64,000 nucleotides of DNA from an uncultured Rhodocyclaceae bacterium (GTDB lineage Bacteria; Pseudomonadota; Gammaproteobacteria; Burkholderiales; Rhodocyclaceae), in NCBI GenBank assembly GCA_907163225.1, contig OU015322.1:1-64000 (forward strand), read 5' to 3'. Both the position numbers and the translations under genes were made by a program. This document shows, one piece after another, positions 1-64,000 of the stretch; the first letter of the stretch is position 1; the number at the start of each line of letters is the position of its first letter. The notes beneath the pieces are model-generated. The model searched no databases and was not told where the DNA came from. It saw nothing but the letters and a program-made list of their open reading frames with translations.

Positions 1-171
1 TGGTTTCCGGCATGGACGTCCGTTGGTGGCAGCTAATTGCTGATTAAAAAAACCGGGGGGGCGGAGTAATTTTTCGCCGGTATTTTCCAGCATAGTGTTA
101 CAAAAACAACAAAACCATCAAACCAAAACCCTGAAACAACCCGCCGCACATGGATGCGCTAAGCTGAAATC

Positions 172-207
172 ATGAAATTTGCCCAAAAATTCCGGTTGAC
201 CGCAGCA
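172..207 (+). repeat. Dispersed repeat copy inside the lolA signal peptide
   Basis: Carries TTTGCCCAAAAA followed by TTCCGGTTGACCGCAGCA. It is read in frame as FAQKFRLTAA, forming the signal peptide of LolA. Same orientation as the copy upstream of serS. Confidence 0.75.
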
Positions 208-792
208 CTCGTGCTTTTTCCGCTCTTTGCCCACGCGGGCGCCGTTGATCAGTTGCACGAATTCCTGAAAAGCACGCGTACCCTGAGAGCCGATTTTGCC
301 CAGGCAGTCATCAGCAAAAACGGCCGCAAGCCGCAGCAATCGTCTGGCACGGTCGCTATTTCACGGCCCGGAAAACTGCGCTGGGAAATCCAGAAGCCCT
401 ACCCGCAACTGATCGTCGGAGATGGCGAAAAAATCTGGATTCACGACCCCGAACTACAGCAAGTCACCGTCCGCAAGGCCGGGCAGGCCATCGGTGGCTC
501 GCCGGCGGCGCTGCTCTCCGGCAACAACGATCTCGAAAAGAATTTCACGCTCAGGGACGCTGGCGAAGCCGAAGGCCTGGTCTGGGTCGAAGCCATACCC
601 AAGGTGGGTGACAGCGGCTTCGAGAGCGTTCGCCTTGGCTTCTCCGGCAAAGACCTGACGGCCATGGAATTGCGCGACAGCTTCGGCCAAACCACGCTCA
701 TTCGCTTTTCAAAGCTGGAACGCAACCCAGCCCTGCCTGCCGCCATCTTCAAGTTTGCACCGCCAGCCGGTGTGGATGTCGTCGGCGAGTAA
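172..792 (+). CDS. lolA: Outer-membrane lipoprotein carrier protein LolA
   Basis: Periplasmic chaperone that takes lipoproteins from the LolCDE transporter to the outer membrane. The 206-residue protein has a signal peptide (residues 1-22, cleavage after AHA) and the LolA pattern: an early FxQ motif (RADFAQ), a GTVAISRPGKLRWE strand and a G-D-G-EKIWIHD segment. Length is normal for the family. It lies near rarA and serS, a common betaproteobacterial order. Odd feature: the start of the gene, which encodes the n- and h-regions of the signal peptide (FAQKFRLTAA), is a good copy of the dispersed repeat found throughout this window. No clear Shine-Dalgarno sequence precedes the ATG. Confidence 0.93.
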   Translation: MKFAQKFRLTAALVLFPLFAHAGAVDQLHEFLKSTRTLRADFAQAVISKNGRKPQQSSGTVAISRPGKLRWEIQKPYPQLIVGDGEKIWIHDPELQQVTVRKAGQAIGGSPAALLSGNNDLEKNFTLRDAGEAEGLVWVEAIPKVGDSGFESVRLGFSGKDLTAMELRDSFGQTTLIRFSKLERNPALPAAIFKFAPPAGVDVVGE

Positions 793-814
793 GCGGGGGA
801 ACTCCCGTAAAAAT

Positions 815-846
815 GCCGATTTTTCCGGTCGACCGGAAAAATCGGC
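815..846. repeat. Perfect 32-bp palindrome made from the dispersed repeat core
   Basis: Half-site GCCGATTTTTCCGGTC is followed by its exact reverse complement. The half-site matches the left part of the dispersed repeat (compare 6013-6055), so this looks like a head-to-head form. It lies between lolA and the convergent DUF302 gene and could also act as a bidirectional transcription stop, although there is no long T run. Confidence 0.85.
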
Positions 847-911
847 AAAAATTAAATTGACGCAAATCGACGCTGCACCAATTTGTCCGGGGGCCGTTGG
901 CGGGGCTGCTC

Positions 912-1364
912 TTAGCGACTGACGGTTGCCTCGGCCAGGCCGGCCAAGGCCTTGCGCAAGGCGTCCACGGCCGGACACTGTTCCGCGCCATGCCTTGCAG
1001 CCAGGAAGGCAGGGTCGTTGTAGCCAAGCCAGACCTGCGACGATGCATCCTCCCAAACCAAGGCCTTCAGCGGCAGGTCGATGCCAGCCGACTGCGCGCA
1101 CTCCATCAATGGCGTCCCGCCCTGAGGATTGCCAAAAATCAGTAATTCGGTCGGACGCAACGTCTTTCCGATTTTGGCTGCTCCCGCCGCATGATCGATG
1201 CGCGCGAACACATTCAGGCCGCGCTGTTTGACTGCCTCTTCAAGCCGATTCATGGTCTCCTTCGCGGCATAGGGGCTTTTCATCTCCACCAGGCCGTCTG
1301 CTGCAATCGCGAGCGAAGCTAGCGCGGCAAGACCCAGCGCGGAAATCACATGTCGAATTTTCAT
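912..1364 (-). CDS. DUF302 family secreted protein
   Basis: Protein of 150 residues with a signal peptide (MKIRHVISALGLAALASLAIA) followed by a DUF302 domain: VEMKSPYAAKETMNRLEEAVKQRG, FARIDHAAGA, and the conserved P-T-E-LLIFGNPQGGTPLM segment. DUF302 proteins are small periplasmic or cytosolic proteins of unknown biochemical role. The ATG at 1364 is preferred over longer in-frame options because GGAG lies just upstream and the signal peptide then starts correctly. It faces lolA tail to tail. Confidence 0.85.
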   Translation of the reverse strand: MKIRHVISALGLAALASLAIAADGLVEMKSPYAAKETMNRLEEAVKQRGLNVFARIDHAAGAAKIGKTLRPTELLIFGNPQGGTPLMECAQSAGIDLPLKALVWEDASSQVWLGYNDPAFLAARHGAEQCPAVDALRKALAGLAEATVSR

Positions 1365-1853
1365 GGGTGGCTCCAATAGCAAAGTTGTGGGAATAGCGAG
1401 GACACTTGAGTCGTTCAAGGCCGCGTGCTGAAAATACCCGCGGCGCAGTGATTCATGTGCTATCCGGGCGCATCGCCATTCGGGCCAACGACGCGCTGGA
1501 ATGACATGCAGCATGCCCGCATCGTGCCGTGAACCAATTGGAATAACAAGGTGCCACACTGGAGCTGCATTGAAGGGTGGCGGCAATGCTGCGTGGCGCA
1601 AGGCTTCTGGTGGTGGTTCGGGTGCTTTACAGCGCGCTTGCCGGGTAATACGCTACGGTCAGAGTAAGGCCCGTGAGTGCCGACGAGTTCATGGCTTTCC
1701 TGCGTAGCTGATGCGACGAGCTATCTTTTCTTCCGAAAAGCTTTCTTCCGGGTGTGGTCAAAAGCCGTTACGTGAAGCACCATCGGGGCTGTTCTCCAAG
1801 ATTCTCTGCTGTCGGGCCGGACGAGGCCTGACAATTTTCAAGAACTGAATGCC
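1365..1853. other. Intergenic region, no supported gene
   Basis: About 490 bases between the divergent DUF302 gene and rarA. Open frames here have no recognisable protein features. Presumably holds both promoters, but no convincing -35/-10 pair stands out. Confidence 0.6.
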
Positions 1854-3167
1854 ATGAGCGATTTGTTTTCCAAAAACGGCCCAGACACCGGCGCCCCCCT
1901 CGCCGAACAACTGCGCCCGCAAACGCCGGACGATGTGATCGGCCAGCAACACCTGCTCGGCGCCGGCAAGCCGCTGCGCCTGGCTTTCGAATCCGGTCAG
2001 CCGCATTCAATGATCCTCTGGGGGCCGCCGGGGGTGGGCAAAACGACGCTGGCGCGCATGATGGCGACGCAGTTTCAATGCGAATTCATTGCGCTGTCGG
2101 CGGTGTTTTCCGGCATCAAGGAAGTGCGCGAAGCCGTGGCGCAGGCCGAGATGTGGCGCGGGCAGGGGCGGCGCACCATTTTGTTCGTCGATGAAATTCA
2201 CCGGTTCAACAAGGCGCAGCAGGACGGCTTTTTGCCGTTTGTCGAATCAGGCCTGCTGACGTTTATTGGGGCGACGACGGAAAACCCGTCGTTCGAACTG
2301 AACTCTGCCTTGCTGTCGCGGGCGTCGGTCTATGTCCTCAAGTCACTTGACGAAGCCGAGATGGGCCAGCTTTTCGACCGGGCCAGCGCGCAGGCGCTGG
2401 CCGACCTGAGCTTTGAAGCTGCTGCCCGCGAACGTTTGATCGGCCTGGCCGACGGCGATGCACGGCGTTTGCTCAATTTGCTGGAGCAGGTGCGTACGGC
2501 AGCACGTACGGCGGGCATTGCTACGGTCAACGGCGAATTTATCGAAAAAACGATGGCGCAAAGTCTGCGCCGTTTCGACAAGGGTGGCGACGCTTTCTAT
2601 GACCAAATATCGGCCCTGCATAAATCGGTGCGTGGCTCGAACCCGGACGGCGCGCTCTACTGGCTGACGCGCATGCTCGACGGCGGCGCCGATGCCCGTT
2701 ACCTCGCCCGGCGCATCATCCGCATGGCGTGGGAAGACATCGGCCTGGCTGACCCGCGCGCCATGCAGATCGCCAACGAAGCGGCGCTGACCTACGAGCG
2801 CCTCGGCTCGCCGGAGGGCGAACTGGCGCTCGGGCAGGCGGTGATCTATCTCGCCGTGGCGGCCAAATCCAACGCCGGCTACAACGCTTACAACGCCGCC
2901 CGCGCCTTCGTGAAGCAGGACGGCTCGCGCCCGGTGCCCAACCACCTGCGCAACGCGCCGACCAAGCTGATGAAGGAACTCGGCCACGGCCACAACTACC
3001 GCTACGCCCACGACGAGCCGGACGCCTACGCCGCCGGCGAAACCTATCTGCCGGACGGCATGGCCGAACCCGGCTGGTATGAACCGACGCCGCGCGGGCT
3101 GGAGGGCCAGATCGGCCAGAAGCTGGCGCACTTGCGGGAGCTGGATCGCAAGGCGGGGAAGAAATAA
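1854..3167 (+). CDS. rarA: Replication-associated recombination protein A (AAA+ ATPase RarA/MgsA)
   Basis: AAA+ clamp-loader-like ATPase acting at stalled replication forks, 437 residues, normal length. Seen: [20 protein letters not shown] at the N-terminus, Walker [10 protein letters not shown], Walker [11 protein letters not shown], sensor 1 GATTENPSF, and the C-terminal tetramerisation region with [15 protein letters not shown] and [11 protein letters not shown]. The stop overlaps the next ATG by one base, so the two genes are probably co-transcribed. A weak match to the dispersed repeat (about 2513-2550, sharing CATTGCTACGGTCAAC with the copy before serS) encodes [10 protein letters not shown]. 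Confidence 0.96.
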
Positions 3168-3754
3168 TGGACATGATCCAGACCATCGCCCTCTCGGCCG
3201 GCCTCGCATGGGCCAGTGGTTTGCGGCTTTACCTGGTGATTTTTCTGGCCGGCGCGCTGTCGTATTTCGGTTACCTGCAACTGCCGGCTACGCTCGCCGT
3301 GTTGCAGAACCCGCTGGTCATCGGCGTGGCGGGTGTCATGGCCTTTGCCGAACTGATCGCCGACAAGATTCCCGCCTTCGATTCGCTGTGGGACAGCTTC
3401 CAGACCTTCATCCGCATTCCTGCCGGGGCGCTGCTGGCGGCGTTTGCCATGGGTGACGTTGACCCGGCGTGGACGGTGGCGGCCGGGCTGATCGGCGGCA
3501 CGATAACGGCCGGCACCCATTTCGCCAAGGCCGGTAGCCGGCTGGCCATCAATACCTCGCCCGAGCCGTTTTCGAATTGGATCGCCTCGTTCGGCGAGGA
3601 GGGCATGGTGCTCGGCGGGCTGTGGGCCATGCTTGCCTCACCGATGGTTTTCCTTGGCTTGCTCGTCGTTTTCCTGATCCTGGCCGGCTGGTTGCTAACG
3701 CGCTTCTGGTCGCTGCTCAGCCGCCTGATCCGCCCGTCACGGCCTTCGGCGTGA
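3167..3754 (+). CDS. DUF4126 domain membrane protein
   Basis: Integral membrane protein of 195 residues, function unknown. It begins IQTIALSAGLAWASGLRLYLVIFLAGAL and has the DUF4126 hallmark segments AELIADKIPAFDSLWD and a glycine-rich helix with GTITAGTHFAKAGSRLAIN. About five hydrophobic helices are visible. The start codon shares a base with the rarA stop. Its last 38 bases overlap, in opposite orientation, the end of the NosR-like gene. Confidence 0.85.
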   Translation: MDMIQTIALSAGLAWASGLRLYLVIFLAGALSYFGYLQLPATLAVLQNPLVIGVAGVMAFAELIADKIPAFDSLWDSFQTFIRIPAGALLAAFAMGDVDPAWTVAAGLIGGTITAGTHFAKAGSRLAINTSPEPFSNWIASFGEEGMVLGGLWAMLASPMVFLGLLVVFLILAGWLLTRFWSLLSRLIRPSRPSA

Positions 3755-5882
3755 GAACGCGACCCTTCTTTTCGTAGAGCAGCACCGGGCAGCGTTTGGC
3801 GTCGTGGTAGATGCCGACGCAGTCGAGGCACTGGAAGCAGGCGTCGTAACGGATTTCGCCAGTCGGCTCGATGGCGTCGTAGGCGCATTTGGCCTTGCAG
3901 CTCTGGCAGGGCTTGCCGCATTCGACGCGGCGGGTCAGCCAGTCGAAACGGCGCAGCCGTCCGCCAAGCGACATCACGGCGCCCAGCGGGCAGATGAAGC
4001 GGCAGAAAAACTTGTAATAAAAAGCGCCAATGACCAGCAAGGCCACGGCATAGGCGACAAATGGCCAGCTGCGGTCGAAACCGACGGTGATAGCGGTCTT
4101 GAACGGTTCGAGTTCGTTGAGGCTTTCGCCCTCGCGGGGCATGAACAGGGCGGCGGCGACGAGGACGGCAAGGGCGACGTAACGGCCCCATTCGAGTCGT
4201 TTGGAGACGGCCAGCGGAATGTGCAGGCGCGGCAGATGCAGCTTGCGGCCGAGCAGCCCGACAAATTCCTGCAGCGCACCGAACGGGCAAAGCCAGCCGC
4301 AGAAGGTGCCGCGACCCCAAATCACAAAACTGACCAGTGTGAAGGCGATGAGCAGCAGCGAAATCGGGTCGTAGAGGAAGCTAGCCAGACCCTGGCCGGA
4401 TTTGAGTGCCTTGAGGGCGCCGGTCACCTGGACAATGGAAAGCTGCCCTTGCGCGTACCAGCCAATGTAGAGCAGCGTGAAGGCGAGAAAGCCGAGGCGG
4501 AAAATCCTGAGGCGGCGGGCATTGATGGAAATCCAGCGCGGCCGGGCCAGGGCGATGCTGAGCAGCACCAGCGCAGCACCCAGGATGCTCAGGTCGAGCC
4601 AGCGCTGCTGCCAGGCCAGCACCCATTCCGGCAGCGGCTCGGGCGGGTAGGTGAACAGGCGGCTGGGCGGGACGTATTTGAGCGTCACCGTCTGGTGCGT
4701 GAGGGTGGGCAGAATCATGCCCTTGGCGCGCGTGATGGTCAGCGACAGGTCGAGGGATCGGGCCGGGTCCAGGCCGGCTTCGGAGAAGACGCCGAAGATC
4801 AGCGAGGTGTTCAGTTCGACACCGGCGACCGAAACCGATGGTTCGAATCCCCGATCCCGCGCTTCCAGAAAGTAGCCGTCCTGGGCCAGGGTCAGGCGGC
4901 GGGACTGGGCACCGGGGACGAAGGCATCGTCTACAAAGGGGTAGCGGCCGGCGGTGGCGATCCACCACAGGTGCTCGTTGTCGAAATTGCGGTCGATGAC
5001 GGCCTTGTACTGGGCATCACCAAGGATGGCGCGGCCGATGGTCGGGGTGTTCAGGTAGGCGATGTAAAGGTCGACGAAGACCTCGTCGGGCCTGGCCAGC
5101 GCTTCGTCGTCCACGCCCGCGCCGTCGGTGCCGGCAAACAATTTTTCTGCCTCGGCGTTGCTCAGGCGCAGGCGGCCGACCATGCCATTCTTGAGCATTT
5201 CGGCGAAAGTGACTGGGTCTTCAACCTCGGCTCGCACCTGGGCAGCCGGGCCGCGCTCTTTGCGGGCAGCAAAGCCGAGCTTGGCGCGGGCGACTTCGAG
5301 GGCGGCGCCGAGCACGCTCTGATTGACGATGCGTACCGAGGCCGTGGCTTTCGACACGCCGTCCAGTATCGTCTGGCCGCTGCGCGTGTCGGCCGGGCCG
5401 GTGCGATTGCGCGCGGCGTTCAGCGCGATCAGGAATTGCTGCTTGATGTTGCGGTTGGCGTATTGCGTGATGAACTCGCGGAGCGGTGCTTCGCCCAGGC
5501 CGCCGAGAAAGACCGGCTCGTGCTGGTGGAGCAGCTCGACGTTCAAAAAATTACCTTTTTTGTCGATTGAGACCAGGAAATTCATCGGCGTTCCTTCGAA
5601 GCCGGGAATCGGAGCCAGGTCGATCGATTCAAAGACGTAGCCGACCGGATTCCCGTTCCCCTCGATTTCGTGGGTTAACGGCCATGCCGGGATTTCGGTC
5701 AGTTTTTCCTGAACGTGCAGCGGTGGCCCGAAGCGACGTTCGATATCCGCTTTGGTCAGGTTGCCAGCGTGGGCAGCCGGGAAGATGCTGGCGCTGGCGA
5801 TCAGGGCGGCGGCGGCAATACGGCAAAAGAACGAAACGGCTCTGCTGGGCAAATGCCGTGCAACGGGAAATGCGATTTCCAT
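3717..5882 (-). CDS. NosR/NirI-like membrane flavo-iron-sulfur protein
   Basis: Protein of 721 residues with the full NosR/NirI layout: a signal or first membrane segment ending AAHA, a periplasmic FMN-binding domain with the attachment-type motif DGVSKATAS, about five transmembrane helices, two cytoplasmic CxxxCP motifs (CGWLCPFG, CRFICPLG) and a C-terminal pair of 4Fe-4S-like motifs (CGKPCQSCKAKC and CFQCLDCVGIYHDAKRC). Family members pass electrons across the membrane to nitrous oxide or nitrite reductase systems. No nosZ, nosD or nir gene lies nearby, so the partner here is unknown. It is transcribed divergently from serS. Confidence 0.88.
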   Translation of the reverse strand: MEIAFPVARHLPSRAVSFFCRIAAAALIASASIFPAAHAGNLTKADIERRFGPPLHVQEKLTEIPAWPLTHEIEGNGNPVGYVFESIDLAPIPGFEGTPMNFLVSIDKKGNFLNVELLHQHEPVFLGGLGEAPLREFITQYANRNIKQQFLIALNAARNRTGPADTRSGQTILDGVSKATASVRIVNQSVLGAALEVARAKLGFAARKERGPAAQVRAEVEDPVTFAEMLKNGMVGRLRLSNAEAEKLFAGTDGAGVDDEALARPDEVFVDLYIAYLNTPTIGRAILGDAQYKAVIDRNFDNEHLWWIATAGRYPFVDDAFVPGAQSRRLTLAQDGYFLEARDRGFEPSVSVAGVELNTSLIFGVFSEAGLDPARSLDLSLTITRAKGMILPTLTHQTVTLKYVPPSRLFTYPPEPLPEWVLAWQQRWLDLSILGAALVLLSIALARPRWISINARRLRIFRLGFLAFTLLYIGWYAQGQLSIVQVTGALKALKSGQGLASFLYDPISLLLIAFTLVSFVIWGRGTFCGWLCPFGALQEFVGLLGRKLHLPRLHIPLAVSKRLEWGRYVALAVLVAAALFMPREGESLNELEPFKTAITVGFDRSWPFVAYAVALLVIGAFYYKFFCRFICPLGAVMSLGGRLRRFDWLTRRVECGKPCQSCKAKCAYDAIEPTGEIRYDACFQCLDCVGIYHDAKRCPVLLYEKKGRVLTPKAVTGGSGG

Positions 5883-5946
5883 TGCAGTCTCCGAAAATGC
5901 GCGGGCAAGGTCGGATGTGTTTTCTTATGGCGCCGATGGTACCTAA

Positions 5947-7368
<1,422 letters not shown>

Positions 7369-7391
7369 AACGCTAAACCAGTCAGCTCGCG

Positions 7392-8987
7392 CTAGTTGCT
7401 GGGCGAGCTTTCCGCTTGCTCCGCTTCAGCCGGTTGTGCCGCCTGCACCGGATGCGGGCTGGCGTCAGGTTCGATGGTTGGCAGGCGAGGGCTCTTCTCG
7501 TTTGCGCCATCAGCGCCAGTGGCGGAAATTGACTTGGCGGCAGTGACTCGCTTGACGTAGGCCTTGCGCCGCCCTTCAACTTCAAGCACAAGACGCCGCA
7601 GGCCTTCGGCCGCCGATGGCGTTGGCGCAAAAGGCGGAGCGTTGCGAAGCAGAATGTCGTAGTAGCTGCGAATATTCTCGACCAGAATGACCGCTTCGCC
7701 ACCGCGCGCGCGGCCTGCTTTCAATTGCTGGTAATACTTGGGTTGGGCCAGTTTGGGCAGTACCCGCTTCATGTCGTACCAGGCATTCGGGTCGGCCTTC
7801 AGTTGCTTGGCCAGCATGCGGGCGCCGTTGAGGTGCCCGGGGCCGATGTTGTAGGCGGCGAGCGCGAGCCAGGTGCGATCGGGTTCTTCAACATCTTCCG
7901 GCAGCATATCCTTCAGCATGTTGATGTAACGCGCGCCGGCCAGAATGCTCTCGCTCGGTTCGAGGCGGTTGCTGACCTCCAGGCGGTCCGCCGTTTCTTC
8001 GGTCAGCATCATGATGCCGCGCACGTTGGTGTAACTGGTGGCATTCGGGTCCCAGTGTGACTCATGGTAGGAGACAGATGCGATCAAGCGCCAGTCGATG
8101 CCGGTCAGTGCCTGGGCAGCCTGGAAATACTTTCGGTACTTGGGCAGCGTGGTTTCGATTTCGCCCAGGAATTTGATGATGTCAGCTTGGTTCAGTCGGC
8201 GCACGTGGCCGAGGTAGCGGTCTTCCAGGCGAGCCAGCGTACCGTCGTGCTGGACGCGTTCGATGAAGGTATCGAGTCGGGCGCGGAGTTCCGGGTTGGG
8301 TTGCTTGCCAAGCAACCAGACGACGGGCTGGGAGTCACTCAGGGGCAGGGTGGTACGCAGGTTGGGAATGTGTTGATCGGCGATGTCTTCGAAATTTTCA
8401 TCCATCGCGACGTACTGAATACGCCGATTGCCAACTTTTTCGAGGAGCTCAAGAATGTCACCCTTGCTGACTTCAACCACCTCAAGGCCAGGTATTTCCT
8501 TGGCCAGGCGATTCATGGATTCAGCCTGGCGGGTACCGGCCATGACGTGCACGGTCTTGCCAGCGAGTTGTTTCAGTTCTGTCAGCGGTAACGAAGCGTC
8601 GTGTTGTGCCAGAACGTCGCGCGTCAGAAAAATGGGCGGAGTGGCCTGAATCTCGTCGGCGCCTCCGGGCGAAAGCCAGGCTGCAGCAATGTGGTATTTG
8701 GCGCTGGCCAGCTTTGATTCAAGCTCGGCTGGCTCGGCGATTTCGAATTTGATGCCGACACCGAGTTCCTGGGCAAAAGCCTGGGCCAGGTCATACTCAA
8801 GTCCGGCCGGGTTGCCGTTATCGTCCTTGGCGTAGGTCAGTATTCCGGGACGGGTCAGTACGACCAGTTCGTGCTGGGCTGGGGTAGGGAACGGCAGGTA
8901 GTTTGCCTTGGGCAAGGGCCCTTGATCGCTGCAACTGGCGATGAAAAAACAGACGGCAAGTAGTGATAGTCGTTTTATACAGTGCAT
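7392..8987 (-). CDS. mltF: Membrane-bound lytic murein transglycosylase F
   Basis: Peptidoglycan lytic transglycosylase anchored to the outer membrane, 531 residues. The N-terminus has a lipobox (FFIASC). Then come a solute-binding-protein-like domain (LVVLTRPGILTYAKDDNGNPAGLEYDLA, about residues 40-270) and the SLT domain with catalytic glutamate in SYHESHWDP, the GIMMLTEETA motif and the AAYNIGPGHLNGA motif. The C-terminal 70 residues are low in complexity. It converges on serS with 23 bases between stops. Confidence 0.94.
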   Translation of the reverse strand: MHCIKRLSLLAVCFFIASCSDQGPLPKANYLPFPTPAQHELVVLTRPGILTYAKDDNGNPAGLEYDLAQAFAQELGVGIKFEIAEPAELESKLASAKYHIAAAWLSPGGADEIQATPPIFLTRDVLAQHDASLPLTELKQLAGKTVHVMAGTRQAESMNRLAKEIPGLEVVEVSKGDILELLEKVGNRRIQYVAMDENFEDIADQHIPNLRTTLPLSDSQPVVWLLGKQPNPELRARLDTFIERVQHDGTLARLEDRYLGHVRRLNQADIIKFLGEIETTLPKYRKYFQAAQALTGIDWRLIASVSYHESHWDPNATSYTNVRGIMMLTEETADRLEVSNRLEPSESILAGARYINMLKDMLPEDVEEPDRTWLALAAYNIGPGHLNGARMLAKQLKADPNAWYDMKRVLPKLAQPKYYQQLKAGRARGGEAVILVENIRSYYDILLRNAPPFAPTPSAAEGLRRLVLEVEGRRKAYVKRVTAAKSISATGADGANEKSPRLPTIEPDASPHPVQAAQPAEAEQAESSPSN

Positions 8988-9014
8988 CTCTTGTGCTATT
9001 ATATCGGCCGCTGC

Positions 9015-9103
<89 letters not shown>

Positions 9104-9111
9104 TGACTATG

Positions 9112-9166
9112 AAGCCCCGTTTTTCCTTGCTAATCATTAGCTTGCGAACAGCGGGGTTTTTGTTTT
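9112..9166 (+). terminator. Terminator after tRNA-Ser
   Basis: GCCCCG pairs with CGGGGT around an inner GCTAA-TCA-TTAGC hairpin. A T-rich tract follows (from 9157). Confidence 0.55.
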
Positions 9167-9360
9167 TACCGCAGGTTCAAGCCTGAAGTTGCGCCCCTAG
9201 GTATGTCGTGCGGGTGAAATATCTCACAGGTTTCAATAGCCGTTTGTGAGCTTTTGTAAGGCTGTCGATGGCGGGCAGATGCTGCGCTCCAACCTCGCGC
9301 CGGGCTGTGGGTTTTGCGTTGCATTACCACTCCGGGCCAGCTCTTGGCATAATCGGGTCA

Positions 9361-10338
9361 ATGCTTGCTTATATCATTCGTCGCCTTCTGTACGCGCTCC
9401 CGATTTTGATCGGTGTTAACCTCGTTACCTTCGCGCTGTTCTTCGTCGTCAACACGCCGGACGATATGGCGCGCATGCAGCTTGGCGTCAAGCGCGTAAC
9501 GCCCGAGGCGATCCAGAAATGGAAGGTCGAGCGCGGTTACGACAAGCCGCTCTTGTGGAACAGCGAGGCGGCCGGGCTGAATGCTGCGGTCGACACGATA
9601 TTTTTCGAAAAATCGGCGCGCATGTTTGTTGGTGATTTTGGCCGGGCCGAGGATGGCCGCGACATCGCCCGCGAAATCGGCAACCGGATGCTGCCCTCGC
9701 TGGCCATCGCGCTGCCGACCTTCATTCTTGGTCTGTTCGTGACCATCACCTTTGCGCTGACCCTGGCCTTCTTCCGTGCCACTGCCTTCGATTTCTGGGG
9801 CGTTGTGCTGTGCGTCGCGGCGATGTCGATTTCAGGGTTGTTCTACATCATCGGCGGCCAGTATCTGATCAGCAAGGTCTGGCGGCTGGTGCCGATTTCC
9901 GGGTTTGGCGCCGGGCTGGAGGCGTGGCGTTTCCTGATTCTGCCGGTGCTGATTGGCGTCGTTTCCGGCATCGGTTCATCGACGCGCTGGTATCGCACCA
10001 TCTTTCTCGAAGAGGTCAGCAAGGATTACGTGCGCACCGCCCGCGCCAAGGGCCTGCCGGAAACGCTGGTCTTTTTCCGCCACATCCTGCGCAACGCGCT
10101 GATTCCCATCCTGACCGGCGTGGTCGTCGTCATTCCCATGCTCTTCATGGGCTCGCTGCTCACCGAATCCTTCTTCGGCATCCCCGGTCTGGGCAGCTAC
10201 ACGATTGATGCGATCAACGCGCAGGATTTCTCGGTGGTCCGCTCGATGGTCTTCATCGGCTCGGTGCTCTACATCGTCGGCCTGATCCTGACCGACATTT
10301 CCTACACGCTGGTCGACCCGCGGATACGCTTCGAATGA
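9361..10338 (+). CDS. Peptide-type ABC transporter permease (DppB/OppB/YejB-like)
   Basis: Inner-membrane permease of 325 residues. It starts MLAYIIRRLLYALPILIGVNLVTFALF, the standard N-terminal helix of OppB/DppB proteins, and has the cytoplasmic coupling (EAA-like) loop RTARAKGLPETLVFFRHILRNALIPILTG. The ATG at 9361 is chosen over a longer frame because it starts at the conserved helix. It overlaps the next permease by ATGA. No substrate-binding protein gene lies beside it, so the substrate cannot be named; di- or oligopeptides or microcin-C-like compounds are family possibilities. Confidence 0.9.
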   Translation: MLAYIIRRLLYALPILIGVNLVTFALFFVVNTPDDMARMQLGVKRVTPEAIQKWKVERGYDKPLLWNSEAAGLNAAVDTIFFEKSARMFVGDFGRAEDGRDIAREIGNRMLPSLAIALPTFILGLFVTITFALTLAFFRATAFDFWGVVLCVAAMSISGLFYIIGGQYLISKVWRLVPISGFGAGLEAWRFLILPVLIGVVSGIGSSTRWYRTIFLEEVSKDYVRTARAKGLPETLVFFRHILRNALIPILTGVVVVIPMLFMGSLLTESFFGIPGLGSYTIDAINAQDFSVVRSMVFIGSVLYIVGLILTDISYTLVDPRIRFE

Positions 10339-11717
10339 TGGGCTTCCAGGCTGTCGTGCTGTGGTCGGATGTGCTGATCTGGTTGCTCGTCGCGGCCGGG
10401 GCGGGCGTCGGTGTGATGATCGCGAAAAACCCGCCACTGCTCGCCGCCTGGCGCCGAGTCGGGGCGAATCGGGTGGGCATGGCTTCGGCCACCGTGCTGC
10501 TCGCCTTCGTCCTGATCGGCCTGCTCGATTCGCTGCATTACCGGGCACAGCTGGAGAGCAAGCCGGGGCAGAAGGCTGTTTTCGCCGTGGAAGTTTTGTC
10601 TGTGCTCGACGCGCTGGCCGCGCCACTTCGTTCGCGCAACGAGAAGACCTACTCGGCGCCATTTGCCACCCGACTCTACGCCAAGGAGACCATGGACGTA
10701 CCGGGCAAGGGGACAGTGCGCGACTACCCGCGCCTGAAGCATGGCGGCCAGCACCTCGGCGAGCGCGAGGACGAGGTGGCCGAGGATGCTGCCATGACCG
10801 CCTTCAAGGCCGGCGTGCTGGCATTTGTCGGCTGGCTGGGTGTGTTTGGCTCCGTTGCTGCGGTCAACCGGAAAAAAAGCCCAAAATTGAAATTGCGCGA
10901 AGCGGCCTTTGCCTGGGATGCCGTGCTGCTCACGCTGCTGCTTATTCTGGTTTTCGCCGTCCCGCTGTTCTGGCTGTCCGGCTACTACCACGTCTTCGGC
11001 ACCGACAAGGTCGGCCAGGACGTGCTCTACCAGATCCTCAAAAGCGTTCGTACCGGGCTCATCATCGGCCTCGTCACCACACTGGTCATGCTGCCCATGG
11101 CGGTGCTGCTCGGCATCGTCGCCGGCTATTTTCGTGGCTGGGTCGATGATGTGATCCAGTACATCTACACCGTCCTCAACTCGATCCCCGGCGTGCTGCT
11201 CATTGCCGCCGCCGTGCTCATGATGCAGGTGGTCATCGACACGAATCCGCAATGGTTCTCAACCGCCGCCGAGCGCGCCGACCTGCGTCTGCTGGCGCTC
11301 TGCTTCATCCTCGGCATCACGAGCTGGACGGGGCTGTGCCGCCTCTTGCGCGGCGAAACGCTCAAGCTGCGCGAACTCGAATACATCCAGGCGGCGCAGG
11401 CTTTCGGCGTGTCGAGCTGGCGCATCATCGTCCGCCACATCCTGCCCAACCTCATGCACATCGTCATCATCGCGCTGGTCATGGACTTCTCCGGCCTGGT
11501 GCTGGCCGAAGCGGTGCTGTCCTACGTCGGCATCGGCGTCGATCCGACGATGACCAGCTTCGGCACCATGATCAACAACGCCCGCATGGAACTCGGCCGC
11601 GAGCCGGTCGTCTGGTGGTCGCTGGCTGCGGCTTTCTCGGCCATGTTCATTTTGGTGCTGGCGGCCAACCTGTTCGCCGATGCGGTACGCGATGCTTTTG
11701 ACCCGAGGGCTGCGTAA
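10335..11717 (+). CDS. Peptide-type ABC transporter permease (DppC/OppC/YejE-like), extended
   Basis: Second permease of the transporter, 460 residues, clearly longer than the usual 280-350. The C-terminal half is typical: TDKVGQDVLYQILKSVRTGLIIG, then a coupling loop EYIQAAQAFGVSSWRIIVRHILPNLMH and a final helix ending FADAVRDAFDPR. The extra length lies between the first helices (about residues 60-190), with a predicted external stretch (KTYSAPFATRLYAKETMDVPG). A copy of the dispersed repeat sits at the end of this stretch and is read as VAAVNRKKSPKLKLRE. Confidence 0.9.
   Translation: MMGFQAVVLWSDVLIWLLVAAGAGVGVMIAKNPPLLAAWRRVGANRVGMASATVLLAFVLIGLLDSLHYRAQLESKPGQKAVFAVEVLSVLDALAAPLRSRNEKTYSAPFATRLYAKETMDVPGKGTVRDYPRLKHGGQHLGEREDEVAEDAAMTAFKAGVLAFVGWLGVFGSVAAVNRKKSPKLKLREAAFAWDAVLLTLLLILVFAVPLFWLSGYYHVFGTDKVGQDVLYQILKSVRTGLIIGLVTTLVMLPMAVLLGIVAGYFRGWVDDVIQYIYTVLNSIPGVLLIAAAVLMMQVVIDTNPQWFSTAAERADLRLLALCFILGITSWTGLCRLLRGETLKLRELEYIQAAQAFGVSSWRIIVRHILPNLMHIVIIALVMDFSGLVLAEAVLSYVGIGVDPTMTSFGTMINNARMELGREPVVWWSLAAAFSAMFILVLAANLFADAVRDAFDPRAA
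10853..10893 (-). repeat. Dispersed repeat copy inside the permease gene
   Basis: Reads GCTGCGGTCAACCGGAAAAA then AAGCCCAAAATTGAAATT on the + strand, the reverse complement of the repeat. Translated in frame as VAAVNRKKSPKLKL, at a cytoplasmic loop position between membrane helices. Confidence 0.85.
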
Positions 11718-13694
<1,977 letters not shown>

Positions 13695-13695
13695 C

Positions 13696-15243
13696 TTAGC
13701 GGCGTTTTCCGTTGGCTGGCTTTGCAGCCTTTGTGCCACTGTTCTTGGCGGGTTTTGCCGCAGCGGCCTTGGGCTTGCTGTTGCCGGCAGACTTGGCGGC
13801 TGATTTTGCCCCAGCCTTGCCTGGCTTGGCGTTGTCTTTTGCCTGCTTGCCAGCAGATTTTCCAGTCGCCACTTTGCCGCCAGCCTTATTGGCCTTGGCA
13901 GCGGCGCGCAGCTCATTTTTGCTGCATTTCTTTGCCCCACGTTTTCCATGCTTGACCTTGCCGCAGGTAGGAATAACGGGTTCCGGCGCAATGATGTGCT
14001 GTGGTGCCGAGGCGCTCAGCAGATTGTTCAGACTGGCGTTGCTCCCGCTGCCGGGAACCAGTAACGTCGAGCCAGCCCCCAGGCGGACTTTTTCGGAAAG
14101 GCCGTTGACGCGGGCAAGCTCGCTCGCTGTCGTGTCGAAGTTGGCGGCAATCCGCTCCAGCCTTTCAGCCGAAGTGACCGTATAGGCCTGCCATTGGGTC
14201 AGTGGCGCCTGCGTGTTTTTCAGATTGTTGCGGAAGGCATCCATCTTGTCTGCCGGGATCACAATCGGCGTGTCGGCCTTGATGATCGGGCGGTTATGCG
14301 AGGGATTGAGTCGCTGGAACTCTTCCTGGGAAATGTTCGCCAGACGGGCAGCTGTCTTGACGTCCATCGGGCGGCGGGTTTCCAGTGTTGCGAAATACGG
14401 CTCGTTCGGAATCGCTGGCACGCCAAGCAAGGAAAGCAGGGCCGGATTGCCGAGAATATTCTTCAATGCCTGCAGCTTGGGCACATAGTGCCGGGTCTCG
14501 TTCGGCATGGTTAGATTGGGGTAGTCCGTGGGCAGGCCGCGCGACTCATTTTTGCCGATGGCGCGTTTGACGGCGCCTTCACCCCAGTTGTACGAGGCCA
14601 GCGCCAGATGCCAGTCGCCATGCATGTCGTAGATGGTTTGCAGGTAATCAAGCGCGGCGCCCGTCGATGAAACAACATCACGGCGCTCGTCACGCCACCA
14701 GTTTTGCTGGAGATTGAAGCGCTTGCCGGTGGCCGGGATGAACTGCCATAGCCCGGCAGCCTGGGCGGGCGAGTTGGCCTTCGGATTAAACGCACTTTCT
14801 ACCATGGGCAGCAGCGCCAGTTCGGTCGGCATGCCGCGCGCTTCCAGTTCTTCGACGATGAAATGCAAATAGGGACGGCTTCGCTCTGCCATGCGGCGCA
14901 ACGCATCCGGGCGATTCTGGTAGTACTGCTGGTAATGCAGGACCAGATCATCGTTGAGGTCGGTCATCGCAAAACCGTTGCGGATGCGTTCCCACAAATT
15001 ATTCGAGCGGCTGGTCAGGTCAATGGTGCCAGACAGCTGGGGTACGGCGGGAATTTCGTAAAGAATCAGCGTGTCGTCCGACAAGCCCGGTTCGGCCAGC
15101 GAAGACATGGTCAGCGACAGTCGCGGCTGGATATCCGACACGTAGGAATCGGCCTGCGTGGGTGCGGAAAGGACCAGCAGTGCAGCGCTCACGGCTGCAG
15201 TACCCAGGCGGCGAAGTAGTGACAGAGCTTTGCGATGCAGCAT
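13696..15243 (-). CDS. mltD: Membrane-bound lytic murein transglycosylase D
   Basis: Peptidoglycan-cleaving enzyme, 515 residues from the ATG at 15243. That start is chosen because GGGAG lies eight bases upstream and the signal peptide (MLHRKALSLLRRLGTAAVSAAL) fits; an in-frame start 24 bases earlier is possible. The SLT domain has the catalytic glutamate in LPMVESAFNP, then AGLWQFIPATGKRF and ALASYNWGEGAVKRA. One LysM-like repeat (YTVTSAERLERIAANFD) follows, then a Lys/Ala-rich tail of about 80 residues, possibly for wall or nucleic-acid binding. The stop lies one base from the ABC ATPase stop. Confidence 0.93.
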   Translation of the reverse strand: MLHRKALSLLRRLGTAAVSAALLVLSAPTQADSYVSDIQPRLSLTMSSLAEPGLSDDTLILYEIPAVPQLSGTIDLTSRSNNLWERIRNGFAMTDLNDDLVLHYQQYYQNRPDALRRMAERSRPYLHFIVEELEARGMPTELALLPMVESAFNPKANSPAQAAGLWQFIPATGKRFNLQQNWWRDERRDVVSSTGAALDYLQTIYDMHGDWHLALASYNWGEGAVKRAIGKNESRGLPTDYPNLTMPNETRHYVPKLQALKNILGNPALLSLLGVPAIPNEPYFATLETRRPMDVKTAARLANISQEEFQRLNPSHNRPIIKADTPIVIPADKMDAFRNNLKNTQAPLTQWQAYTVTSAERLERIAANFDTTASELARVNGLSEKVRLGAGSTLLVPGSGSNASLNNLLSASAPQHIIAPEPVIPTCGKVKHGKRGAKKCSKNELRAAAKANKAGGKVATGKSAGKQAKDNAKPGKAGAKSAAKSAGNSKPKAAAAKPAKNSGTKAAKPANGKRR

Positions 15244-15323
15244 GAATTGGGCTCCCGGCACGAACAAACCGCCTAAAAGTTCGATTATACCCTGACAGAA
15301 AAATCTACTTTTTGTCGGGGAAG

Positions 15324-15353
15324 TTAAAAGACCAGCCGTAGCTGGTCTTTTAA
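15324..15353 (-). terminator. Terminator of the tRNA cluster
   Basis: Perfect 13-bp stem TTAAAAGACCAGC with CGTA loop and exact complement. On the minus strand it follows tRNA-Asp and ends in a T-rich arm. It lies between the tRNA cluster and mltD. Confidence 0.75.
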
Positions 15354-15357
15354 GCGT

Positions 15358-15434
15358 TGGCGGAGTGGACGGGACTCGAACCCGCGACCCCCGGCGTGAC
15401 AGGCCGGTATTCTAACCAACTGAACTACCACTCC
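15358..15434 (-). tRNA. tRNA-Asp (anticodon GTC), copy 1
   Basis: Acceptor GGAGTGG/CCACTCC, discriminator G, encoded CCA. Anticodon loop CTGTCAC gives GTC. Identical to the copy at 15725-15801. Confidence 0.97.
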
Positions 15435-15446
15435 GCGCTAAAACCT

Positions 15447-15522
15447 TGGCGTCCCCACGGGGATTCGAACCCCGGTACCTACCGTGAAAGGGTAGTGTCC
15501 TAGGCCTCTAGACGATGGGGAC
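15447..15522 (-). tRNA. tRNA-Glu (anticodon TTC), copy 1
   Basis: Starts GTCCCCATCGTCTAGAGG; anticodon loop CTTTCAC gives TTC; encoded CCA. Lies 600 bases from gltX, which charges it. Confidence 0.97.
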
Positions 15523-15560
15523 CCGGACTTTCAATTCACTTCTACTGCTAGTTCGGCGCT

Positions 15561-15636
<76 letters not shown>

Positions 15637-15693
15637 ACATCGAGAGACAGCCGAACTATTTGGGCATGAAGACTATTGCCTTCAACCCGAAAA

Positions 15694-15716
15694 AAAACCG
15701 GAACGATCCGGTTTTC
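15694..15716 (-). terminator. Terminator between the two tRNA sets
   Basis: AAAACCGGA-ACGA-TCCGGTTTT hairpin. On the minus strand it ends in TTTTTTT after the second Ala-Glu-Asp set, so each set may be its own unit. Confidence 0.7.
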
Positions 15717-15724
15717 TTCAATGT

Positions 15725-15801
15725 TGGCGGAGTGGACGGGACTCGAACCCGCGACCCCCGGCGTGACAGGCCGGTATTCTAACCAACTGAACTACCACTC
15801 C
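15725..15801 (-). tRNA. tRNA-Asp (anticodon GTC), copy 2
   Basis: Same sequence and structure as copy 1: GGAGTGG/CCACTCC acceptor, GTC anticodon, encoded CCA. Confidence 0.97.
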
Positions 15802-15818
15802 AGTACTGCTTAAAACCT

Positions 15819-15894
15819 TGGCGTCCCCACGGGGATTCGAACCCCGGTACCTACCGTGAAAGGGTAGTGTCCTAGGCCTCTAGACGATGGGGAC
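15819..15894 (-). tRNA. tRNA-Glu (anticodon TTC), copy 2
   Basis: Same sequence as copy 1, with TTC anticodon and encoded CCA. Confidence 0.97.
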
Positions 15895-15918
15895 CCGGAC
15901 AATTTTCTTTCGCACTTT

Positions 15919-15994
<76 letters not shown>

Positions 15995-16058
15995 GCCGCG
16001 AAAGAAGGCCGCATTATAGGGATCACCTTTGTCCTTGTAAAGAGCCTTTCGCGATTAT

Positions 16059-17453
16059 TTAGAGATAGGCTGCCAATGACGCTGCAACCGTTTGGCGTCC
16101 GATCAGGGCAATCACCGCATCGACCGCGGGCGTCTGCGCCTGACCGGTCAGGATGACGCGCAGGGGCATGGCCAGCTTGGGCATCTTCAGGCCGTGCTTG
16201 GTTACGGTTTCCTTGATCAGGGCGTTGATAGCTGGGATTTCCCAGTCAACCGTGGCAATCCCGGCGGCAAAATCGGCCAGCGCCGGTCGGGCATCATCCG
16301 CAAGATGCTGGGCAAGGAGTTCCGGGTCGGGTGTGACCTGGCTGTAGAACACTTCAACGGCGTCAGCCAGCACATTCAGCGTATTGCTGCGGTCAACGTA
16401 CAAAATAGCCGCTTTTTCAATATCCGGACCAGCGTCGGTGTTGATGCCACGTGCTGCCAGCCGGGCCTTGATCTTGGCGGCCAGTTCGGCTGGCGGTAGT
16501 TGTTTCATGTAATGCTGGTTCAACCACAACAGCTTTTCGGTATTGAACTGGGCGGCCGAGGCAGTAATGTGGTCAAGATCAAACCACTCAACGAATTGCT
16601 GGCGCGAGAAAATTTCGTCGTCACCATGCGACCAGCCGAGGCGGGCCAGATAGTTGATCACGGCCTCGGGCAGGAAACCGTCTTCGTCGTATTGCATGAC
16701 TGACACGGCACCGTGACGCTTCGACAGCTTGGCACCGTCGTCGCCGAGGATCATCGAGAGGTGGGCGTAGGTCGGCATCTCGGCACCCAGTGCCTGGAGG
16801 ATGTTGATCTGGCGCGGCGTGTTGTTGACGTGATCGTCGCCGCGGATGACGTGGGTGATGCCCATGTCCCAGTCGTCAACGCAGACGCAGAAATTGTAGG
16901 TCGGCGTGCCATCGCCACGGGCGATGATCAGGTCGTCGAGTTCAGCGTTGGCGAATTCAATGCGGCCCTTGACCTGATCTTCCCAAGCAACGACACCTTC
17001 TTTCGGGTTTTTGAAGCGGATGACCGGCTGGATCCCGGCTGGTGGCGTCGGCAGAGCCTTGCCGGCTTCAGGGCGCCAGCGACCGTCGTAACGCGGTTTT
17101 TCTTTCTTCGCTTCCTGCTCGGCGCGCAGCGCATCGAGTTCTTCCCGGCTGGTGTAGCAATGGTAGGCGGTGCCGGCAACCAGCATTTGCTGAATGACTG
17201 CCTTGTAGCGCTCCATGCGCTGCATCTGGTAGAACGGACCTTCGTCGTGTTCCAGTTCCAGCCACTGCATGCCGTCGAGAATGGCCTGAACGGCTTCAGG
17301 CGTCGATCGGGCAACATCGGTATCTTCGATGCGCAGGATAAAGGTGCCGCCATGGCGATGGGCATAGGCCCAGGAAAACAGCGCGGTACGGGCGCCACCG
17401 ATGTGCAGGAAACCGGTGGGGCTGGGGGCAAAACGAGTGCGGACAGGCTTCAT
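16059..17453 (-). CDS. gltX: Glutamyl-tRNA synthetase
   Basis: Class I synthetase, 464 residues, normal length. HIGH motif is HIGG in [18 protein letters not shown] (residues 17-20), and the KMSKS equivalent is KLSKRHGA. Catalytic-domain segments [14 protein letters not shown] and [15 protein letters not shown] are typical. It lies upstream of, and on the same strand as, the two tRNA-Glu genes. A partial match to the dispersed repeat (16383-16420, GTTGACCGCAGCAAT) encodes [13 protein letters not shown], where relatives have a similar xDRAxTL sequence of the same length. Confidence 0.97.
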
Positions 17454-17548
17454 GGGATGCGGGATCTATATCAGGCAAAGACCGCTATTCTAGCCGACCA
17501 CGGTTTGACTCGTTGTCTGACTTATGGTCAAATGCGCGCCTCTCTTGT

Positions 17549-17623
17549 GGGCGGTTAGCTCAGCGGTAGAGCACTGCCTTCACACGGCAGGGGTCACTGG
17601 TTCGATCCCAGTACCGCCCACCA
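17549..17623 (+). tRNA. tRNA-Val (anticodon CAC)
   Basis: Acceptor GGGCGGT/ACCGCCC, discriminator A and encoded CCA. Anticodon stem-loop TGCCTTCACACGGCA gives CAC, reading GUG. Confidence 0.95.
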
Positions 17624-17640
17624 CTTTAGAGATCACGAAG

Positions 17641-17672
17641 ACCCGCACAGCGTATAGCTCTGCGGGTTTTTT
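17641..17672 (+). terminator. Terminator after tRNA-Val
   Basis: ACCCGCA and AG pair with CT and TGCGGGT, with one C-C mismatch, around CGTATAG. A T6 run follows. Confidence 0.75.
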
Positions 17673-17780
17673 GTGTTTTGGACGCGAACTCTGATTTGTT
17701 CGTGTCCGTTGTGCTGTGACTATTCTGTGGCTTTCTTGTGACCACAAAACTGACTGTCTGAAAGATAGCCAGTGGCATGA

Positions 17781-20204
17781 TTACTTGCGGCTGGCCCTGA
17801 CCAACTTGCCCTTGCCGCCGCGATTGCCGCGACAGATTTCCAGGCGTTCGCCCTTGAGCTTGCCAGCAGCGCCATCGATCACCGGAACGATGTCGTCCAA
17901 AGCCGTTTTGCCCGGACTGGCGTCGATCAGCTTGAGGCCTCGGCCTTTGGCCAGCAGGCGGATTTCCTCGATATTGAAGACCAGCGCGCGGCCATCCTTG
18001 GTGATGCAGGCGACTTCTCCATCAGTCGGCGCCGGCATGAAAATGGCGGGTGATTCATTGTCACCCAGGCTCAGGAAAGCCTTGCCGGCCTTGCCGCGGG
18101 ACATGAAGTCCTCACCCTTGCAGCGGTAACCGTAGCCACCATCGGCGGCAACCAGATAGAGTTTTTCGCGCTGTATGGCGAGTGCCAGGCAGGGTTTTCC
18201 ACCATCCTGGAAATCGGCCAGCGAAGTGGCCGGGATACCGTCGCCCTTGCCGCCGGGAATGTCGGAGGCGGGGATCGAGTAGGCGCGGCCCTTGGTGTCG
18301 AGCAGGATCAGGCTGTCCACCGTGCGGCACGGCAGGCAGGCCAGCAGTTCGTCGCCGGAGCGGAAACTGAGTTGCGTCGGGTCGATGTTGTGGCCCTGGC
18401 GCGAGCGCAGCCAGCCGTGTTTGGAGACGATCAGCGTGGTTGCTTCATCGACGATGGAAACCGTTTTGGCGTCCGACATCGTGACCTTGTCGGCGGCTTC
18501 GATGAAGGTGCGGCGGTCGTCGCCGTATTTCTTCGCGTCGGCTTCGATTTCGGCCGCGACGCAGGCGCGCATGGCTTCGTCGGAATTCAGCAGCTTGTTG
18601 AGGCCGGCGGCTTCTTCGCGCAGCTTGGCGAGCTCTTCGCCGATCTTGATGCCTTCCAGCCGCGCCAATTGGCGCAGGCGGATTTCGAGGATATCTTCGG
18701 CCTGAATCTCGGACAGCTTGAAATGCGCCATAAGATCGACCTTGGGGTCGTCCGATTCGCGGATGACCTTGATGACCTTGTCGATGTCGAGCAATACCGC
18801 CAAACGGCCTTCCAGGATGTGGATGCGCTTTTCGGCGGCGGTCAGGCGGTGGCGGGTGCGGCGCTCGACGGTGGCGAGGCGGAAGCGGCACCATTCGGCG
18901 ATCATGCTGTACAGCGAGGCCTGACGCGGCGTGCCGTTGACGCCGAGGACGGTCAGGTTGATCGAGGCGTTGGTTTCGAGGCTGGTGTGGGCGAGCAACA
19001 TGCGCACCAGATCGTCCTGGCCCTGGCGCGACGAAGCGGGTTCGATGACGAGGCGGACGGCGTGTTCCTTGCCCGACTCGTCGCGCACGCCGCTTTCCGA
19101 GATCGATGACAGGAAGGCCGCCTTGAGGTTGAGTTGTTCCGGCGTGAATACCTTTTTGCCGGCCTTTTCCTTGGCGACCGGATTCGAGCAGGCTTCGATT
19201 TCCGAGAGCACCGTGGCGGTTGAAACGCCCGGCGGCAGTTCGGTGATGACCAGCTTCCACTGGCCGCGGGCAAGGTTTTCGATCTTCCACTTGGCGCGTA
19301 CGCGCAGGCTGCCGCGGCCGCTACGGTAGGTGGCGGCGATTTCTTCGGGCGTCGAGATGATTTGCGCGCCGCCCGGGTAGTCCGGGCCGGGGATCATCGC
19401 TAGCACTTGGTCTTCGCTGAAAATCGGGTCTTTTATCAGGTTGACCGCAGCATTCGCTACTTCGCGCAGGTTATGGGCCGGGATTTCGGTGGCCATGCCG
19501 ACAGCGATGCCGGAGGCACCGTTGAGCAGGCAGAAGGGCAGACGGGCCGGGAGCAGGGCTGGTTCGTCGTTGGCGCCGTCGTAGTTGGGCTTCCAGTCGA
19601 CCGTGCCTTCGTCGAGTTCAGCCAGCAGCAGTTCGGCAATCGGCGTCAGGCGGGCTTCGGTGTAGCGCATGGCGGCTGCGTTGTCGCCGTCGCGCGAGCC
19701 GAAATTGCCCTGGCCGTCGACGATGGGGTAACGCAGGCTCCAGTCCTGCGCCATGCGGACCATGGCGTCATAGACAGACGAATCGCCGTGCGGGTGATAT
19801 TTACCGATCACGTCACCGACGACGCGGGCCGACTTGACGTGGCGCGGGCTCTTGTACAGCCCCATCCGGTGCATGGCGTAGAGGATGCGGCGCTGCACCG
19901 GTTTCTGGCCGTCGGCGGCCGAGGGCAGGGCGCGGCCGGTGACGACGCTCATGGCGTATTCGAGGTAGCGGCGGGCAGCGTAGTCGGCAGGCGAAGGGAT
20001 GTCGCTGGCCGGGCCAGTGGCCGAGGGGGGCAAATCCGGCGGATCGTTGTCGCGTGCTTCGCTGGAATGCGTGCCGTTGGTGGCAGGTGCGCCGGCTTCC
20101 GAAGTGCTCTCGGTAGCAGGCGTCACCGTTTGATCCGGGGTGGGCAGTGTCTCGGCTAGCGGGAGCGGATTGTTCGGGTCGAAAAGTTTCAGCTGGTCGG
20201 TCAT
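17781..20204 (-). CDS. parC: DNA topoisomerase IV subunit A
   Basis: Chromosome-decatenating type II topoisomerase subunit, 807 residues. Active-site tyrosine 181 in [10 protein letters not shown]; quinolone-region segment [49 protein letters not shown]-terminal beta-pinwheel with the short repeats expected of ParC, not GyrA. Odd: the first 70 residues are a Pro/Thr/Ser/Ala-rich extension absent from short homologues. parE lies 16 kb away, so the pair is split here. A weak repeat match near 19436-19465 encodes [11 protein letters not shown]. Confidence 0.95.
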
Positions 20205-20481
20205 GGAATTCTGTCTTTACTACGCGGTCTGTACCGCATGCGTGCCGGATGGTAACCGAAACCTGGCTCGATGCAGTATCGGCAACGCCAACGTCTAAAG
20301 TTGGATCTCGGGCAGATGCGCCCGGCAAGCTGATTCGACATTGAATTCCTTGCCCAAGGGGAGTCTATTGGGGATAATCAATGTAAATATATGTGTTTAC
20401 TAAGTATCTGACGGTATTAAGTATGTTGTTCGTTTTTTTGATGGAATTTCACGCGGCATCCACCCGTTTTGGACTGATCCC

Positions 20482-21069
20482 ATGAAACTGATTTCTCTTT
20501 TGTTATTGCTCTGCACTGCCGCCGCAGTTCACGCTGAACCCGAACCCACTATCCGCATTTGCGACGATACCGGCTGTTCCGATCGTCCGCGCAGTACCAC
20601 CACCTTCAATCCCAACGCCGACGTCAATCCGGATGCCGAGCGCCGGCTGGCGGCCTTGAAGGCGAAGGCTGAAAAGGATCCGCGAGCGGCTTACGATCTC
20701 GGCTTGCGATATTTTCGTGGCGATGGCGTTCGCCAGGACAGCTACCAGGCGCTGCAGTGGATGCGCGATGCCGCCGAGCGGGGCGATCTAAAGGCCCAAA
20801 CGGCCGTTGGCAAGCTGTATCTGATGGGCCTGGAGGAAATGGGTTCCGACCCGGCCGAGGCCGAGAAGTGGCTGACCATCGCTGCCGGTCGGGGCGACAA
20901 GGAGGCGAAGAAACTGGCCGCTCAGGCCAGCACCGCCAAAAAGAACGAGGTTGCCTATCGCCGCTGGGTGGATACGCAACGCGTGCTTTGGTACGACTAT
21001 TGGCAAACCCGCTACACTTATCGGTGGTACTGGAACAACAGCGGTTGGTACTACCGTGACGATTATTGA
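20482..21069 (+). CDS. Secreted Sel1-repeat protein
   Basis: Protein of 195 residues with signal peptide MKLISLLLLLCTAAAVHA. The middle has two Sel1-type repeats (DPRAAYDLGLRYFRGDGVRQDSYQALQWMRDAAERGD and KAQTAVGKLYLMGLEEMGSDPAEAEKWLTIAAGRGD). The C-terminal 30 residues are strongly aromatic (YDYWQTRYTYRWYWNNSGWYY). Sel1 proteins are scaffolds; no enzymatic role is visible. It is followed closely by a CsgG-like lipoprotein gene and may be co-transcribed with it. Confidence 0.8.
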   Translation: MKLISLLLLLCTAAAVHAEPEPTIRICDDTGCSDRPRSTTTFNPNADVNPDAERRLAALKAKAEKDPRAAYDLGLRYFRGDGVRQDSYQALQWMRDAAERGDLKAQTAVGKLYLMGLEEMGSDPAEAEKWLTIAAGRGDKEAKKLAAQASTAKKNEVAYRRWVDTQRVLWYDYWQTRYTYRWYWNNSGWYYRDDY

Positions 21070-21104
21070 ACCGATTTAATGAACCCTACGGAAAGTTGAT
21101 ACAC

Positions 21105-21923
21105 ATGAAGGCCCAAAATCTTCCCATTTTTCTGACTGCCGCGGCAGCCGTGATGCTCGCTGGTTGCGGTGGCATGGTTCAGACCGGCAATGCGCCGACC
21201 GCGGCTACCGGTGCCGCAGCAGGCGGCACCAGCGTCGGTGCCAACCCCAGCCTGGAGCGCTGCCCGGCACCGCTCGGCACGCTGGCTGTCGATGACGGTC
21301 GCAACAAGGACTGGTACGGCGCCTTCGGCCGAGCCACCAAGGTAACGACCATCGAGCCGTTGATCCGCCTGGCTGTACAACAATCGAATTGCTTCATCAT
21401 CACCTCGATCGGCAATGAGCGCCTGGACAACAAGATGTCGGCGATTACCGACAAACAGCGCAACTCCGGTGAATACCGCGCCGGATCGAAGCAGCAGAAG
21501 GGCCAGCGCGTCGCGGCCGACTACTTCATGGAACCCTCGATTATCGTTGATCAGTCGCCTACCGGGCGTCTGGCCGGTGCACTCGGCGGTGCGCTACTCG
21601 GCGGCCGCGGTGGCCAGGTCGTTGGCGCCGGCATGGAAAGCAAGGTTTCGGTTGTCACGCTGTCGCTGTTCGACATTCGCTCGTCGGTGCAGATCGCCAT
21701 TTCCGAAGGCAATTCGACGGCAACCAATTTCGGTGCTGCGCTCGGCGCCTTCGGTGGCGGTGCGGCCGGCGGTCTGGGCGGATTCTCGCAGACGCCGGAA
21801 GGCAAGGCGACCGTTGCCGCCTTCGTCGATGCCTACAACAGCATGGTCATCTCGCTGCGCAACTACAAGGCGCAGGACGTCAAGGGCGGCTTGGGTCGGG
21901 GCGGCACGCTGAAGGTGAATTGA
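21105..21923 (+). CDS. CsgG/HfaB-like lipoprotein
   Basis: Protein of 272 residues with lipobox LAGC (start at MKAQNLPIFLTAAAAVMLAGC; an earlier in-frame start would spoil the signal). The segment following the lipobox (LGTLAVDDGRNKDWYGAFGRATKVTTIEPLIRLAVQQSNCFIIT) and ADYFMEPSIIV resembles the CsgG family of outer-membrane secretion channels. A glycine-rich stretch (GALGGALLGGRGGQVVGAG, GAFGGGAAGGLGGF) could span the membrane. No curli genes are nearby, so the exported partner is unknown. Confidence 0.65.
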   Translation: MKAQNLPIFLTAAAAVMLAGCGGMVQTGNAPTAATGAAAGGTSVGANPSLERCPAPLGTLAVDDGRNKDWYGAFGRATKVTTIEPLIRLAVQQSNCFIITSIGNERLDNKMSAITDKQRNSGEYRAGSKQQKGQRVAADYFMEPSIIVDQSPTGRLAGALGGALLGGRGGQVVGAGMESKVSVVTLSLFDIRSSVQIAISEGNSTATNFGAALGAFGGGAAGGLGGFSQTPEGKATVAAFVDAYNSMVISLRNYKAQDVKGGLGRGGTLKVN

Positions 21924-21974
21924 TCCGGGCTTTCGCGCAGCACATTTCTTGATGTGAGCGCGATATAGCCCCCT

Positions 21975-22003
21975 AAAAAGCGTCGGCAAGTCGGCGCTTT
22001 TTT
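21975..22003 (+). terminator. Terminator after the CsgG-like gene
   Basis: AAAAGCGTCGG pairs with TCGGCGCTTTT (one G-U) around CAAG, followed by T residues. Confidence 0.75.
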
Positions 22004-22012
22004 CATGCCCGC

Positions 22013-22059
22013 AAATTTCAGTTTTCGCCAAAATTTCCGGTTGACCGCGGGATTCGGCG
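22013..22059 (+). repeat. Dispersed repeat, intergenic copy
   Basis: AAATTTCAGTTTTCGCCAA followed by AATTTCCGGTTGACCGCGGG. It lies directly after the terminator and before the end of the LysR gene, 430 bases from another copy inside that gene. Confidence 0.85.
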
Positions 22060-22121
22060 ATCCGCTCTTTGCTCAAAACCAGATCGGGCGCTTGGGCGTC
22101 GCGCATTGCTTGTCGGCGTGT

Positions 22122-23039
22122 TTACGGTGGCGTCTCGCCCAGGCGTTCAGCCAGAAAATCAACAAACACGCGGATCTTCGGCGGCAGATGGGTTTGCGGC
22201 AGCCACAGCGCGTAGGCGGTCTGGCCGAAGGGGCCGACAGGCGTCCAGTCAGGCAGCAGGGCCACCAGCCGGCCATCGGCGATTTCGCGGTCGACGGCGT
22301 AATTCCAGACCAGCCCGATGCCCATCCCGGCGAGCAGCAGGTCGCGCACCACCTCGCTGTTGTTGACCACCACGTTGCTCTTCACGCGCACTCTGGCCTC
22401 TTCGTCACCGCGCTGGAAACGCCATTCGTTGCCGAATTCCCGCAGGCCGTAGTGCAGGCAGTTGTGGCCGGCAAGGTCGGCCGGCGTTTCTATTTTTTGC
22501 CCATTTTTCCGGTTGACCGCAGAACACAGCCGGTAACGCACCGGCATCAACGCCTTGGCCACCACTTGCTCTGGCGGCGTTCGGGTCAGGCGCAGGGCCA
22601 CGTCGTAGCCTTCATCGACCAGATCGACAAAGCGGTCGAGCAGGGTGAGTTGCAGCTCGATCTCCGGGTAGCGGGCAAGGAACTCGGGAATCAGCGGCGC
22701 CAGGCAGAGCTTGCCGAAAGTGACCGATGCCGTGACCCGCAAGGTGCCGCGCGGCGAATCAACCAGCCCGGCAGCGAGGCGGGCGCTCTCGTCGAGCAGC
22801 GCCACCCCCTGTGCGGCGCGTTCGTACAGCACGCGGCCGGCTTCGGTCAGTGACATGGCACGCGTCGTACGCTGCAGCAGGCGCAGGTCGAGCTGTTTTT
22901 CCAGCCGTTTGATGCGCTTGCTGACCGCCGATTTGGTCAGGCCCATCGCCCGCGCAGCCGATGAAAAGCCTTGTGTCTCAACGACCCGGACAAAAACAGC
23001 AAGGTCGGACAAATGATCGAGCGGATTTATTGTTTCCAT
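22122..23039 (-). CDS. LysR family transcriptional regulator
   Basis: Regulator of 305 residues. The N-terminal winged HTH reads LAVFVRVVETQGFSSAARAMGLTKSAVSKRIKRLEKQL; the C-terminal part is a substrate-binding domain. The ATG at 23039 (METINPLDHL) gives the usual length; longer frames add no homology. It diverges from the tautomerase/isochorismatase pair (87 bases), its likely target. Odd: residues encoded by 22489-22527 are a dispersed-repeat copy, read CSAVNRKNGQKIE, where most LysR proteins have a similar-length xASPxYLxxxG stretch. Confidence 0.92.
   Translation of the reverse strand: METINPLDHLSDLAVFVRVVETQGFSSAARAMGLTKSAVSKRIKRLEKQLDLRLLQRTTRAMSLTEAGRVLYERAAQGVALLDESARLAAGLVDSPRGTLRVTASVTFGKLCLAPLIPEFLARYPEIELQLTLLDRFVDLVDEGYDVALRLTRTPPEQVVAKALMPVRYRLCSAVNRKNGQKIETPADLAGHNCLHYGLREFGNEWRFQRGDEEARVRVKSNVVVNNSEVVRDLLLAGMGIGLVWNYAVDREIADGRLVALLPDWTPVGPFGQTAYALWLPQTHLPPKIRVFVDFLAERLGETPP
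22489..22527 (+). repeat. Dispersed repeat copy inside the LysR gene
   Basis: TTTTTTGCCCATTTTTCCGG followed by TTGACCGCAGA. The gene reads the opposite strand in frame as SAVNRKNGQKI, with no stop and no obvious change in protein length. Confidence 0.85.
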
Positions 23040-23126
23040 TGGGCAACAAACCGTTATTGGATTGATGGATTGTATCGAAATACCCACGGTGAAATGATGC
23101 AGCTGTCACCTCAACCGGAGAAAACC

Positions 23127-23528
23127 ATGCCCCTGATCTACATAACTTTGGCCGGCGCGAACGCTGCGCCCGGCACCATTCAAAATTTGCAGCGGGAAAC
23201 CACGCAGTTGATGCAGCGCATTCTGCACAAGGAGGCGGCGCTGACGGTGGTCAGCGTGACCCATTTGCCGCCAGGCACTTTCTCGGCCAATGGCCAGCCG
23301 GTTGCTGTTGGCACCAGCCTGCAGGCGATGATTACCGCTGGCACCAACAGCGCCGCCGAAAAGGCGGATTTCATTTTTGCTGCAAAATCCCTGTTGACCG
23401 CAGCAATCGGCCCCAGCGGCGCACCAGTCTATGTGGCGCTGCACGAACTGCCGGCAGAAAGCTGGGGTTACGACGGCCAAACCCAGGCCGCCCGAAAAGC
23501 CAAAACCTTGATGGGAGAAACCGCATGA
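23127..23528 (+). CDS. Tautomerase family protein
   Basis: Protein of 133 residues starting MPLIYITL, which leaves the catalytic Pro-1 after Met removal. The later segment ITAGTNSAAEKADF and the closing HELPAESWGYDGQTQAAR are typical of long-chain tautomerases (4-oxalocrotonate tautomerase fold). A GGAG ribosome site precedes this ATG. It overlaps the isochorismatase gene by ATGA and is divergent from the LysR gene, so it is likely under its control. Repeat sequence at 23368-23410 encodes DFIFAAKSLLTAAIG. Confidence 0.88.
   Translation: MPLIYITLAGANAAPGTIQNLQRETTQLMQRILHKEAALTVVSVTHLPPGTFSANGQPVAVGTSLQAMITAGTNSAAEKADFIFAAKSLLTAAIGPSGAPVYVALHELPAESWGYDGQTQAARKAKTLMGETA
23368..23410 (+). repeat. 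Dispersed repeat copy inside the tautomerase gene
   Basis: ATTTCATTTTT and GTTGACCGCAGCAATCGG match the serS-leader copy at the same spacing, with a diverged middle. Read in frame as FIFAAKSLLTAAIG. The protein keeps the family length here. Confidence 0.65.
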
Positions 23529-24148
23529 ACGCCCGCACCCTGCGCCAGATCGTCGGCGTTCCCGCCAGCCTGCATGCCGATGCAAGCCTGATCGCCGCCA
23601 AAACTGCCGTCGTGCTGATCGACTATCAGAACGAATACCGCAGCGGGCCATTGGCGCTGCCGGATGAGCCTGCGGCCAGCAACGCCGCCCGCCAGCTTCG
23701 CGCCTGGGCGGAGCGGGCCGGCATTGCGGTCATTCACGTTCTGCACCGCGCCCCGGCCACTGCTCCCATCTTTGCGCCTGATTCAATCGGCGCCGCACCG
23801 ATCGACGGGCTGGCGCCGGCCGAAGGCGAAGCCGTGATCTACAAGCATCTCCCCTCGGCTTTTCCTGGCACCGGACTGGCCGACGTGCTGCAAGCGCAAG
23901 GTATCGAAACGCTGCTCATCGCCGGCTACATGACGCACAACTGCGTCGACTCAACCGCCCGCGAAGCCTTTCATCGCGGCTACAGGGTAGGGATGGTGTC
24001 CGACGCCTGCGCCTCGCGTGACCTGCCGGGGCCGGACGGCAGCACGATACCGGCGGCGCTGGTCAATGCGGCGGTGCTCGCCGGGCTGGGAGATCGCATC
24101 GCCGAGATCATTGACGTAGCGACGCTGGAAAAAATGAAAGTGGCCTGA
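23525..24148 (+). CDS. Isochorismatase-family cysteine hydrolase
   Basis: Protein of 207 residues with the catalytic triad of the family: Asp33 (VVLIDYQNEY), Lys107 (VIYKHLPSAF) and Cys140 (MTHNCVDSTAREAFHRGY). Members hydrolyse isochorismate, nicotinamide or related amides. The real substrate is unknown. It is translationally coupled to the tautomerase by an ATGA overlap, which suggests a short catabolic or detoxification unit controlled by the divergent LysR gene. Confidence 0.9.
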   Translation: MNARTLRQIVGVPASLHADASLIAAKTAVVLIDYQNEYRSGPLALPDEPAASNAARQLRAWAERAGIAVIHVLHRAPATAPIFAPDSIGAAPIDGLAPAEGEAVIYKHLPSAFPGTGLADVLQAQGIETLLIAGYMTHNCVDSTAREAFHRGYRVGMVSDACASRDLPGPDGSTIPAALVNAAVLAGLGDRIAEIIDVATLEKMKVA

Positions 24149-24326
24149 CGGACGGCGGGCTCGGGCATGGCATCTGCCGCTGCATTGATGCCGGGCAGGG
24201 GCTGTGATGAAAAAATGTGAGTCCCTCTTCATATAAATTCACAAAATCCGGCGCCAAATATGCTTAGACTAAGCCAGTGCTCCGGATTCTCCGGGGCAGT
24301 CATCAACTCGAATTCAAGGAGCTCAT

Positions 24327-24713
24327 ATGGGAATCTTCAGCAACATTATGTCCAAACTCGGTTTTGGCGATAAGAAAGAGGAAGTGGTCGCCGACGTTGC
24401 CGCAGCCAGTGTTGAAGCCGCAGCCGCTGCCCCGGCAGCCCCCGTGGCCATCAGCGCAGTGGATGTCGTCGCCCAGCTTGAAGGAATGGCCGCCGCCCAC
24501 GCCGAAAAGCTCAACTGGAAGACCTCCATCGTCGATCTGATGAAGCTGCTCGGCCTGGACAGCAGCCTTGCCGTACGCAAGGAACTGGCCGCCGAACTCA
24601 ATTGCCCGGCCGACAAAATGGCCGATTCGGCCCAGATGAACATGTGGCTGCACAAGGCCGTGCTGCAGAAGCTGGCCGACAACGGCGGCAATATTCCGGC
24701 CGACCTGCTGTAA
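24327..24713 (+). CDS. DUF3597 protein
   Basis: Small cytosolic protein of 128 residues. The N-terminus MGIFSNIMSKLGFG and the C-terminal LNWKTSIVDLMKLLGLDSSLAVRKELAAELN are the DUF3597 hallmarks, joined by an Ala/Pro-rich linker (residues 25-48). The C-terminal half is predicted to be a helical bundle resembling peptidoglycan-binding or LysM-associated proteins. A good ribosome site (AAGGAG) precedes the ATG, and a strong terminator follows. Confidence 0.88.
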   Translation: MGIFSNIMSKLGFGDKKEEVVADVAAASVEAAAAAPAAPVAISAVDVVAQLEGMAAAHAEKLNWKTSIVDLMKLLGLDSSLAVRKELAAELNCPADKMADSAQMNMWLHKAVLQKLADNGGNIPADLL

Positions 24714-25016
24714 TCGGTAGCGAAGATCTGGCTTTGCCGGATTACCAGGGCCCGTCTTGTACGGGCCTTTTTCTTTGGGGCTCCGGAATCTGCTGTTGAG
24801 GCAGTGCGGTAGGTGCTGTTCTGTATTGGTTCTATAAGTCGGAATCATACTTTGAGGCGGTAATCGGCCAAGAGCGGGCATTTCGAAAACCAGCCGAAAG
24901 CAGTCACTGGGGATGCAAACGGAATTGCATCGGACTAGGCTGCAAGGCATCATCCCTACATGAAAATTAGCTAGGCATTTATTTCTGTGGGCAAAACAGT
25001 CGGGTGGTGGATATAG
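24714..25016. other. Left flank of the low-GC island
   Basis: Apart from the terminator at 24747 no gene is visible. From about 24780 base composition falls and stays lower to about 29150. No tRNA, integrase or clear direct repeat marks the boundary. Confidence 0.5.
24747..24774 (+). terminator. Terminator after the DUF3597 gene
   Basis: GGGCCCG-TCTTGTA-CGGGCCT hairpin followed by TTTTTC. Confidence 0.8.
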
Positions 25017-28000
25017 ATGGCAAAACAGAAAAAACTAAGCAATCCATTCTCCACTGGCGGAGGGGGCGGTCATTTTGAAGCGCATGTCCAAGCTTCATTT
25101 GTCGCGCTGATGCTTACGGGCGGAAACGCTCCATGCCTTCCCTGCTGGCCCATTGTTGAGATCAAACTCCAGGGCAAGATCGACGGCTTTGATACAGACG
25201 ACCTCGTTGTTGTAGTAGAAAACGCAAACAGCAAGGAACGGCGGAAACTTCTCGGGCAGGTAAAGCATTCTGTTGGCATCACCGCCGGAAATGCTGTTTT
25301 TGGCGAAGTGATCCAAGCAGCCTGGAATGATTTCAATAACCCCAAGGTGTTTACAAGGGATAAGGACATTCTTGCCCTGATCACTGGACCGCTCAGCGCG
25401 ACCGATGCCCACAATGTGCAATGGTTGCTGAACCAGGCGAAGCATACAAAGAACGTTGATGAGTTTTTCAGAAACGTCCAGCAGGCGAATTTCAGCCCAC
25501 CAAAAAGTGTCGAGAAACTGGAGGTCATTCGGCATCATTTGAAGGCAGCAAATGGCAGTAGTGATGTTTCAAGGGACGAACTCTATGACTTCCTGAACCA
25601 CTTCCATCTACTCGGCTACGATCTTGGGAACGAGTTCGGTGTTGTCCTGTCTCTGCTGCATTCCCACATTTCTCAATTCCAGCAGCAGTATCCGCAGTGG
25701 GTCTGGTCACGGGTCGTCGATGTCGTACAAACTTGGAATCAGAATGCTGGCACGATCACGCTAGGCAAGATCCCGGACGACCTCCAAGATGCCTTTATAC
25801 AAAAGGCCGTGGCGGAGATGCCCGAGGAGTTCAAGGCGGCACAGGAGAAAGCGAAAACAGATTGGGCTCAGCACCCGGATGCCACCTATCTAGCCTTGGC
25901 AGTTCTGATTGGCGCTTGGCAAGACAAGAGTCAATGCGACTTAGAAGCGATAACCCAACTGCTCGGTATAAGTTACGACGAGTGGCTAAAGAAGGCCCGG
26001 GAAATATTGCACTGCACTGACAGTCCGCTGTCTCTAAAAAACGGCATCTGGAAAGTTGTTAATCGAGCGGAGCTTTGGCGCCTGCTGGGATCGCGCATTC
26101 TTGATCAGAACCTCGATACGTTTAGGTCGCTGGCTGTTTCCGTACTCAGGGAGCCAGACCCCGCTTTTGAACTGCCTGCCGATGAGCGATACGCGGCAAG
26201 CATTCATGGCAAAGTGCTGACGTGTTCAAACGCGTTGCGAAAAGGTATTGCCGAGAGTTTGGCCATTCTGGGAAGCCAGCCAGAGGCGTGCCGAAACTGC
26301 TCGCAAGGGAAGGCTGAAGCAACCTGCGTATTGGTGATACGTGAACTCCTGAACGATGCTGACTGGATGTTATGGGGCGGCCTCAACGGCTTACTGCCTA
26401 CCCTGGCAGAATCCGCGCCGGGTGAGTTTCTTGATTCGGTCGAGAAAGCGATGCGTCTTACCCCATGCCCCTTTGATGAGCTTTTTTCCCAGGAAGGCAA
26501 CGGCATCACCGGTGGAAATTATTTAACCGGGCTGCTTTGGGCGTTGGAAGGGCTAGCTTGGGATGAACAATATCTGGTTCGTGTCTGTGTTGCGCTTGGA
26601 GAACTCGCCAGCCATGACCCAGGGGGACGGTGGGCCAATCGCCCGTCCAATTCCCTTACAACCATTTTGTTGCCCTGGCTGCCGCAAACGCTAGGATCTG
26701 TTGAAAAGCGAAAGGTGGCAGTGCGAACAATCCTTAATGAATGGCCTGATATTGCTTGGGGGCTGATCATTCAGCTTCTTCCTGGCCAGCACCAGACATC
26801 TTCTGGATCGCACAAACCAAGTTGGCGCAAGACAATCCCTGATGATTGGGAAAAAGGCGTTACGAATCAGGAGTACTGGCAACAGGCAGCTTTTTACGCG
26901 GAACTTGCGGTAACTGCTGCAGGCCAAGATACAGCTCGGCTGTCCGCACTGATTGATCATTTTGACAATCTGCCTCAACCCGCTTTTGATCAACTTCTCC
27001 AGGCTCTTGCCTCGCGGAACATTTCAGAATCTCCTGAAGAGAAACGACTTTCGCTTTGGAACCATCTCACAAAATTCACAAACAAACACCGGCGCTTCTC
27101 CGAAGCGAAATGGGCGTTGCCCAATGAATTGATTTCCCGGATTGAACGGGTTTCCGAACAACTCGCCCCCACAAATCCATTCAATTTATACCAGCACCTG
27201 TTTGAAGATCGTGATTTTGACCTCTACGAAGAAAACGGCGATTGGGAAGAGCAGCGAAAGAAACTCGACGCGCGACGTGAAACTGCCATTTCGGAAATTT
27301 TTCAGCTAAATGGCACCGAGGGGGTCATCCGATTTGCCGAATCTGTTACTTCACCCGTTCAGGTAGGTCACGCACTTGGTGCTATTGTTGATTCAGACAT
27401 TGAGCATACCCTTCTCCCTCACTTCCTGGATTCTGCTGACAACAAGCACAAAGCATTGGTTAGCGGTTTTACCTGGTGGCGCCACCACTTGAACGGCTGG
27501 GAGTGGTGCGATGACATTGATAAATCTAATTGGAAGCCAGAGCAAACAGGACAATTCCTGGCTTATTTGCCCTTTACAAAGGAAGCATGGGGTCGTGCTT
27601 CTGAATGGCTTCAGCCGCGAGAGAATGAATATTGGATCCGCACCGGAGCGAATGCCTATGAGGCCCAGGCTGACCATGCGATTGCTATTAAGAAACTCAT
27701 TGAACATGGCAGACCACACGCGGCAATCAATTGCTTGGATATGATGCTCCATAACAAGCAGCCAATCGATACTGATCAATGTATTCGAGCTTTGCTCGCG
27801 GCGCTTTCCTCTAACGAGCCAAGCTACGCCATGGACGGGTACCACATCGTCGAACTGATCAAGTTTCTCCAGGCAGATCCTTCGGCTGACCAGAATGATC
27901 TCTTTAGAGTGGAGTGGGCATACATTCCCTTGCTGGACAGTCATAGCGGTGCCACGCCCCAACTCCTTGAAAGCAGATTGGCCAATGACCCCGAGTTCTT

Positions 28001-28547
28001 TTGCGAGGTTATTCGACTGATCTACCGATCGAAGAAAGAAGATCAACAGCCGAAAGAAACCACCGAGGAATCAAAAGCAATCGCGACAAACGCCTGGCGG
28101 CTGCTGTATGAGTGGAAGACACCGCCAGGAACACAAAAAGACGGAACGTTCAGCGATGAACATTTCACCAAGTGGCTCCAAAACGTAAAGACAATCTGTA
28201 CAGCCTCCGGTCACATGGAGGTCGCTCTCGTCAATATTGGCGAAGTATTAATTCACACTCCACCCGATCCGGATGGATTATGGATACGCCGCGTTGTCGC
28301 TGCCGCGTTGAATGATCGTGAGGCTGATGACATGCGTGACGGATTCAGGACGGGGACATACAACTCGCGCGGTGGTCATTGGGTTGACCCAACCGGAAAA
28401 CCGGAAAGAGAACTGGCTGAACAGTCCCGAAGAAAAGCTGAGGAAGTAGAGAATGCTGGCTTTCAGCGATTTGCTGTGACTTTGAAAGATTTGGCGGACG
28501 GCTACGAGCGAGAAGCTGAACGAATAATTGGTGATCACAAAGATTGA
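25017..28547 (+). CDS. Large predicted anti-phage-type nuclease protein (PD-(D/E)xK N-terminus, long helical C-terminal region)
   Basis: Protein of 1176 residues in lower-GC DNA, so probably acquired. Seen: residues 10-90 carry GGGGGHFEAHVQASF (Glu21), a strand TDDLVVVVE (Asp61/Asp62) and QVKH (Gln81, Lys83), the layout of PD-(D/E)xK nucleases of the DUF4297/Cap4 type. Residues 185-260 look like the linker of such proteins. The rest is helical, with segments such as LRKGIAESLAILG and GLLWALEGLAWD that I recall from the C-terminal region of nuclease-STAND (Avs-like) proteins. No Walker A (GxxxxGK[ST]) is visible, so the NTPase module of those proteins seems absent. Anti-phage function is inferred. 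The next gene encodes a GIY-YIG-like protein. Confidence 0.72.
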   Translation: MAKQKKLSNPFSTGGGGGHFEAHVQASFVALMLTGGNAPCLPCWPIVEIKLQGKIDGFDTDDLVVVVENANSKERRKLLGQVKHSVGITAGNAVFGEVIQAAWNDFNNPKVFTRDKDILALITGPLSATDAHNVQWLLNQAKHTKNVDEFFRNVQQANFSPPKSVEKLEVIRHHLKAANGSSDVSRDELYDFLNHFHLLGYDLGNEFGVVLSLLHSHISQFQQQYPQWVWSRVVDVVQTWNQNAGTITLGKIPDDLQDAFIQKAVAEMPEEFKAAQEKAKTDWAQHPDATYLALAVLIGAWQDKSQCDLEAITQLLGISYDEWLKKAREILHCTDSPLSLKNGIWKVVNRAELWRLLGSRILDQNLDTFRSLAVSVLREPDPAFELPADERYAASIHGKVLTCSNALRKGIAESLAILGSQPEACRNCSQGKAEATCVLVIRELLNDADWMLWGGLNGLLPTLAESAPGEFLDSVEKAMRLTPCPFDELFSQEGNGITGGNYLTGLLWALEGLAWDEQYLVRVCVALGELASHDPGGRWANRPSNSLTTILLPWLPQTLGSVEKRKVAVRTILNEWPDIAWGLIIQLLPGQHQTSSGSHKPSWRKTIPDDWEKGVTNQEYWQQAAFYAELAVTAAGQDTARLSALIDHFDNLPQPAFDQLLQALASRNISESPEEKRLSLWNHLTKFTNKHRRFSEAKWALPNELISRIERVSEQLAPTNPFNLYQHLFEDRDFDLYEENGDWEEQRKKLDARRETAISEIFQLNGTEGVIRFAESVTSPVQVGHALGAIVDSDIEHTLLPHFLDSADNKHKALVSGFTWWRHHLNGWEWCDDIDKSNWKPEQTGQFLAYLPFTKEAWGRASEWLQPRENEYWIRTGANAYEAQADHAIAIKKLIEHGRPHAAINCLDMMLHNKQPIDTDQCIRALLAALSSNEPSYAMDGYHIVELIKFLQADPSADQNDLFRVEWAYIPLLDSHSGATPQLLESRLANDPEFFCEVIRLIYRSKKEDQQPKETTEESKAIATNAWRLLYEWKTPPGTQKDGTFSDEHFTKWLQNVKTICTASGHMEVALVNIGEVLIHTPPDPDGLWIRRVVAAALNDREADDMRDGFRTGTYNSRGGHWVDPTGKPERELAEQSRRKAEEVENAGFQRFAVTLKDLADGYEREAERIIGDHKD

Positions 28548-28581
28548 GATAACTAATACCCAACCGTAGGCGCTAATTGAT

Positions 28582-29112
28582 ATGCAAAAGGTGCTGCTTC
28601 CTCAAATCGAACAAATCCGGCGGACAAGGTTTCTCAAGATAGGCCGCAATAACCGTGGGCAGCTTGCGATAGAGAATACCCCTCCAACAAAATCCGCTGG
28701 TTTTTACTGGATTTATTCAAGCTATTCGCAACCCGATCTTGAGCGGCAGCAGGGTCCTGCTTGCAGCAATGCAGTAGATATTGGGCTTCTTGCCCGGCTC
28801 CATTGCGGGCTGGCGAATTCCTGCAATATTCGTTTAGATGGCTTCCGGCTTGTTTACAACGGCATCGCAGGCGTGGGGACAGGCTTACGAGAACGTCTCC
28901 ACCAACATTTTAACGGCGGGGAAGGTACTGGGTCGCTAGCGATTCTTCGCACCGATCTCTCCGATTTGAATCGGTGGCGCATTTCTTACGCAACGATTGA
29001 AGTCCGTGAGGATGGCGCGCCAGATGTCTGTGCTGATTACTGCAAAGTCGCAGGGCACGTGGAGCGAATGTGGAGGCTGGAGTATGGATGGCCCATCCTA
29101 TGCACTCAGTAG
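28582..29112 (+). CDS. GIY-YIG-like predicted nuclease
   Basis: Protein of 176 residues, 34 bases after the large nuclease gene and in the same low-GC DNA. Seen: GFYWIY (40-45) where GIY is expected, VYNGIAG (91-97) where YIG is expected, LRERLHQHF (102-110) supplying the conserved Arg and His, and a late HVERMW (Glu161) followed by GWPILC, like the Glu and terminal motif of GIY-YIG domains. The spacing between the first two motifs is long (about 45 residues). No strong ribosome site precedes the ATG, so coupling to the upstream gene is possible. Function is unknown; a partner in defence is an inference. Confidence 0.6.
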   Translation: MQKVLLPQIEQIRRTRFLKIGRNNRGQLAIENTPPTKSAGFYWIYSSYSQPDLERQQGPACSNAVDIGLLARLHCGLANSCNIRLDGFRLVYNGIAGVGTGLRERLHQHFNGGEGTGSLAILRTDLSDLNRWRISYATIEVREDGAPDVCADYCKVAGHVERMWRLEYGWPILCTQ

Positions 29113-29277
29113 CTCCTCAGAGCATGCATACAACAAGCGCATCTAGGGCGATGCGCTGACGCGCCTGATGCAGACGTACCTGTGTGTCCGCTTTCCAAAT
29201 CGGGCTACCTCCGCAAAGGGCACAATTCAGACCGCCCAAGGTCACCGAGAGCGATACCCACCGGCCTTCTTTGCGCC

Positions 29278-29652
29278 TTAGCCAGCAACCCCTTCATCAA
29301 GCAGTCGTTCGCACTCCACCATCAGCGACTCGGCGATTTCGGAGTGGTGGTTGGGGTCGAGTGACTCCATCATTTCGTGGGCGGTGTACATGCCGGCTTC
29401 ACGCGACAGGCTGCCCTGAATCTGCCGGGCGAGCTGGTCGCTGAGGTTGGAGAGTAGGCGGCGGTCGTTCAGCGGCAGTTTGTTTTTCGAGCGCGACAGC
29501 CAGTCGGCGGCCAGGCTGGCGCCCTGGGCTTCGGTCAGCCATTGCGAATGCTCGTAAAAGGCCGTCAGCCGCTCGGCGGCGAGGGCGAAAATGAGCGCGA
29601 CGCGCATGCCGCGTTCGGTCATGGATGGGCTGGCAGCCTTCTCCCAAGTCAT
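29278..29652 (-). CDS. Hypothetical helical protein
   Basis: Frame of 124 residues with codon use like the high-GC host, convergent with the GIY-YIG-like gene. Mostly amphipathic helix (LIFALAAERLTAFYEHSQWLTEAQGASLAADWLSRSK, EIAESLMVECERLLDEG). No family recognised. A shorter start at MTERGMRVALIF is possible. It is divergent from the LRR-kinase gene. Confidence 0.55.
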   Translation of the reverse strand: MTWEKAASPSMTERGMRVALIFALAAERLTAFYEHSQWLTEAQGASLAADWLSRSKNKLPLNDRRLLSNLSDQLARQIQGSLSREAGMYTAHEMMESLDPNHHSEIAESLMVECERLLDEGVAG

Positions 29653-29713
29653 TTGTCACCATCATTTGTTATCCTGCCGCACCTTATCACGCCCGCCCGG
29701 CGGAATGACCTGA

Positions 29714-31072
29714 ATGCCACTGAACACCCTTGAAGACCTGCGTGCCGGCAAGCTAGCCGGAAGCCGCCGCCTGAAACTGGCTGGCGGTTTGAGCGAGTTC
29801 CCGCACGAGATTTTCGGTCTGGCCGAGACGCTGGAGATTCTCGATTTGTCTGGGAATGCGCTGGCAGCGCTGCCCGACGATCTGCCGCGCCTGCACAAGC
29901 TGCGCATTCTTTTTTGCTCGGATAATCCGTTCACCGAATTGCCGGCGGTGCTTGGTCAATGCGCTGCGCTGGAGATGGTGGGTTTCAAGGCGAACCGGAT
30001 ACGCTCGGTGCCAGCGGCTGCGCTGCCTTCAAGGCTGCGCTGGGTGATTCTGACTGATAACCAGCTGACCGAGCTGCCGCCGGAAATCGGCCGCTGCACT
30101 CGTTTGCAGAAGCTGATGCTGGCCGGTAACCAGTTGCAGTCGCTGCCGCCGGAAATGGCCAATTGCACCGGGCTGGAACTGCTGCGCATTTCGGCCAACC
30201 GCTTGCCGGCTTTGCCGGACTGGTTGCTGTCGCTCCCCCGGCTGTCGTGGCTGGCTTTTGCCGGGAATCCATTTTGCGAAGATGCTGCGGCCCCCGCCGG
30301 GATCCCCCCGATTCATTGGGATGATCTGCAGGTCAGCCACCAGTTGGGTGAGGGCGCTTCCGGGGTCATTCATCAGGCCGAATGGCGCTCTGACGATGGC
30401 GCCCAGCCGGTGGCGCTGAAACTGTTCAAGGGCGCCATGACCAGTGATGGCCTGCCGCTCAATGAGATGAACGCCTGCATGACGGCCGGCACGCATCCGA
30501 ATTTGATTCCGGTGCTCGGCAAGCTGGCGGCGCACCCGGAGGACGCTCACGGGCTGGTCATGGCCTTGATCGACAGCAGCTTCCGCAACCTGGCCGGGCC
30601 GCCCAGCCTGGATTCCTGCACGCGCGACGTTTATCCGGCGGAGGCAAGTTTCGATCTGGATGCCGCAATTCGCATCGCGCTGGGCATTGCCTCGGCGGCT
30701 GAGCATCTGCACGCGCAGGGCATCGTGCACGGCGACTTGTACGCCCACAATATTTTGCATGCGGGCGATGGGCGGGCTTTGCTCGGTGACTTTGGCGCGG
30801 CTTCGTTTGTTGCGGCGGATGATCCCGTGCTTGCCAAGGCGCTGGAGCGCATCGAGGTCAGGGCGTTTTCGTGCTTGCTGGAAGAGTTGTTGGCGCGAAG
30901 TGCGCTAGACGCCGATTTCACGACCACAGAGACAACGGCCGGCCCTAGGGTCAACCGGAAAAAAGCCGAAAAATTGAAATCCCTTCAAGCTGCCTGCGCG
31001 CAGGAAAACGTCGCCGCACGGCCGCTGTTTGCCGACATCGTAGCTAGTCTGAAAGCCTTGGCTTCGTCCTGA
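29714..31072 (+). CDS. Leucine-rich repeat protein kinase
   Basis: Cytosolic chimera of 452 residues. Residues about 18-185 are seven LRRs (for example LEILDLSGNALAALPDDL, LRWVILTDNQLTELPPEI). Residues 205-450 are a eukaryote-like kinase: glycine loop GEGASGVI (212-219), Lys236 (VALKLF), catalytic loop HGDLYAHNIL (Asp341) and DFGAAS (359-364). The HRD arginine is Gly, as in several bacterial kinases. Ligand and substrates are unknown. An in-frame copy of the long form of the dispersed repeat (TTETTAGPRVNRKKAEKLK) lies in the C-terminal lobe. Confidence 0.9.
   Translation: MPLNTLEDLRAGKLAGSRRLKLAGGLSEFPHEIFGLAETLEILDLSGNALAALPDDLPRLHKLRILFCSDNPFTELPAVLGQCAALEMVGFKANRIRSVPAAALPSRLRWVILTDNQLTELPPEIGRCTRLQKLMLAGNQLQSLPPEMANCTGLELLRISANRLPALPDWLLSLPRLSWLAFAGNPFCEDAAAPAGIPPIHWDDLQVSHQLGEGASGVIHQAEWRSDDGAQPVALKLFKGAMTSDGLPLNEMNACMTAGTHPNLIPVLGKLAAHPEDAHGLVMALIDSSFRNLAGPPSLDSCTRDVYPAEASFDLDAAIRIALGIASAAEHLHAQGIVHGDLYAHNILHAGDGRALLGDFGAASFVAADDPVLAKALERIEVRAFSCLLEELLARSALDADFTTTETTAGPRVNRKKAEKLKSLQAACAQENVAARPLFADIVASLKALASS
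30923..30980 (-). repeat. Dispersed repeat, long form, inside the LRR-kinase gene
   Basis: ACCACAGA-GACAACGGCC-GGCCCTAGGGTCAACCGG then GAAAAATTGAAAT on the + strand. The first 33 bases match 51036-51068 in iorB at 30 positions, and both are read in the same frame as TTExTAGPRVN. The remainder is the standard repeat. Confidence 0.88.
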
Positions 31073-31083
31073 CTGGGCCTTGG

Positions 31084-32121
31084 TTAGCGTACGTTGCTAA
31101 CGATTCTCGGCAGACTCCAGGCGCCGCCGGCGGCGATCAGTTTGCACATGCCGGTGGTGGTGGCCTCGGTCTGGACGAACTGCTTGCCGTCCCAGGTCCA
31201 TTCGTTTATCGACCAGCAATCGCCGAGGCCGCGGCCTTTTTGGGCTGCGTGAATCTGGTTGCCGATCAATTCCGAACCAGATTCAGTGACGAGAACCGGG
31301 TGAAAGGGTGCTTTGGCGTCGATGATCCAATAGCCGAAGCCGACGTTGTAGGCGCCGCTCCAGCATTGGGTGGAGGCCAGCAGTTGGGTGCCATTCAGGC
31401 GGGTGATCGATATTTCCCGTTCTTCGGTGGCGTTTTCCGTCAGGTCAGGGCAATAGTCGTCTTTGCCGACCGCTGAGCGTAGCGCTTCGCGCAAGGCTTT
31501 GTTGCCGGCCAGTGCTGCATCGCCCGGCAAAGATTTTGCCAAAGGCGCGGCGGTGACGAGCATGGCGGGCAGGGCGGGGGGAACGGTTTCTTCCGCTTGC
31601 TTTCCCTTTTTGATGATGGCGCCCGGCGTGCCAATGCGCCCCTGAAATTCGTCCATCTTGAGCAAGACTGCCGCTGCGCCTTGGTCGGACAGCGTCCAGG
31701 TATATTTTCCGGCGCTCCACCTGATGTTGCTTTTGCGGGAGAGCGCAGCGATCAGGGCACTGGTTTGAGCGGTGGTTAGTGTTGCGTGGTAGTTGTCCTT
31801 GCTGGTCGTGACGGTGCCGAGATTCTGCTGATTGATCCGCATCGTCAGCTTGAGGATAGGCGGCAGATTTTTGAGTTCTTCGCTGTCGTAATCGCCGATT
31901 ATCAATTCGCCGGTCACTGCCTGGCCTGGCCCGCCTTTGCGGGTGAGCAGCACGGACACCGGGCGTTGGCCGTTGTCGCTCTGATAGCCCGCGGCCCGAC
32001 AGGTTCGCGTGTTGTCACAAACAAGCTCCCAGTCTTGATGTGTAAAAAGCTCATCCTTGGCGTAGGCATTGAGCGTTAGCAGCGCGGTGAGCAGAGCAGC
32101 AAGTTTGTGAGGGCGAGACAT
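31084..32121 (-). CDS. DUF1176 periplasmic protein
   Basis: Protein of 345 residues with signal peptide MSRPHKLAALLTALLTLNAYA. DUF1176 features: HQDWELVCDNTRTCRAAGY near the N-terminus, a middle LSDQGAAAVLLKMDEFQGRIGTPGA and a C-terminal CWSGAYNVGFGYWIID. Cysteines are paired as expected for a secreted protein. Function of the family is unknown. Convergent with the LRR-kinase gene. Confidence 0.85.
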   Translation of the reverse strand: MSRPHKLAALLTALLTLNAYAKDELFTHQDWELVCDNTRTCRAAGYQSDNGQRPVSVLLTRKGGPGQAVTGELIIGDYDSEELKNLPPILKLTMRINQQNLGTVTTSKDNYHATLTTAQTSALIAALSRKSNIRWSAGKYTWTLSDQGAAAVLLKMDEFQGRIGTPGAIIKKGKQAEETVPPALPAMLVTAAPLAKSLPGDAALAGNKALREALRSAVGKDDYCPDLTENATEEREISITRLNGTQLLASTQCWSGAYNVGFGYWIIDAKAPFHPVLVTESGSELIGNQIHAAQKGRGLGDCWSINEWTWDGKQFVQTEATTTGMCKLIAAGGAWSLPRIVSNVR

Positions 32122-32150
32122 GTGGTCTTTTCCCGGAAATTCCGTCGTGG

Positions 32151-34133
32151 CTAATATCGCCCGGAGAGCGCTTTGGAAATCCGGTAGCGCGCCACCGTCG
32201 TCTTCGGCACCTTGCCGTGGAACCAGCTACGCACGTCTTCATCCAGCCCGATGCCGTGCATGTAGTTGTAGAGCGCCTTGTTCAGCGCCGTGCCCAGGCT
32301 GTCGTGGTCGACGCCGGTCGGGTCGGTGAATTCGACGTCGTTGGTGGCGAAGGTGATGGGCGGCAGGGCCTTGAGCTTGATGCCGTATTCGGCCGGGTTG
32401 AGGCCGACCGGCGAATGGACGGTGCAGGCAAAACGGTGGAAGAAGCCGGACTGGATGCAGCCTTCGGCGAATAGCTGGCGAACGTATTCGAGGGCATCGA
32501 CGGTGTCTTGCACGGTTTGCGTCGGGAAGCCGTACATCAGGTAGGCATGGACGAGCACGCCGGCATCGCTGAAGGCTCGGGTGACGCGGGCGACCTGATC
32601 GACCGAGACGCCTTTTTTCATCAGCGTCAGCAGGCGGTCGGAGGCGACTTCGAGGCCACCGGAAACGGCTATGCAGCCACTGTCCGCCAACTGGTTGCAC
32701 AGTTCAGGCGTGAAGGATTTTTCGAAGCGGATGTTGCCCCACCAGGAGATGGCGCGGTTGCGGCGTTGCAGCTCGTCGGCCAGCGATTTAAGCGCCTTGG
32801 GCGGGGCGGCTTCGTCGACGAAATGAAAGCCGGTCTGGCCGGTTTCTTCGATGATTTCTTCGATGCGGTCGACCAGCAGCGCAGCCGGCGCGCCGTCGTA
32901 GCGGCCGATGTAGTCGAGACTGACGTCGCAGAAGCTGCATTTCTTCCAGTAGCAGCCGTGGGCGACGGTCAGTTTGTTCCAGCGCCCGTCCGACCACAGG
33001 CGGTGCATGGGGTTGAGCATGTCGAGCAGCGACAGGTAGCGGTCGAGCGGCAGGCCGTCCCAGGTTGGCGTGCCGACTTCGGCGAAGGGCACGTCGGGTT
33101 CGCCGGTGTTGAAGTAGCGCACGACGCCATCGACTCGGGCGTAGGTGCGGACGAGGCAGTTTTCCGGCTTGGCCAGCTTGATCGGGATGATGCCAGGGGC
33201 CGGCGCTGCACAGGGCGCGTTGTCCAGCTGCGTATTCTGGGCGGTGTAGCCGAGGTGTTCGAGCAGAGCGAGAATCGGCCGCTCGCCGTCGTCGAGCGTG
33301 ACGTAATCGAAATAGTCGAAGACGCGCGCTTCTTTCAGTTCGCGCAATTCGGTATTCACCCAGCCGCCGCCGAGTACGGTGACGATTTTCGGGTTATGCG
33401 CCTTGATCGCCCTGGCCATGCGGAAGGCGGCATAGACGGAGCCGGGGAAGGGCACTGAGAGCAGGACGATAGTCGGCCTGCTGCGGTCAACGGCAAAAAT
33501 GGTCAAATTTTCAAGTGTGCTGTCGACCAGCGTCGGCGCTGCGGCCAGCGCCCGGGCCAGCGGCTCGAACGTCGGCTGGCTGCGGGCCAGCGATTCGGCG
33601 TAGCGGACGAATTCAAAGCGTGGATCGACCGCCTCGCGCAGCACGTCGGCCAGATCGTTCAGATACAGCGTGGCCAGATGCCGCGCCTTATCCTGCACGC
33701 CGAGCGAGCCAAAGGCCCAGGCCAGCGGATCGCCGCCGTCTTCGTCGATGTAAACGTCGAGCGACTCGAAACGCGGGCCTTCGGGCAGGAAATTGCGGCC
33801 GGCAATGCGGAATCCCATCGACGGGTCGCGACCCTGCAAAAAGGCGATGGCCGGTGTCACCGTAGCCAGATAGCGGTCGAATTGCTCGGAGAAATGGGTG
33901 ATGCTCGGCGTGCGCTTGCGCTGTGGCAAGGTATCCACGCGCTCACGAATGGCCTTCAAACCGCCCGGAGAAAAGAGTTCGAGAACCAGCCCGAGTGCGA
34001 TGTCTTCCTGCGCCGCATCGATCCCGCGTGAGCGCAGGAAACCAGTCAGATAGGCCGTGGACGGGTAGGGCGTGTTGAGTTGCGTCATCGGTGTAATCAG
34101 CGAAAGCACGCGCGGGCTGGTGGTCGGTGCCAT
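32151..34133 (-). CDS. B12-binding-domain radical SAM protein
   Basis: Protein of 660 residues from the ATG at 34133, two bases after the upstream patatin stop. The N-terminal part fits a cobalamin-binding domain (RVLSLITPMTQLNTPYPSTAYLTGFLRSRG; VTVLGGGWVN). The radical SAM cluster motif CYWKKCSFC follows a VAHG strand. Later segments GCIAVSGGLEVASDRLLTLMKKGV and HAYLMYGFPTQT are typical. The reaction is unknown. Repeat sequence at 33479-33514 is read as NLTIFAVDRSRPTI, just before a conserved LLSVPFPGS strand. Confidence 0.88.
   Translation of the reverse strand: MAPTTSPRVLSLITPMTQLNTPYPSTAYLTGFLRSRGIDAAQEDIALGLVLELFSPGGLKAIRERVDTLPQRKRTPSITHFSEQFDRYLATVTPAIAFLQGRDPSMGFRIAGRNFLPEGPRFESLDVYIDEDGGDPLAWAFGSLGVQDKARHLATLYLNDLADVLREAVDPRFEFVRYAESLARSQPTFEPLARALAAAPTLVDSTLENLTIFAVDRSRPTIVLLSVPFPGSVYAAFRMARAIKAHNPKIVTVLGGGWVNTELRELKEARVFDYFDYVTLDDGERPILALLEHLGYTAQNTQLDNAPCAAPAPGIIPIKLAKPENCLVRTYARVDGVVRYFNTGEPDVPFAEVGTPTWDGLPLDRYLSLLDMLNPMHRLWSDGRWNKLTVAHGCYWKKCSFCDVSLDYIGRYDGAPAALLVDRIEEIIEETGQTGFHFVDEAAPPKALKSLADELQRRNRAISWWGNIRFEKSFTPELCNQLADSGCIAVSGGLEVASDRLLTLMKKGVSVDQVARVTRAFSDAGVLVHAYLMYGFPTQTVQDTVDALEYVRQLFAEGCIQSGFFHRFACTVHSPVGLNPAEYGIKLKALPPITFATNDVEFTDPTGVDHDSLGTALNKALYNYMHGIGLDEDVRSWFHGKVPKTTVARYRISKALSGRY
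33479..33514 (-). repeat. Dispersed repeat copy inside the B12 radical SAM gene
   Basis: TGCTGCGGTCAACGGCAAAA then ATGGTCAAATTTTCAA on the + strand. The gene, on the minus strand, reads it as ENLTIFAVDRSR, a different frame from the lolA and xdhC copies. Confidence 0.75.
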
Positions 34134-34135
34134 GT

Positions 34136-35056
34136 TCAACGGCCCAGCTTCTGGTGAATTTTGGGCAAAGCAGCCAGCGCTGCCCGCTCGCCTTCGAGCA
34201 TGGCGTCGTTGCGGGCTGCGAAATCCCACGATTTGACGTAAGGCAGCCGCGGCCGGATGACGATGTCGGCGCCCTTCAGTTCGTTGGCGCCGATCACGCC
34301 GCCCATGATGGTCGTGGTTTGCCAGATGATGGCGGTCAGACTATCCACCGGCTGGCCTTCGGGGCGGGCCGAAATATCGACTGCGATGACGAAATCAGCG
34401 CCCATGTCGCGTGCCGCCTGCACCGGAATCGGGCTGCTCAGCCCGCCATCGACATAGCTCTTGCCAGCGAATTGCGTCGGCTGGAAAACGCCGGGGACAG
34501 CGGCTGAAGCGCGCACGGCCAGCCCGCTGTCGCCGGTGCGAAAAACGACACGCTCGCCGGTGTTGAGGTCGGTAGCGACGACAGCAAAGGGCTTTTTCAG
34601 CTTTTCCAGCGGCTTCATGTTCAGGTGTTGGTTGATGAATTCCTGCAAGGCTTCGCCTTTGAGGAAGCCGCGTCCGCCCAGCGTCCAGTCGGCGAAAATC
34701 TTTTCGTCGAGTTGCTGCGCAATTTTCTGCATGGCGAAAGCATCATGGCCGCTGGCGTACAACGAGCCAACCACCGCGCCAGCACTGGTGCCGACGATGT
34801 AGTCCGGCACGATGCCCTGCGATTCCAGCATCTTGATGACGCCGATGTGGGCAAAGCCGCGCGCCGCACCACCGCCGAGGGCGAGGCCGATTTTTGGCCT
34901 GGATGTGGCGGCCGATGCGCTTTTCTGGCTGCCTGAAAAAGAGCTGCAAGCGCTCAACAAGACCACGCCCAGCGCCAGCAGGCAGGCGCGGAGAAAGGCC
35001 GGGCGAGTGTTTCTGGGTTGCGGGCCGGCGAGGGCGGCAGCGTGAGCGTCTTTCAT
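34136..35056 (-). CDS. Patatin-like phospholipase lipoprotein (RssA-like)
   Basis: Lipid acyl hydrolase of 306 residues. The ATG at 35056 follows AAGGAA and gives a signal with lipobox LLSAC. Patatin motifs: oxyanion loop LGGGAARGFAHIG, nucleophile elbow GTSAG and catalytic Asp in YVDGGLSSPIPV. The protein is predicted to sit on the periplasmic side by its lipid anchor. It precedes the B12 radical SAM gene with a two-base gap, so the two are probably expressed together. Confidence 0.92.
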   Translation of the reverse strand: MKDAHAAALAGPQPRNTRPAFLRACLLALGVVLLSACSSFSGSQKSASAATSRPKIGLALGGGAARGFAHIGVIKMLESQGIVPDYIVGTSAGAVVGSLYASGHDAFAMQKIAQQLDEKIFADWTLGGRGFLKGEALQEFINQHLNMKPLEKLKKPFAVVATDLNTGERVVFRTGDSGLAVRASAAVPGVFQPTQFAGKSYVDGGLSSPIPVQAARDMGADFVIAVDISARPEGQPVDSLTAIIWQTTTIMGGVIGANELKGADIVIRPRLPYVKSWDFAARNDAMLEGERAALAALPKIHQKLGR

Positions 35057-35092
35057 GGTTCCTTCGGAGTTCGGCAACGACTGGTGCCTAGT

Positions 35093-35929
35093 TTACTGGC
35101 ACATGCGACGAATTTCGTCTTCCTTGATTGCCTCTTCAATTTGTTGCAGCACGGCATCGACGTCGGCCAGGCTTTCGTCGAGTTCGACCTGTCCGGTCAA
35201 AACCTGGTCAGGTTGCAGCAAACCGCTCTCGTACAACGCCCAGATTTCCTTGCCGTACTGGGTATCCTTGAGCGATGGGGCAAAGGCGCTGAAATAGCTG
35301 CGCAGATTATTGACGTCGCGCTCCAGCATTTCGGCCGCAGTACTGTTGGCCGCGGCATCGATGGCCTGCGGCAGATCGATGATGACCGGCCCGTCTTCAT
35401 CGACAAGGATGTTGTATTCCGACAGATCGCCGTGAATGATGCCGGCGCACAGCATGCGCACCACCTGATTGACCAGCATGGCGTGAAACTCCAGCGCCAC
35501 CGTTTCGCTCAAGGCAACATCATTCAAACGTGGCGCCGCGCCACCGTCGGCATCGACCACCAGATCCATCAGCAGCACGCCGTCAAAACAGATGTAAGGC
35601 TGCGGCACCCGCACCCCGGCCGAAGCCAGCCGATACAGGGCATCGACCTCGGCGTTCTGCCAGACCTCTTCCTGCATCTGGCGCCCGTAGCGGCTCCCTT
35701 TCTCCATGGCCCGCGCCTGCCGGCTGTTCTTGACCTTGCGGCCTTCCTGATAGGAGGTGGCCTTGCGGAAACTGCGCTGCTTGGCATCCTTGTAAACCTT
35801 GGCGCAACGAATGTGTTCGCCACAGCGCACGATGTAGACGGTCGCTTCCTTGCCGCTCATCAACTGCCCGATCACCTCGTCTACAAGGCCTTCTTCAACG
35901 AGGGTGGTGAGTCTTTTCGGGGTTTTCAT
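35093..35929 (-). CDS. RIO1-family serine kinase
   Basis: Atypical protein kinase of 278 residues. Seen: phosphate-loop region GQLMSGKEATVYIVRCG, Lys in CAKVYKD, the RIO-type insert RSFRKATSYQEGRKVKNSRQARAMEKGS, catalytic loop HGDLSEYNIL and metal site IIDLPQA. Bacterial RIO kinases of this type are common in proteobacteria; substrates are mostly unknown. It stands alone between the patatin operon and parE. Confidence 0.92.
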   Translation of the reverse strand: MKTPKRLTTLVEEGLVDEVIGQLMSGKEATVYIVRCGEHIRCAKVYKDAKQRSFRKATSYQEGRKVKNSRQARAMEKGSRYGRQMQEEVWQNAEVDALYRLASAGVRVPQPYICFDGVLLMDLVVDADGGAAPRLNDVALSETVALEFHAMLVNQVVRMLCAGIIHGDLSEYNILVDEDGPVIIDLPQAIDAAANSTAAEMLERDVNNLRSYFSAFAPSLKDTQYGKEIWALYESGLLQPDQVLTGQVELDESLADVDAVLQQIEEAIKEDEIRRMCQ

Positions 35930-35980
35930 GGGGCGTTTTTGCGTGCTTTAGTCAGTGTTTCAGGGCGGCAGAGCGAAAAT

Positions 35981-36244
35981 TTATTCGGTGACGAAAACAA
36001 TTCCGAATGCGCCGATTGACGTGATTTTCTCGTTGACCGTGGTGTAGGAGGCAAGACCCAACGAGTGGTAGCGAGAGGCGAAGGAAGTCAGTTGGCCGAT
36101 ACCCAGTAGCCGTTCAAGCTGGCTGCGTTCGGCAATGACTTCCTTGATCTTCTCCCGATGTTTGTCCGCCGACGGGTTCAGCGCAAAGGCCAGTGCGATC
36201 ACGGCGGCGACAATGGCGAGACGGATTGGCATCGCCTTCGCCAT
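35981..36244 (-). CDS. Small membrane-anchored protein
   Basis: Protein of 87 residues from ATG 36244, one base after the parE stop, so it is likely co-translated with parE. One membrane helix (IRLAIVAAVIALAFALNPS) is followed by a charged stretch and SRYHSLGLASYTTVNEKITSIGAFGIVF, which resembles DUF4359-type small proteins. The family call is tentative. A marginal match to the dispersed repeat core lies near 36015-36045 (GTTGACCGTGG), coding TTVNEKI. Confidence 0.6.
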   Translation of the reverse strand: MAKAMPIRLAIVAAVIALAFALNPSADKHREKIKEVIAERSQLERLLGIGQLTSFASRYHSLGLASYTTVNEKITSIGAFGIVFVTE

Positions 36245-36245
36245 G

Positions 36246-38195
<1,950 letters not shown>

Positions 38196-38200
38196 GCGCT

Positions 38201-38238
38201 TTTGAATTTTGGGCAAATTTTGCGGTTGACCGCAGCAA
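38201..38238 (+). repeat. Dispersed repeat copy in the parE leader
   Basis: TTTGAATTTTGGGCAAATTT followed by TGCGGTTGACCGCAGCAAGG. It sits within six bases of the parE start codon and forms the region where a ribosome site would be expected. Confidence 0.85.
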
Positions 38239-38335
38239 GGGCTGCGGGCGCGATTTTAGCCGTTTTCAGTCAGTGCGCGGGGATAGCGGCGTGGCATAAT
38301 CCGCCCTCAAGCAGCGTTTCACTAAGGACTCGCCC

Positions 38336-38548
38336 ATGGACGACCCGAATCAATCCGATCCGCCAGCGGGCCATCGCGCGCGTGGCGCAGATCGCCGCAG
38401 CAATACCGTGGTGTCGTCGCCGCCATTTGAAAGCAAGGAGGGTACGATTCTGACCGAGCGCCGCTCGCCTATCGATCGTCGCGCCAACTGGATACGCGAG
38501 TTTTCCCTCGACGCTGCCGACAACGGTGCAACGAAAACGGAGTCCTGA
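38336..38548 (+). CDS. Small hypothetical protein
   Basis: Frame of 70 residues, hydrophilic and rich in Arg/Asp, with [16 protein letters not shown] near the end. It ends one base before the DUF808 gene and may be its leader gene. No family recognised. It is divergent from parE. Moderate confidence because of size. Confidence 0.45.
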
Positions 38549-38549
38549 T

Positions 38550-39473
38550 ATGGCTGGCGCCAGTCTGCTCGTCCTGCTCGACGATATTGCCGCCATTCTC
38601 GATGACGTCGCTGTTCTGACCAAGGTGGCTGCCAAGAAGACGGCTGGTGTGCTGGGCGACGATCTGGCACTGAACGCGCAGCAGGTGTCCGGCGTGCGGG
38701 CCGAGCGCGAATTGCCTGTCGTCTGGGCGGTGTGCGTCGGTTCATTAAAAAACAAGCTGATCCTGGTGCCGGCCGCGCTGGCGATCAGCGCTTTCATACC
38801 GTGGGCAGTGACGCCGCTGCTGATGCTCGGCGGCATCTATTTGTGCCTGGAAGGTGTCGAAAAGCTGGCCCATCCCTGGTTGCATAGCGACGCCGAAGAT
38901 TCCGCGCACCACGCCGAGGAACTGGCTGCGGTGGCGGATGAAACTGTCGATCTGGAGGCCTTTGAGGCCGACAAGATCAAGGGCGCGATTCGCACGGACT
39001 TCGTTCTATCGGCCGAAATTATCGTGATCGCGCTCGGTACCGTGGCCGGGCAGCCCTTTTCAACCCAGGTGACCGTGCTGGCTGGCATAGGCTTGATCAT
39101 GACCGTTGGGGTTTATGGAATCGTTGCCGCTATCGTCAAGATGGACGATGTGGGTGCCTGGCTACTTGAAAACGGACGCGGATTCATGAAAGTCATCGGC
39201 AAAGGCTTGTTGCTGGCCGCGCCGAAATTGATGAAGACGCTGACCATCGTCGGTACCGCTGCAATGTTCCTGGTCGGCGGCGGCATTCTGTCGCATGGCA
39301 TTCCGCCCGTACATCACGGCATAGAGCACCTGGCCGACATGGCTGGCATGATGAGTCCGGTGGTTTCGATGGCGCTGGATGCGCTGGTCGGGATGGTCTG
39401 TGGTGCGATTGCCTTGCTCGGCATGCTGGCGTTTGCCGCCACCCGCAAAAAACTTGCTGGAGCCAAGGCATGA
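38550..39473 (+). CDS. DUF808 membrane protein (YedI-like)
   Basis: Integral membrane protein of 307 residues. Starts [48 protein letters not shown], the DUF808 signature, then about five hydrophobic helices and the conserved [14 protein letters not shown] segment. Function of the family is unknown. The next gene overlaps its stop by ATGA, so the two membrane proteins are likely produced together. Confidence 0.9.
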
Positions 39474-40513
39474 GAAACGCGTTGCGCTGGTCGGAAAAGT
39501 GGTTTCGCTTCGGTCTGTGGATCGTTGCGTTTGTTTTCGCCAGTTTTCTCATCGGGCTGGGCGGCACGATTGTCGAAAACCTGCCCAAAGTTGAAAATCA
39601 AGTCACGTTGGAAGACTTTATCGACAAGCCTGCCGCCAATGCGCTTCGCGTCGAGCTGAAAGCGATGCAGGAAAAGCGTCAGGTCGCGCAGGACGCCAAC
39701 GACCAGGCGCAGCTGAAACTGAACGGTGCCCGCGCCAATTCGGGGGCGGCGCGCGACACCTTCAACAACTGGCTGGCCACTCGCCACGCTACCAAACGCC
39801 CGGAGCAGGATGCCGAACTGATCGAACGCACGCAGGCGCTCGATGAACTTAAGATGCTCGAACGCAAGGCATTGGCCGATGTCGAGCGTCAGCAGCAGCA
39901 TCTGCTCGATGCGCGGCAAACGGAAGAAAAAGCCCAGCGCGCAATGCGCGAACTGGAGAATGCTGCGTCCGACAAGCTTTCCACCGAGTTCCGCAGCCAG
40001 GAGCTACGCGTTTTTCTCTATCGCCTGACCTTGACCCTGCCGCTGCTGGCCATTGCCGGCTGGCTTTTTGCCAAGAAGCGCCAGAGCACCTGGTGGCCGT
40101 TTGTCTGGGGCTTCATCTACTTTGCGCTGTTCGCCTTCTTTGTCGAACTCGTACCCTATTTGCCGAGTTATGGCGGCTATGTGCGCTACGTCGTGGGAAT
40201 TGTGCTCACCGTGCTGGTTGGCCGCTACGCCATCGTTGCGCTAAATCGCTACCTTGAGAAACAGAAGCTGGCCGAGGCGCTGCCCGATGCCGAACGGCGC
40301 AAGGAACTGAGCTACGACACCGCGCTGGCCCGGCTGGCCAAGAAGGTGTGCCCGGGATGTGAGCGGCCGGTTGATCTGACCAATCCGGCCATCGATTTTT
40401 GCCCGCATTGCGGTATTTGCTTGTTCGATCATTGTGGCCGGTGCAGCGAGCGAAAGAGCGCATTTGCCTACTTTTGCCATGCCTGTGGCGCAGTGGCGAG
40501 TGACGGAAAGTGA
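39470..40513 (+). CDS. Membrane protein with coiled coil and C-terminal zinc ribbon
   Basis: Protein of 347 residues: an N-terminal helix ([20 protein letters not shown]), a long external coiled coil (residues about 45-175, [32 protein letters not shown]), three more helices ([50 protein letters not shown]) and a cytoplasmic double zinc ribbon (CPGCERP..CPHCGIC..CGRC..CHACG). No family name recognised. Translation is coupled to the DUF808 gene. Confidence 0.75.
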
Positions 40514-40551
40514 TTTTTTCCGCTTCACTTAGTCCGTGATGTGAGGAACTT

Positions 40552-40917
40552 TTACTGCGCGCGCAGAGCCTGGGTGGTTCGATCCTTCTCCCGAATCGAC
40601 CAGAAAAGGGAGACATCGCCAGCGGTGAGCAACCCGGCTTTTAGCGCAGAATCAAGCACTCTCTCGGCATCGTTTTTGCGGCCGTAGATGGCGTAAACTT
40701 CCGCTTCAAGCAAAGGGTCGATGTCCGCCTCGTTGATGAGCAGTTCGGTTGCGTCGGCTTTTGAAAACACCGATGAGTCAAAGTTTTCATTCGAGAACTT
40801 TTCGGAATTTGCACCCTTTGAAGACACCGAGCTATCGAATAGCAGCCCGGAAAGGGCATGATTTATTGATCCGAGAATGCTGGTGATCGGCGCAAAGTAA
40901 TCTGCTTTGTGTGTCAT
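40552..40917 (-). CDS. FimV-C-terminal-like small protein
   Basis: Protein of 121 residues. The middle segment ADIDPLLEAEVYAIYGRKNDAERVLDSALKAG resembles the C-terminal TPR-like motif of the pilus/polarity protein FimV, which often reads DPxxEAEVYxxYGRxxxAxxxL. There is no signal peptide. Whether it works with a pilus system cannot be told from this window. Confidence 0.6.
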   Translation of the reverse strand: MTHKADYFAPITSILGSINHALSGLLFDSSVSSKGANSEKFSNENFDSSVFSKADATELLINEADIDPLLEAEVYAIYGRKNDAERVLDSALKAGLLTAGDVSLFWSIREKDRTTQALRAQ

Positions 40918-41297
40918 GTGAAATATGCCCTGTTCTTGGCGTGTCGGAGCATCGAAAATGGCAGCTCCCTTGCTGAAAGAGAGAGCCCGCTGAGAAATGC
41001 TTGCCTTTGGTCATAGCAGATCTCGTGCCACAAATTAACCCATTGAATTTTTTGGGAATTTATTTCTCAATGCTGTGTGATGGCAATTTTTTTGTCGTTG
41101 CATGGCGACATGTTTTGCGGGGATTTTCCGCAATCCCCCGTGCTTTCAGGGGTTTGCACTGTCTCTAAATAGCGACATTCCCCTGGTGCGCCAAAGCCGG
41201 GTGTTGCCGAGGCGCTTACATGCTGTAACAACTGGATGTCTGTTCTCTCTCTTCGTCGTGCGTTATTTGCTCACCGAGACATGTTTGGAGAGAGATG
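40918..41297. other. Intergenic region between divergent genes
   Basis: About 380 bases, AT-richer around 41030-41100. No gene, hairpin terminator or repeat copy recognised. It presumably holds the promoters of the FimV-like gene and of the small lipoprotein gene. Confidence 0.5.
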
Positions 41298-41423
41298 ATG
41301 AAAAAGATAGTTCTGGGCCTTCTTGTCGCCGTGACCCTCAGCGGCTGCTTCCCTATATTTGTGCCGGTTCACGACCATCATCGGGGCCACCATGGCCATC
41401 ATCGCAGCTGGGGTGGTCGCTGA
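41298..41423 (+). CDS. Tiny His-rich lipoprotein
   Basis: Frame of 41 residues: signal with lipobox LSGC (MKKIVLGLLVAVTLSGC), then a short mature part full of histidine (HDHHRGHHGHHRS). A ribosome site GGAG lies seven bases upstream; an ATG three bases earlier is also possible. After processing only about 25 residues remain. It may bind metal; that is inferred from the histidines alone. Confidence 0.65.
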   Translation: MKKIVLGLLVAVTLSGCFPIFVPVHDHHRGHHGHHRSWGGR

Positions 41424-41431
41424 TCGCTGGC

Positions 41432-41872
41432 TCAGCCGAGCAATGTGACTACGATTTCCCGTCGATGACCTTGCGTCCGGTGTTCGAACAGGTAAATCCC
41501 CTGCCATGCTCCGAGTAGCAGTTTGCCGTCGGCAAAGGGTATGGTCAGTGCTACGCCGGTAAGCAATGAGCGGGCGTGGGCGGCCATGTCGTCCTCGCCT
41601 TCCTGGTTGTGACGATAAGCCGGGTCGCCATCCGGAGCCCAGCGCTGCATCAAGGTTTCAAGATCGCGGCGAACGCTGGCGTCGGCATTTTCAGTGATGG
41701 CCAGTCCGCAACTGGTGTGGCGCACGAAAATATGAGCAATTCCGGCGTTGACCGTGGGGCCCGCAGCTGCATTTTTGTTCGCAGCATAGCCGACCAGTGC
41801 GGCGATTTCGTCGGTGATTTCAACGGAACCGCGGCCGCGGCTGGTGATGGTAAGAAGATGTTGTTCAGCCAT
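41432..41872 (-). CDS. yjbQ: YjbQ family protein (UPF0047)
   Basis: Protein of 146 residues starting MAEQHLLTITSRGRGSVEITDEI. YjbQ features: AGIAHIFVRHTSCGLAITENADASVRRDLE, the HNQEGEDDMAAHARS metal-site region, and LGAWQGIYLFEHR. Family members have weak thiamine-phosphate synthase activity. It follows yajD on the same strand with an eight-base gap. The GGTCAAC near 41745 is part of PTVNAG and only weakly like the repeat. Confidence 0.9.
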   Translation of the reverse strand: MAEQHLLTITSRGRGSVEITDEIAALVGYAANKNAAAGPTVNAGIAHIFVRHTSCGLAITENADASVRRDLETLMQRWAPDGDPAYRHNQEGEDDMAAHARSLLTGVALTIPFADGKLLLGAWQGIYLFEHRTQGHRREIVVTLLG

Positions 41873-41880
41873 CGGCTGGA

Positions 41881-42243
41881 TCAGTCTTTCTTTAGCAGGC
41901 CTTGCAGCGCAGCAAACGGGTTGTGCGTGGCGCCGCCACCGCGCTGGCTGCTGTCGGTGTAGCCCCGATCGGCCTCGATCTGTTTCTGGTGCTCGTTGTC
42001 GTGGCAATAGATGCAGAGCAGTTCCCAGTTGCTGCCGTCGTTCGGATTGTTGTCGTGGTTGTGGTCGCGGTGATGCACGGTCAGTTCGCGCAGGTTGGCG
42101 ACGGTGAATTCGCGGGCGCAGCGGCCGCAGATCCATGGGTAGATTTTGAGGGCGCGTTCGCGGTAGCCCTCGGCGCGGGTATCGGCGGCCTTGCGGGCAT
42201 CGAGGACGATTTTGTCGAGTTTGCCGTGGTCTATGGTTTTCAT
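41881..42243 (-). CDS. yajD: HNH nuclease family protein YajD
   Basis: Protein of 120 residues with the YajD layout: KLDKIVLDARKAADTRAEGYRERALKIYPWICGRCAREF, the HNH core LTVHHRDHNHDNNPNDGSNWELLCIYCHDNEH with two CxxC zinc pairs, and a flexible C-terminus ending NPFAALQGLL. Biological role is not settled. Lies upstream of yjbQ. Confidence 0.93.
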   Translation of the reverse strand: MKTIDHGKLDKIVLDARKAADTRAEGYRERALKIYPWICGRCAREFTVANLRELTVHHRDHNHDNNPNDGSNWELLCIYCHDNEHQKQIEADRGYTDSSQRGGGATHNPFAALQGLLKKD

Positions 42244-42320
42244 GGTTCAGGCTCCGTGAGTTTTCGCGATTCTACGCCGCAGCCCCTAAAATGTGGTTTT
42301 GCCCAAACTGCCCAGACACC

Positions 42321-42749
42321 ATGCCGCGCATCAAGATCGAACTGCCCGAAACCTTCATTTTTTCGACCGAGATTCCGATTTACATCGGCCACATCAACTA
42401 CGGCCATCACCTCGACAACGCGCAGCTGATCTCGCTGGTGTCCGAGGCGAGGGTGCGGTTTTTCAAGTCGCTGGGTTACAGCGAACTGGATATCGAAGGC
42501 GTTGGCATCGTGGTTGCCGATGTCGCGGCGCAATACCGCTCGGAAGCATTTCATGGCGAAACGCTGGTCGTCGACATGGCGGCCAACGATTTCAACAAAT
42601 ACGGCTGCGACCTCGTCTGGCGCCTGAGCGACAAGGCCAGCGGGCGCGAAGTGGCGCGCGGCAAGCACGGCATCATATTCTTCGACTACGCGGCGCGCAA
42701 GGCAACGTCGGTGCCGCCGGCCTTGATGGTCAAGGTGGGCGCAGCGTGA
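42321..42749 (+). CDS. Hotdog-fold acyl-CoA thioesterase
   Basis: Protein of 142 residues of the 4HBT type: IPIYIGHINYGHHLDNAQLISLVSEARVRFF with the active-site region YGHHLDNA, and a central strand pattern GIVVADVAAQYRSEAFHGETLVVDM. Likely hydrolyses acyl-CoA or hydroxybenzoyl-CoA-like thioesters. It overlaps the radical SAM gene by GTGA. Confidence 0.85.
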   Translation: MPRIKIELPETFIFSTEIPIYIGHINYGHHLDNAQLISLVSEARVRFFKSLGYSELDIEGVGIVVADVAAQYRSEAFHGETLVVDMAANDFNKYGCDLVWRLSDKASGREVARGKHGIIFFDYAARKATSVPPALMVKVGAA

Positions 42750-43636
42750 TTCCCATCCGCTACGTCGAGCCGGTGTTTCGACCGCCCAGCGAGGCGGAAT
42801 CGCTGATCCTGCCGGTGACCGATGGCTGTTCGTGGAACAAATGCACGTTTTGCGAGATGTACACCGCGCCACAGAAAAAGTTTGTGGCGCGGAGCGAGGA
42901 CGAGGTGCTGGAGAGCATCCGCCTGACCGGGCAGCGCTACGGCAACGACGTTCGCCGCGTTTTTTTGGCCGATGGCGACGCGCTGGTACTGCCAACCCGG
43001 CGGCTGGTCGCCATTCTTGAGGCCATCCGCACGCACCTGCCGGCGGTGCGGCGAATTTCGTCGTATTGCCTGCCGCGCAACCTGCGCAAGAAGTCGCAGG
43101 CCGAAATCGACGAACTGGCAGCGGCTGGCCTGAAAATGGTCTATGTCGGCGCCGAATCGGGTGACGACCGGGTGCTGGCCGCCGTCGACAAGGGCGAAAC
43201 CTTCGATACCACCTGCGAGGCGCTCGACAAGCTGGGAGCGGCGGGCATCACGCGCTCGGTGATGATCCTCAATGGCCTGGGCGGCAAGGCGTTGTCGATG
43301 CAGCATGCCGAAAACTCGGCACGGCTGGCCAACGCGACACAGCCGGAATATCTGGCAACGCTGGTCGTCAGCTTTCCGCAGGGGGAAGAGCGCTTCCGGG
43401 CCGGCTTTCCCGGTTGGGAGCCGCTTGGCCAGCACGAACTGTTCGTCGAAATGGAGCGTTTCCTGTCCGGTCTGGATCTCAGGCGCACCGTATTCCGCAG
43501 CGACCATGCGTCAAACTGGCTGGTGCTCAAGGGGACGCTGGGCGCCGACAAGGAACGGCTGCTGGCGCAGGTTCGTCAGGCCATCGCGGCGCCCGAGGCG
43601 GCGCATTTACGGCCGGCCTGGGCGCGCGGACTCTAA
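42746..43636 (+). CDS. Radical SAM protein
   Basis: Protein of 296 residues. The GTG at 42746 overlaps the thioesterase stop and begins the homologous region (IPIRYVEPVFRPPSEAESLILPVTDG). The cluster motif is CSWNKCTFC in GCSWNKCTFCEMY. Then VFLADGDALVLPTRRL, SYCLPRNLRKKS and KMVYVGAESGDDRVLAAVDKG, as in uncharacterised Elp3/HemN-type proteins. Substrate unknown; coupling to a thioesterase is notable. Confidence 0.87.
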   Translation: MIPIRYVEPVFRPPSEAESLILPVTDGCSWNKCTFCEMYTAPQKKFVARSEDEVLESIRLTGQRYGNDVRRVFLADGDALVLPTRRLVAILEAIRTHLPAVRRISSYCLPRNLRKKSQAEIDELAAAGLKMVYVGAESGDDRVLAAVDKGETFDTTCEALDKLGAAGITRSVMILNGLGGKALSMQHAENSARLANATQPEYLATLVVSFPQGEERFRAGFPGWEPLGQHELFVEMERFLSGLDLRRTVFRSDHASNWLVLKGTLGADKERLLAQVRQAIAAPEAAHLRPAWARGL

Positions 43637-43643
43637 GACAGCC

Positions 43644-43685
43644 ATTTCAATTTTGGCCAAAATTTCCGGTTCACCGTGGGAATAG
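43644..43685 (+). repeat. Dispersed repeat, intergenic copy
   Basis: ATTTCAATTTTGGCCAAAAT followed by TTCCGGTTCACCGTGGGAAT. It lies between convergent radical SAM and MFS genes and has one change in the GGTTGACC core (GGTTCACC). Confidence 0.87.
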
Positions 43686-43686
43686 G

Positions 43687-44895
43687 CTAAACCGCCTTGC
43701 TGACGCGCAGGGCCGAAAAAATCGCCAGGGTTTGCAGAATGGCGATGCCGATCAGCACTTCACCGAAGCGGCGGCCGTCCATCAGCCCGCCAAACGCCAC
43801 TGGCGCCAAGGCCAGCCCGAGGTCGAGTCCGGAATAGACGAAGCCATAAACCCGGCCATAGGCCGATTTGCCAAAGCGTGCCGTGGCCGCCTTGCGCACC
43901 AGCAGGTCGCGCGAAGGGCCGGCTGTGCCGGTGCAAAAGCCGATGCCACCCATCAGCGGCAGGATGGCCCAGCCCGGCAAAATGCCGCTGGCGAGAAGGA
44001 CGGCAAGCATGGCCGCGATGCCCAGAGCGCCGGCAATCAAGGATTCATGGGCATTTTTCTGGGCAAGGAAACCGCCGAGAACAATCCCGAATGCACCACC
44101 GACCAGATACGTCGAGAGTGCCAGCGCGGCCGTCGTCAGCGACAAACCGTAGATGGCTTGCAAGATCGGGCTGGCGAAATTCTGGATGGCGCCGAAGGCC
44201 GAGGTGATGAGCAGGAAAAACAGGAAGCATAGCCAGACGGCGCGCGAGCCGAGAAAGGCAAAGGTGGATGTCTTTTCGCCTTCTGCATTGGCGGCGTGGT
44301 GCTCAATGTCTTCGCTGATCGCCTGCCGGCGCCAGAACAGCAAGGCGAGTGCAGCAACCGCCACCAGGCTGGCAGCGAGTGCCGCATTGCGCCAGCCGGC
44401 CACCGTCGCGATGCCGGTCATAAAAATTGGTGCGGCCGCCCAGCCGAGGTTGCCGGACAAGCCATGCACCGAAAATGCGTGTCCGAGGCGCGGCTGGGAT
44501 ACGCGGTGGTTGAGCACGGTGAAGTCGGCCGGGTGAAAGACGCTGTTACCCAGCCCGGCCAGCGCGGCGGTGGCGATCAGCATCGGGTAGCCGGTGGCGA
44601 AATGCAGCACGACACCGGCCATCGCGAAGCAGCTGATGCCGCCGCCGAGCACCCGCGCCGCGCCGAAACGATCAACGAGAAACCCAGCCATCGCCTGGCC
44701 GATGCCGGAAACAATGAAGAAGACGGTCATCGTCATGCCGATGCCGGTAAAAGTGAGCCCGAATTCCGGCATCAGCCACGGAAAAAGCGGCGGCAGCAGC
44801 AGGTGGAAAAAGTGTGAAACGCCATGCACGACGCCGATCAACGTGATCACTTCGATATCGCTGCGCTGGGGCGCGGGCAGGGTGGCGGTCGTCAT
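43687..44895 (-). CDS. MFS transporter
   Basis: Inner-membrane transporter of 402 residues with twelve predicted helices. Start MTTATLPAPQRSDIEVITLIGVVHGVSHFFHLLLPPLFP; then the first-half MFS motif GFLVDRFGAARVLGGG and VFHPADFTVLNHRVSQPRLGHAFSVHGLSGNLG, which resembles the fosmidomycin-resistance (Fsr)-like branch. Substrate unknown. Divergent from an AraC-type regulator that may control it. Confidence 0.87.
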   Translation of the reverse strand: MTTATLPAPQRSDIEVITLIGVVHGVSHFFHLLLPPLFPWLMPEFGLTFTGIGMTMTVFFIVSGIGQAMAGFLVDRFGAARVLGGGISCFAMAGVVLHFATGYPMLIATAALAGLGNSVFHPADFTVLNHRVSQPRLGHAFSVHGLSGNLGWAAAPIFMTGIATVAGWRNAALAASLVAVAALALLFWRRQAISEDIEHHAANAEGEKTSTFAFLGSRAVWLCFLFFLLITSAFGAIQNFASPILQAIYGLSLTTAALALSTYLVGGAFGIVLGGFLAQKNAHESLIAGALGIAAMLAVLLASGILPGWAILPLMGGIGFCTGTAGPSRDLLVRKAATARFGKSAYGRVYGFVYSGLDLGLALAPVAFGGLMDGRRFGEVLIGIAILQTLAIFSALRVSKAV

Positions 44896-44982
44896 GGAAA
44901 TGTCCGAGTAAAGCGCTAAGGTTTGAAGTCTAGCTTCGCGACCCATTGACCGTGATGCGATATTCGGACAAAAATTATCGCA

Positions 44983-45804
44983 ATGCAGACAGACCTCTCC
45001 TTCGACGCCATACCCCGCCGCGCCCCGACCGCCGAGTTGCCGATGACGGTGAACCTGCGTTGTCCGCCGGCCGATGTTTATGTGCCGCCGCATCGCCACG
45101 ACTGGGCGCAACTGGCCTACCCGCTGCGCGGCGGCATCCGGATTTCGGCGGCCGGCATGACCTGGCTGGTGCCCGCCTTGCGTGCCGTGTGGATTCCGCC
45201 ACATATCGAGCACGATCTGCTCATGCTTGGCGAAGTCGAGTTCCGCACCGTTTATATCGCCCCCGAAGTGGCCCCGCTGCCGCTCGATGCCTGCTCGGTG
45301 ATCGAGGTTTCCGACCTCATGCGGGCGCTGTTCGAGGCGCTGAGCGAGGCTGACGGCGACGGCCAGGAGGCGTCGCAGCGCCAGCGTCAGGTGACGGCAT
45401 TGCTACTCACCGAAATCCGCCGCGCGCCGCCGCTCTCACTTGGACTACCGATGCCGAACGACCGGCGCCTGCAAGCCTTGTGTCAGGCGCTGATCGACGA
45501 TCCCGCCTCCGCGCTCTCGCTGGCCGATTGGGCGGCCCGCGTCGGCGCCAGCGAGCGGACGCTGGCCCGGCTGTTCGTCAGCGAACTCAAATTGAGCTTC
45601 GGCGCCTGGCGCCAGCAATTGCGCCTGGCCCGGGCGCTCGACCTGATCGGGCGCGGCCGCCCGTACGGCGAAGTCGCGGCGGAACTGGGCTACGCCAGCC
45701 AGGCCGCCTTCTCGGCCATGTTCAAGCGCGCCTTCGGCGTGCCGCCGGGGCGCTTCATGCAGGAACGCAGTACGCCGCCCGCTGGCGAGTTGCATGACGA
45801 CTGA
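44983..45804 (+). CDS. AraC family transcriptional regulator (cupin type)
   Basis: Regulator of 273 residues: N-terminal cupin sensing domain (VPPHRHDWAQLAYPLRGGIRISAAG, with RAVWIPPHIEHDLLM) and two C-terminal HTH motifs (LSLADWAARVGASERTLARLFVSE, and YGEVAAELGYASQAAFSAMFKRAFGVPPGRF). It starts 87 bases from the divergent MFS gene and is its likely regulator. Confidence 0.92.
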   Translation: MQTDLSFDAIPRRAPTAELPMTVNLRCPPADVYVPPHRHDWAQLAYPLRGGIRISAAGMTWLVPALRAVWIPPHIEHDLLMLGEVEFRTVYIAPEVAPLPLDACSVIEVSDLMRALFEALSEADGDGQEASQRQRQVTALLLTEIRRAPPLSLGLPMPNDRRLQALCQALIDDPASALSLADWAARVGASERTLARLFVSELKLSFGAWRQQLRLARALDLIGRGRPYGEVAAELGYASQAAFSAMFKRAFGVPPGRFMQERSTPPAGELHDD

Positions 45805-45878
45805 CGAGGGAAGGCTCCAGCCTGAAACTGTCGGCATGTGGCGGACACGGCTACACTTCGCCTTTTGCTGACGGATGC

Positions 45879-46451
45879 ATGACGATGGAACGCTGCCCCT
45901 GGTGCGAAGGATTCGACCTCTACCGCGAGTACCACGACACCGAATGGGGCCTGCCGCTACGCGACGACCGCGCCCTGTTCGAATTGCTGATCCTCGAAGG
46001 CGCCCAGGCCGGCTTGTCCTGGGCCACCGTGCTCAAGAAGCGGGGACACTACCGGCAGGTATTCGACAACTTCGACCCTCACAAGATCGCCCGCTACGAC
46101 GAACAAAAAGTCGCCGCCCTGCTGGCCGACCCCGGCATCATCCGCAACCGCGCCAAGATCGCCGCGACCATCCAGAACGCCAATGCCTATTTGGCGCTGA
46201 CCGCTGGCGGGCAAACGTTCAGTGATTTCCTGTGGTCCTTCGTTGGCGGGACGCCGGTGCAAAACGCCCGGTCATCGCTGGCCGAAGTCCCCGCCAAAAC
46301 CTCGCAATCCGACGCCCTGAGCAAAGCCCTGACCCGCGCCGGTTTCAAGTTCGTCGGCTCGACGATTTGCTATGCCTTCATGCAGGCAACGGGGATGGTC
46401 AATGACCATCTGGTCAGTTGCCCGCGATACGAGGAAGTGCTGGGGCGCTGA
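45879..46451 (+). CDS. tag: DNA-3-methyladenine glycosylase I
   Basis: Base-excision repair enzyme, 190 residues. Seen: CPWC and YHDTEWGLPLRDDRALFELLILEGAQAGLSWATVLKKR near the N-terminus, a middle RNRAKIAATIQNA, and the C-terminal GFKFVGSTICYAFMQATGMVNDHLVSCPRY with the zinc-binding Cys/His set. Length is normal. A start two codons later is possible. Confidence 0.96.
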   Translation: MTMERCPWCEGFDLYREYHDTEWGLPLRDDRALFELLILEGAQAGLSWATVLKKRGHYRQVFDNFDPHKIARYDEQKVAALLADPGIIRNRAKIAATIQNANAYLALTAGGQTFSDFLWSFVGGTPVQNARSSLAEVPAKTSQSDALSKALTRAGFKFVGSTICYAFMQATGMVNDHLVSCPRYEEVLGR

Positions 46452-46528
46452 TTTCTGCGACGCTCATCGCAGCTGCGCATGCTGCTGTCGGTGCCAACTC
46501 CATCTGATTCCCGAACTGCCCAGAAGCG

Positions 46529-46551
46529 CGGTTTTCCCGCCGGGAAAACCG
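46529..46551. repeat. Palindrome upstream of ycaO
   Basis: CGGTTTTCCCG, one base, then the exact complement CGGGAAAACCG. It lies between tag and ycaO, 46 bases before the ycaO start. It may be an operator or a weak terminator without a T run. Confidence 0.6.
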
Positions 46552-46597
46552 GATAATGGCGGCCAATTCGTTTTGAACGCTATTTTGGAAGCCTCGC

Positions 46598-48793
46598 ATG
46601 GAAATCAAGGTCAACTTTCTCGACAAGCTTCGTCTTGAAGCCAAGTTCGACGACTTCACGGTCATCGCCGACCAGCCCATCCGCTACAAAGGCGACGGTT
46701 CGGCGCCGGGGCCGTTCGATTACTTCCTGGCTTCATCGGCCCTGTGTGCGGCCTACTTTGTGAAGCTGTACTGCGACACGCGCAACATCCCGACGGAGAA
46801 CATCCGGCTGTCGCAGAACAATATTGTCGATCCGGAAAACCGCTACCAGCAGATTTTCAAGATACAGGTCGAGTTGCCGGCGGACATTTCGGACAAGGAC
46901 CGGCAGGGTATCTTGCGTTCCATCGACCGGTGCACGGTCAAGAAGGTCGTGCAAACCGGGCCCGAGTTCGTGATCGAGGAAGTAGAAAATCTGGATGCCG
47001 ATGCGCAGGCCCTGCTGACGCTGAATCCCGATTCGCAAACCAGTACCTACATCGCCGGCAAGGACCTGCCGCTGGAGCAGACCATCGCCAACATGTCGAG
47101 GGTTTTGGCCGACCTGGGCATCAAGATCGAGATCGCTTCGTGGCGCAATCTGGTGCCCAACGTCTGGTCATTGCACATCCGCGATGCGCATTCGCCGATG
47201 TGCTTTACCAACGGCAAGGGCGCGACCAAAGAAAGCGCGCTGGCCTCGGCGCTGGGCGAGTACATCGAGCGGGCGAGCTGCAATCACTTCTACAACGACC
47301 AGTTCTGGGGCGAAGACATCGCCAACGCGGCCTTCGTGCATTACCCGAATGAACGGTGGTTCAAGCCGGGGAAGAAGGATGCGCTGCCGAAGGGGCTGCT
47401 CGATGAATACTGCCTGGGAATTTACAACCCCGATGGTGAGCTGCGCGCCTCGCACCTCTACGACACCAACTCCGGCAATACCGAACGCGGCATCTGCACG
47501 CTGCCCTATGTCCGCCAGTCGGACGGCGAGGTGGTGTATTTCCCGACCAACCTGATCGACAACCTGTTCCTCAGTAACGGCATGAGCGCCGGCAATACGC
47601 TGGCTGAAGCGCAGGTGCAGTGCCTGTCGGAAATCTTCGAGCGGGCGGTCAAGCGCGAAATCATTGAAGGCGAAATTGCTCTGCCCGATGTGCCGCAGGA
47701 AGTGCTGGCGAAATATTCCGGCATTCTGGCCGGCATCGAGGAACTGGAAAAGCAGGGCTTCCCGGTGCTGGTCAAGGATGCGTCGCTGGGCGGCGAATTT
47801 CCGGTGATGTGCGTGACCCTGATGAACCCGCGCACCGGCGGTGTGTTTGCCTCCTTCGGCGCACACCCCAGCCTGGAGGTGGCGCTCGAACGCAGTCTGA
47901 CGGAGTTGCTGCAGGGCCGCAGTTTTGAAGGCTTGAACGATTTGCCCCGGCCAACTTTTGAAAGCAACGCTGTCACCGAGCCGAATAATTTCGTCGAACA
48001 CTTCATTGACTCCAGCGGCGTGGTGTCGTGGCGCTTTTTCAGCGCCAAGGCCGATTACGAATTCGTCGAATGGGATTTCTCCGGCCACGGCGAAAACTCC
48101 AATGCCGACGAAGCCGCCGCCCTGTTCGGCATCCTCGAAGACATGGGCAAGGAAGCGTACATGGCGGTCTACGACCAGCTAGGCGCTACCGCCTGCCGCA
48201 TCCTGGTGCCGGGGTATTCGGAAATCTATCCGCTGGAAGACTTGATCTGGGATAACACCAACAAGGCGCTAGCCTTCCGTGCCGATATTTTGAACCTGCA
48301 CAGTCTGGACGATGCCAGCCTGGAAGCGCTGCTAGAGCGGCTGGAAGACAGTGAACTCGATGATTACACGGACATCATCACCCTGATCGGCATCGAATTT
48401 GACGAAAACACCGCCTGGGGGCAGCTGACGATTCTCGAATTGAAGCTGCTGATCAATCTTGCCTTGCAGCAATTCGAAGCGGCCAAGGAGCAGGTGGAAA
48501 CTTACCTGCAATACAACGAGAACACGGTCGAGCGCGGACTGTTTTATCAGGCCTTGAACGTGGTGCTTGAGGTGCTGCTGGATGGCGATCTGGAACTAGC
48601 CGATTACGAGGTCAATTTTCGCCGGATGTTTGGCAACCCGCAGATGGATGCGGTGCTGGGCTCAGTGGACGGCAGCGTGCGCTTTTTCGGCCTGACGGCA
48701 ACGAGCATGCAACTGGAAGGGCTCGACCGGCACCAGCGCCTGATCGACAGCTACAAAAAACTGCACGTGGCGCGGGCCAATTCTGCGCGGTAA
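46598..48793 (+). CDS. ycaO: OsmC domain-YcaO domain fusion protein
   Basis: Protein of 731 residues. Residues 1-140 are OsmC/Ohr-like (YKGDGSAPGPFDYFLASSALCAAYFVKLYC, TVKKVVQTGPEFVIE). The rest is YcaO: ATP-binding glutamates in KESALASALGEYIERASC and NTLAEAQVQCLSEIFERAVKRE, and a helical C-terminal TPR-like part. E. coli YcaO lacks the OsmC part and is about 586 residues. It is linked in E. coli to ribosomal protein S12 methylthiolation; YcaO domains activate amide oxygens with ATP. No RiPP precursor gene is visible nearby. Confidence 0.92.
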   Translation: MEIKVNFLDKLRLEAKFDDFTVIADQPIRYKGDGSAPGPFDYFLASSALCAAYFVKLYCDTRNIPTENIRLSQNNIVDPENRYQQIFKIQVELPADISDKDRQGILRSIDRCTVKKVVQTGPEFVIEEVENLDADAQALLTLNPDSQTSTYIAGKDLPLEQTIANMSRVLADLGIKIEIASWRNLVPNVWSLHIRDAHSPMCFTNGKGATKESALASALGEYIERASCNHFYNDQFWGEDIANAAFVHYPNERWFKPGKKDALPKGLLDEYCLGIYNPDGELRASHLYDTNSGNTERGICTLPYVRQSDGEVVYFPTNLIDNLFLSNGMSAGNTLAEAQVQCLSEIFERAVKREIIEGEIALPDVPQEVLAKYSGILAGIEELEKQGFPVLVKDASLGGEFPVMCVTLMNPRTGGVFASFGAHPSLEVALERSLTELLQGRSFEGLNDLPRPTFESNAVTEPNNFVEHFIDSSGVVSWRFFSAKADYEFVEWDFSGHGENSNADEAAALFGILEDMGKEAYMAVYDQLGATACRILVPGYSEIYPLEDLIWDNTNKALAFRADILNLHSLDDASLEALLERLEDSELDDYTDIITLIGIEFDENTAWGQLTILELKLLINLALQQFEAAKEQVETYLQYNENTVERGLFYQALNVVLEVLLDGDLELADYEVNFRRMFGNPQMDAVLGSVDGSVRFFGLTATSMQLEGLDRHQRLIDSYKKLHVARANSAR

Positions 48794-48845
48794 GCCAAGA
48801 TCTGCCCCGGCCGGGGGGCAGTCATGGGGCAAACCTCGGCCGCTC

Positions 48846-49244
48846 TTACGCCCCATCCTTCTCCAGCTTCAGGGATGCCGAGTTGATGCAGTAGCGTAGC
48901 CCGGTCGGCGCCGGGCCATCCTCGAAAACGTGGCCGAGATGGGCGCCGCAGTCGTGGCAGGTGACTTCAGTGCGGATCATGCCGACGCTGCGGTCGACGT
49001 GTTCGTCGATCAGTTTTTCATCGTTCGGTGTGTGAAAGCTCGGCCAGCCGCAGCCGGAATCGAACTTGGCTTCGGAACGGAACAGCGGTGCGCCGCAGCA
49101 GATGCAGCGGTAGGTGCCGTCGTCGTGGGTGTCCCAATACTGGCCAGTGAAGGCGCGTTCGGTGCCTTTCTGGCGGGTGACGCGGTACTGGGTTTCGTCG
49201 AGCTGGCTGCGCCATTCGGCGTCGGATTTTTCGATTTTCGGCAT
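48846..49244 (-). CDS. msrB: Peptide-methionine (R)-S-oxide reductase
   Basis: Repairs methionine-R-sulfoxide in proteins. The 132-residue protein has two zinc-binding pairs (CICC and CHDC), the fold motifs [28 protein letters not shown] and [12 protein letters not shown], and the catalytic Cys in RYCINSASL. There is no signal peptide, so it is cytosolic. It ends 52 bases after ycaO, convergent to it. Confidence 0.96.
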
Positions 49245-49303
49245 GGTGTTTTCCTTGGCTGGCCTGCTTGGAGTGGCGGGGCAGCAAATAATTCCGCTGA
49301 TGG

Positions 49304-50257
49304 TCAGGCTGGCTGGCTTTGGCGCAACTGCGCTACGTCGCGCCCCGGCGGGGTACCGAACATGCGGCGGTATTCACGGTTGAATTGCGAGGGGCTTTCG
49401 TAGCCGACGTGGTGGGCGGCCGAAGCGGCGTCTGCATCGCTGACCAGCATCAGGCGGCGGGCCTCATGCAGGCGCATCTGCTTTTGATATTGCAGTGGCG
49501 TCATGGCCGTCAGTGCCTTGAAATGGTGGTGCAGCGAGGATTTGCTCATATTCGACAGGCTGGCCAGTCGGTCGATGCTGATCGGCTGGTCGAGGTTGGT
49601 TTTCAGCCAGTCGATGGCGCGCACGATCTGGTGGCTGTGGCTGCCAGCCGCCGCCGCCTGCCGCAGGCGCGATCCGAGCGGGCTGGTGAGCAGGCGGTAG
49701 AGCAGTTCGCGCTCGATGATCGGGGCGAGCACAGCGATGTCGGCCGGCGTATCGAGCAAGCGGGCGAGGCGCAGGGCGGCGCCCTGAATGTCGGCGCTGA
49801 TGGTGCCGACGGCAATACCACGGTCAACGGCATCCAGGGCCCGATTCTTGGGAATGGCCGCCGACAGTTCGTTGATTTTCAGCGGGTCGAGAATCAGCCC
49901 CAGCCCGAGGTAAGGCTCACTGGCCGAGGCGCAGGTGATGCGTGAGAACATCGGCAGGTCGACCGACGAAATCAGGCAATGCTGGCAATCGTAGTCATAG
50001 ACCTCATCGCCCACCGTGATGCGCTTGGCGCCCTGAACCATCATGGCGAAAACCGAGGCCATGATGGCGCAGGTCGGCGCATCGGTGGTCGAGCCGCGAA
50101 ACAGGCGCAGGCCGGGGATCACTGTCTCAACTGCACCGTCATCCGGGCAATGGCGCTGGAGAATCCCGGTCAGCTCCTCGCGCTGGCGAATCAAGGCGGC
50201 ATTTTCCATGGTGCTGGAATCATTTTGGCGAGGCGGGGTCAGAGCGGCAGTATCCAT
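49304..50257 (-). CDS. AraC family regulator of the molybdenum hydroxylase operon
   Basis: Regulator of 317 residues with an AraC_N-type sensing domain ([49 protein letters not shown]) and C-terminal HTH pair ([38 protein letters not shown], and [22 protein letters not shown]). Relatives often respond to aldehydes. ATG at 50257 is chosen; a start at 50210 is also possible. It is divergent from iorA (179 bases), which suggests control of that operon. Confidence 0.9.
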
Positions 50258-50436
50258 GGCTGACAGCGTAGCGGTTTTGTTTGCGTCCGACGAGAGGCGA
50301 TAGAGCGTTTTTGGAGGATCAGGCAATAAGTCTGCACGATTGGGTTATCGCTTGCCGCTTCGTATCGCCCACACTGTTTGCACAAACAGCGATCACACGA
50401 TTGACCGCTGACCCCATTCCGACGAGGAGCTTGCAG

Positions 50437-50895
50437 ATGATCAAACTGACTATTAACGGCAAGGCACATCAGGTCGATGTCGCACCCGACACGCCGTTGC
50501 TTTGGGCCCTGCGCGACACGCTCCAGATGACCGGCACGAAATATGGCTGCGGCCAGGCGCTGTGCGGCGCCTGTACGGTGCACGTCGAAGGCAGCCCGGT
50601 GCGCGCCTGCATGACGCCGGTGTCGGCCGTGGCCGGGCGCAAGATCACGACCATCGAAGCCATCGACACCCAGCGTGTCGGCAAGGCCGTGCAGGAAGCC
50701 TGGCGCAAGCTCGATGTCGTCCAGTGCGGCTACTGCCAGTCCGGCCAGATCATGAGCGCCGTCGCGCTGCTCAGCCAGAACCGCAAGCCGACGGATGCCG
50801 ACATCGACAACGCCATGTCCGGCAACCTCTGCCGCTGCGCGACCTACGTGCGCGTCCGCGCTGCCATCCACGAAGCCGCCAAAGAACTGGCCTGA
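50437..50895 (+). CDS. iorA: Two 2Fe-2S subunit of a molybdenum hydroxylase (IorA-like)
   Basis: Small electron-transfer subunit, 152 residues. The plant-type cluster is held by Cys38, 43, 46 and 58 (CGQALCGAC), the second by Cys97, 100, 132 and 134 ([18 protein letters not shown]). GAGGAG lies upstream of the ATG. It has no FAD subunit beside it, which fits the isoquinoline 1-oxidoreductase/aldehyde-dehydrogenase branch that passes electrons to cytochromes or quinones. The actual substrate is unknown. Confidence 0.94.
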
Positions 50896-50906
50896 GGAGA
50901 ATCAGC

Positions 50907-53126
50907 ATGAGCGAAATCATTATTGAAAACCTCAGCCGCCGCCGTTTCCTGCAAGGCAGCGCCGGCCTGACGCTGGGCTTTTGCCTGCCGGCTGTTGCGG
51001 CAGCTGCTGCCGGCAAGCTGGGCGCCGTTGCTGCGACCACAGAATCAACGGCTGGCCCTAGGGTCAACACGGAAATCAACGCATTTTTGAAAATTGGCAG
51101 CGACAACAGCGTGACCGTCATGTCCAAGCACCTCGAAATGGGGCAGGGCACCTACACCGGTCTGGCCACCATCCTGGCCGACGAACTCGATGCCGACTGG
51201 AAGCACGTTCGCGTTGAAGGCGCCGCCGCCGACGCCAAGCGCTACAACAACACCTTCTGGGGCCCGACGCAGGGCACCGGCGGCAGCACGGCGATGGCCA
51301 ATTCCTGGGATCAGATGCGCAAGGCCGGCGCCGCCGGGCGGGCCATGCTGGTTTCTGCTGCTGCCAAGCGCTGGAAGGTCGGGGCGGCTGACATTGTCGT
51401 GCGCGACGGCATCGTCAGCCACGCCGGCAGCGGCCGCAAGGCGAGCTTCGGCGAGTTGGCGCTGGATGCCGCCAATGAAACGGTGCCGACAGACATCAAG
51501 CTGAAAGACCCCAAGGATTTTCGCCTGATCGGCAAGCAGGCCAAGCGAAAAGACAGCGCAGCCAAGGTCAACGGCACGGCGCAATTCACGCAGGACGTTT
51601 TCCTGCCCGGAATGTTGGTTGCTGTGGTCGCCCATCCGCCGATGTTTGGTGCCACGGTCAAATCCTTCGACGCGACCAAGGCCAAAACGATCAAGGGCGT
51701 CGTCGATGTCGTGCAGATTCCGCAGGGTGTGGCCGTGCTGGCCACGGACACCTGGAGCGCCAAGAAGGGCCGCGATGCGCTGTCGGTCAACTGGGACGAC
51801 AGCAAGGCCTTCAAGCTGGGCAGCGATGAAATCCTCGCCAAGTACAAAGAAATGGCCAAGAAACCCGGCCTCATTGCCGCGAACAAAGGCGACACGGCGA
51901 AAACCTTTGCCGGTGCTGCCAAGGTCGTTAGCGCTGCCTTCGATTTTCCCTACCTCGCCCATGCCGCGATGGAGCCGATGAACTGCGTCGTCCAGCTCAA
52001 GGCCGATAGCTGCGAAGTGTGGAATGGCGAGCAATTCCACACGGTTGACCAAGGCCGGGTGGCGGCGCTCTTCGGGCTCAAGCTGGAGCAGGTCAAGCTC
52101 AATATGCTTTACGCCGGCGGCAGTTTCGGGCGCCGGGCTTCGACGCAATCCGACTACGTGCTGGAAGCGGCGCACATCGTCAAGGCGATCAACGGCAAGG
52201 CGCCGGTCAAGCTGGTCTGGCTGCGCGAGGACGACATGCGCGCCGGCTACTACCGCCCGCTGTTCCACCATGCGCTGGAAGCCGCACTCGATGGCAGCGG
52301 CAAGCTGGTCGGCTGGCGTCACCGGCTGGTCGGGCAGTCGATCATCACCGGCTCTCCGTTCGAGCCGATGCTGGTCAAGAACGGAATCGACCACGTTTCG
52401 GTCGAAGGCGCCGCCAATCTGCCTTACGCCATTCCCAACCTGACGGTCGATTTGCACACGCCGACCGACATCGGCGTGCCGGTGCTCTGGTGGCGCTCGG
52501 TTGGCTCCTCGCACACGGCCTATTCGACCGAGGTCTTCCTCGATCAGGTGGCGCTGGCCATGGGCAAAGACCCGGTCGCTTTGCGTTTAGAGCTACTGAC
52601 CGAGCACCCGCGCCATGCCGGCGTGCTCAAGTTGGCGGCCGAGAAAGCCAACTGGGGAACGCCGCTCAAGGCTGCGGCTGGCGAGCGGCGCGGCCGTGGC
52701 GTGGCGGTGCATGAATCCTTCAATTCATTTGTTGCCCATGTCGCCGAAGTGACGATCAAAAAAGACGGCTCAATTCGGGTTGACCGTGTGGTTTCGGCGG
52801 TCGATTGCGGCACGGCGATCAACCCGGACAACATCCGTTCGCAGGTTGAAGGATCGGTCGGTTTCGCGCTGTCGGCCGCCATGAGCGGTGAAATCACGCT
52901 CAAGGGCGGGCGCGTCGAGCAGGGCAACTTCGATGGCTACCCGATCCTGCGTATCGGCGACATGCCGAAGGTCGAAGTCCATATCGTGCCATCGACCGGC
53001 GCCCCGACCGGCATCGGCGAACCCGGTGTGCCGCCGGTTGCCCCGGCTGTCGCCAACGCCATCGCCGCCGCGACCGGCAAGTTCCTGTACAAAATGCCGT
53101 TCAACACCGCCGAACTGGTGGCCTGA
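50907..53126 (+). CDS. iorB: Molybdopterin subunit of a molybdenum hydroxylase (IorB-like)
   Basis: Catalytic subunit of 739 residues with a Tat signal ([15 protein letters not shown]), so it is exported folded with its partner. Seen: [37 protein letters not shown], and the C-terminal [17 protein letters not shown] with the catalytic Glu. It likely oxidises aldehydes or N-heterocycles. The long form of the dispersed repeat encodes [16 protein letters not shown] just after the signal peptide. Another weak match at 52765-52790 encodes GSIRVDRVV. Confidence 0.94.
51036..51096 (-). repeat. Dispersed repeat, long form, inside iorB
   Basis: ACCACAGA-ATCAACGGCT-GGCCCTAGGGTCAAC then CATTTTTGAAAATT on the + strand. 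Thirty of the first 33 bases match the LRR-kinase copy, in the same reading frame ([11 protein letters not shown]). The right part has diverged. Confidence 0.85.
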
Positions 53127-53127
53127 C

Positions 53128-54147
53128 ATGGACAGCCTGGATACACAGGTACTGGACGCCGCCCGAAGCTGGGCGGCAGCCGGACATCGTTTCGCGCTGA
53201 TCACCGTCGCCCGAACCTGGGGTTCCGCCCCCCGGCCGCCGGGCGCCTGGATGGTGCTGCGCGACGATGGGCAGGTGCAGGGCTCGGTGTCCGGCGGCTG
53301 CATCGAGGACGACCTGATCCGCCGTGCCGCAGCCGGTGAATTTGCCGGCGAATTTGGCAAAAACACCCCACGCGTGCTGCGCTATGGCGTCACGGCCGAT
53401 GAAGCCCATCGCTTTGGCCTGCCCTGCGGCGGTACGCTGGAACTGGTGCTTGAACCGGCGCCCGATGCCGCCTTGCTCGAACAACTCGCCCAGCGTATCG
53501 GCACCGGCCAACTGGTGCATCGGCGTGTAGCGCTGGCGACGGGTGCAGTTAGCCTCGAAGGCGGCAGCGCTGGCGACAGCCAGCAATGGGACGGCGAAAC
53601 ACTGGTCACCTTGCACGGCCCGGCCTGGCGCTTGCTGATCATCGGCGCCGGGCAGATTTCTCGCTACCTGGCGACCATGGCGCAGGCCCTCGGCTACCGC
53701 GTCTACATCTGCGACCCGCGCAGCGAGTATGCCGACGGCTGGGATGTTCCCGGCACCGAGCGCATCGCCGCCATGCCCGACGATGCGGTCACCGAACTCG
53801 GCCTCGACCCGCGCAGCGCGGTCGTCGCGCTGACCCACGACCCCAAGCTCGACGACCTGGCCCTGCTCGAAGCGTTGAAGTCACCGGCCTTCTACGTCGG
53901 CGCGCTCGGCTCGCAGGCCAACAACAGCAAACGTCGCGAACGCCTGTTGCAGTATTTCGACCTGTCGCAGGCCGAAGTTGACCGCCTGCACGGCCCGGTC
54001 GGTCTGCCCATCGGCAGCCGCACCCCGCCGGAAATCGCAGTGTCGATTCTGGCCGAAATGACGGCAGTGAAAAATGGGCAAAATTTCCGGTCGACCGTGG
54101 GAATGAATGACCACCAAGCTGATCCCTACGCCTGCCGCGTCGCATGA
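53128..54147 (+). CDS. xdhC: XdhC/CoxI-family molybdenum cofactor insertion protein
   Basis: Protein of 339 residues that prepares and inserts the sulfurated molybdenum cofactor into the partner hydroxylase. N-terminal CoxI part: TWGSAPRPPGAWMVLRDDGQVQGSVSGGCIEDDL; C-terminal Rossmann domain LLIIGAGQISRYLATMAQALGYRVYICDPR and KSPAFYVGALGSQANNSKRRERL. It begins one base after the iorB stop. The last 25 residues (KNGQNFRSTVGMNDHQADPY) come from a dispersed-repeat copy and replace the expected plain C-terminus. Confidence 0.94.
   Translation: MDSLDTQVLDAARSWAAAGHRFALITVARTWGSAPRPPGAWMVLRDDGQVQGSVSGGCIEDDLIRRAAAGEFAGEFGKNTPRVLRYGVTADEAHRFGLPCGGTLELVLEPAPDAALLEQLAQRIGTGQLVHRRVALATGAVSLEGGSAGDSQQWDGETLVTLHGPAWRLLIIGAGQISRYLATMAQALGYRVYICDPRSEYADGWDVPGTERIAAMPDDAVTELGLDPRSAVVALTHDPKLDDLALLEALKSPAFYVGALGSQANNSKRRERLLQYFDLSQAEVDRLHGPVGLPIGSRTPPEIAVSILAEMTAVKNGQNFRSTVGMNDHQADPYACRVA
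54070..54107 (+). repeat. Dispersed repeat copy at the xdhC C-terminus
   Basis: AAAAATGGGCAAAATTTCCG followed by GTCGACCGTGGGAATGA. Read in frame as KNGQNFRSTVGMN. The core has GGTCGACC, as in the palindrome at 815-846. Confidence 0.85.
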
Positions 54148-54743
54148 AGCAAATCGTCGGCATTCTCCTGGCAGCGGGCAGCAGCCGGCGCTTCGGAGCC
54201 GACAAGCGGCTGCACCCGTTGCCCGACGGCACGCAGATGGCGCTTGCCTCCGCCCGCAAGCTGGCCGCTGCCTGTGCGAGAACGGTCGTGGTAATCCGTC
54301 CCGGTGACACGGCGCTGGAAACAATGCTGGCGGCAGAAGGGCTGGAAACTGTCGTTTGCCCCGAAGCGGCGCAGGGCATGGGCCACAGCCTCAGCTGTGC
54401 CGTCGCTGCCAGCGTAGAAGCCGATGGCTGGCTGGTCGCGCTGGCCGACATGCCCTACATCCAGCCGGCCAGTTACCGCGCCGTGCTTGACGCCCTGCAA
54501 GGCGGCGCCAGCCTGTCCAGGCCAAGCTGTGACGGACAGATGGGCCACCCGGTCGGCTTCGCCGCAGCGCATCTCGGCGCGCTCCTGGCGCTGACCGGCG
54601 ACCAGGGCGGAAGGGCTATTCTCGACGCCCATCCAGCCGCGCTGGTGGTCTGCCCGGTCGATGATTCCGGCGTCCTCAAAGATATCGATCAGCCCGCCCA
54701 GATGGCCCTTTCGGCGGTGCAGATGAGCGCTTTCCCGAACTAG
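54144..54743 (+). CDS. mocA: Molybdenum cofactor nucleotidyltransferase (MocA-like)
   Basis: Protein of 199 residues with the MobA/MocA fold: LLAAGSSRRFGADKRL (nucleotide-binding loop), GMGHSLSCAVAA, VALADMPYI (metal Asp) and GHPVGFAA. It adds CMP (or GMP) to molybdopterin for the hydroxylase. ATGA overlap with xdhC makes the operon iorA-iorB-xdhC-mocA self-contained for cofactor finishing. Confidence 0.9.
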   Translation: MKQIVGILLAAGSSRRFGADKRLHPLPDGTQMALASARKLAAACARTVVVIRPGDTALETMLAAEGLETVVCPEAAQGMGHSLSCAVAASVEADGWLVALADMPYIQPASYRAVLDALQGGASLSRPSCDGQMGHPVGFAAAHLGALLALTGDQGGRAILDAHPAALVVCPVDDSGVLKDIDQPAQMALSAVQMSAFPN

Positions 54744-54815
54744 TCTGCGATCCGGCAAGGGCTGCAGCCCGGGGCGATCTGGGCTATGATTCAGCAATTG
54801 CCGAGGACCTACGCG

Positions 54816-55511
54816 ATGAACCCAACTCCCCTGACCGATGCCGACCTTGACCGGCTTGAAGAACTGCTCGAAGCCGAAATTTTTGAAGGCGAGGCCATGC
54901 GCCTCGACGAAATCCAGGCCATGCTCTGCGCCGTCGTCAGCGCCCCCGAGCCGGTCGCTCCCGCCGTCTGGCTGAGCGAAGCGCTCGGCAAGGGCCTCGA
55001 AGCCGGTGGCAACCCTGAAGTCGAAGCCGCACTCGAACTGCTCATGCGCCTCAATAACGACCTCGCCGCCGCCCTGATGGCCGATGAAACCATCGCCCCG
55101 GTACTCTATCCGCTCGACGAAAGCTGCGAAGAATACGACTACGCCGCCTGGGCCGACTCCTACGTGTTCGGCGCCGGCCTGGCCGGCGACTGGTACGAAA
55201 TGGCAGGCAAACACGCCGACGACCTTTCCGAACTGCTCGAACCGCTGTTCCTGCTCAACGGCATGCTCAAGGAAGACGCCGAAAAGACCGGCGAACGCTG
55301 GTTCCCGCCCGCCGAAGAAGCCCGCCTGGTCGCCGACATCCAGGAAAACCTCCCGGTTATCGTCCAGACCCTGTACAACTTCTGGCGCAACAAGCGCACC
55401 GGCGGCACCGTCCAGCGCGAAGGCGAAAAAGCCGGCCGCAACGACCCGTGCCCCTGCGGCAGCGGCAAGAAATTCAAGCAGTGCTGCGGTAGCCCGGAAA
55501 AGCTGAACTGA
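54816..55511 (+). CDS. YecA/UPF0149 family protein with SEC-C motif
   Basis: Protein of 231 residues: N-terminal UPF0149-type helical domain ([44 protein letters not shown]) and C-terminal zinc motif [17 protein letters not shown] like that of SecA. The start at 54816 follows GAGGAC; a start 30 bases earlier is possible. SEC-C proteins of this kind may bind ribosomes, as YecA does. A strong terminator follows. Confidence 0.9.
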
Positions 55512-55542
55512 TCGGCGGCTGATTTGCTGTGGCTAATCCTCT

Positions 55543-55570
55543 AGAAGCCCCGAAAGGGGCTTCTGTTTTT
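55543..55570 (+). terminator. Terminator after the SEC-C protein gene
   Basis: AGAAGCCCC-GAAA-GGGGCTTCT hairpin followed by GTTTTT. Confidence 0.9.
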
Positions 55571-55753
55571 CCAGGCCGGGAAATTTCTGCATTCGGCCAA
55601 GAGAGGTCGATGGCGATGCTGGCTAAAAGCAGTCGTTAAGACGCCTACGAGGTATGTATTTAGACTAGACTTGTGCGTTCTGTTTTTCGGTGCCCATGCA
55701 TTCCGCAATCCGATTCCAGCCATCCGTTCAAACAATCTTGTCAGGGAGAAATC

Positions 55754-56689
55754 GTGGATATCGTCGCAGTTATCAACTACAAAGGCGGAGTCGGAAAGAC
55801 AACCGTAACGTCAAATCTCGCGGCTGAACTCGCCTTCCGTGGCAATAAAGTTCTGCTAATTGACACTGACGCTCAAGCCAGTCTCACATTCTCATTTGTT
55901 ACACCCGACGAATGGGATACCAAACACAAGGACTCCAAGACCATTAAGTCTTGGTTTGATGCGGTTAGCCAGGGCTCCGAACCACCGAGCCTTACTTCAT
56001 TCGTAATTACTCCGCCGAGCGCGAACGCCGTTGTAAAGTCAAAGGGAGGCAGAATTGATCTGATCTGCTCACATCTTGGTCTAATCAATGTCGATCTAGA
56101 ACTTGCCACCCTTTTGGGCGGAGTAAGCCTTCAGCAGGCAAAGCGCAATTACATAAAGGTTCATGGCAAGCTTCGGTCGGCGATCAAGGAGCTTACTGAC
56201 ACAGCCGACTACGATATCGTGCTGATCGACTGCCCACCTAACTTCAATATTGTCACGAAAAACGCTATCGTCGCAGCTGAGAAAATCCTTATTCCCGCCA
56301 AGCCTGACTACCTGTCAACACTGGGTATCGATTACCTTCACCGTAGCGTGAATGATCTTGTACGTGAGTTCAACGAATACGCCGAACTTGACACAGAAAC
56401 CGAAGAAATTTCTCCGGAAATTTTAGGGGTCGTCTTCACAATGATCCAGATAACCAGCGGCCAGCCGATCGCCGCGCAAAGACAGTTCATTTCTCAAACG
56501 CGTCGTCTTGGAGTAAAAGCCTTCGATAGCTTCTTCCGTGAGAATAAGACCATATTTGCTGACGCTCCCCAGAACCTACGTCCGGTAGTGCTAAATCATT
56601 ATTCAGCCGGTACTCACTCTGACGTCGTAACTGAGATTGAAGGGTTTGTGACAGAGTTTGAAACGGCGCTGGATGAGGCCGAACTATGA
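55754..56689 (+). CDS. ParA-family ATPase
   Basis: P-loop ATPase of 311 residues in lower-GC DNA. Deviant Walker A YKGGVGKTT (both lysines), Walker A' LLIDTDAQAS and Walker B VLIDCPPNF are present. The GTG at 55754 is preferred because GGGAG lies five bases upstream; longer frames extend into non-coding sequence. The C-terminal part (HRSVNDLVREF, QTRRLGVKAFDSFFRENK) is like stand-alone plasmid or island ParA proteins. No parB or replication gene accompanies it. A small gene overlaps its stop by ATGA. Confidence 0.92.
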   Translation: MDIVAVINYKGGVGKTTVTSNLAAELAFRGNKVLLIDTDAQASLTFSFVTPDEWDTKHKDSKTIKSWFDAVSQGSEPPSLTSFVITPPSANAVVKSKGGRIDLICSHLGLINVDLELATLLGGVSLQQAKRNYIKVHGKLRSAIKELTDTADYDIVLIDCPPNFNIVTKNAIVAAEKILIPAKPDYLSTLGIDYLHRSVNDLVREFNEYAELDTETEEISPEILGVVFTMIQITSGQPIAAQRQFISQTRRLGVKAFDSFFRENKTIFADAPQNLRPVVLNHYSAGTHSDVVTEIEGFVTEFETALDEAEL

Positions 56690-57081
56690 GTGCAGAAATA
56701 AACTTTCGTATAGCTTTTCGGCGAATTGCAGAAGCTCTTGAATCATTGTCAGAGGATGATCTGAGGAAACTTTCCGACCCTCTTTATTCGGTTGAGGTAA
56801 AGGCAATCCGCCGTCGTGCCAAGGACGATTCAAGCTTTCTGCCTCCGGATGCATCGGCAGAGGAAACAATTGCGCAAATCACAGCGTCATCTAGTCGTCA
56901 AGTTGCGCAGGCGCTATTAGATACAAAATTTCCGTCGAAGAAGGCGCTTGAGATCATTGCAAGAAAGCTCGATATCCCGATTATTCGGTATGACAAGGTA
57001 GAAGATCTTCGAGACAAAATTGTTGAGGCAACGGTGGGGGCCAGAATTCGTTCGCAGGCTATTCAAGGGACTGGGTCTTAA
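56686..57081 (+). CDS. Hypothetical partner of the ParA ATPase
   Basis: Protein of 131 residues, mostly helical, translationally coupled to the ParA gene. N-terminal half FRIAFRRIAEALESLSEDDLRKLSDPLYSVEVKAIRR; C-terminal half has a helix-loop-helix stretch FPSKKALEIIARKLDIPIIRYDKVEDLRDKIVEATVG that resembles SAP-like or small DNA-binding folds. No family recognised. It may be the DNA adaptor for the ATPase; that is inferred from its position only. Confidence 0.65.
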   Translation: MSAEINFRIAFRRIAEALESLSEDDLRKLSDPLYSVEVKAIRRRAKDDSSFLPPDASAEETIAQITASSSRQVAQALLDTKFPSKKALEIIARKLDIPIIRYDKVEDLRDKIVEATVGARIRSQAIQGTGS

Positions 57082-57410
57082 CCTGTCAGCTCAACGAGTA
57101 TCAATGTCAGTCTGTTGATGCTCGTTGAAAGGCGGCTTTCCTTATTCGTGGCTGGCAACAAAGGGCACAGCTGAGCCATCCGCAGGCGTTCTGCGATAAG
57201 AAATGCCGGTAGGTTTCGCGCTGAAATGCTGGCTGCTCTGAAGCTCAGGATGCCATGCCCCCAAGGACATCCCGGTGACAGCATGAGAAGCCGACTAGAG
57301 GTCGCCGCCTTGTTGTTGCGCCTGGGCGAGGCGTTTGGCTTGCCAATTCTGGTCGGGTGCGGACCCGGTCGTCGGGATTGGGGCTTGCTGGGGCTGGTTT
57401 TTGGCCACGG
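57082..57410. other. Intergenic region after the ParA pair
   Basis: About 330 bases, beginning with the inverted repeat at 57091. No gene supported. Composition returns to the host level by about 57230. Confidence 0.5.
57091..57128. repeat. Inverted repeat after the ParA pair
   Basis: TCAACGAGTATCAA and TTGATGCTCGTTGA are complementary except for one central T-G pair, with a TGTCAGTCTG spacer. It could be a terminator without a T tract, or a binding site for the ParA partner. Confidence 0.6.
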
Positions 57411-57593
57411 CTAGCGTTCGGCGATGGTCAGCGGGGTGATGTCGGTGCGGCAGAGTCCTGCCAGTTCGGCTACGACGCGATTGATTCCGTTGCCTACCAG
57501 CCACCAGGCTTGCCCGTAGGAACGCACGGTAACGCCGTGCTCGGTGCACAGTTGAATCGCCTTTTGGCGCAGTTCTTCGATTTTGCTTGTCAT
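57411..57593 (-). CDS. Small hypothetical protein
   Basis: Frame of 60 residues: MTSKIEELRQKAIQLCTEHGVTVRSYGQAWWLVGNGINRVVAELAGL. Host-like codon use and an amphipathic start helix support a real gene. No family recognised. It could be a small DNA-binding or regulatory protein; nothing else supports that. Confidence 0.5.
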   Translation of the reverse strand: MTSKIEELRQKAIQLCTEHGVTVRSYGQAWWLVGNGINRVVAELAGLCRTDITPLTIAER

Positions 57594-57722
57594 TTGAATT
57601 CCGTTTTATTTATGTCTCCCACGGTCACGACTCTAGCTGTTATTTATTTCAATTTTTTTAAGGTTGCTGATTGTTGAACATGGAGCCAGCCGTCTATGGT
57701 CTCGATTTGCCAAGGCTCGATA

Positions 57723-57752
57723 AAAAAGGCCGTTCATTCGAACGGCCTTTTT
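57723..57752 (-). terminator. Terminator of the Do-protease gene
   Basis: AAAAAGGCCGTT-CATTCG-AACGGCCTTTTT. It works on both strands and lies just after the protease stop. Confidence 0.88.
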
Positions 57753-57757
57753 CGCAT

Positions 57758-59227
57758 TTAACCCAGGTCGACCGGGACGAATAATCGTGAATCGCCGCGT
57801 TCGAGCAGGATGGCGGCTTTCTTGCCGGATTTGGCGATGATGCCGCGTAGTTGCTCCGGGCTGGCGATGGGTTGGCCGTTGACCGAGACGATGATGTCGC
57901 CGGGGCGGATGCCGGCGCGGGCTGCGGGGCCGCCGGCTTGTTCGACGAGGACGCCGCCTTTGACTTCGGCCCGGCGTTGTTCTTCGGGCGTCAGTTCGCG
58001 GACGGCGATGCCGAGGCGGCTTTTGTCGTTGGCGGGTTGTTCGGCGCTGGCGACTTTTTCATCGGCGAAGACGCCGACCTGGACGTCGATGTCGCGGTTC
58101 TGACCCTTGCGCCAGACTTGCAGGCGGGCGCGTTCTCCGGGCTGTTTGGTGGCGATGGCGGCGGGGAGCTCGCCGGCGGCGCTGATCGTCTTGCCGTCAA
58201 CGCCGAGAATGACGTCGCCCGGTTCCAGTCCGGCCTTGGCGGCGGGGCTGCCTTTTTCGATGGAGGAGACCAGGGCGCCAGCAGGTTTGGCCAGGCCGAA
58301 GGTGTCGGCGAGCGACTGATTGACTTCCTGGATGCTGACGCCGAGTTTGCCGCGCTGGACCTTTCCATTCGCGACGATCTGTTTCTCGACGTTCATCGCC
58401 ACTTCGATGGGGATGGCGAAGGAGAGGCCCTGGTAGCCGCCGCTGCGCGAGTAGATTTGCGAATTGATGCCGATGACTTCGCCGTTCATATTGAACAGCG
58501 GGCCACCGGAATTGCCGGGGTTGACCGCGACGTCGGTCTGGATGAACGGGACGTAGCTGCCGTCCGGCAGGCTGCGCGACTTGGCGGAGACGATGCCGGC
58601 GCTGGCGCTGCTTTCAAAGCCGAAGGGAGAACCGATGGCGAGCACCCATTCGCCAACCTGGGTGGTGGCAGAGGCGCCGATGCGCACGGTGGGCAGGGCC
58701 TTGCCGTCGATCTTGAGCACGGCAACGTCGCTGGCCTTGTCGAGGCCGAGCACTTTGGCCTTGAATTCGCGGCGGTCGTTGAGCTTGACGACGACTTCGC
58801 TGGCGCCGTCGACGACGTGGGCATTGGTCAGCACGATGCCGTCGGCGCGAACGATGAAGCCGGAGCCGACGCCCTGGGTTTGCTGTTGGCTTTCCGGCAC
58901 CGGGCCACGGAAGTGGCGGAAGAACTGATAGAGCGGGTCGCTCGGATCGAGTTGCGGCAAGCTGGGGGCAGCGGCCGTCTTGCGTGTGCCGGATACGCCG
59001 ATATTGACGACGGCCGACCCGTTGGCGGCGACGATGCTGCGCATGTCGGGCAGGCCGGCGGGCGCCGCGACAGGGGCAGGTGCGGCTTGGGGGGCAACGG
59101 CGGCGACGGGCTGAGCGGCGGCTTGCGCGTCGCCAATCGGCTGGTATTGGCCCAGCGCGTAGGCACCGCCCAAGGCAGCGGCGAGGGCTACGGCGATTGT
59201 GGTCATCCTGAGGGAATTTCGTTTCAT
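57758..59227 (-). CDS. degP: Do-family periplasmic serine protease (DegP/DegQ/MucD-like)
   Basis: Periplasmic quality-control protease of 489 residues. N-terminal membrane or signal helix (TTIAVALAAALGGAYALG), catalytic triad His137 (LTNAHVVDG), Asp167 (ASDVAVLKI) and Ser240 (NPGNSGGPL), then two PDZ domains (LGVSIQEVNQSLADTFGL.. and LGIAVRELTPEEQRRAEV..). The ATG at 59227 is the family start; the frame continues upstream without features. DegP and DegQ cannot be told apart with certainty. Confidence 0.93.
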   Translation of the reverse strand: MKRNSLRMTTIAVALAAALGGAYALGQYQPIGDAQAAAQPVAAVAPQAAPAPVAAPAGLPDMRSIVAANGSAVVNIGVSGTRKTAAAPSLPQLDPSDPLYQFFRHFRGPVPESQQQTQGVGSGFIVRADGIVLTNAHVVDGASEVVVKLNDRREFKAKVLGLDKASDVAVLKIDGKALPTVRIGASATTQVGEWVLAIGSPFGFESSASAGIVSAKSRSLPDGSYVPFIQTDVAVNPGNSGGPLFNMNGEVIGINSQIYSRSGGYQGLSFAIPIEVAMNVEKQIVANGKVQRGKLGVSIQEVNQSLADTFGLAKPAGALVSSIEKGSPAAKAGLEPGDVILGVDGKTISAAGELPAAIATKQPGERARLQVWRKGQNRDIDVQVGVFADEKVASAEQPANDKSRLGIAVRELTPEEQRRAEVKGGVLVEQAGGPAARAGIRPGDIIVSVNGQPIASPEQLRGIIAKSGKKAAILLERGDSRLFVPVDLG

Positions 59228-59350
59228 TGCTTTCTCCTGGCGAATTCGGGCAACCCTCAGTTTTGGGCGGAAGCGGGAGTTTTTGATGGGTGTTTTTGCG
59301 ACGATTTGTATCAAAATTTTACTGCCCGGGCTCCCGGCGCGTTGTTCTCA

Positions 59351-59392
59351 CCATTCCCACGGTCAACCGGAAAAATCGACCAAAAATGAAAT
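59351..59392 (-). repeat. Dispersed repeat, near-complete intergenic copy
   Basis: On the minus strand it reads ATTTCATTTTTGGTCGA then TTTTTCCGGTTGACCGTGGG and AATGG. It matches 6013-6055 at about 38 of 42 bases. It lies between the divergent protease and btaA genes. Confidence 0.9.
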
Positions 59393-59476
59393 GAGATGGT
59401 GTTCGACTGCAATTTGTCATAAGTCCGTAACGCGTCGCGCTTAATTTCGGGAAATTCCAAACCGACCCGCGCTGAC

Positions 59477-60718
59477 ATGAACGCTCCCGCTCCGCAGAAC
59501 CTGGCCGTACCCGCCCTCAATCTGACCCTCAAGGACCGCATCGACCAAAAGATTTTCGATGCGCTGTACTCGCGTTCGCTGGTCTACAACACCTGCTGGG
59601 AAGACCCGGCGGTGGATCGCCAGGCGCTGCATCTCGGACCGCAGGATACGGTCATGGTCATCACCAGCGCCGGTTGCAATGCGCTCGACTACGCCCTGCA
59701 AGGGCCGGCCAAGGTGCATGCGATCGACGCCAATCCGCGCCAGAACGCGCTGCTCGAACTCAAGATGGCGGGTATCCGCAAACTCGGGTTCGACGATTTC
59801 TTCGCCATTTTTGGTAACGGCTTTCACCCCAATGTCAAGACGATCTACCGCCACCAGTTGCGGCCCGAACTCTCCGATTTCGCCAAGACCTACTGGGATC
59901 GCCGCTACAACTGGTTTGCCAGCCGTCACGGCAGTTTCTATTTTCATGGCCTGGCCGGCTTCGTGGCGCGTGGCTTCCGCACTTATTTCCGCATGCGGCC
60001 GGCGCTGGCGCAGCGGGTCACCGAGCTGTTCGCCTCGACCAATCTCGAAGAACAACGCCAGATTTACGACGAAAAGATTGCCGCCGAGTTGTGGACGCCG
60101 GTCATCAACTGGGTGCTCAACCGCCAGCTGACCATGAGCCTGCTCGGCGTGCCGCATCCCCAGCGCCGGCTGGTTCAGGGGCAGCATCCGGGCGGCGTTT
60201 CGGGATTCATCCGCGATGCTATCGAATACGTTTTCCGCAACCTGCCGGTCAGCGAGAACTATTTCTGGCGTGTTTACCTCACCGGCAGCTACACCCGCGA
60301 GTGCTGTCCTTCGTATTTGAAGGAAGACAATTTCATGGCCCTCAAGGGCGGCCTGGTCGATTGCATCGAGCCGCACACCTGCACCGTCACCGAATTCCTG
60401 CAGGCTGGCAGCGAGCCGATCACCCGCTTCGTGCTGCTCGACCACATGGACTGGATGAGCTGCTACTACCCGGAGGCCCTGATCGAGGAGTGGGATGCCA
60501 TCTTCGAACGTGCCGCGCCGTCGGCCCGCCTGCTGCTGCGCAGCGCCCACGCCCATCCACCTTTCCTCGACTGGGTGACGGCCGGCCCGCAACGCAAGCC
60601 GCTCGCCGACATGTTGAACTACGAAACCGCGCTGGCCGACCGCCTGCAAGGCGACGATCGCGTCCATACCTACGCCGGGTTTGTCGTTGCCCAGGTGGCG
60701 GAACATGGCCGCCGCTGA
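59477..60718 (+). CDS. btaA: AdoMet:diacylglycerol 3-amino-3-carboxypropyltransferase (BtaA, DUF3419)
   Basis: First enzyme of betaine-lipid (DGTS) synthesis; it transfers the aminocarboxypropyl group of AdoMet to diacylglycerol. The 413-residue protein has the DUF3419 pattern: SLVYNTCWEDPAVDRQAL, the AdoMet loop VMVITSAGCNALDYAL, HAIDANPRQNALLELKMAGIRKL, SGFIRDAIEYVF and LLDHMDWMS. The next gene, which overlaps its end, encodes a methyltransferase that fits the second step. Confidence 0.9.
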   Translation: MNAPAPQNLAVPALNLTLKDRIDQKIFDALYSRSLVYNTCWEDPAVDRQALHLGPQDTVMVITSAGCNALDYALQGPAKVHAIDANPRQNALLELKMAGIRKLGFDDFFAIFGNGFHPNVKTIYRHQLRPELSDFAKTYWDRRYNWFASRHGSFYFHGLAGFVARGFRTYFRMRPALAQRVTELFASTNLEEQRQIYDEKIAAELWTPVINWVLNRQLTMSLLGVPHPQRRLVQGQHPGGVSGFIRDAIEYVFRNLPVSENYFWRVYLTGSYTRECCPSYLKEDNFMALKGGLVDCIEPHTCTVTEFLQAGSEPITRFVLLDHMDWMSCYYPEALIEEWDAIFERAAPSARLLLRSAHAHPPFLDWVTAGPQRKPLADMLNYETALADRLQGDDRVHTYAGFVVAQVAEHGRR

Positions 60719-61487
60719 TCTCGCCGCCGACGCCCGCATCCTGTGGCGTCTGCTGCGCGGGCAGCCGAAAACGGGCAGCCATGCCGAGCGACTGCAAGCC
60801 TTCTATGCGCCGCAAGCGGACCGCTACGATGCCTTTCGCGCTCGCCTGCTGCACGGCCGGCAAGCGCTGATCGAACGGCTTGAGCTCCAGCCCGGCGCCC
60901 GCGTCGTCGAACTCGGCTGCGGCACGGGCAGTAGCCTGCAGCGAATCGGCGAGCGGGCGGCGCAATTCGCCAGCTTCGACATGGTCGACCTCTGCCCGGC
61001 CTTGCTTGACGTCGCCCGCCAGCGGGCAGCCGGATTCGAGCGGATACGCGTCATCGAGGCCGATGCCACGACCTGGCAACCGGATCAGCCGGTCGATTTC
61101 GTTTTCATGTCCTATGCGCTAACCATGATTCCCGACTGGTCACGGGTGATCGCCAACGCCGAGGCCATGCTGGCGCCGGGCGGGCGCATCGGTGTCGTCG
61201 ACTTTCATCTGCCCGAGGATGGCAACTGGCTGGGAAACCAGCTCTGGCGCACATGGTTCGGGCATGACGGCGTGCATTTGTCGGGCGAACATCTGCCCAT
61301 GCTCAAGCGCCTGTTTGCCGAGCGTTCGTGCACCGAGCGGCGGGCGCCGGTGCCTTATTTACCGGGTTTCCGGGCGCCGTACTATTTGTTTATCGGCGAG
61401 CGGCAGCGCAAAACGGGGGAGTCGGGTGAAGTGGCGACGTCTCAATCTGGCGAGCTGCCAGAGTGGCTGAGGAAAAAAGTCGCCTGA
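60705..61487 (+). CDS. btaB: SAM-dependent N-methyltransferase of betaine-lipid synthesis (BtaB-like)
   Basis: Class I methyltransferase of 260 residues. Motif I VVELGCGTGSSLQRIG, then DMVDLCPALLDVARQRA, VIEADATTWQP and APGGRIGVVDFHLPEDGNWLG; GVHLSGEHLPML and FRAPYYLFIG near the end. Its start overlaps the btaA end by 14 bases. Together they should convert diacylglycerol to the phosphate-free lipid DGTS, as known in Rhodobacter and Sinorhizobium. Confidence 0.87.
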   Translation: MAAADLAADARILWRLLRGQPKTGSHAERLQAFYAPQADRYDAFRARLLHGRQALIERLELQPGARVVELGCGTGSSLQRIGERAAQFASFDMVDLCPALLDVARQRAAGFERIRVIEADATTWQPDQPVDFVFMSYALTMIPDWSRVIANAEAMLAPGGRIGVVDFHLPEDGNWLGNQLWRTWFGHDGVHLSGEHLPMLKRLFAERSCTERRAPVPYLPGFRAPYYLFIGERQRKTGESGEVATSQSGELPEWLRKKVA

Positions 61488-61506
61488 GGCTGAGGCGGGC
61501 GCCGGT

Positions 61507-61881
61507 TTAGCCCTGCGCTTCGAGCAGCACGGTATCGTCGTGCGAATAGGCCGGCGCACAGCAGCACAGGATGATCAGCGCCGATTCGCCGTTGTTCTCA
61601 AGGCAATGCGGCGTTCCGGGGGCAATCACGATGCTGTCGCCCGGCGCGATGGTGAAAGTTTCATCACCCAGTGTCATGACACCGGTGCCGTGGGTGACGT
61701 GGTAAATCTCCTCGGTGCGCCGATGGAGGTGGAGGATCGTTTTGCACCCCGCCGGAATCAGCGCTTCAGCCAGGCTCTGGTTGCGGGGCGCGTGCTGGCT
61801 CGGATGGAGCAGCTCACGAATTTCCGAGCCGTCCTTGGTGACGTAGGGGGCGGCTTGTTGGCGAGCGGTTTTGCGGATCAC
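61507..61881 (-). CDS. Cupin domain protein
   Basis: Single-domain cupin of 124 residues. Metal-binding motif 1 HLHRRTEEIYHVTHGTGVMTLG and motif 2 PGDSIVIAPGTPHCLEN are complete. The GTG at 61881 overlaps the upstream creA stop, giving co-translation. Similar proteins are annotated as mannose-6-phosphate isomerase-like or sugar-binding cupins; the substrate here is unknown. Confidence 0.85.
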   Translation of the reverse strand: MIRKTARQQAAPYVTKDGSEIRELLHPSQHAPRNQSLAEALIPAGCKTILHLHRRTEEIYHVTHGTGVMTLGDETFTIAPGDSIVIAPGTPHCLENNGESALIILCCCAPAYSHDDTVLLEAQG

Positions 61882-62357
61882 TTGCCCGCCCACGGCTGGA
61901 TGGGCACTGTCGAAATCGAGTTGGCCGGCGCGCCTTCGATAATTTTGCGGCTGATCGCCATGTAAACCAGCACGTTGCGCTTTTTGTCCAGAAAGCGGTG
62001 GATGTTCGTTTCCTTGAAGAAAATCGAGGTGTCTTCGCTGAACACGATTTCATCGTCCGGCAGCTTTGCCGGCAGCGTAATCGGGCCGATCTGGCGGCAG
62101 GCGATGGAGAACTGCGAGGGATCTTCAGCCAGCCCGAAGCTGCCCTTGACGCCGCCGGTGCGCGCCTGGCTGACGTGGCAGGTGACGCCGGGAACCTTGG
62201 GGTCATCATAGGCATAGGCGCAAACCCGGTTGTTGGCACCAATAAGCTTCCAGGTGGTCGTTGCGCAACCGACTTCTTCGGCTGCAACGGGCACGGCGAA
62301 AATCGTGGCGGCGAGGATGGAAAGGCGGGCAAGTGGCAGGTGGTAGCGTTTTTTCAT
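61878..62357 (-). CDS. creA: CreA family periplasmic protein
   Basis: Protein of 159 residues with a signal peptide ending VAA. CreA features: VGCATTTWKLIGANNRVCAYAYDDPKVPGVTCHVSQARTGGVKGSFGLAEDPSQFSIACRQ and the C-terminal LVYMAISRKIIEGAP. Function unknown. It lies in an overlapping minus-strand operon with a patatin-like gene upstream and a cupin gene downstream. Confidence 0.94.
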   Translation of the reverse strand: MKKRYHLPLARLSILAATIFAVPVAAEEVGCATTTWKLIGANNRVCAYAYDDPKVPGVTCHVSQARTGGVKGSFGLAEDPSQFSIACRQIGPITLPAKLPDDEIVFSEDTSIFFKETNIHRFLDKKRNVLVYMAISRKIIEGAPANSISTVPIQPWAGK

Positions 62358-63373
62358 GGTGTTGTCTCTTCTAGGCTGGTGAGGAACTCACTGCCCTTGC
62401 GGCGACCTTCGGCCTGCAGGGTGTTGATGAATTCCGGGCTGCGGTCGAGTTTGGACGGGTAGTCGAGTTCGAGTTGCAGCGAAATGTGGCGGATGTCGAC
62501 GTGCTTGATGTGATCGGCGTGCAGCCATTTTTTGTCTAGCCATTCGTTGGTCTGGCGAACAAAAAAGAGTTCCTGGTTGAGCGAGAGATTGCCGGCTAGT
62601 TCGTTGCGGCGATCGTAGATGTCGCTGCCCGACTTGGGCTCGCTTGAGCGGGTTTCCGGGTTGATCTGGATGACCCAGATTTCGTCGGGCTTGGCATCGC
62701 GGCTTTGCAAGCCGGAGAGAAAGCCGCGGATCGGCGGATTTTGTGAGAACAGGCCATCCCAAAAAACGCCCTGGCCAATGGGCACGGCGCGGAACAGTTC
62801 GGGAATGGCGGCCGAGGCGAGCAGGGCTTCGACGGAAATGCCAGTATCCGGGGCGGTGGCCTTGCTGTTGAAGACGGCAAAGTTCCCCGACAAGACGTCC
62901 ACCGCGCCGACCATGAGGGCAGGCGAGTCGGTGCTGACGAGTTGGGGCAAACGCTCGAATTGAATGTGCTCTTTCAGCGTTTTTGCCAGGAAATCCTGAC
63001 CCGTATTCGGTAGCAGGTAGGGGCTGATTTCCGGTGTGGGGAAAAAATTTCGATGGCGCTGCAGGCCGACCAGGTACTGGTTGCTCAGGCGGTCGGGGAG
63101 CAGGGTGGCGCTCATTTTTTGCCAGAACGACGCCAGCAGTTTTGCCCCTTGCCTGGGATCGCCGAGCAGCAGGCCGTACCAGGCAAGGGCAGCACACAGC
63201 GCGCCGCCCGAGGTGCCGGACAGGCCGTGAATGCGATAGCGCGAGGTGTCCAGGTTATTGAGCAAGGTTTGCAGCACCCCGGCGGTGAAGGCCGTGTGGC
63301 TGCCGCCGCCCTGGCAGGCGATGGCCACCGTTTTGGGCGGGGGGGTTGGGGATGAAGCGGAGGGCGGGTTCAT
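62354..63373 (-). CDS. Patatin-like phospholipase
   Basis: Cytosolic lipid acyl hydrolase of 339 residues. Oxyanion loop CQGGGSHTAFTAGVL, nucleophile elbow GLSGTSGGALCA (GxSxG) and catalytic Asp in FWDGLFSQNPPI. The central and C-terminal parts (EIWVIQINPE, HVDIRHISLQLEL) fit the bacterial DUF3734-like patatins of about 340 residues. The stop overlaps creA's start by four bases. Confidence 0.9.
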   Translation of the reverse strand: MNPPSASSPTPPPKTVAIACQGGGSHTAFTAGVLQTLLNNLDTSRYRIHGLSGTSGGALCAALAWYGLLLGDPRQGAKLLASFWQKMSATLLPDRLSNQYLVGLQRHRNFFPTPEISPYLLPNTGQDFLAKTLKEHIQFERLPQLVSTDSPALMVGAVDVLSGNFAVFNSKATAPDTGISVEALLASAAIPELFRAVPIGQGVFWDGLFSQNPPIRGFLSGLQSRDAKPDEIWVIQINPETRSSEPKSGSDIYDRRNELAGNLSLNQELFFVRQTNEWLDKKWLHADHIKHVDIRHISLQLELDYPSKLDRSPEFINTLQAEGRRKGSEFLTSLEETTP

Positions 63374-63422
63374 GGTGGGAGTCGCGACGATTCGAATCTG
63401 TCAGTTTGCCACGTTTTCGCCG

Positions 63423-64000
63423 TTACTCGATGACGTTGGCACGAATTGACCGAGGTGCCAAAGGCGTCATCTTGCCGACGTGCTTGGCCAGGATTTTGTA
63501 GGTGTCGCGGTCGAAGGGCGGACGCCGGGCATCGAGCAGGGTGTGCAGGTCGTCATCCGATCTGGCCGTGCCGAGATAGCGCCAGGCTTCGATCAGGTGA
63601 ACCTCTTCACCTTCGCGGATCAGCGCCGGGCCGGTGAACGGCCAGGAAACCAGTTTCAGGCCAACGAGGGCAGAAATCAGGCGTACCGTGTGTTTGGCGC
63701 AGGGCTCGTTGCCCACGCAGGCGCCTTTGCAGCGGCGAAGCTGGTGGCCGAAACAGGGCTTGCCGGGCTTTGCTTTTTCCAGCCCGAGCAGCACGTCGCA
63801 CAGGTGGTGCGATTCGGCCAGCGCGCGCAGCACGTTGTTGGCTTCCTTGGTGCTCTTGAAGAGACCGTAGCAGGCGGTCGTCGCGCTGGCGTCAATGTCG
63901 GCCAGCGCCACCAGTTGCGGCCGCAGCCAGCCTTCGCCTTCATCGATCAATGTCCAGGTGCACGCCTCGTCGTTCTTGCGCAGTTGCCGGTTATTCGCAG
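63423..64000 (-). CDS. UvrC/Cho-like nuclease, C-terminal part (cut by the window end)
   Basis: The frame runs off the window at 64000; about 192 residues are visible and no start is present. It begins NRQLRKNDEACTWTLIDEG, typical of the end of a GIY-YIG domain in UvrC or Cho, and continues with HHLCDVLLGLEKAKPGKPCFGHQLRRCKGACVG, the CxxxxxxxCxGxC block shared by UvrC-like proteins and DnaQ-UvrC fusions. The missing N-terminus probably holds an exonuclease or GIY-YIG domain. Confidence 0.78.
   Translation of the reverse strand, partial: ANNRQLRKNDEACTWTLIDEGEGWLRPQLVALADIDASATTACYGLFKSTKEANNVLRALAESHHLCDVLLGLEKAKPGKPCFGHQLRRCKGACVGNEPCAKHTVRLISALVGLKLVSWPFTGPALIREGEEVHLIEAWRYLGTARSDDDLHTLLDARRPPFDRDTYKILAKHVGKMTPLAPRSIRANVIE

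Follow-up and report, generated by a model that had tools for sequence, protein, structure and literature searches.

Two families of mostly host-associated bacteria, the Pasteurellaceae and the Neisseriaceae, carry genomic DNA uptake sequences, the USS and the DUS, respectively. No uptake sequences beyond these two families were found described in the literature searched. The Pasteurellaceae USS are given as AAGTGCGGT (Hin) and ACAAGCGGT (Apl), with the extended forms AAAGTGCGGTCAATTTT and AACAAGCGGTCAAATTT (PMC12616744, PMC1626085), and 65% of the USS of H. influenzae lie in genes (PMC1626085). For the Neisseriaceae, the DUS is given as GCCGTCTGAA, which is without flanking motifs (PMC1626085), with eight dialects (PMC12616744, PMC3630211).

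The repeat described here was analysed from a 64-kb stretch of DNA (the window, at its full length) of a bacterium whose genus is probably Azonexus. It carries the sequence hallmarks of the USS and DUS, and it is probably a genomic DNA uptake sequence itself, corresponding to the USS of Haemophilus and the DUS of Neisseria. In the literature searched, which left aside bioRxiv preprints and most subscription papers, we found no published description of the repeat, nor any publication on transformation in the genus.

The repeat family in the window

An earlier note on this DNA had reported a 42-bp sequence occurring at least 13 times in the window. The family is genuine, and all 14 coordinates listed at the time correspond to sites of our profile, two of them (30923 and 51036) falling 18 bases below the sites at 30941-30980 and 51054-51093. 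The repeated unit is about 38 bp long, and the profile adds 13 sites, which makes 27, eight of them weak (scores 12-18). Read from its GC core, the profile consensus is TgCTRCGGTCAACsgGAAAAW..., with A/T tracts following the core at fixed distances.

A comparison with dinucleotide shuffles had been proposed in the note: 60 shuffled versions of the window, scanned with the threshold unchanged, gave a mean of 0.37 and a maximum of 2 matches (counted on both strands and not de-duplicated; the profile's training sequence included the window itself). The TTTTCCGGTTGACCGCAGCA core, with up to three mismatches, matches 10 times in the window versus 0.01 expected from dinucleotide shuffles. Genome-wide, and with two mismatches at most, the 16-mer CCGGTTGACCGCAGCA occurs 207 + 188 times, versus 4 + 4 for the reversed control. 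The proposed genome-wide profile count likewise lies far above chance, with 330 sites in an 864-kb sample of the genome versus 9 in a Markov-4 control; by extrapolation from this sample, there are about 1,300 sites per genome, or approximately one per 2.6 kb. In Rfam, at the gathering threshold, the only matches of the window were tRNAs, and no known RNA family was found for the repeat.

The sites of the window are listed below. All come from the profile scan, with Pfam or alignment named where used; G016, G018 and G022 are low-copy relatives.

170..209, minus strand: site, score 44.0, overlapping the start of the lolA gene 172-792 (+) (Pfam LolA)
803..858: two overlapping inverted sites, 819-858 on plus (score 42.2) and 803-842 on minus, containing a perfect 34-bp palindrome (seen in the sequence itself), in the interval from called gene 172-792 to called gene 912-1364
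2517..2556, plus: site, 35.7, in AAA+ (MgsA-like) gene 1854-3167, gap-free versus G018 (Pfam, alignment)
6014..6053, minus: site, 53.6, the best of the window, at the called start of gene 6052-7368 (+)
9580..9619, plus: site, 31.4, in called gene 9361-10338, gap-free versus G018 (alignment)
10854..10893, plus: site, 52.1, in a variable linker of ABC permease gene 10335-11717, gapped versus relatives (Pfam, alignment)
11769..11808, plus: weak site, 15.2, in ABC ATPase gene 11718-13694 (Pfam)
12287..12326, minus: site, 34.0, in the same ABC ATPase gene, gap-free versus G018 and G022 (alignment)
12807..12846, plus: weak site, 16.5, in the same ABC ATPase gene
16220..16259, minus: weak site, 12.3, in Glu/Gln-tRNA synthetase-type gene 16059-17453 (Pfam)
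16383..16422, plus: site, 27.8, in the same synthetase-type gene, gap-free versus G018 (alignment)
19415..19454, minus: site, 36.8, in topoisomerase IV/gyrase subunit A gene 17781-20204, gap-free versus G016 and G018 (Pfam, alignment)
22015..22054, minus: site, 44.6, between convergent called genes
22487..22526, minus: site, 45.5, in called gene 22122-22946
23368..23407, minus: site, 40.9, in called gene 23013-23528
30941..30980, plus: site, 39.3, in called gene 29714-31072
33477..33516, plus: site, 40.4, antisense in B12-binding/radical SAM gene 32151-34229 (Pfam, alignment)
36007..36046, minus: weak site, 16.3, in called gene 35981-36244
38200..38239, minus: site, 48.1, at the 5' end of the topoisomerase subunit B gene (-), called 36246-38195, longest frame 36246-38216 (Pfam)
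41722..41761, minus: weak site, 17.9, in called gene 41432-41872
43644..43683, minus: site, 44.0, between convergent called genes
49814..49853, plus: weak site, 16.0, in called gene 49304-50257
51054..51093, plus: site, 27.1, in called gene 50907-53126
52754..52793, minus: weak site, 16.7, in called gene 50907-53126
54065..54104, minus: site, 37.4, near the end of called gene 53128-54147
57742..57781, minus: weak site, 16.2, spanning the end of called gene 57758-59206 (-)
59353..59392, plus: site, 49.1, between called genes 57758-59206 (-) and 59477-60718 (+), but overlapped by longer alternative frames

The copy at 815, previously described as palindromic, is a pair of overlapping inverted sites that contains the perfect palindrome. 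The near-identity claimed for the copies at 6014 and 59351 was borne out (93% over 42 bases).

Spread within the genus and competence genes

Among 76 genomes of the genus, the repeat is dense in 40 and at background level in 32, the two groups being separated by a gap, and its dialects differ among the enriched ones. Outside the genus, none of the 662 genomes searched was enriched; reversed-pattern controls were near zero in the genome searches. In four low-copy genomes (G018, G016, G027, and G022), word and flank scans of 120-200 kb samples, in which a weaker motif could be missed, detected no motif with spaced flanks; in the positive control of the flank scan, G030, the known core ranked first. 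A profile seeded with the motif of the window found 1, 0, and 4 sites in G018, G016, and G027; for G022, 160 kb yielded 14 sites (control 0.5) that are heterogeneous and possibly a relic. In addition, CAGGGTCAG occurs 21 times in G018 versus 3.3 expected, an excess that we tentatively attribute to a Leu-Thr-Leu codon word, and it is also raised in G022 and G027.

Competence machinery is encoded in the genome of the window, as far as the genes searched: ComEC (188149-189960) and a minor-pilin operon, where a pilin belonging to Pfam's ComP_DUS family sits with a FimT/GspH protein, PilW, and PilY1. In the genus, ComEC scores above the curated cut-off in 68 of the 76 genomes and is read as intact in 33 of 40 enriched and 19 of 32 background genomes. 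The comEC gene is a repeated insertion target in these bacteria. Damage to comEC is not supported as the cause of repeat loss: split genes showed no significant association with repeat density (5/38 versus 7/26, Fisher p 0.20). Examined by eye over the 76 genomes, FimT-type and ComP-type pilins are present in enriched and background genomes alike, and ComP-type genes lie beside FimT, or 2-8 kb away, in both. By this inspection, their presence does not sort with repeat density and is not supported as the cause, and none of these pilins could be singled out as the receptor.

Placement and origin of the sites

The 330 sampled sites occupy all tenths of the genome, in both orientations as the earlier note had stated (171 on the plus and 159 on the minus strand, without strand bias), and they are spaced more evenly than chance (CV 0.716, versus 0.935 when placed at random; none of 1,000 simulations reached so low a value). 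Regular spacing and genome-wide presence, together with a long constrained motif whose A/T tracts lie about one helical turn apart, would suit a chromosome-organising or nucleoid-associated protein that binds the repeat inside the cell as a long bipartite recognition sequence, the regular distance being kept for that role. We consider this improbable, given the uneven density within one genus, the gap between enriched and background genomes, the dialects between relatives, and the rarity of sites in two resident insertions. FtsK-type sites (KOPS) show strand bias and matS sites cluster, neither of which is seen here; the even strands rule out FtsK-type oriented sites.

These two insertions, both in comEC and both lower in GC than their flanks, are the cases in which the repeat is under-represented in newly acquired DNA. 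In G067, there is 1 site in 48.5 kb of insertion versus 17 in 31.5 kb of flank (G030 profile). In G085, there are 0 sites in 43.3 kb versus 12 in the 36.7 kb outside (G000 or G002 profile), whereas the G030 and G008 profiles give 3 weak matches there, versus 13 and 12, respectively, outside. In the window's own genome, two stretches of low GC contain 2 and 5 sites, versus a mean of 7.6.

Copies had been claimed both within and between genes, unlike gene-avoiding REP, and this holds: 210 of the 330 sites (64%) lie wholly inside genes and 89 are intergenic. Density is higher between genes (0.74/kb) than in coding sequence (0.28/kb), and convergent gaps contain 35 sites versus 27.6 expected by length (significance not computed), as might be anticipated of a transcription-factor or terminator motif. 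That reading is highly improbable in view of the majority of sites within genes, of divergent gaps, which are the poorest of the intergenic gaps (15 versus 22.1 expected), and of a total that far exceeds an ordinary regulon; a promoter or regulator site is rejected on the site locations.

The sites arise by substitution, and the repeat is not an inserted element. Among the 210 coding sites, 37 distinct ones could be examined, in 45 alignment windows, against orthologue-like genes of low-copy relatives; 39 of the 45 align without gaps (controls, 241 of 248), which indicates point mutation rather than insertion. The gapped share (6/45, one with a gap of at least 10 residues) is higher than in controls (7/248), and the 45 include the 10854 site, which is uninformative because its region is a variable linker with indels. 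Sequences at the sites differ codon by codon with the position fixed, as in the radical SAM gene, where at 33477..33516 the aligned relatives are equal in length except for one with an adjacent insertion and one that lacks some sequence. A non-autonomous mobile repeat (REP, RPE, or MITE type) inserting into genes, which copies in genes, both orientations, and the 6014/59351 pair would favour, is therefore largely refuted and retains very little probability; motif positions also vary strongly in degree of fixation. The likeness to Rickettsia palindromic elements drawn in the earlier note is not supported, given the same alignments and the few copies in the two comEC insertions.

Finally, an amino-acid or codon artefact (AAVN-like peptides) is scarcely credible despite a strong frame preference (one frame takes 102 of 128 sense sites, and one takes 52 of 82 antisense sites), because of the intergenic excess, with 60 of the 119 sites scoring at least 38 intergenic and 14 partly so, and in view of the additional A/T tracts, the near-zero reversed controls, and the restriction of the excess to part of one genus. 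Neither outcome that the earlier note had named as refuting the family, a lack of genome-wide excess or an explanation by codon use, was thus observed.

A probable DNA uptake sequence and its known counterparts

The number of copies and their spacing, an origin by point mutation, scarcity in the two comEC insertions, the dialects, confinement to one genus among the genomes searched, and the competence and minor-pilin genes together point to a DNA uptake sequence, and on its sequence the repeat appears to resemble a 'self' label for taking up the DNA of relatives. We infer an uptake preference, molecular drive, and a receptor. In a type IV pilus uptake system, the receptor would favour fragments in which the GC core CGGTCRAC is followed, some two helical turns downstream, by an A/T tract. 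Incoming fragments would recombine and bring matching alleles, so that sites would improve by point mutation and biased uptake. They would build up where the protein sequence tolerates them, settling at about the observed density, and would remain rare in newly arrived mobile DNA. Changes in the receptor would shift the preference and give rise to dialects, and loss of the preference or of competence would lead to site decay.

If the repeat is an uptake label, a genus outside both known families, with 76 genomes (40 with and 32 without it) and several dialects, would make open questions testable: the origin of the preference, dialect switching, the genetic isolation of species, and which pilin reads the label. 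It could also serve as a practical tag for laboratory transformation of these bacteria.

Rickettsia palindromic elements and REP/BIME are, as here, dispersed and partly palindromic, with some copies in genes; however, they are inserted or copied units, whereas the present sites arise by substitution. The Neisseriaceae are also betaproteobacteria. Their DUS share with the repeat abundance, dialects, and overlapping dyad pairs in some species, and the genome here encodes a pilin of the ComP_DUS family. Yet this pilin does not sort with motif density, the core is unrelated, and the motif is longer, with A/T tracts; compared by letter with GCCGTCTGAA, the one DUS dialect so treated, the profile consensus does not match.

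The Pasteurellaceae are far from the lineage that carries the repeat. Their USS share with it (i) hundreds to more than 1,000 sites, with a nearly equal fraction in genes (about 65% in H. influenzae versus 64% here), (ii) origin by substitution and dialects between sub-clades, and (iii) a GC core with two A/T segments, about 11-12 bp from each other, on its 3' side, and with GCGGTCAA common to both cores. The repeat is about 38 bp in all, and its core, TgCTRCGGTCAAC, is neither AAGTGCGGT nor ACAAGCGGT, with only GCGGTCAA in common; the 5' part is TGCTR or TTCCCA-like here and AAGT or ACAA in the USS. Four extra bases (CCGG) stand between GCGGTCAA and the first tract, so that the tracts occupy about 17-22 and 28-33, compared with about 11-16 and 23-28 in the USS (PMC1626085), a shift of about 4-6 bp. 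Since core and spacing differ from the USS, the repeat is filed with neither family. Tentatively, and with more doubt than confidence, it may represent a third lineage that labels its own DNA for uptake, this one among environmental betaproteobacteria, with dialects diversifying within one genus, in which the GCGGTCAA core and 3' A/T tracts would reflect the same recognition surface as in the Pasteurellaceae, either because the minor-pilin receptors are homologous or because both lineages arrived independently at one physical solution.

The repeat family and its placement

The dispersed sequence described in the earlier note is real: its core, with up to three mismatches, matches the window 10 times against 0.01 expected, and the 14 copies recorded there all lie among the 27 sites (8 of them weak) found in the window by profile scan. 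A 40-position profile was trained on a sample of 864 kb, which consisted of the window and forty 20-kb stretches evenly spaced on the same 3.46-Mb chromosome. After removal of double counts from the near-palindromic core, it returned 330 sites, versus 9 in a fourth-order Markov control, and extrapolation to the whole genome gives about 1,323 sites. The information content of the profile is 31.8 bits. A search of the complete chromosome for the 16-mer CCGGTTGACCGCAGCA, allowing two mismatches at most, gave 207 + 188 hits, versus 4 + 4 in the reversed control.

Read from the core, the consensus over positions 1-38 is TgCTRCGGTCAACsgGAAAAWt.gsscAAAWWYsraat; fixation among the profile-accepted sites is 97-99% at positions 6-10, 12, and 13. 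Beyond the core come two A/T tracts, at 17-22 and 28-33, with a GSC box between them, and a third, weaker tract at 35-37; the first letters of the motif vary among the window sites (TGCTG, TGCTA, TCCCA, and others). Downstream of lolA (window 803-858), two inverted sites overlap and contain a perfect 34-bp palindrome, which recalls the overlapping dyad pairs of the DNA uptake sequence (DUS) in Simonsiella and Kingella (PMC3630211). Another site (window 170-209) takes in the start codon of lolA and the residues next to it (MKFAQKFRLTAALV as read in the sequence), and the motif thus forms part of the probable LolA signal peptide. The window also carries a tRNA cluster, Asp-Glu-Ala, in two tandem copies (15356-16017), of which Asp and Glu are 100% identical and Ala 92% over 100 bases.

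In the 864-kb sample, the sites are balanced between the strands (171 +, 159 -) and present in every tenth of the chromosome. Their spacing is even: the coefficient of variation of neighbor distances is 0.716 versus 0.935 for random placement (none of 1,000 simulations was as low), and counts per 20 kb have a mean of 7.6 and a variance of 4.2 (fraction of Poisson simulations as low, 0.012). With genes called by a simple in-house program (783 genes, 86% coding), 210 sites lie wholly within genes, 31 partly, and 89 between genes, with densities of 0.74 per kb in intergenic and 0.28 per kb in genic DNA. By type of intergenic gap, raw counts against those expected from length are 35 versus 27.6 (convergent), 49 versus 49.4 (tandem), and 15 versus 22.1 (divergent). 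Within genes, a single frame holds 102 of the 128 sense sites, and the 82 antisense sites are divided 52, 29, and 1 by frame.

Substitution or insertion as the origin of the copies was addressed by comparison with orthologue-like genes (best tblastn match, at least 55% identity) in samples of four low-copy relatives (G018, G016, G027, and G022), in which 37 of the 210 coding sites were comparable, giving 45 site windows. No gap was present in 39 of these; the relative had a gap in the other 6, one of them of at least 10 residues, and 241 of 248 control windows from the same gene pairs were gap-free. Residue identity was 0.58 at sites versus 0.82 in control windows; the sites therefore occupy tolerant positions, and this tolerance may also explain why gaps are somewhat more frequent there. 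In a radical SAM gene, codons differ singly and the site region has the same length in most relatives, the exceptions being one relative with an insertion beside the site and one from which the sequence is absent. Redfield and colleagues used the same argument against an insertional origin of the uptake signal sequence (USS) of Pasteurellaceae, for which 24% of 474 alignments contained gaps and 65% of H. influenzae USS were genic (PMC1626085).

Dialects and distribution among genomes

The 76 genomes of the genus, most probably Azonexus as GTDB defines it, were counted with two patterns, one having G and the other A as the fifth letter of the core, each including the distal A/T tract. With rounded genome sizes and several genomes incomplete, density was 95-327 per Mb in 40 genomes, 24-42 in 4, and 1-17 in 32. 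The share of A at position 5, taken from both pattern counts, ranges from 0.09 to 0.94 across the enriched genomes. In a single-gene tree covering 30 genomes, enrichment requires 6 changes, of which well-supported branches force 4, and it has therefore been gained or lost repeatedly. Outside the genus, the G pattern alone, which is blind to an A-only dialect, showed no excess in 297 genomes of the order (at most 14 matches per genome; sample of 300 genomes from 134 genera, 3 belonging to the genus) or in 365 genomes of the class outside the order (at most 12; sample of 369 genomes from 272 genera).

Profiles retrained on samples of relatives revealed dialects. That of G002 is TKCCACGGTCAACcGGAAAAA, where the third tract is strong (21 sites in 96 kb, control 0.8), and that of G034 is TGCYGCGGTCRAC (35 in 120 kb, control 1.2). 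G008 (61 sites in 120 kb, control 1.8) and G030 (124 in 200 kb, control 4.8) have a core of the type yGCGGTCRAC, a weak first tract, and a retained distal tract; in G015, 60 kb yielded just 9 sites (control 0.2). Common to all dialects are CGGTCRAC and the distal tract at a constant distance. In the sample of the low-copy G018, the word CAGGGTCAG occurs 21 times versus 3.3 expected and is probably a codon word.

Competence and pilin genes

In the genome of the window, two loci are concerned:

188149-189960: comEC, from a search with model TIGR00361
G000:C1:1087435-1094904: minor-pilin operon, from Pfam

The TIGR00361 model has matches in 75 of the 76 genus genomes, above the cut-off in 68. By our classing of the hit table, comEC is split in 13 and ambiguous in 8 more; in 8 of the 13, the pieces lie about 20-64 kb apart on the same contig. 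Mobile elements are known to disrupt competence genes, as one study reportedly describes in general terms. The motif was looked for over the entire length of two insertions. The one in G067 (G067:C22:222975-271519) is Tn7-like, since it encodes TnsA, TnsB-type (Mu-transposase C domain), TniB/TnsC-type, and TniQ/TnsD proteins; its 48.5 kb contain 1 weak site versus 17 in 31.5 kb of flank with the G030 profile, and none versus 15 (G008), 10 (G000), and 2 (G002) with the others. The 43.3-kb insertion in G085 (G085:C1:2720418-2763735) has no site versus 12 in 36.7 kb with the G000 and G002 profiles, and 3 weak sites versus 13 (G030) and 12 (G008) outside. By eye, some of its ORFs resemble a DNA cytosine methyltransferase and GHKL ATPases. 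Disruption of comEC by a mobile element has been described in another bacterium (PMC12955456).

The minor-pilin operon encodes a pilin that matches ComP_DUS (PF16732, E 1.5e-13), FimT/GspH, a small PilV-place protein, PilW, a PilX-place protein, and PilY1; the PilV- and PilX-place proteins have no Pfam match and are named by place alone. PF16732 need not denote a DUS receptor, because a PDB search with the operon pilin hits major pilins. By eye, the repeat is not sorted among the 76 genus genomes by PF16732 (70/76), PF12019 (69/76), or the FimT homologue (59/76). The distance from the ComP-type pilin to FimT varies among species. FimT is highly divergent among relatives, with 27% identity over part of its length in G003 versus 98% for an ABC permease (G003 is 76% complete, and the true counterpart may be missing). 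From its sequence, the minor-pilin locus looks like a hypervariable or swapped one.

Comparison with USS and DUS

A search of titles and the start of abstracts on Dechloromonas, Rhodocyclales, Rhodocyclaceae, and Azonexus, covering sources other than bioRxiv and most subscription journals, found no description of uptake sequences or transformation, and passages of a paper on Dechloromonas aromatica mention repeats and DNA uptake in other senses only (PMC2907700).

At the level of sequence, USS and DUS are marked by the combination of features that the repeat has: it is abundant, arises by point mutation, is evenly spaced and balanced between the strands, is placed in genes according to tolerance, is rare in two insertions, and has dialects. 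The extended USS are eHin AAAGTGCGGTCAATTTT and eApl AACAAGCGGTCAAATTT (PMC12616744); another A/T segment lies 12 positions further along, and the Apl type has the distal segment AAAATTTTGCAAAT (PMC1626085). The repeat, with TGCTGCGGTCAACCGGAAAAAtcggcAAAATTGAAAT, shares GCGGTCAA with the USS and has its tracts on the same side, but differs in its 5' core and in the distance of the tracts, and we therefore read it as a sequence that would work like an uptake sequence and belongs to neither USS nor DUS. Its likeness to the Pasteurellaceae USS may reflect receptor homology, convergence, or chance.
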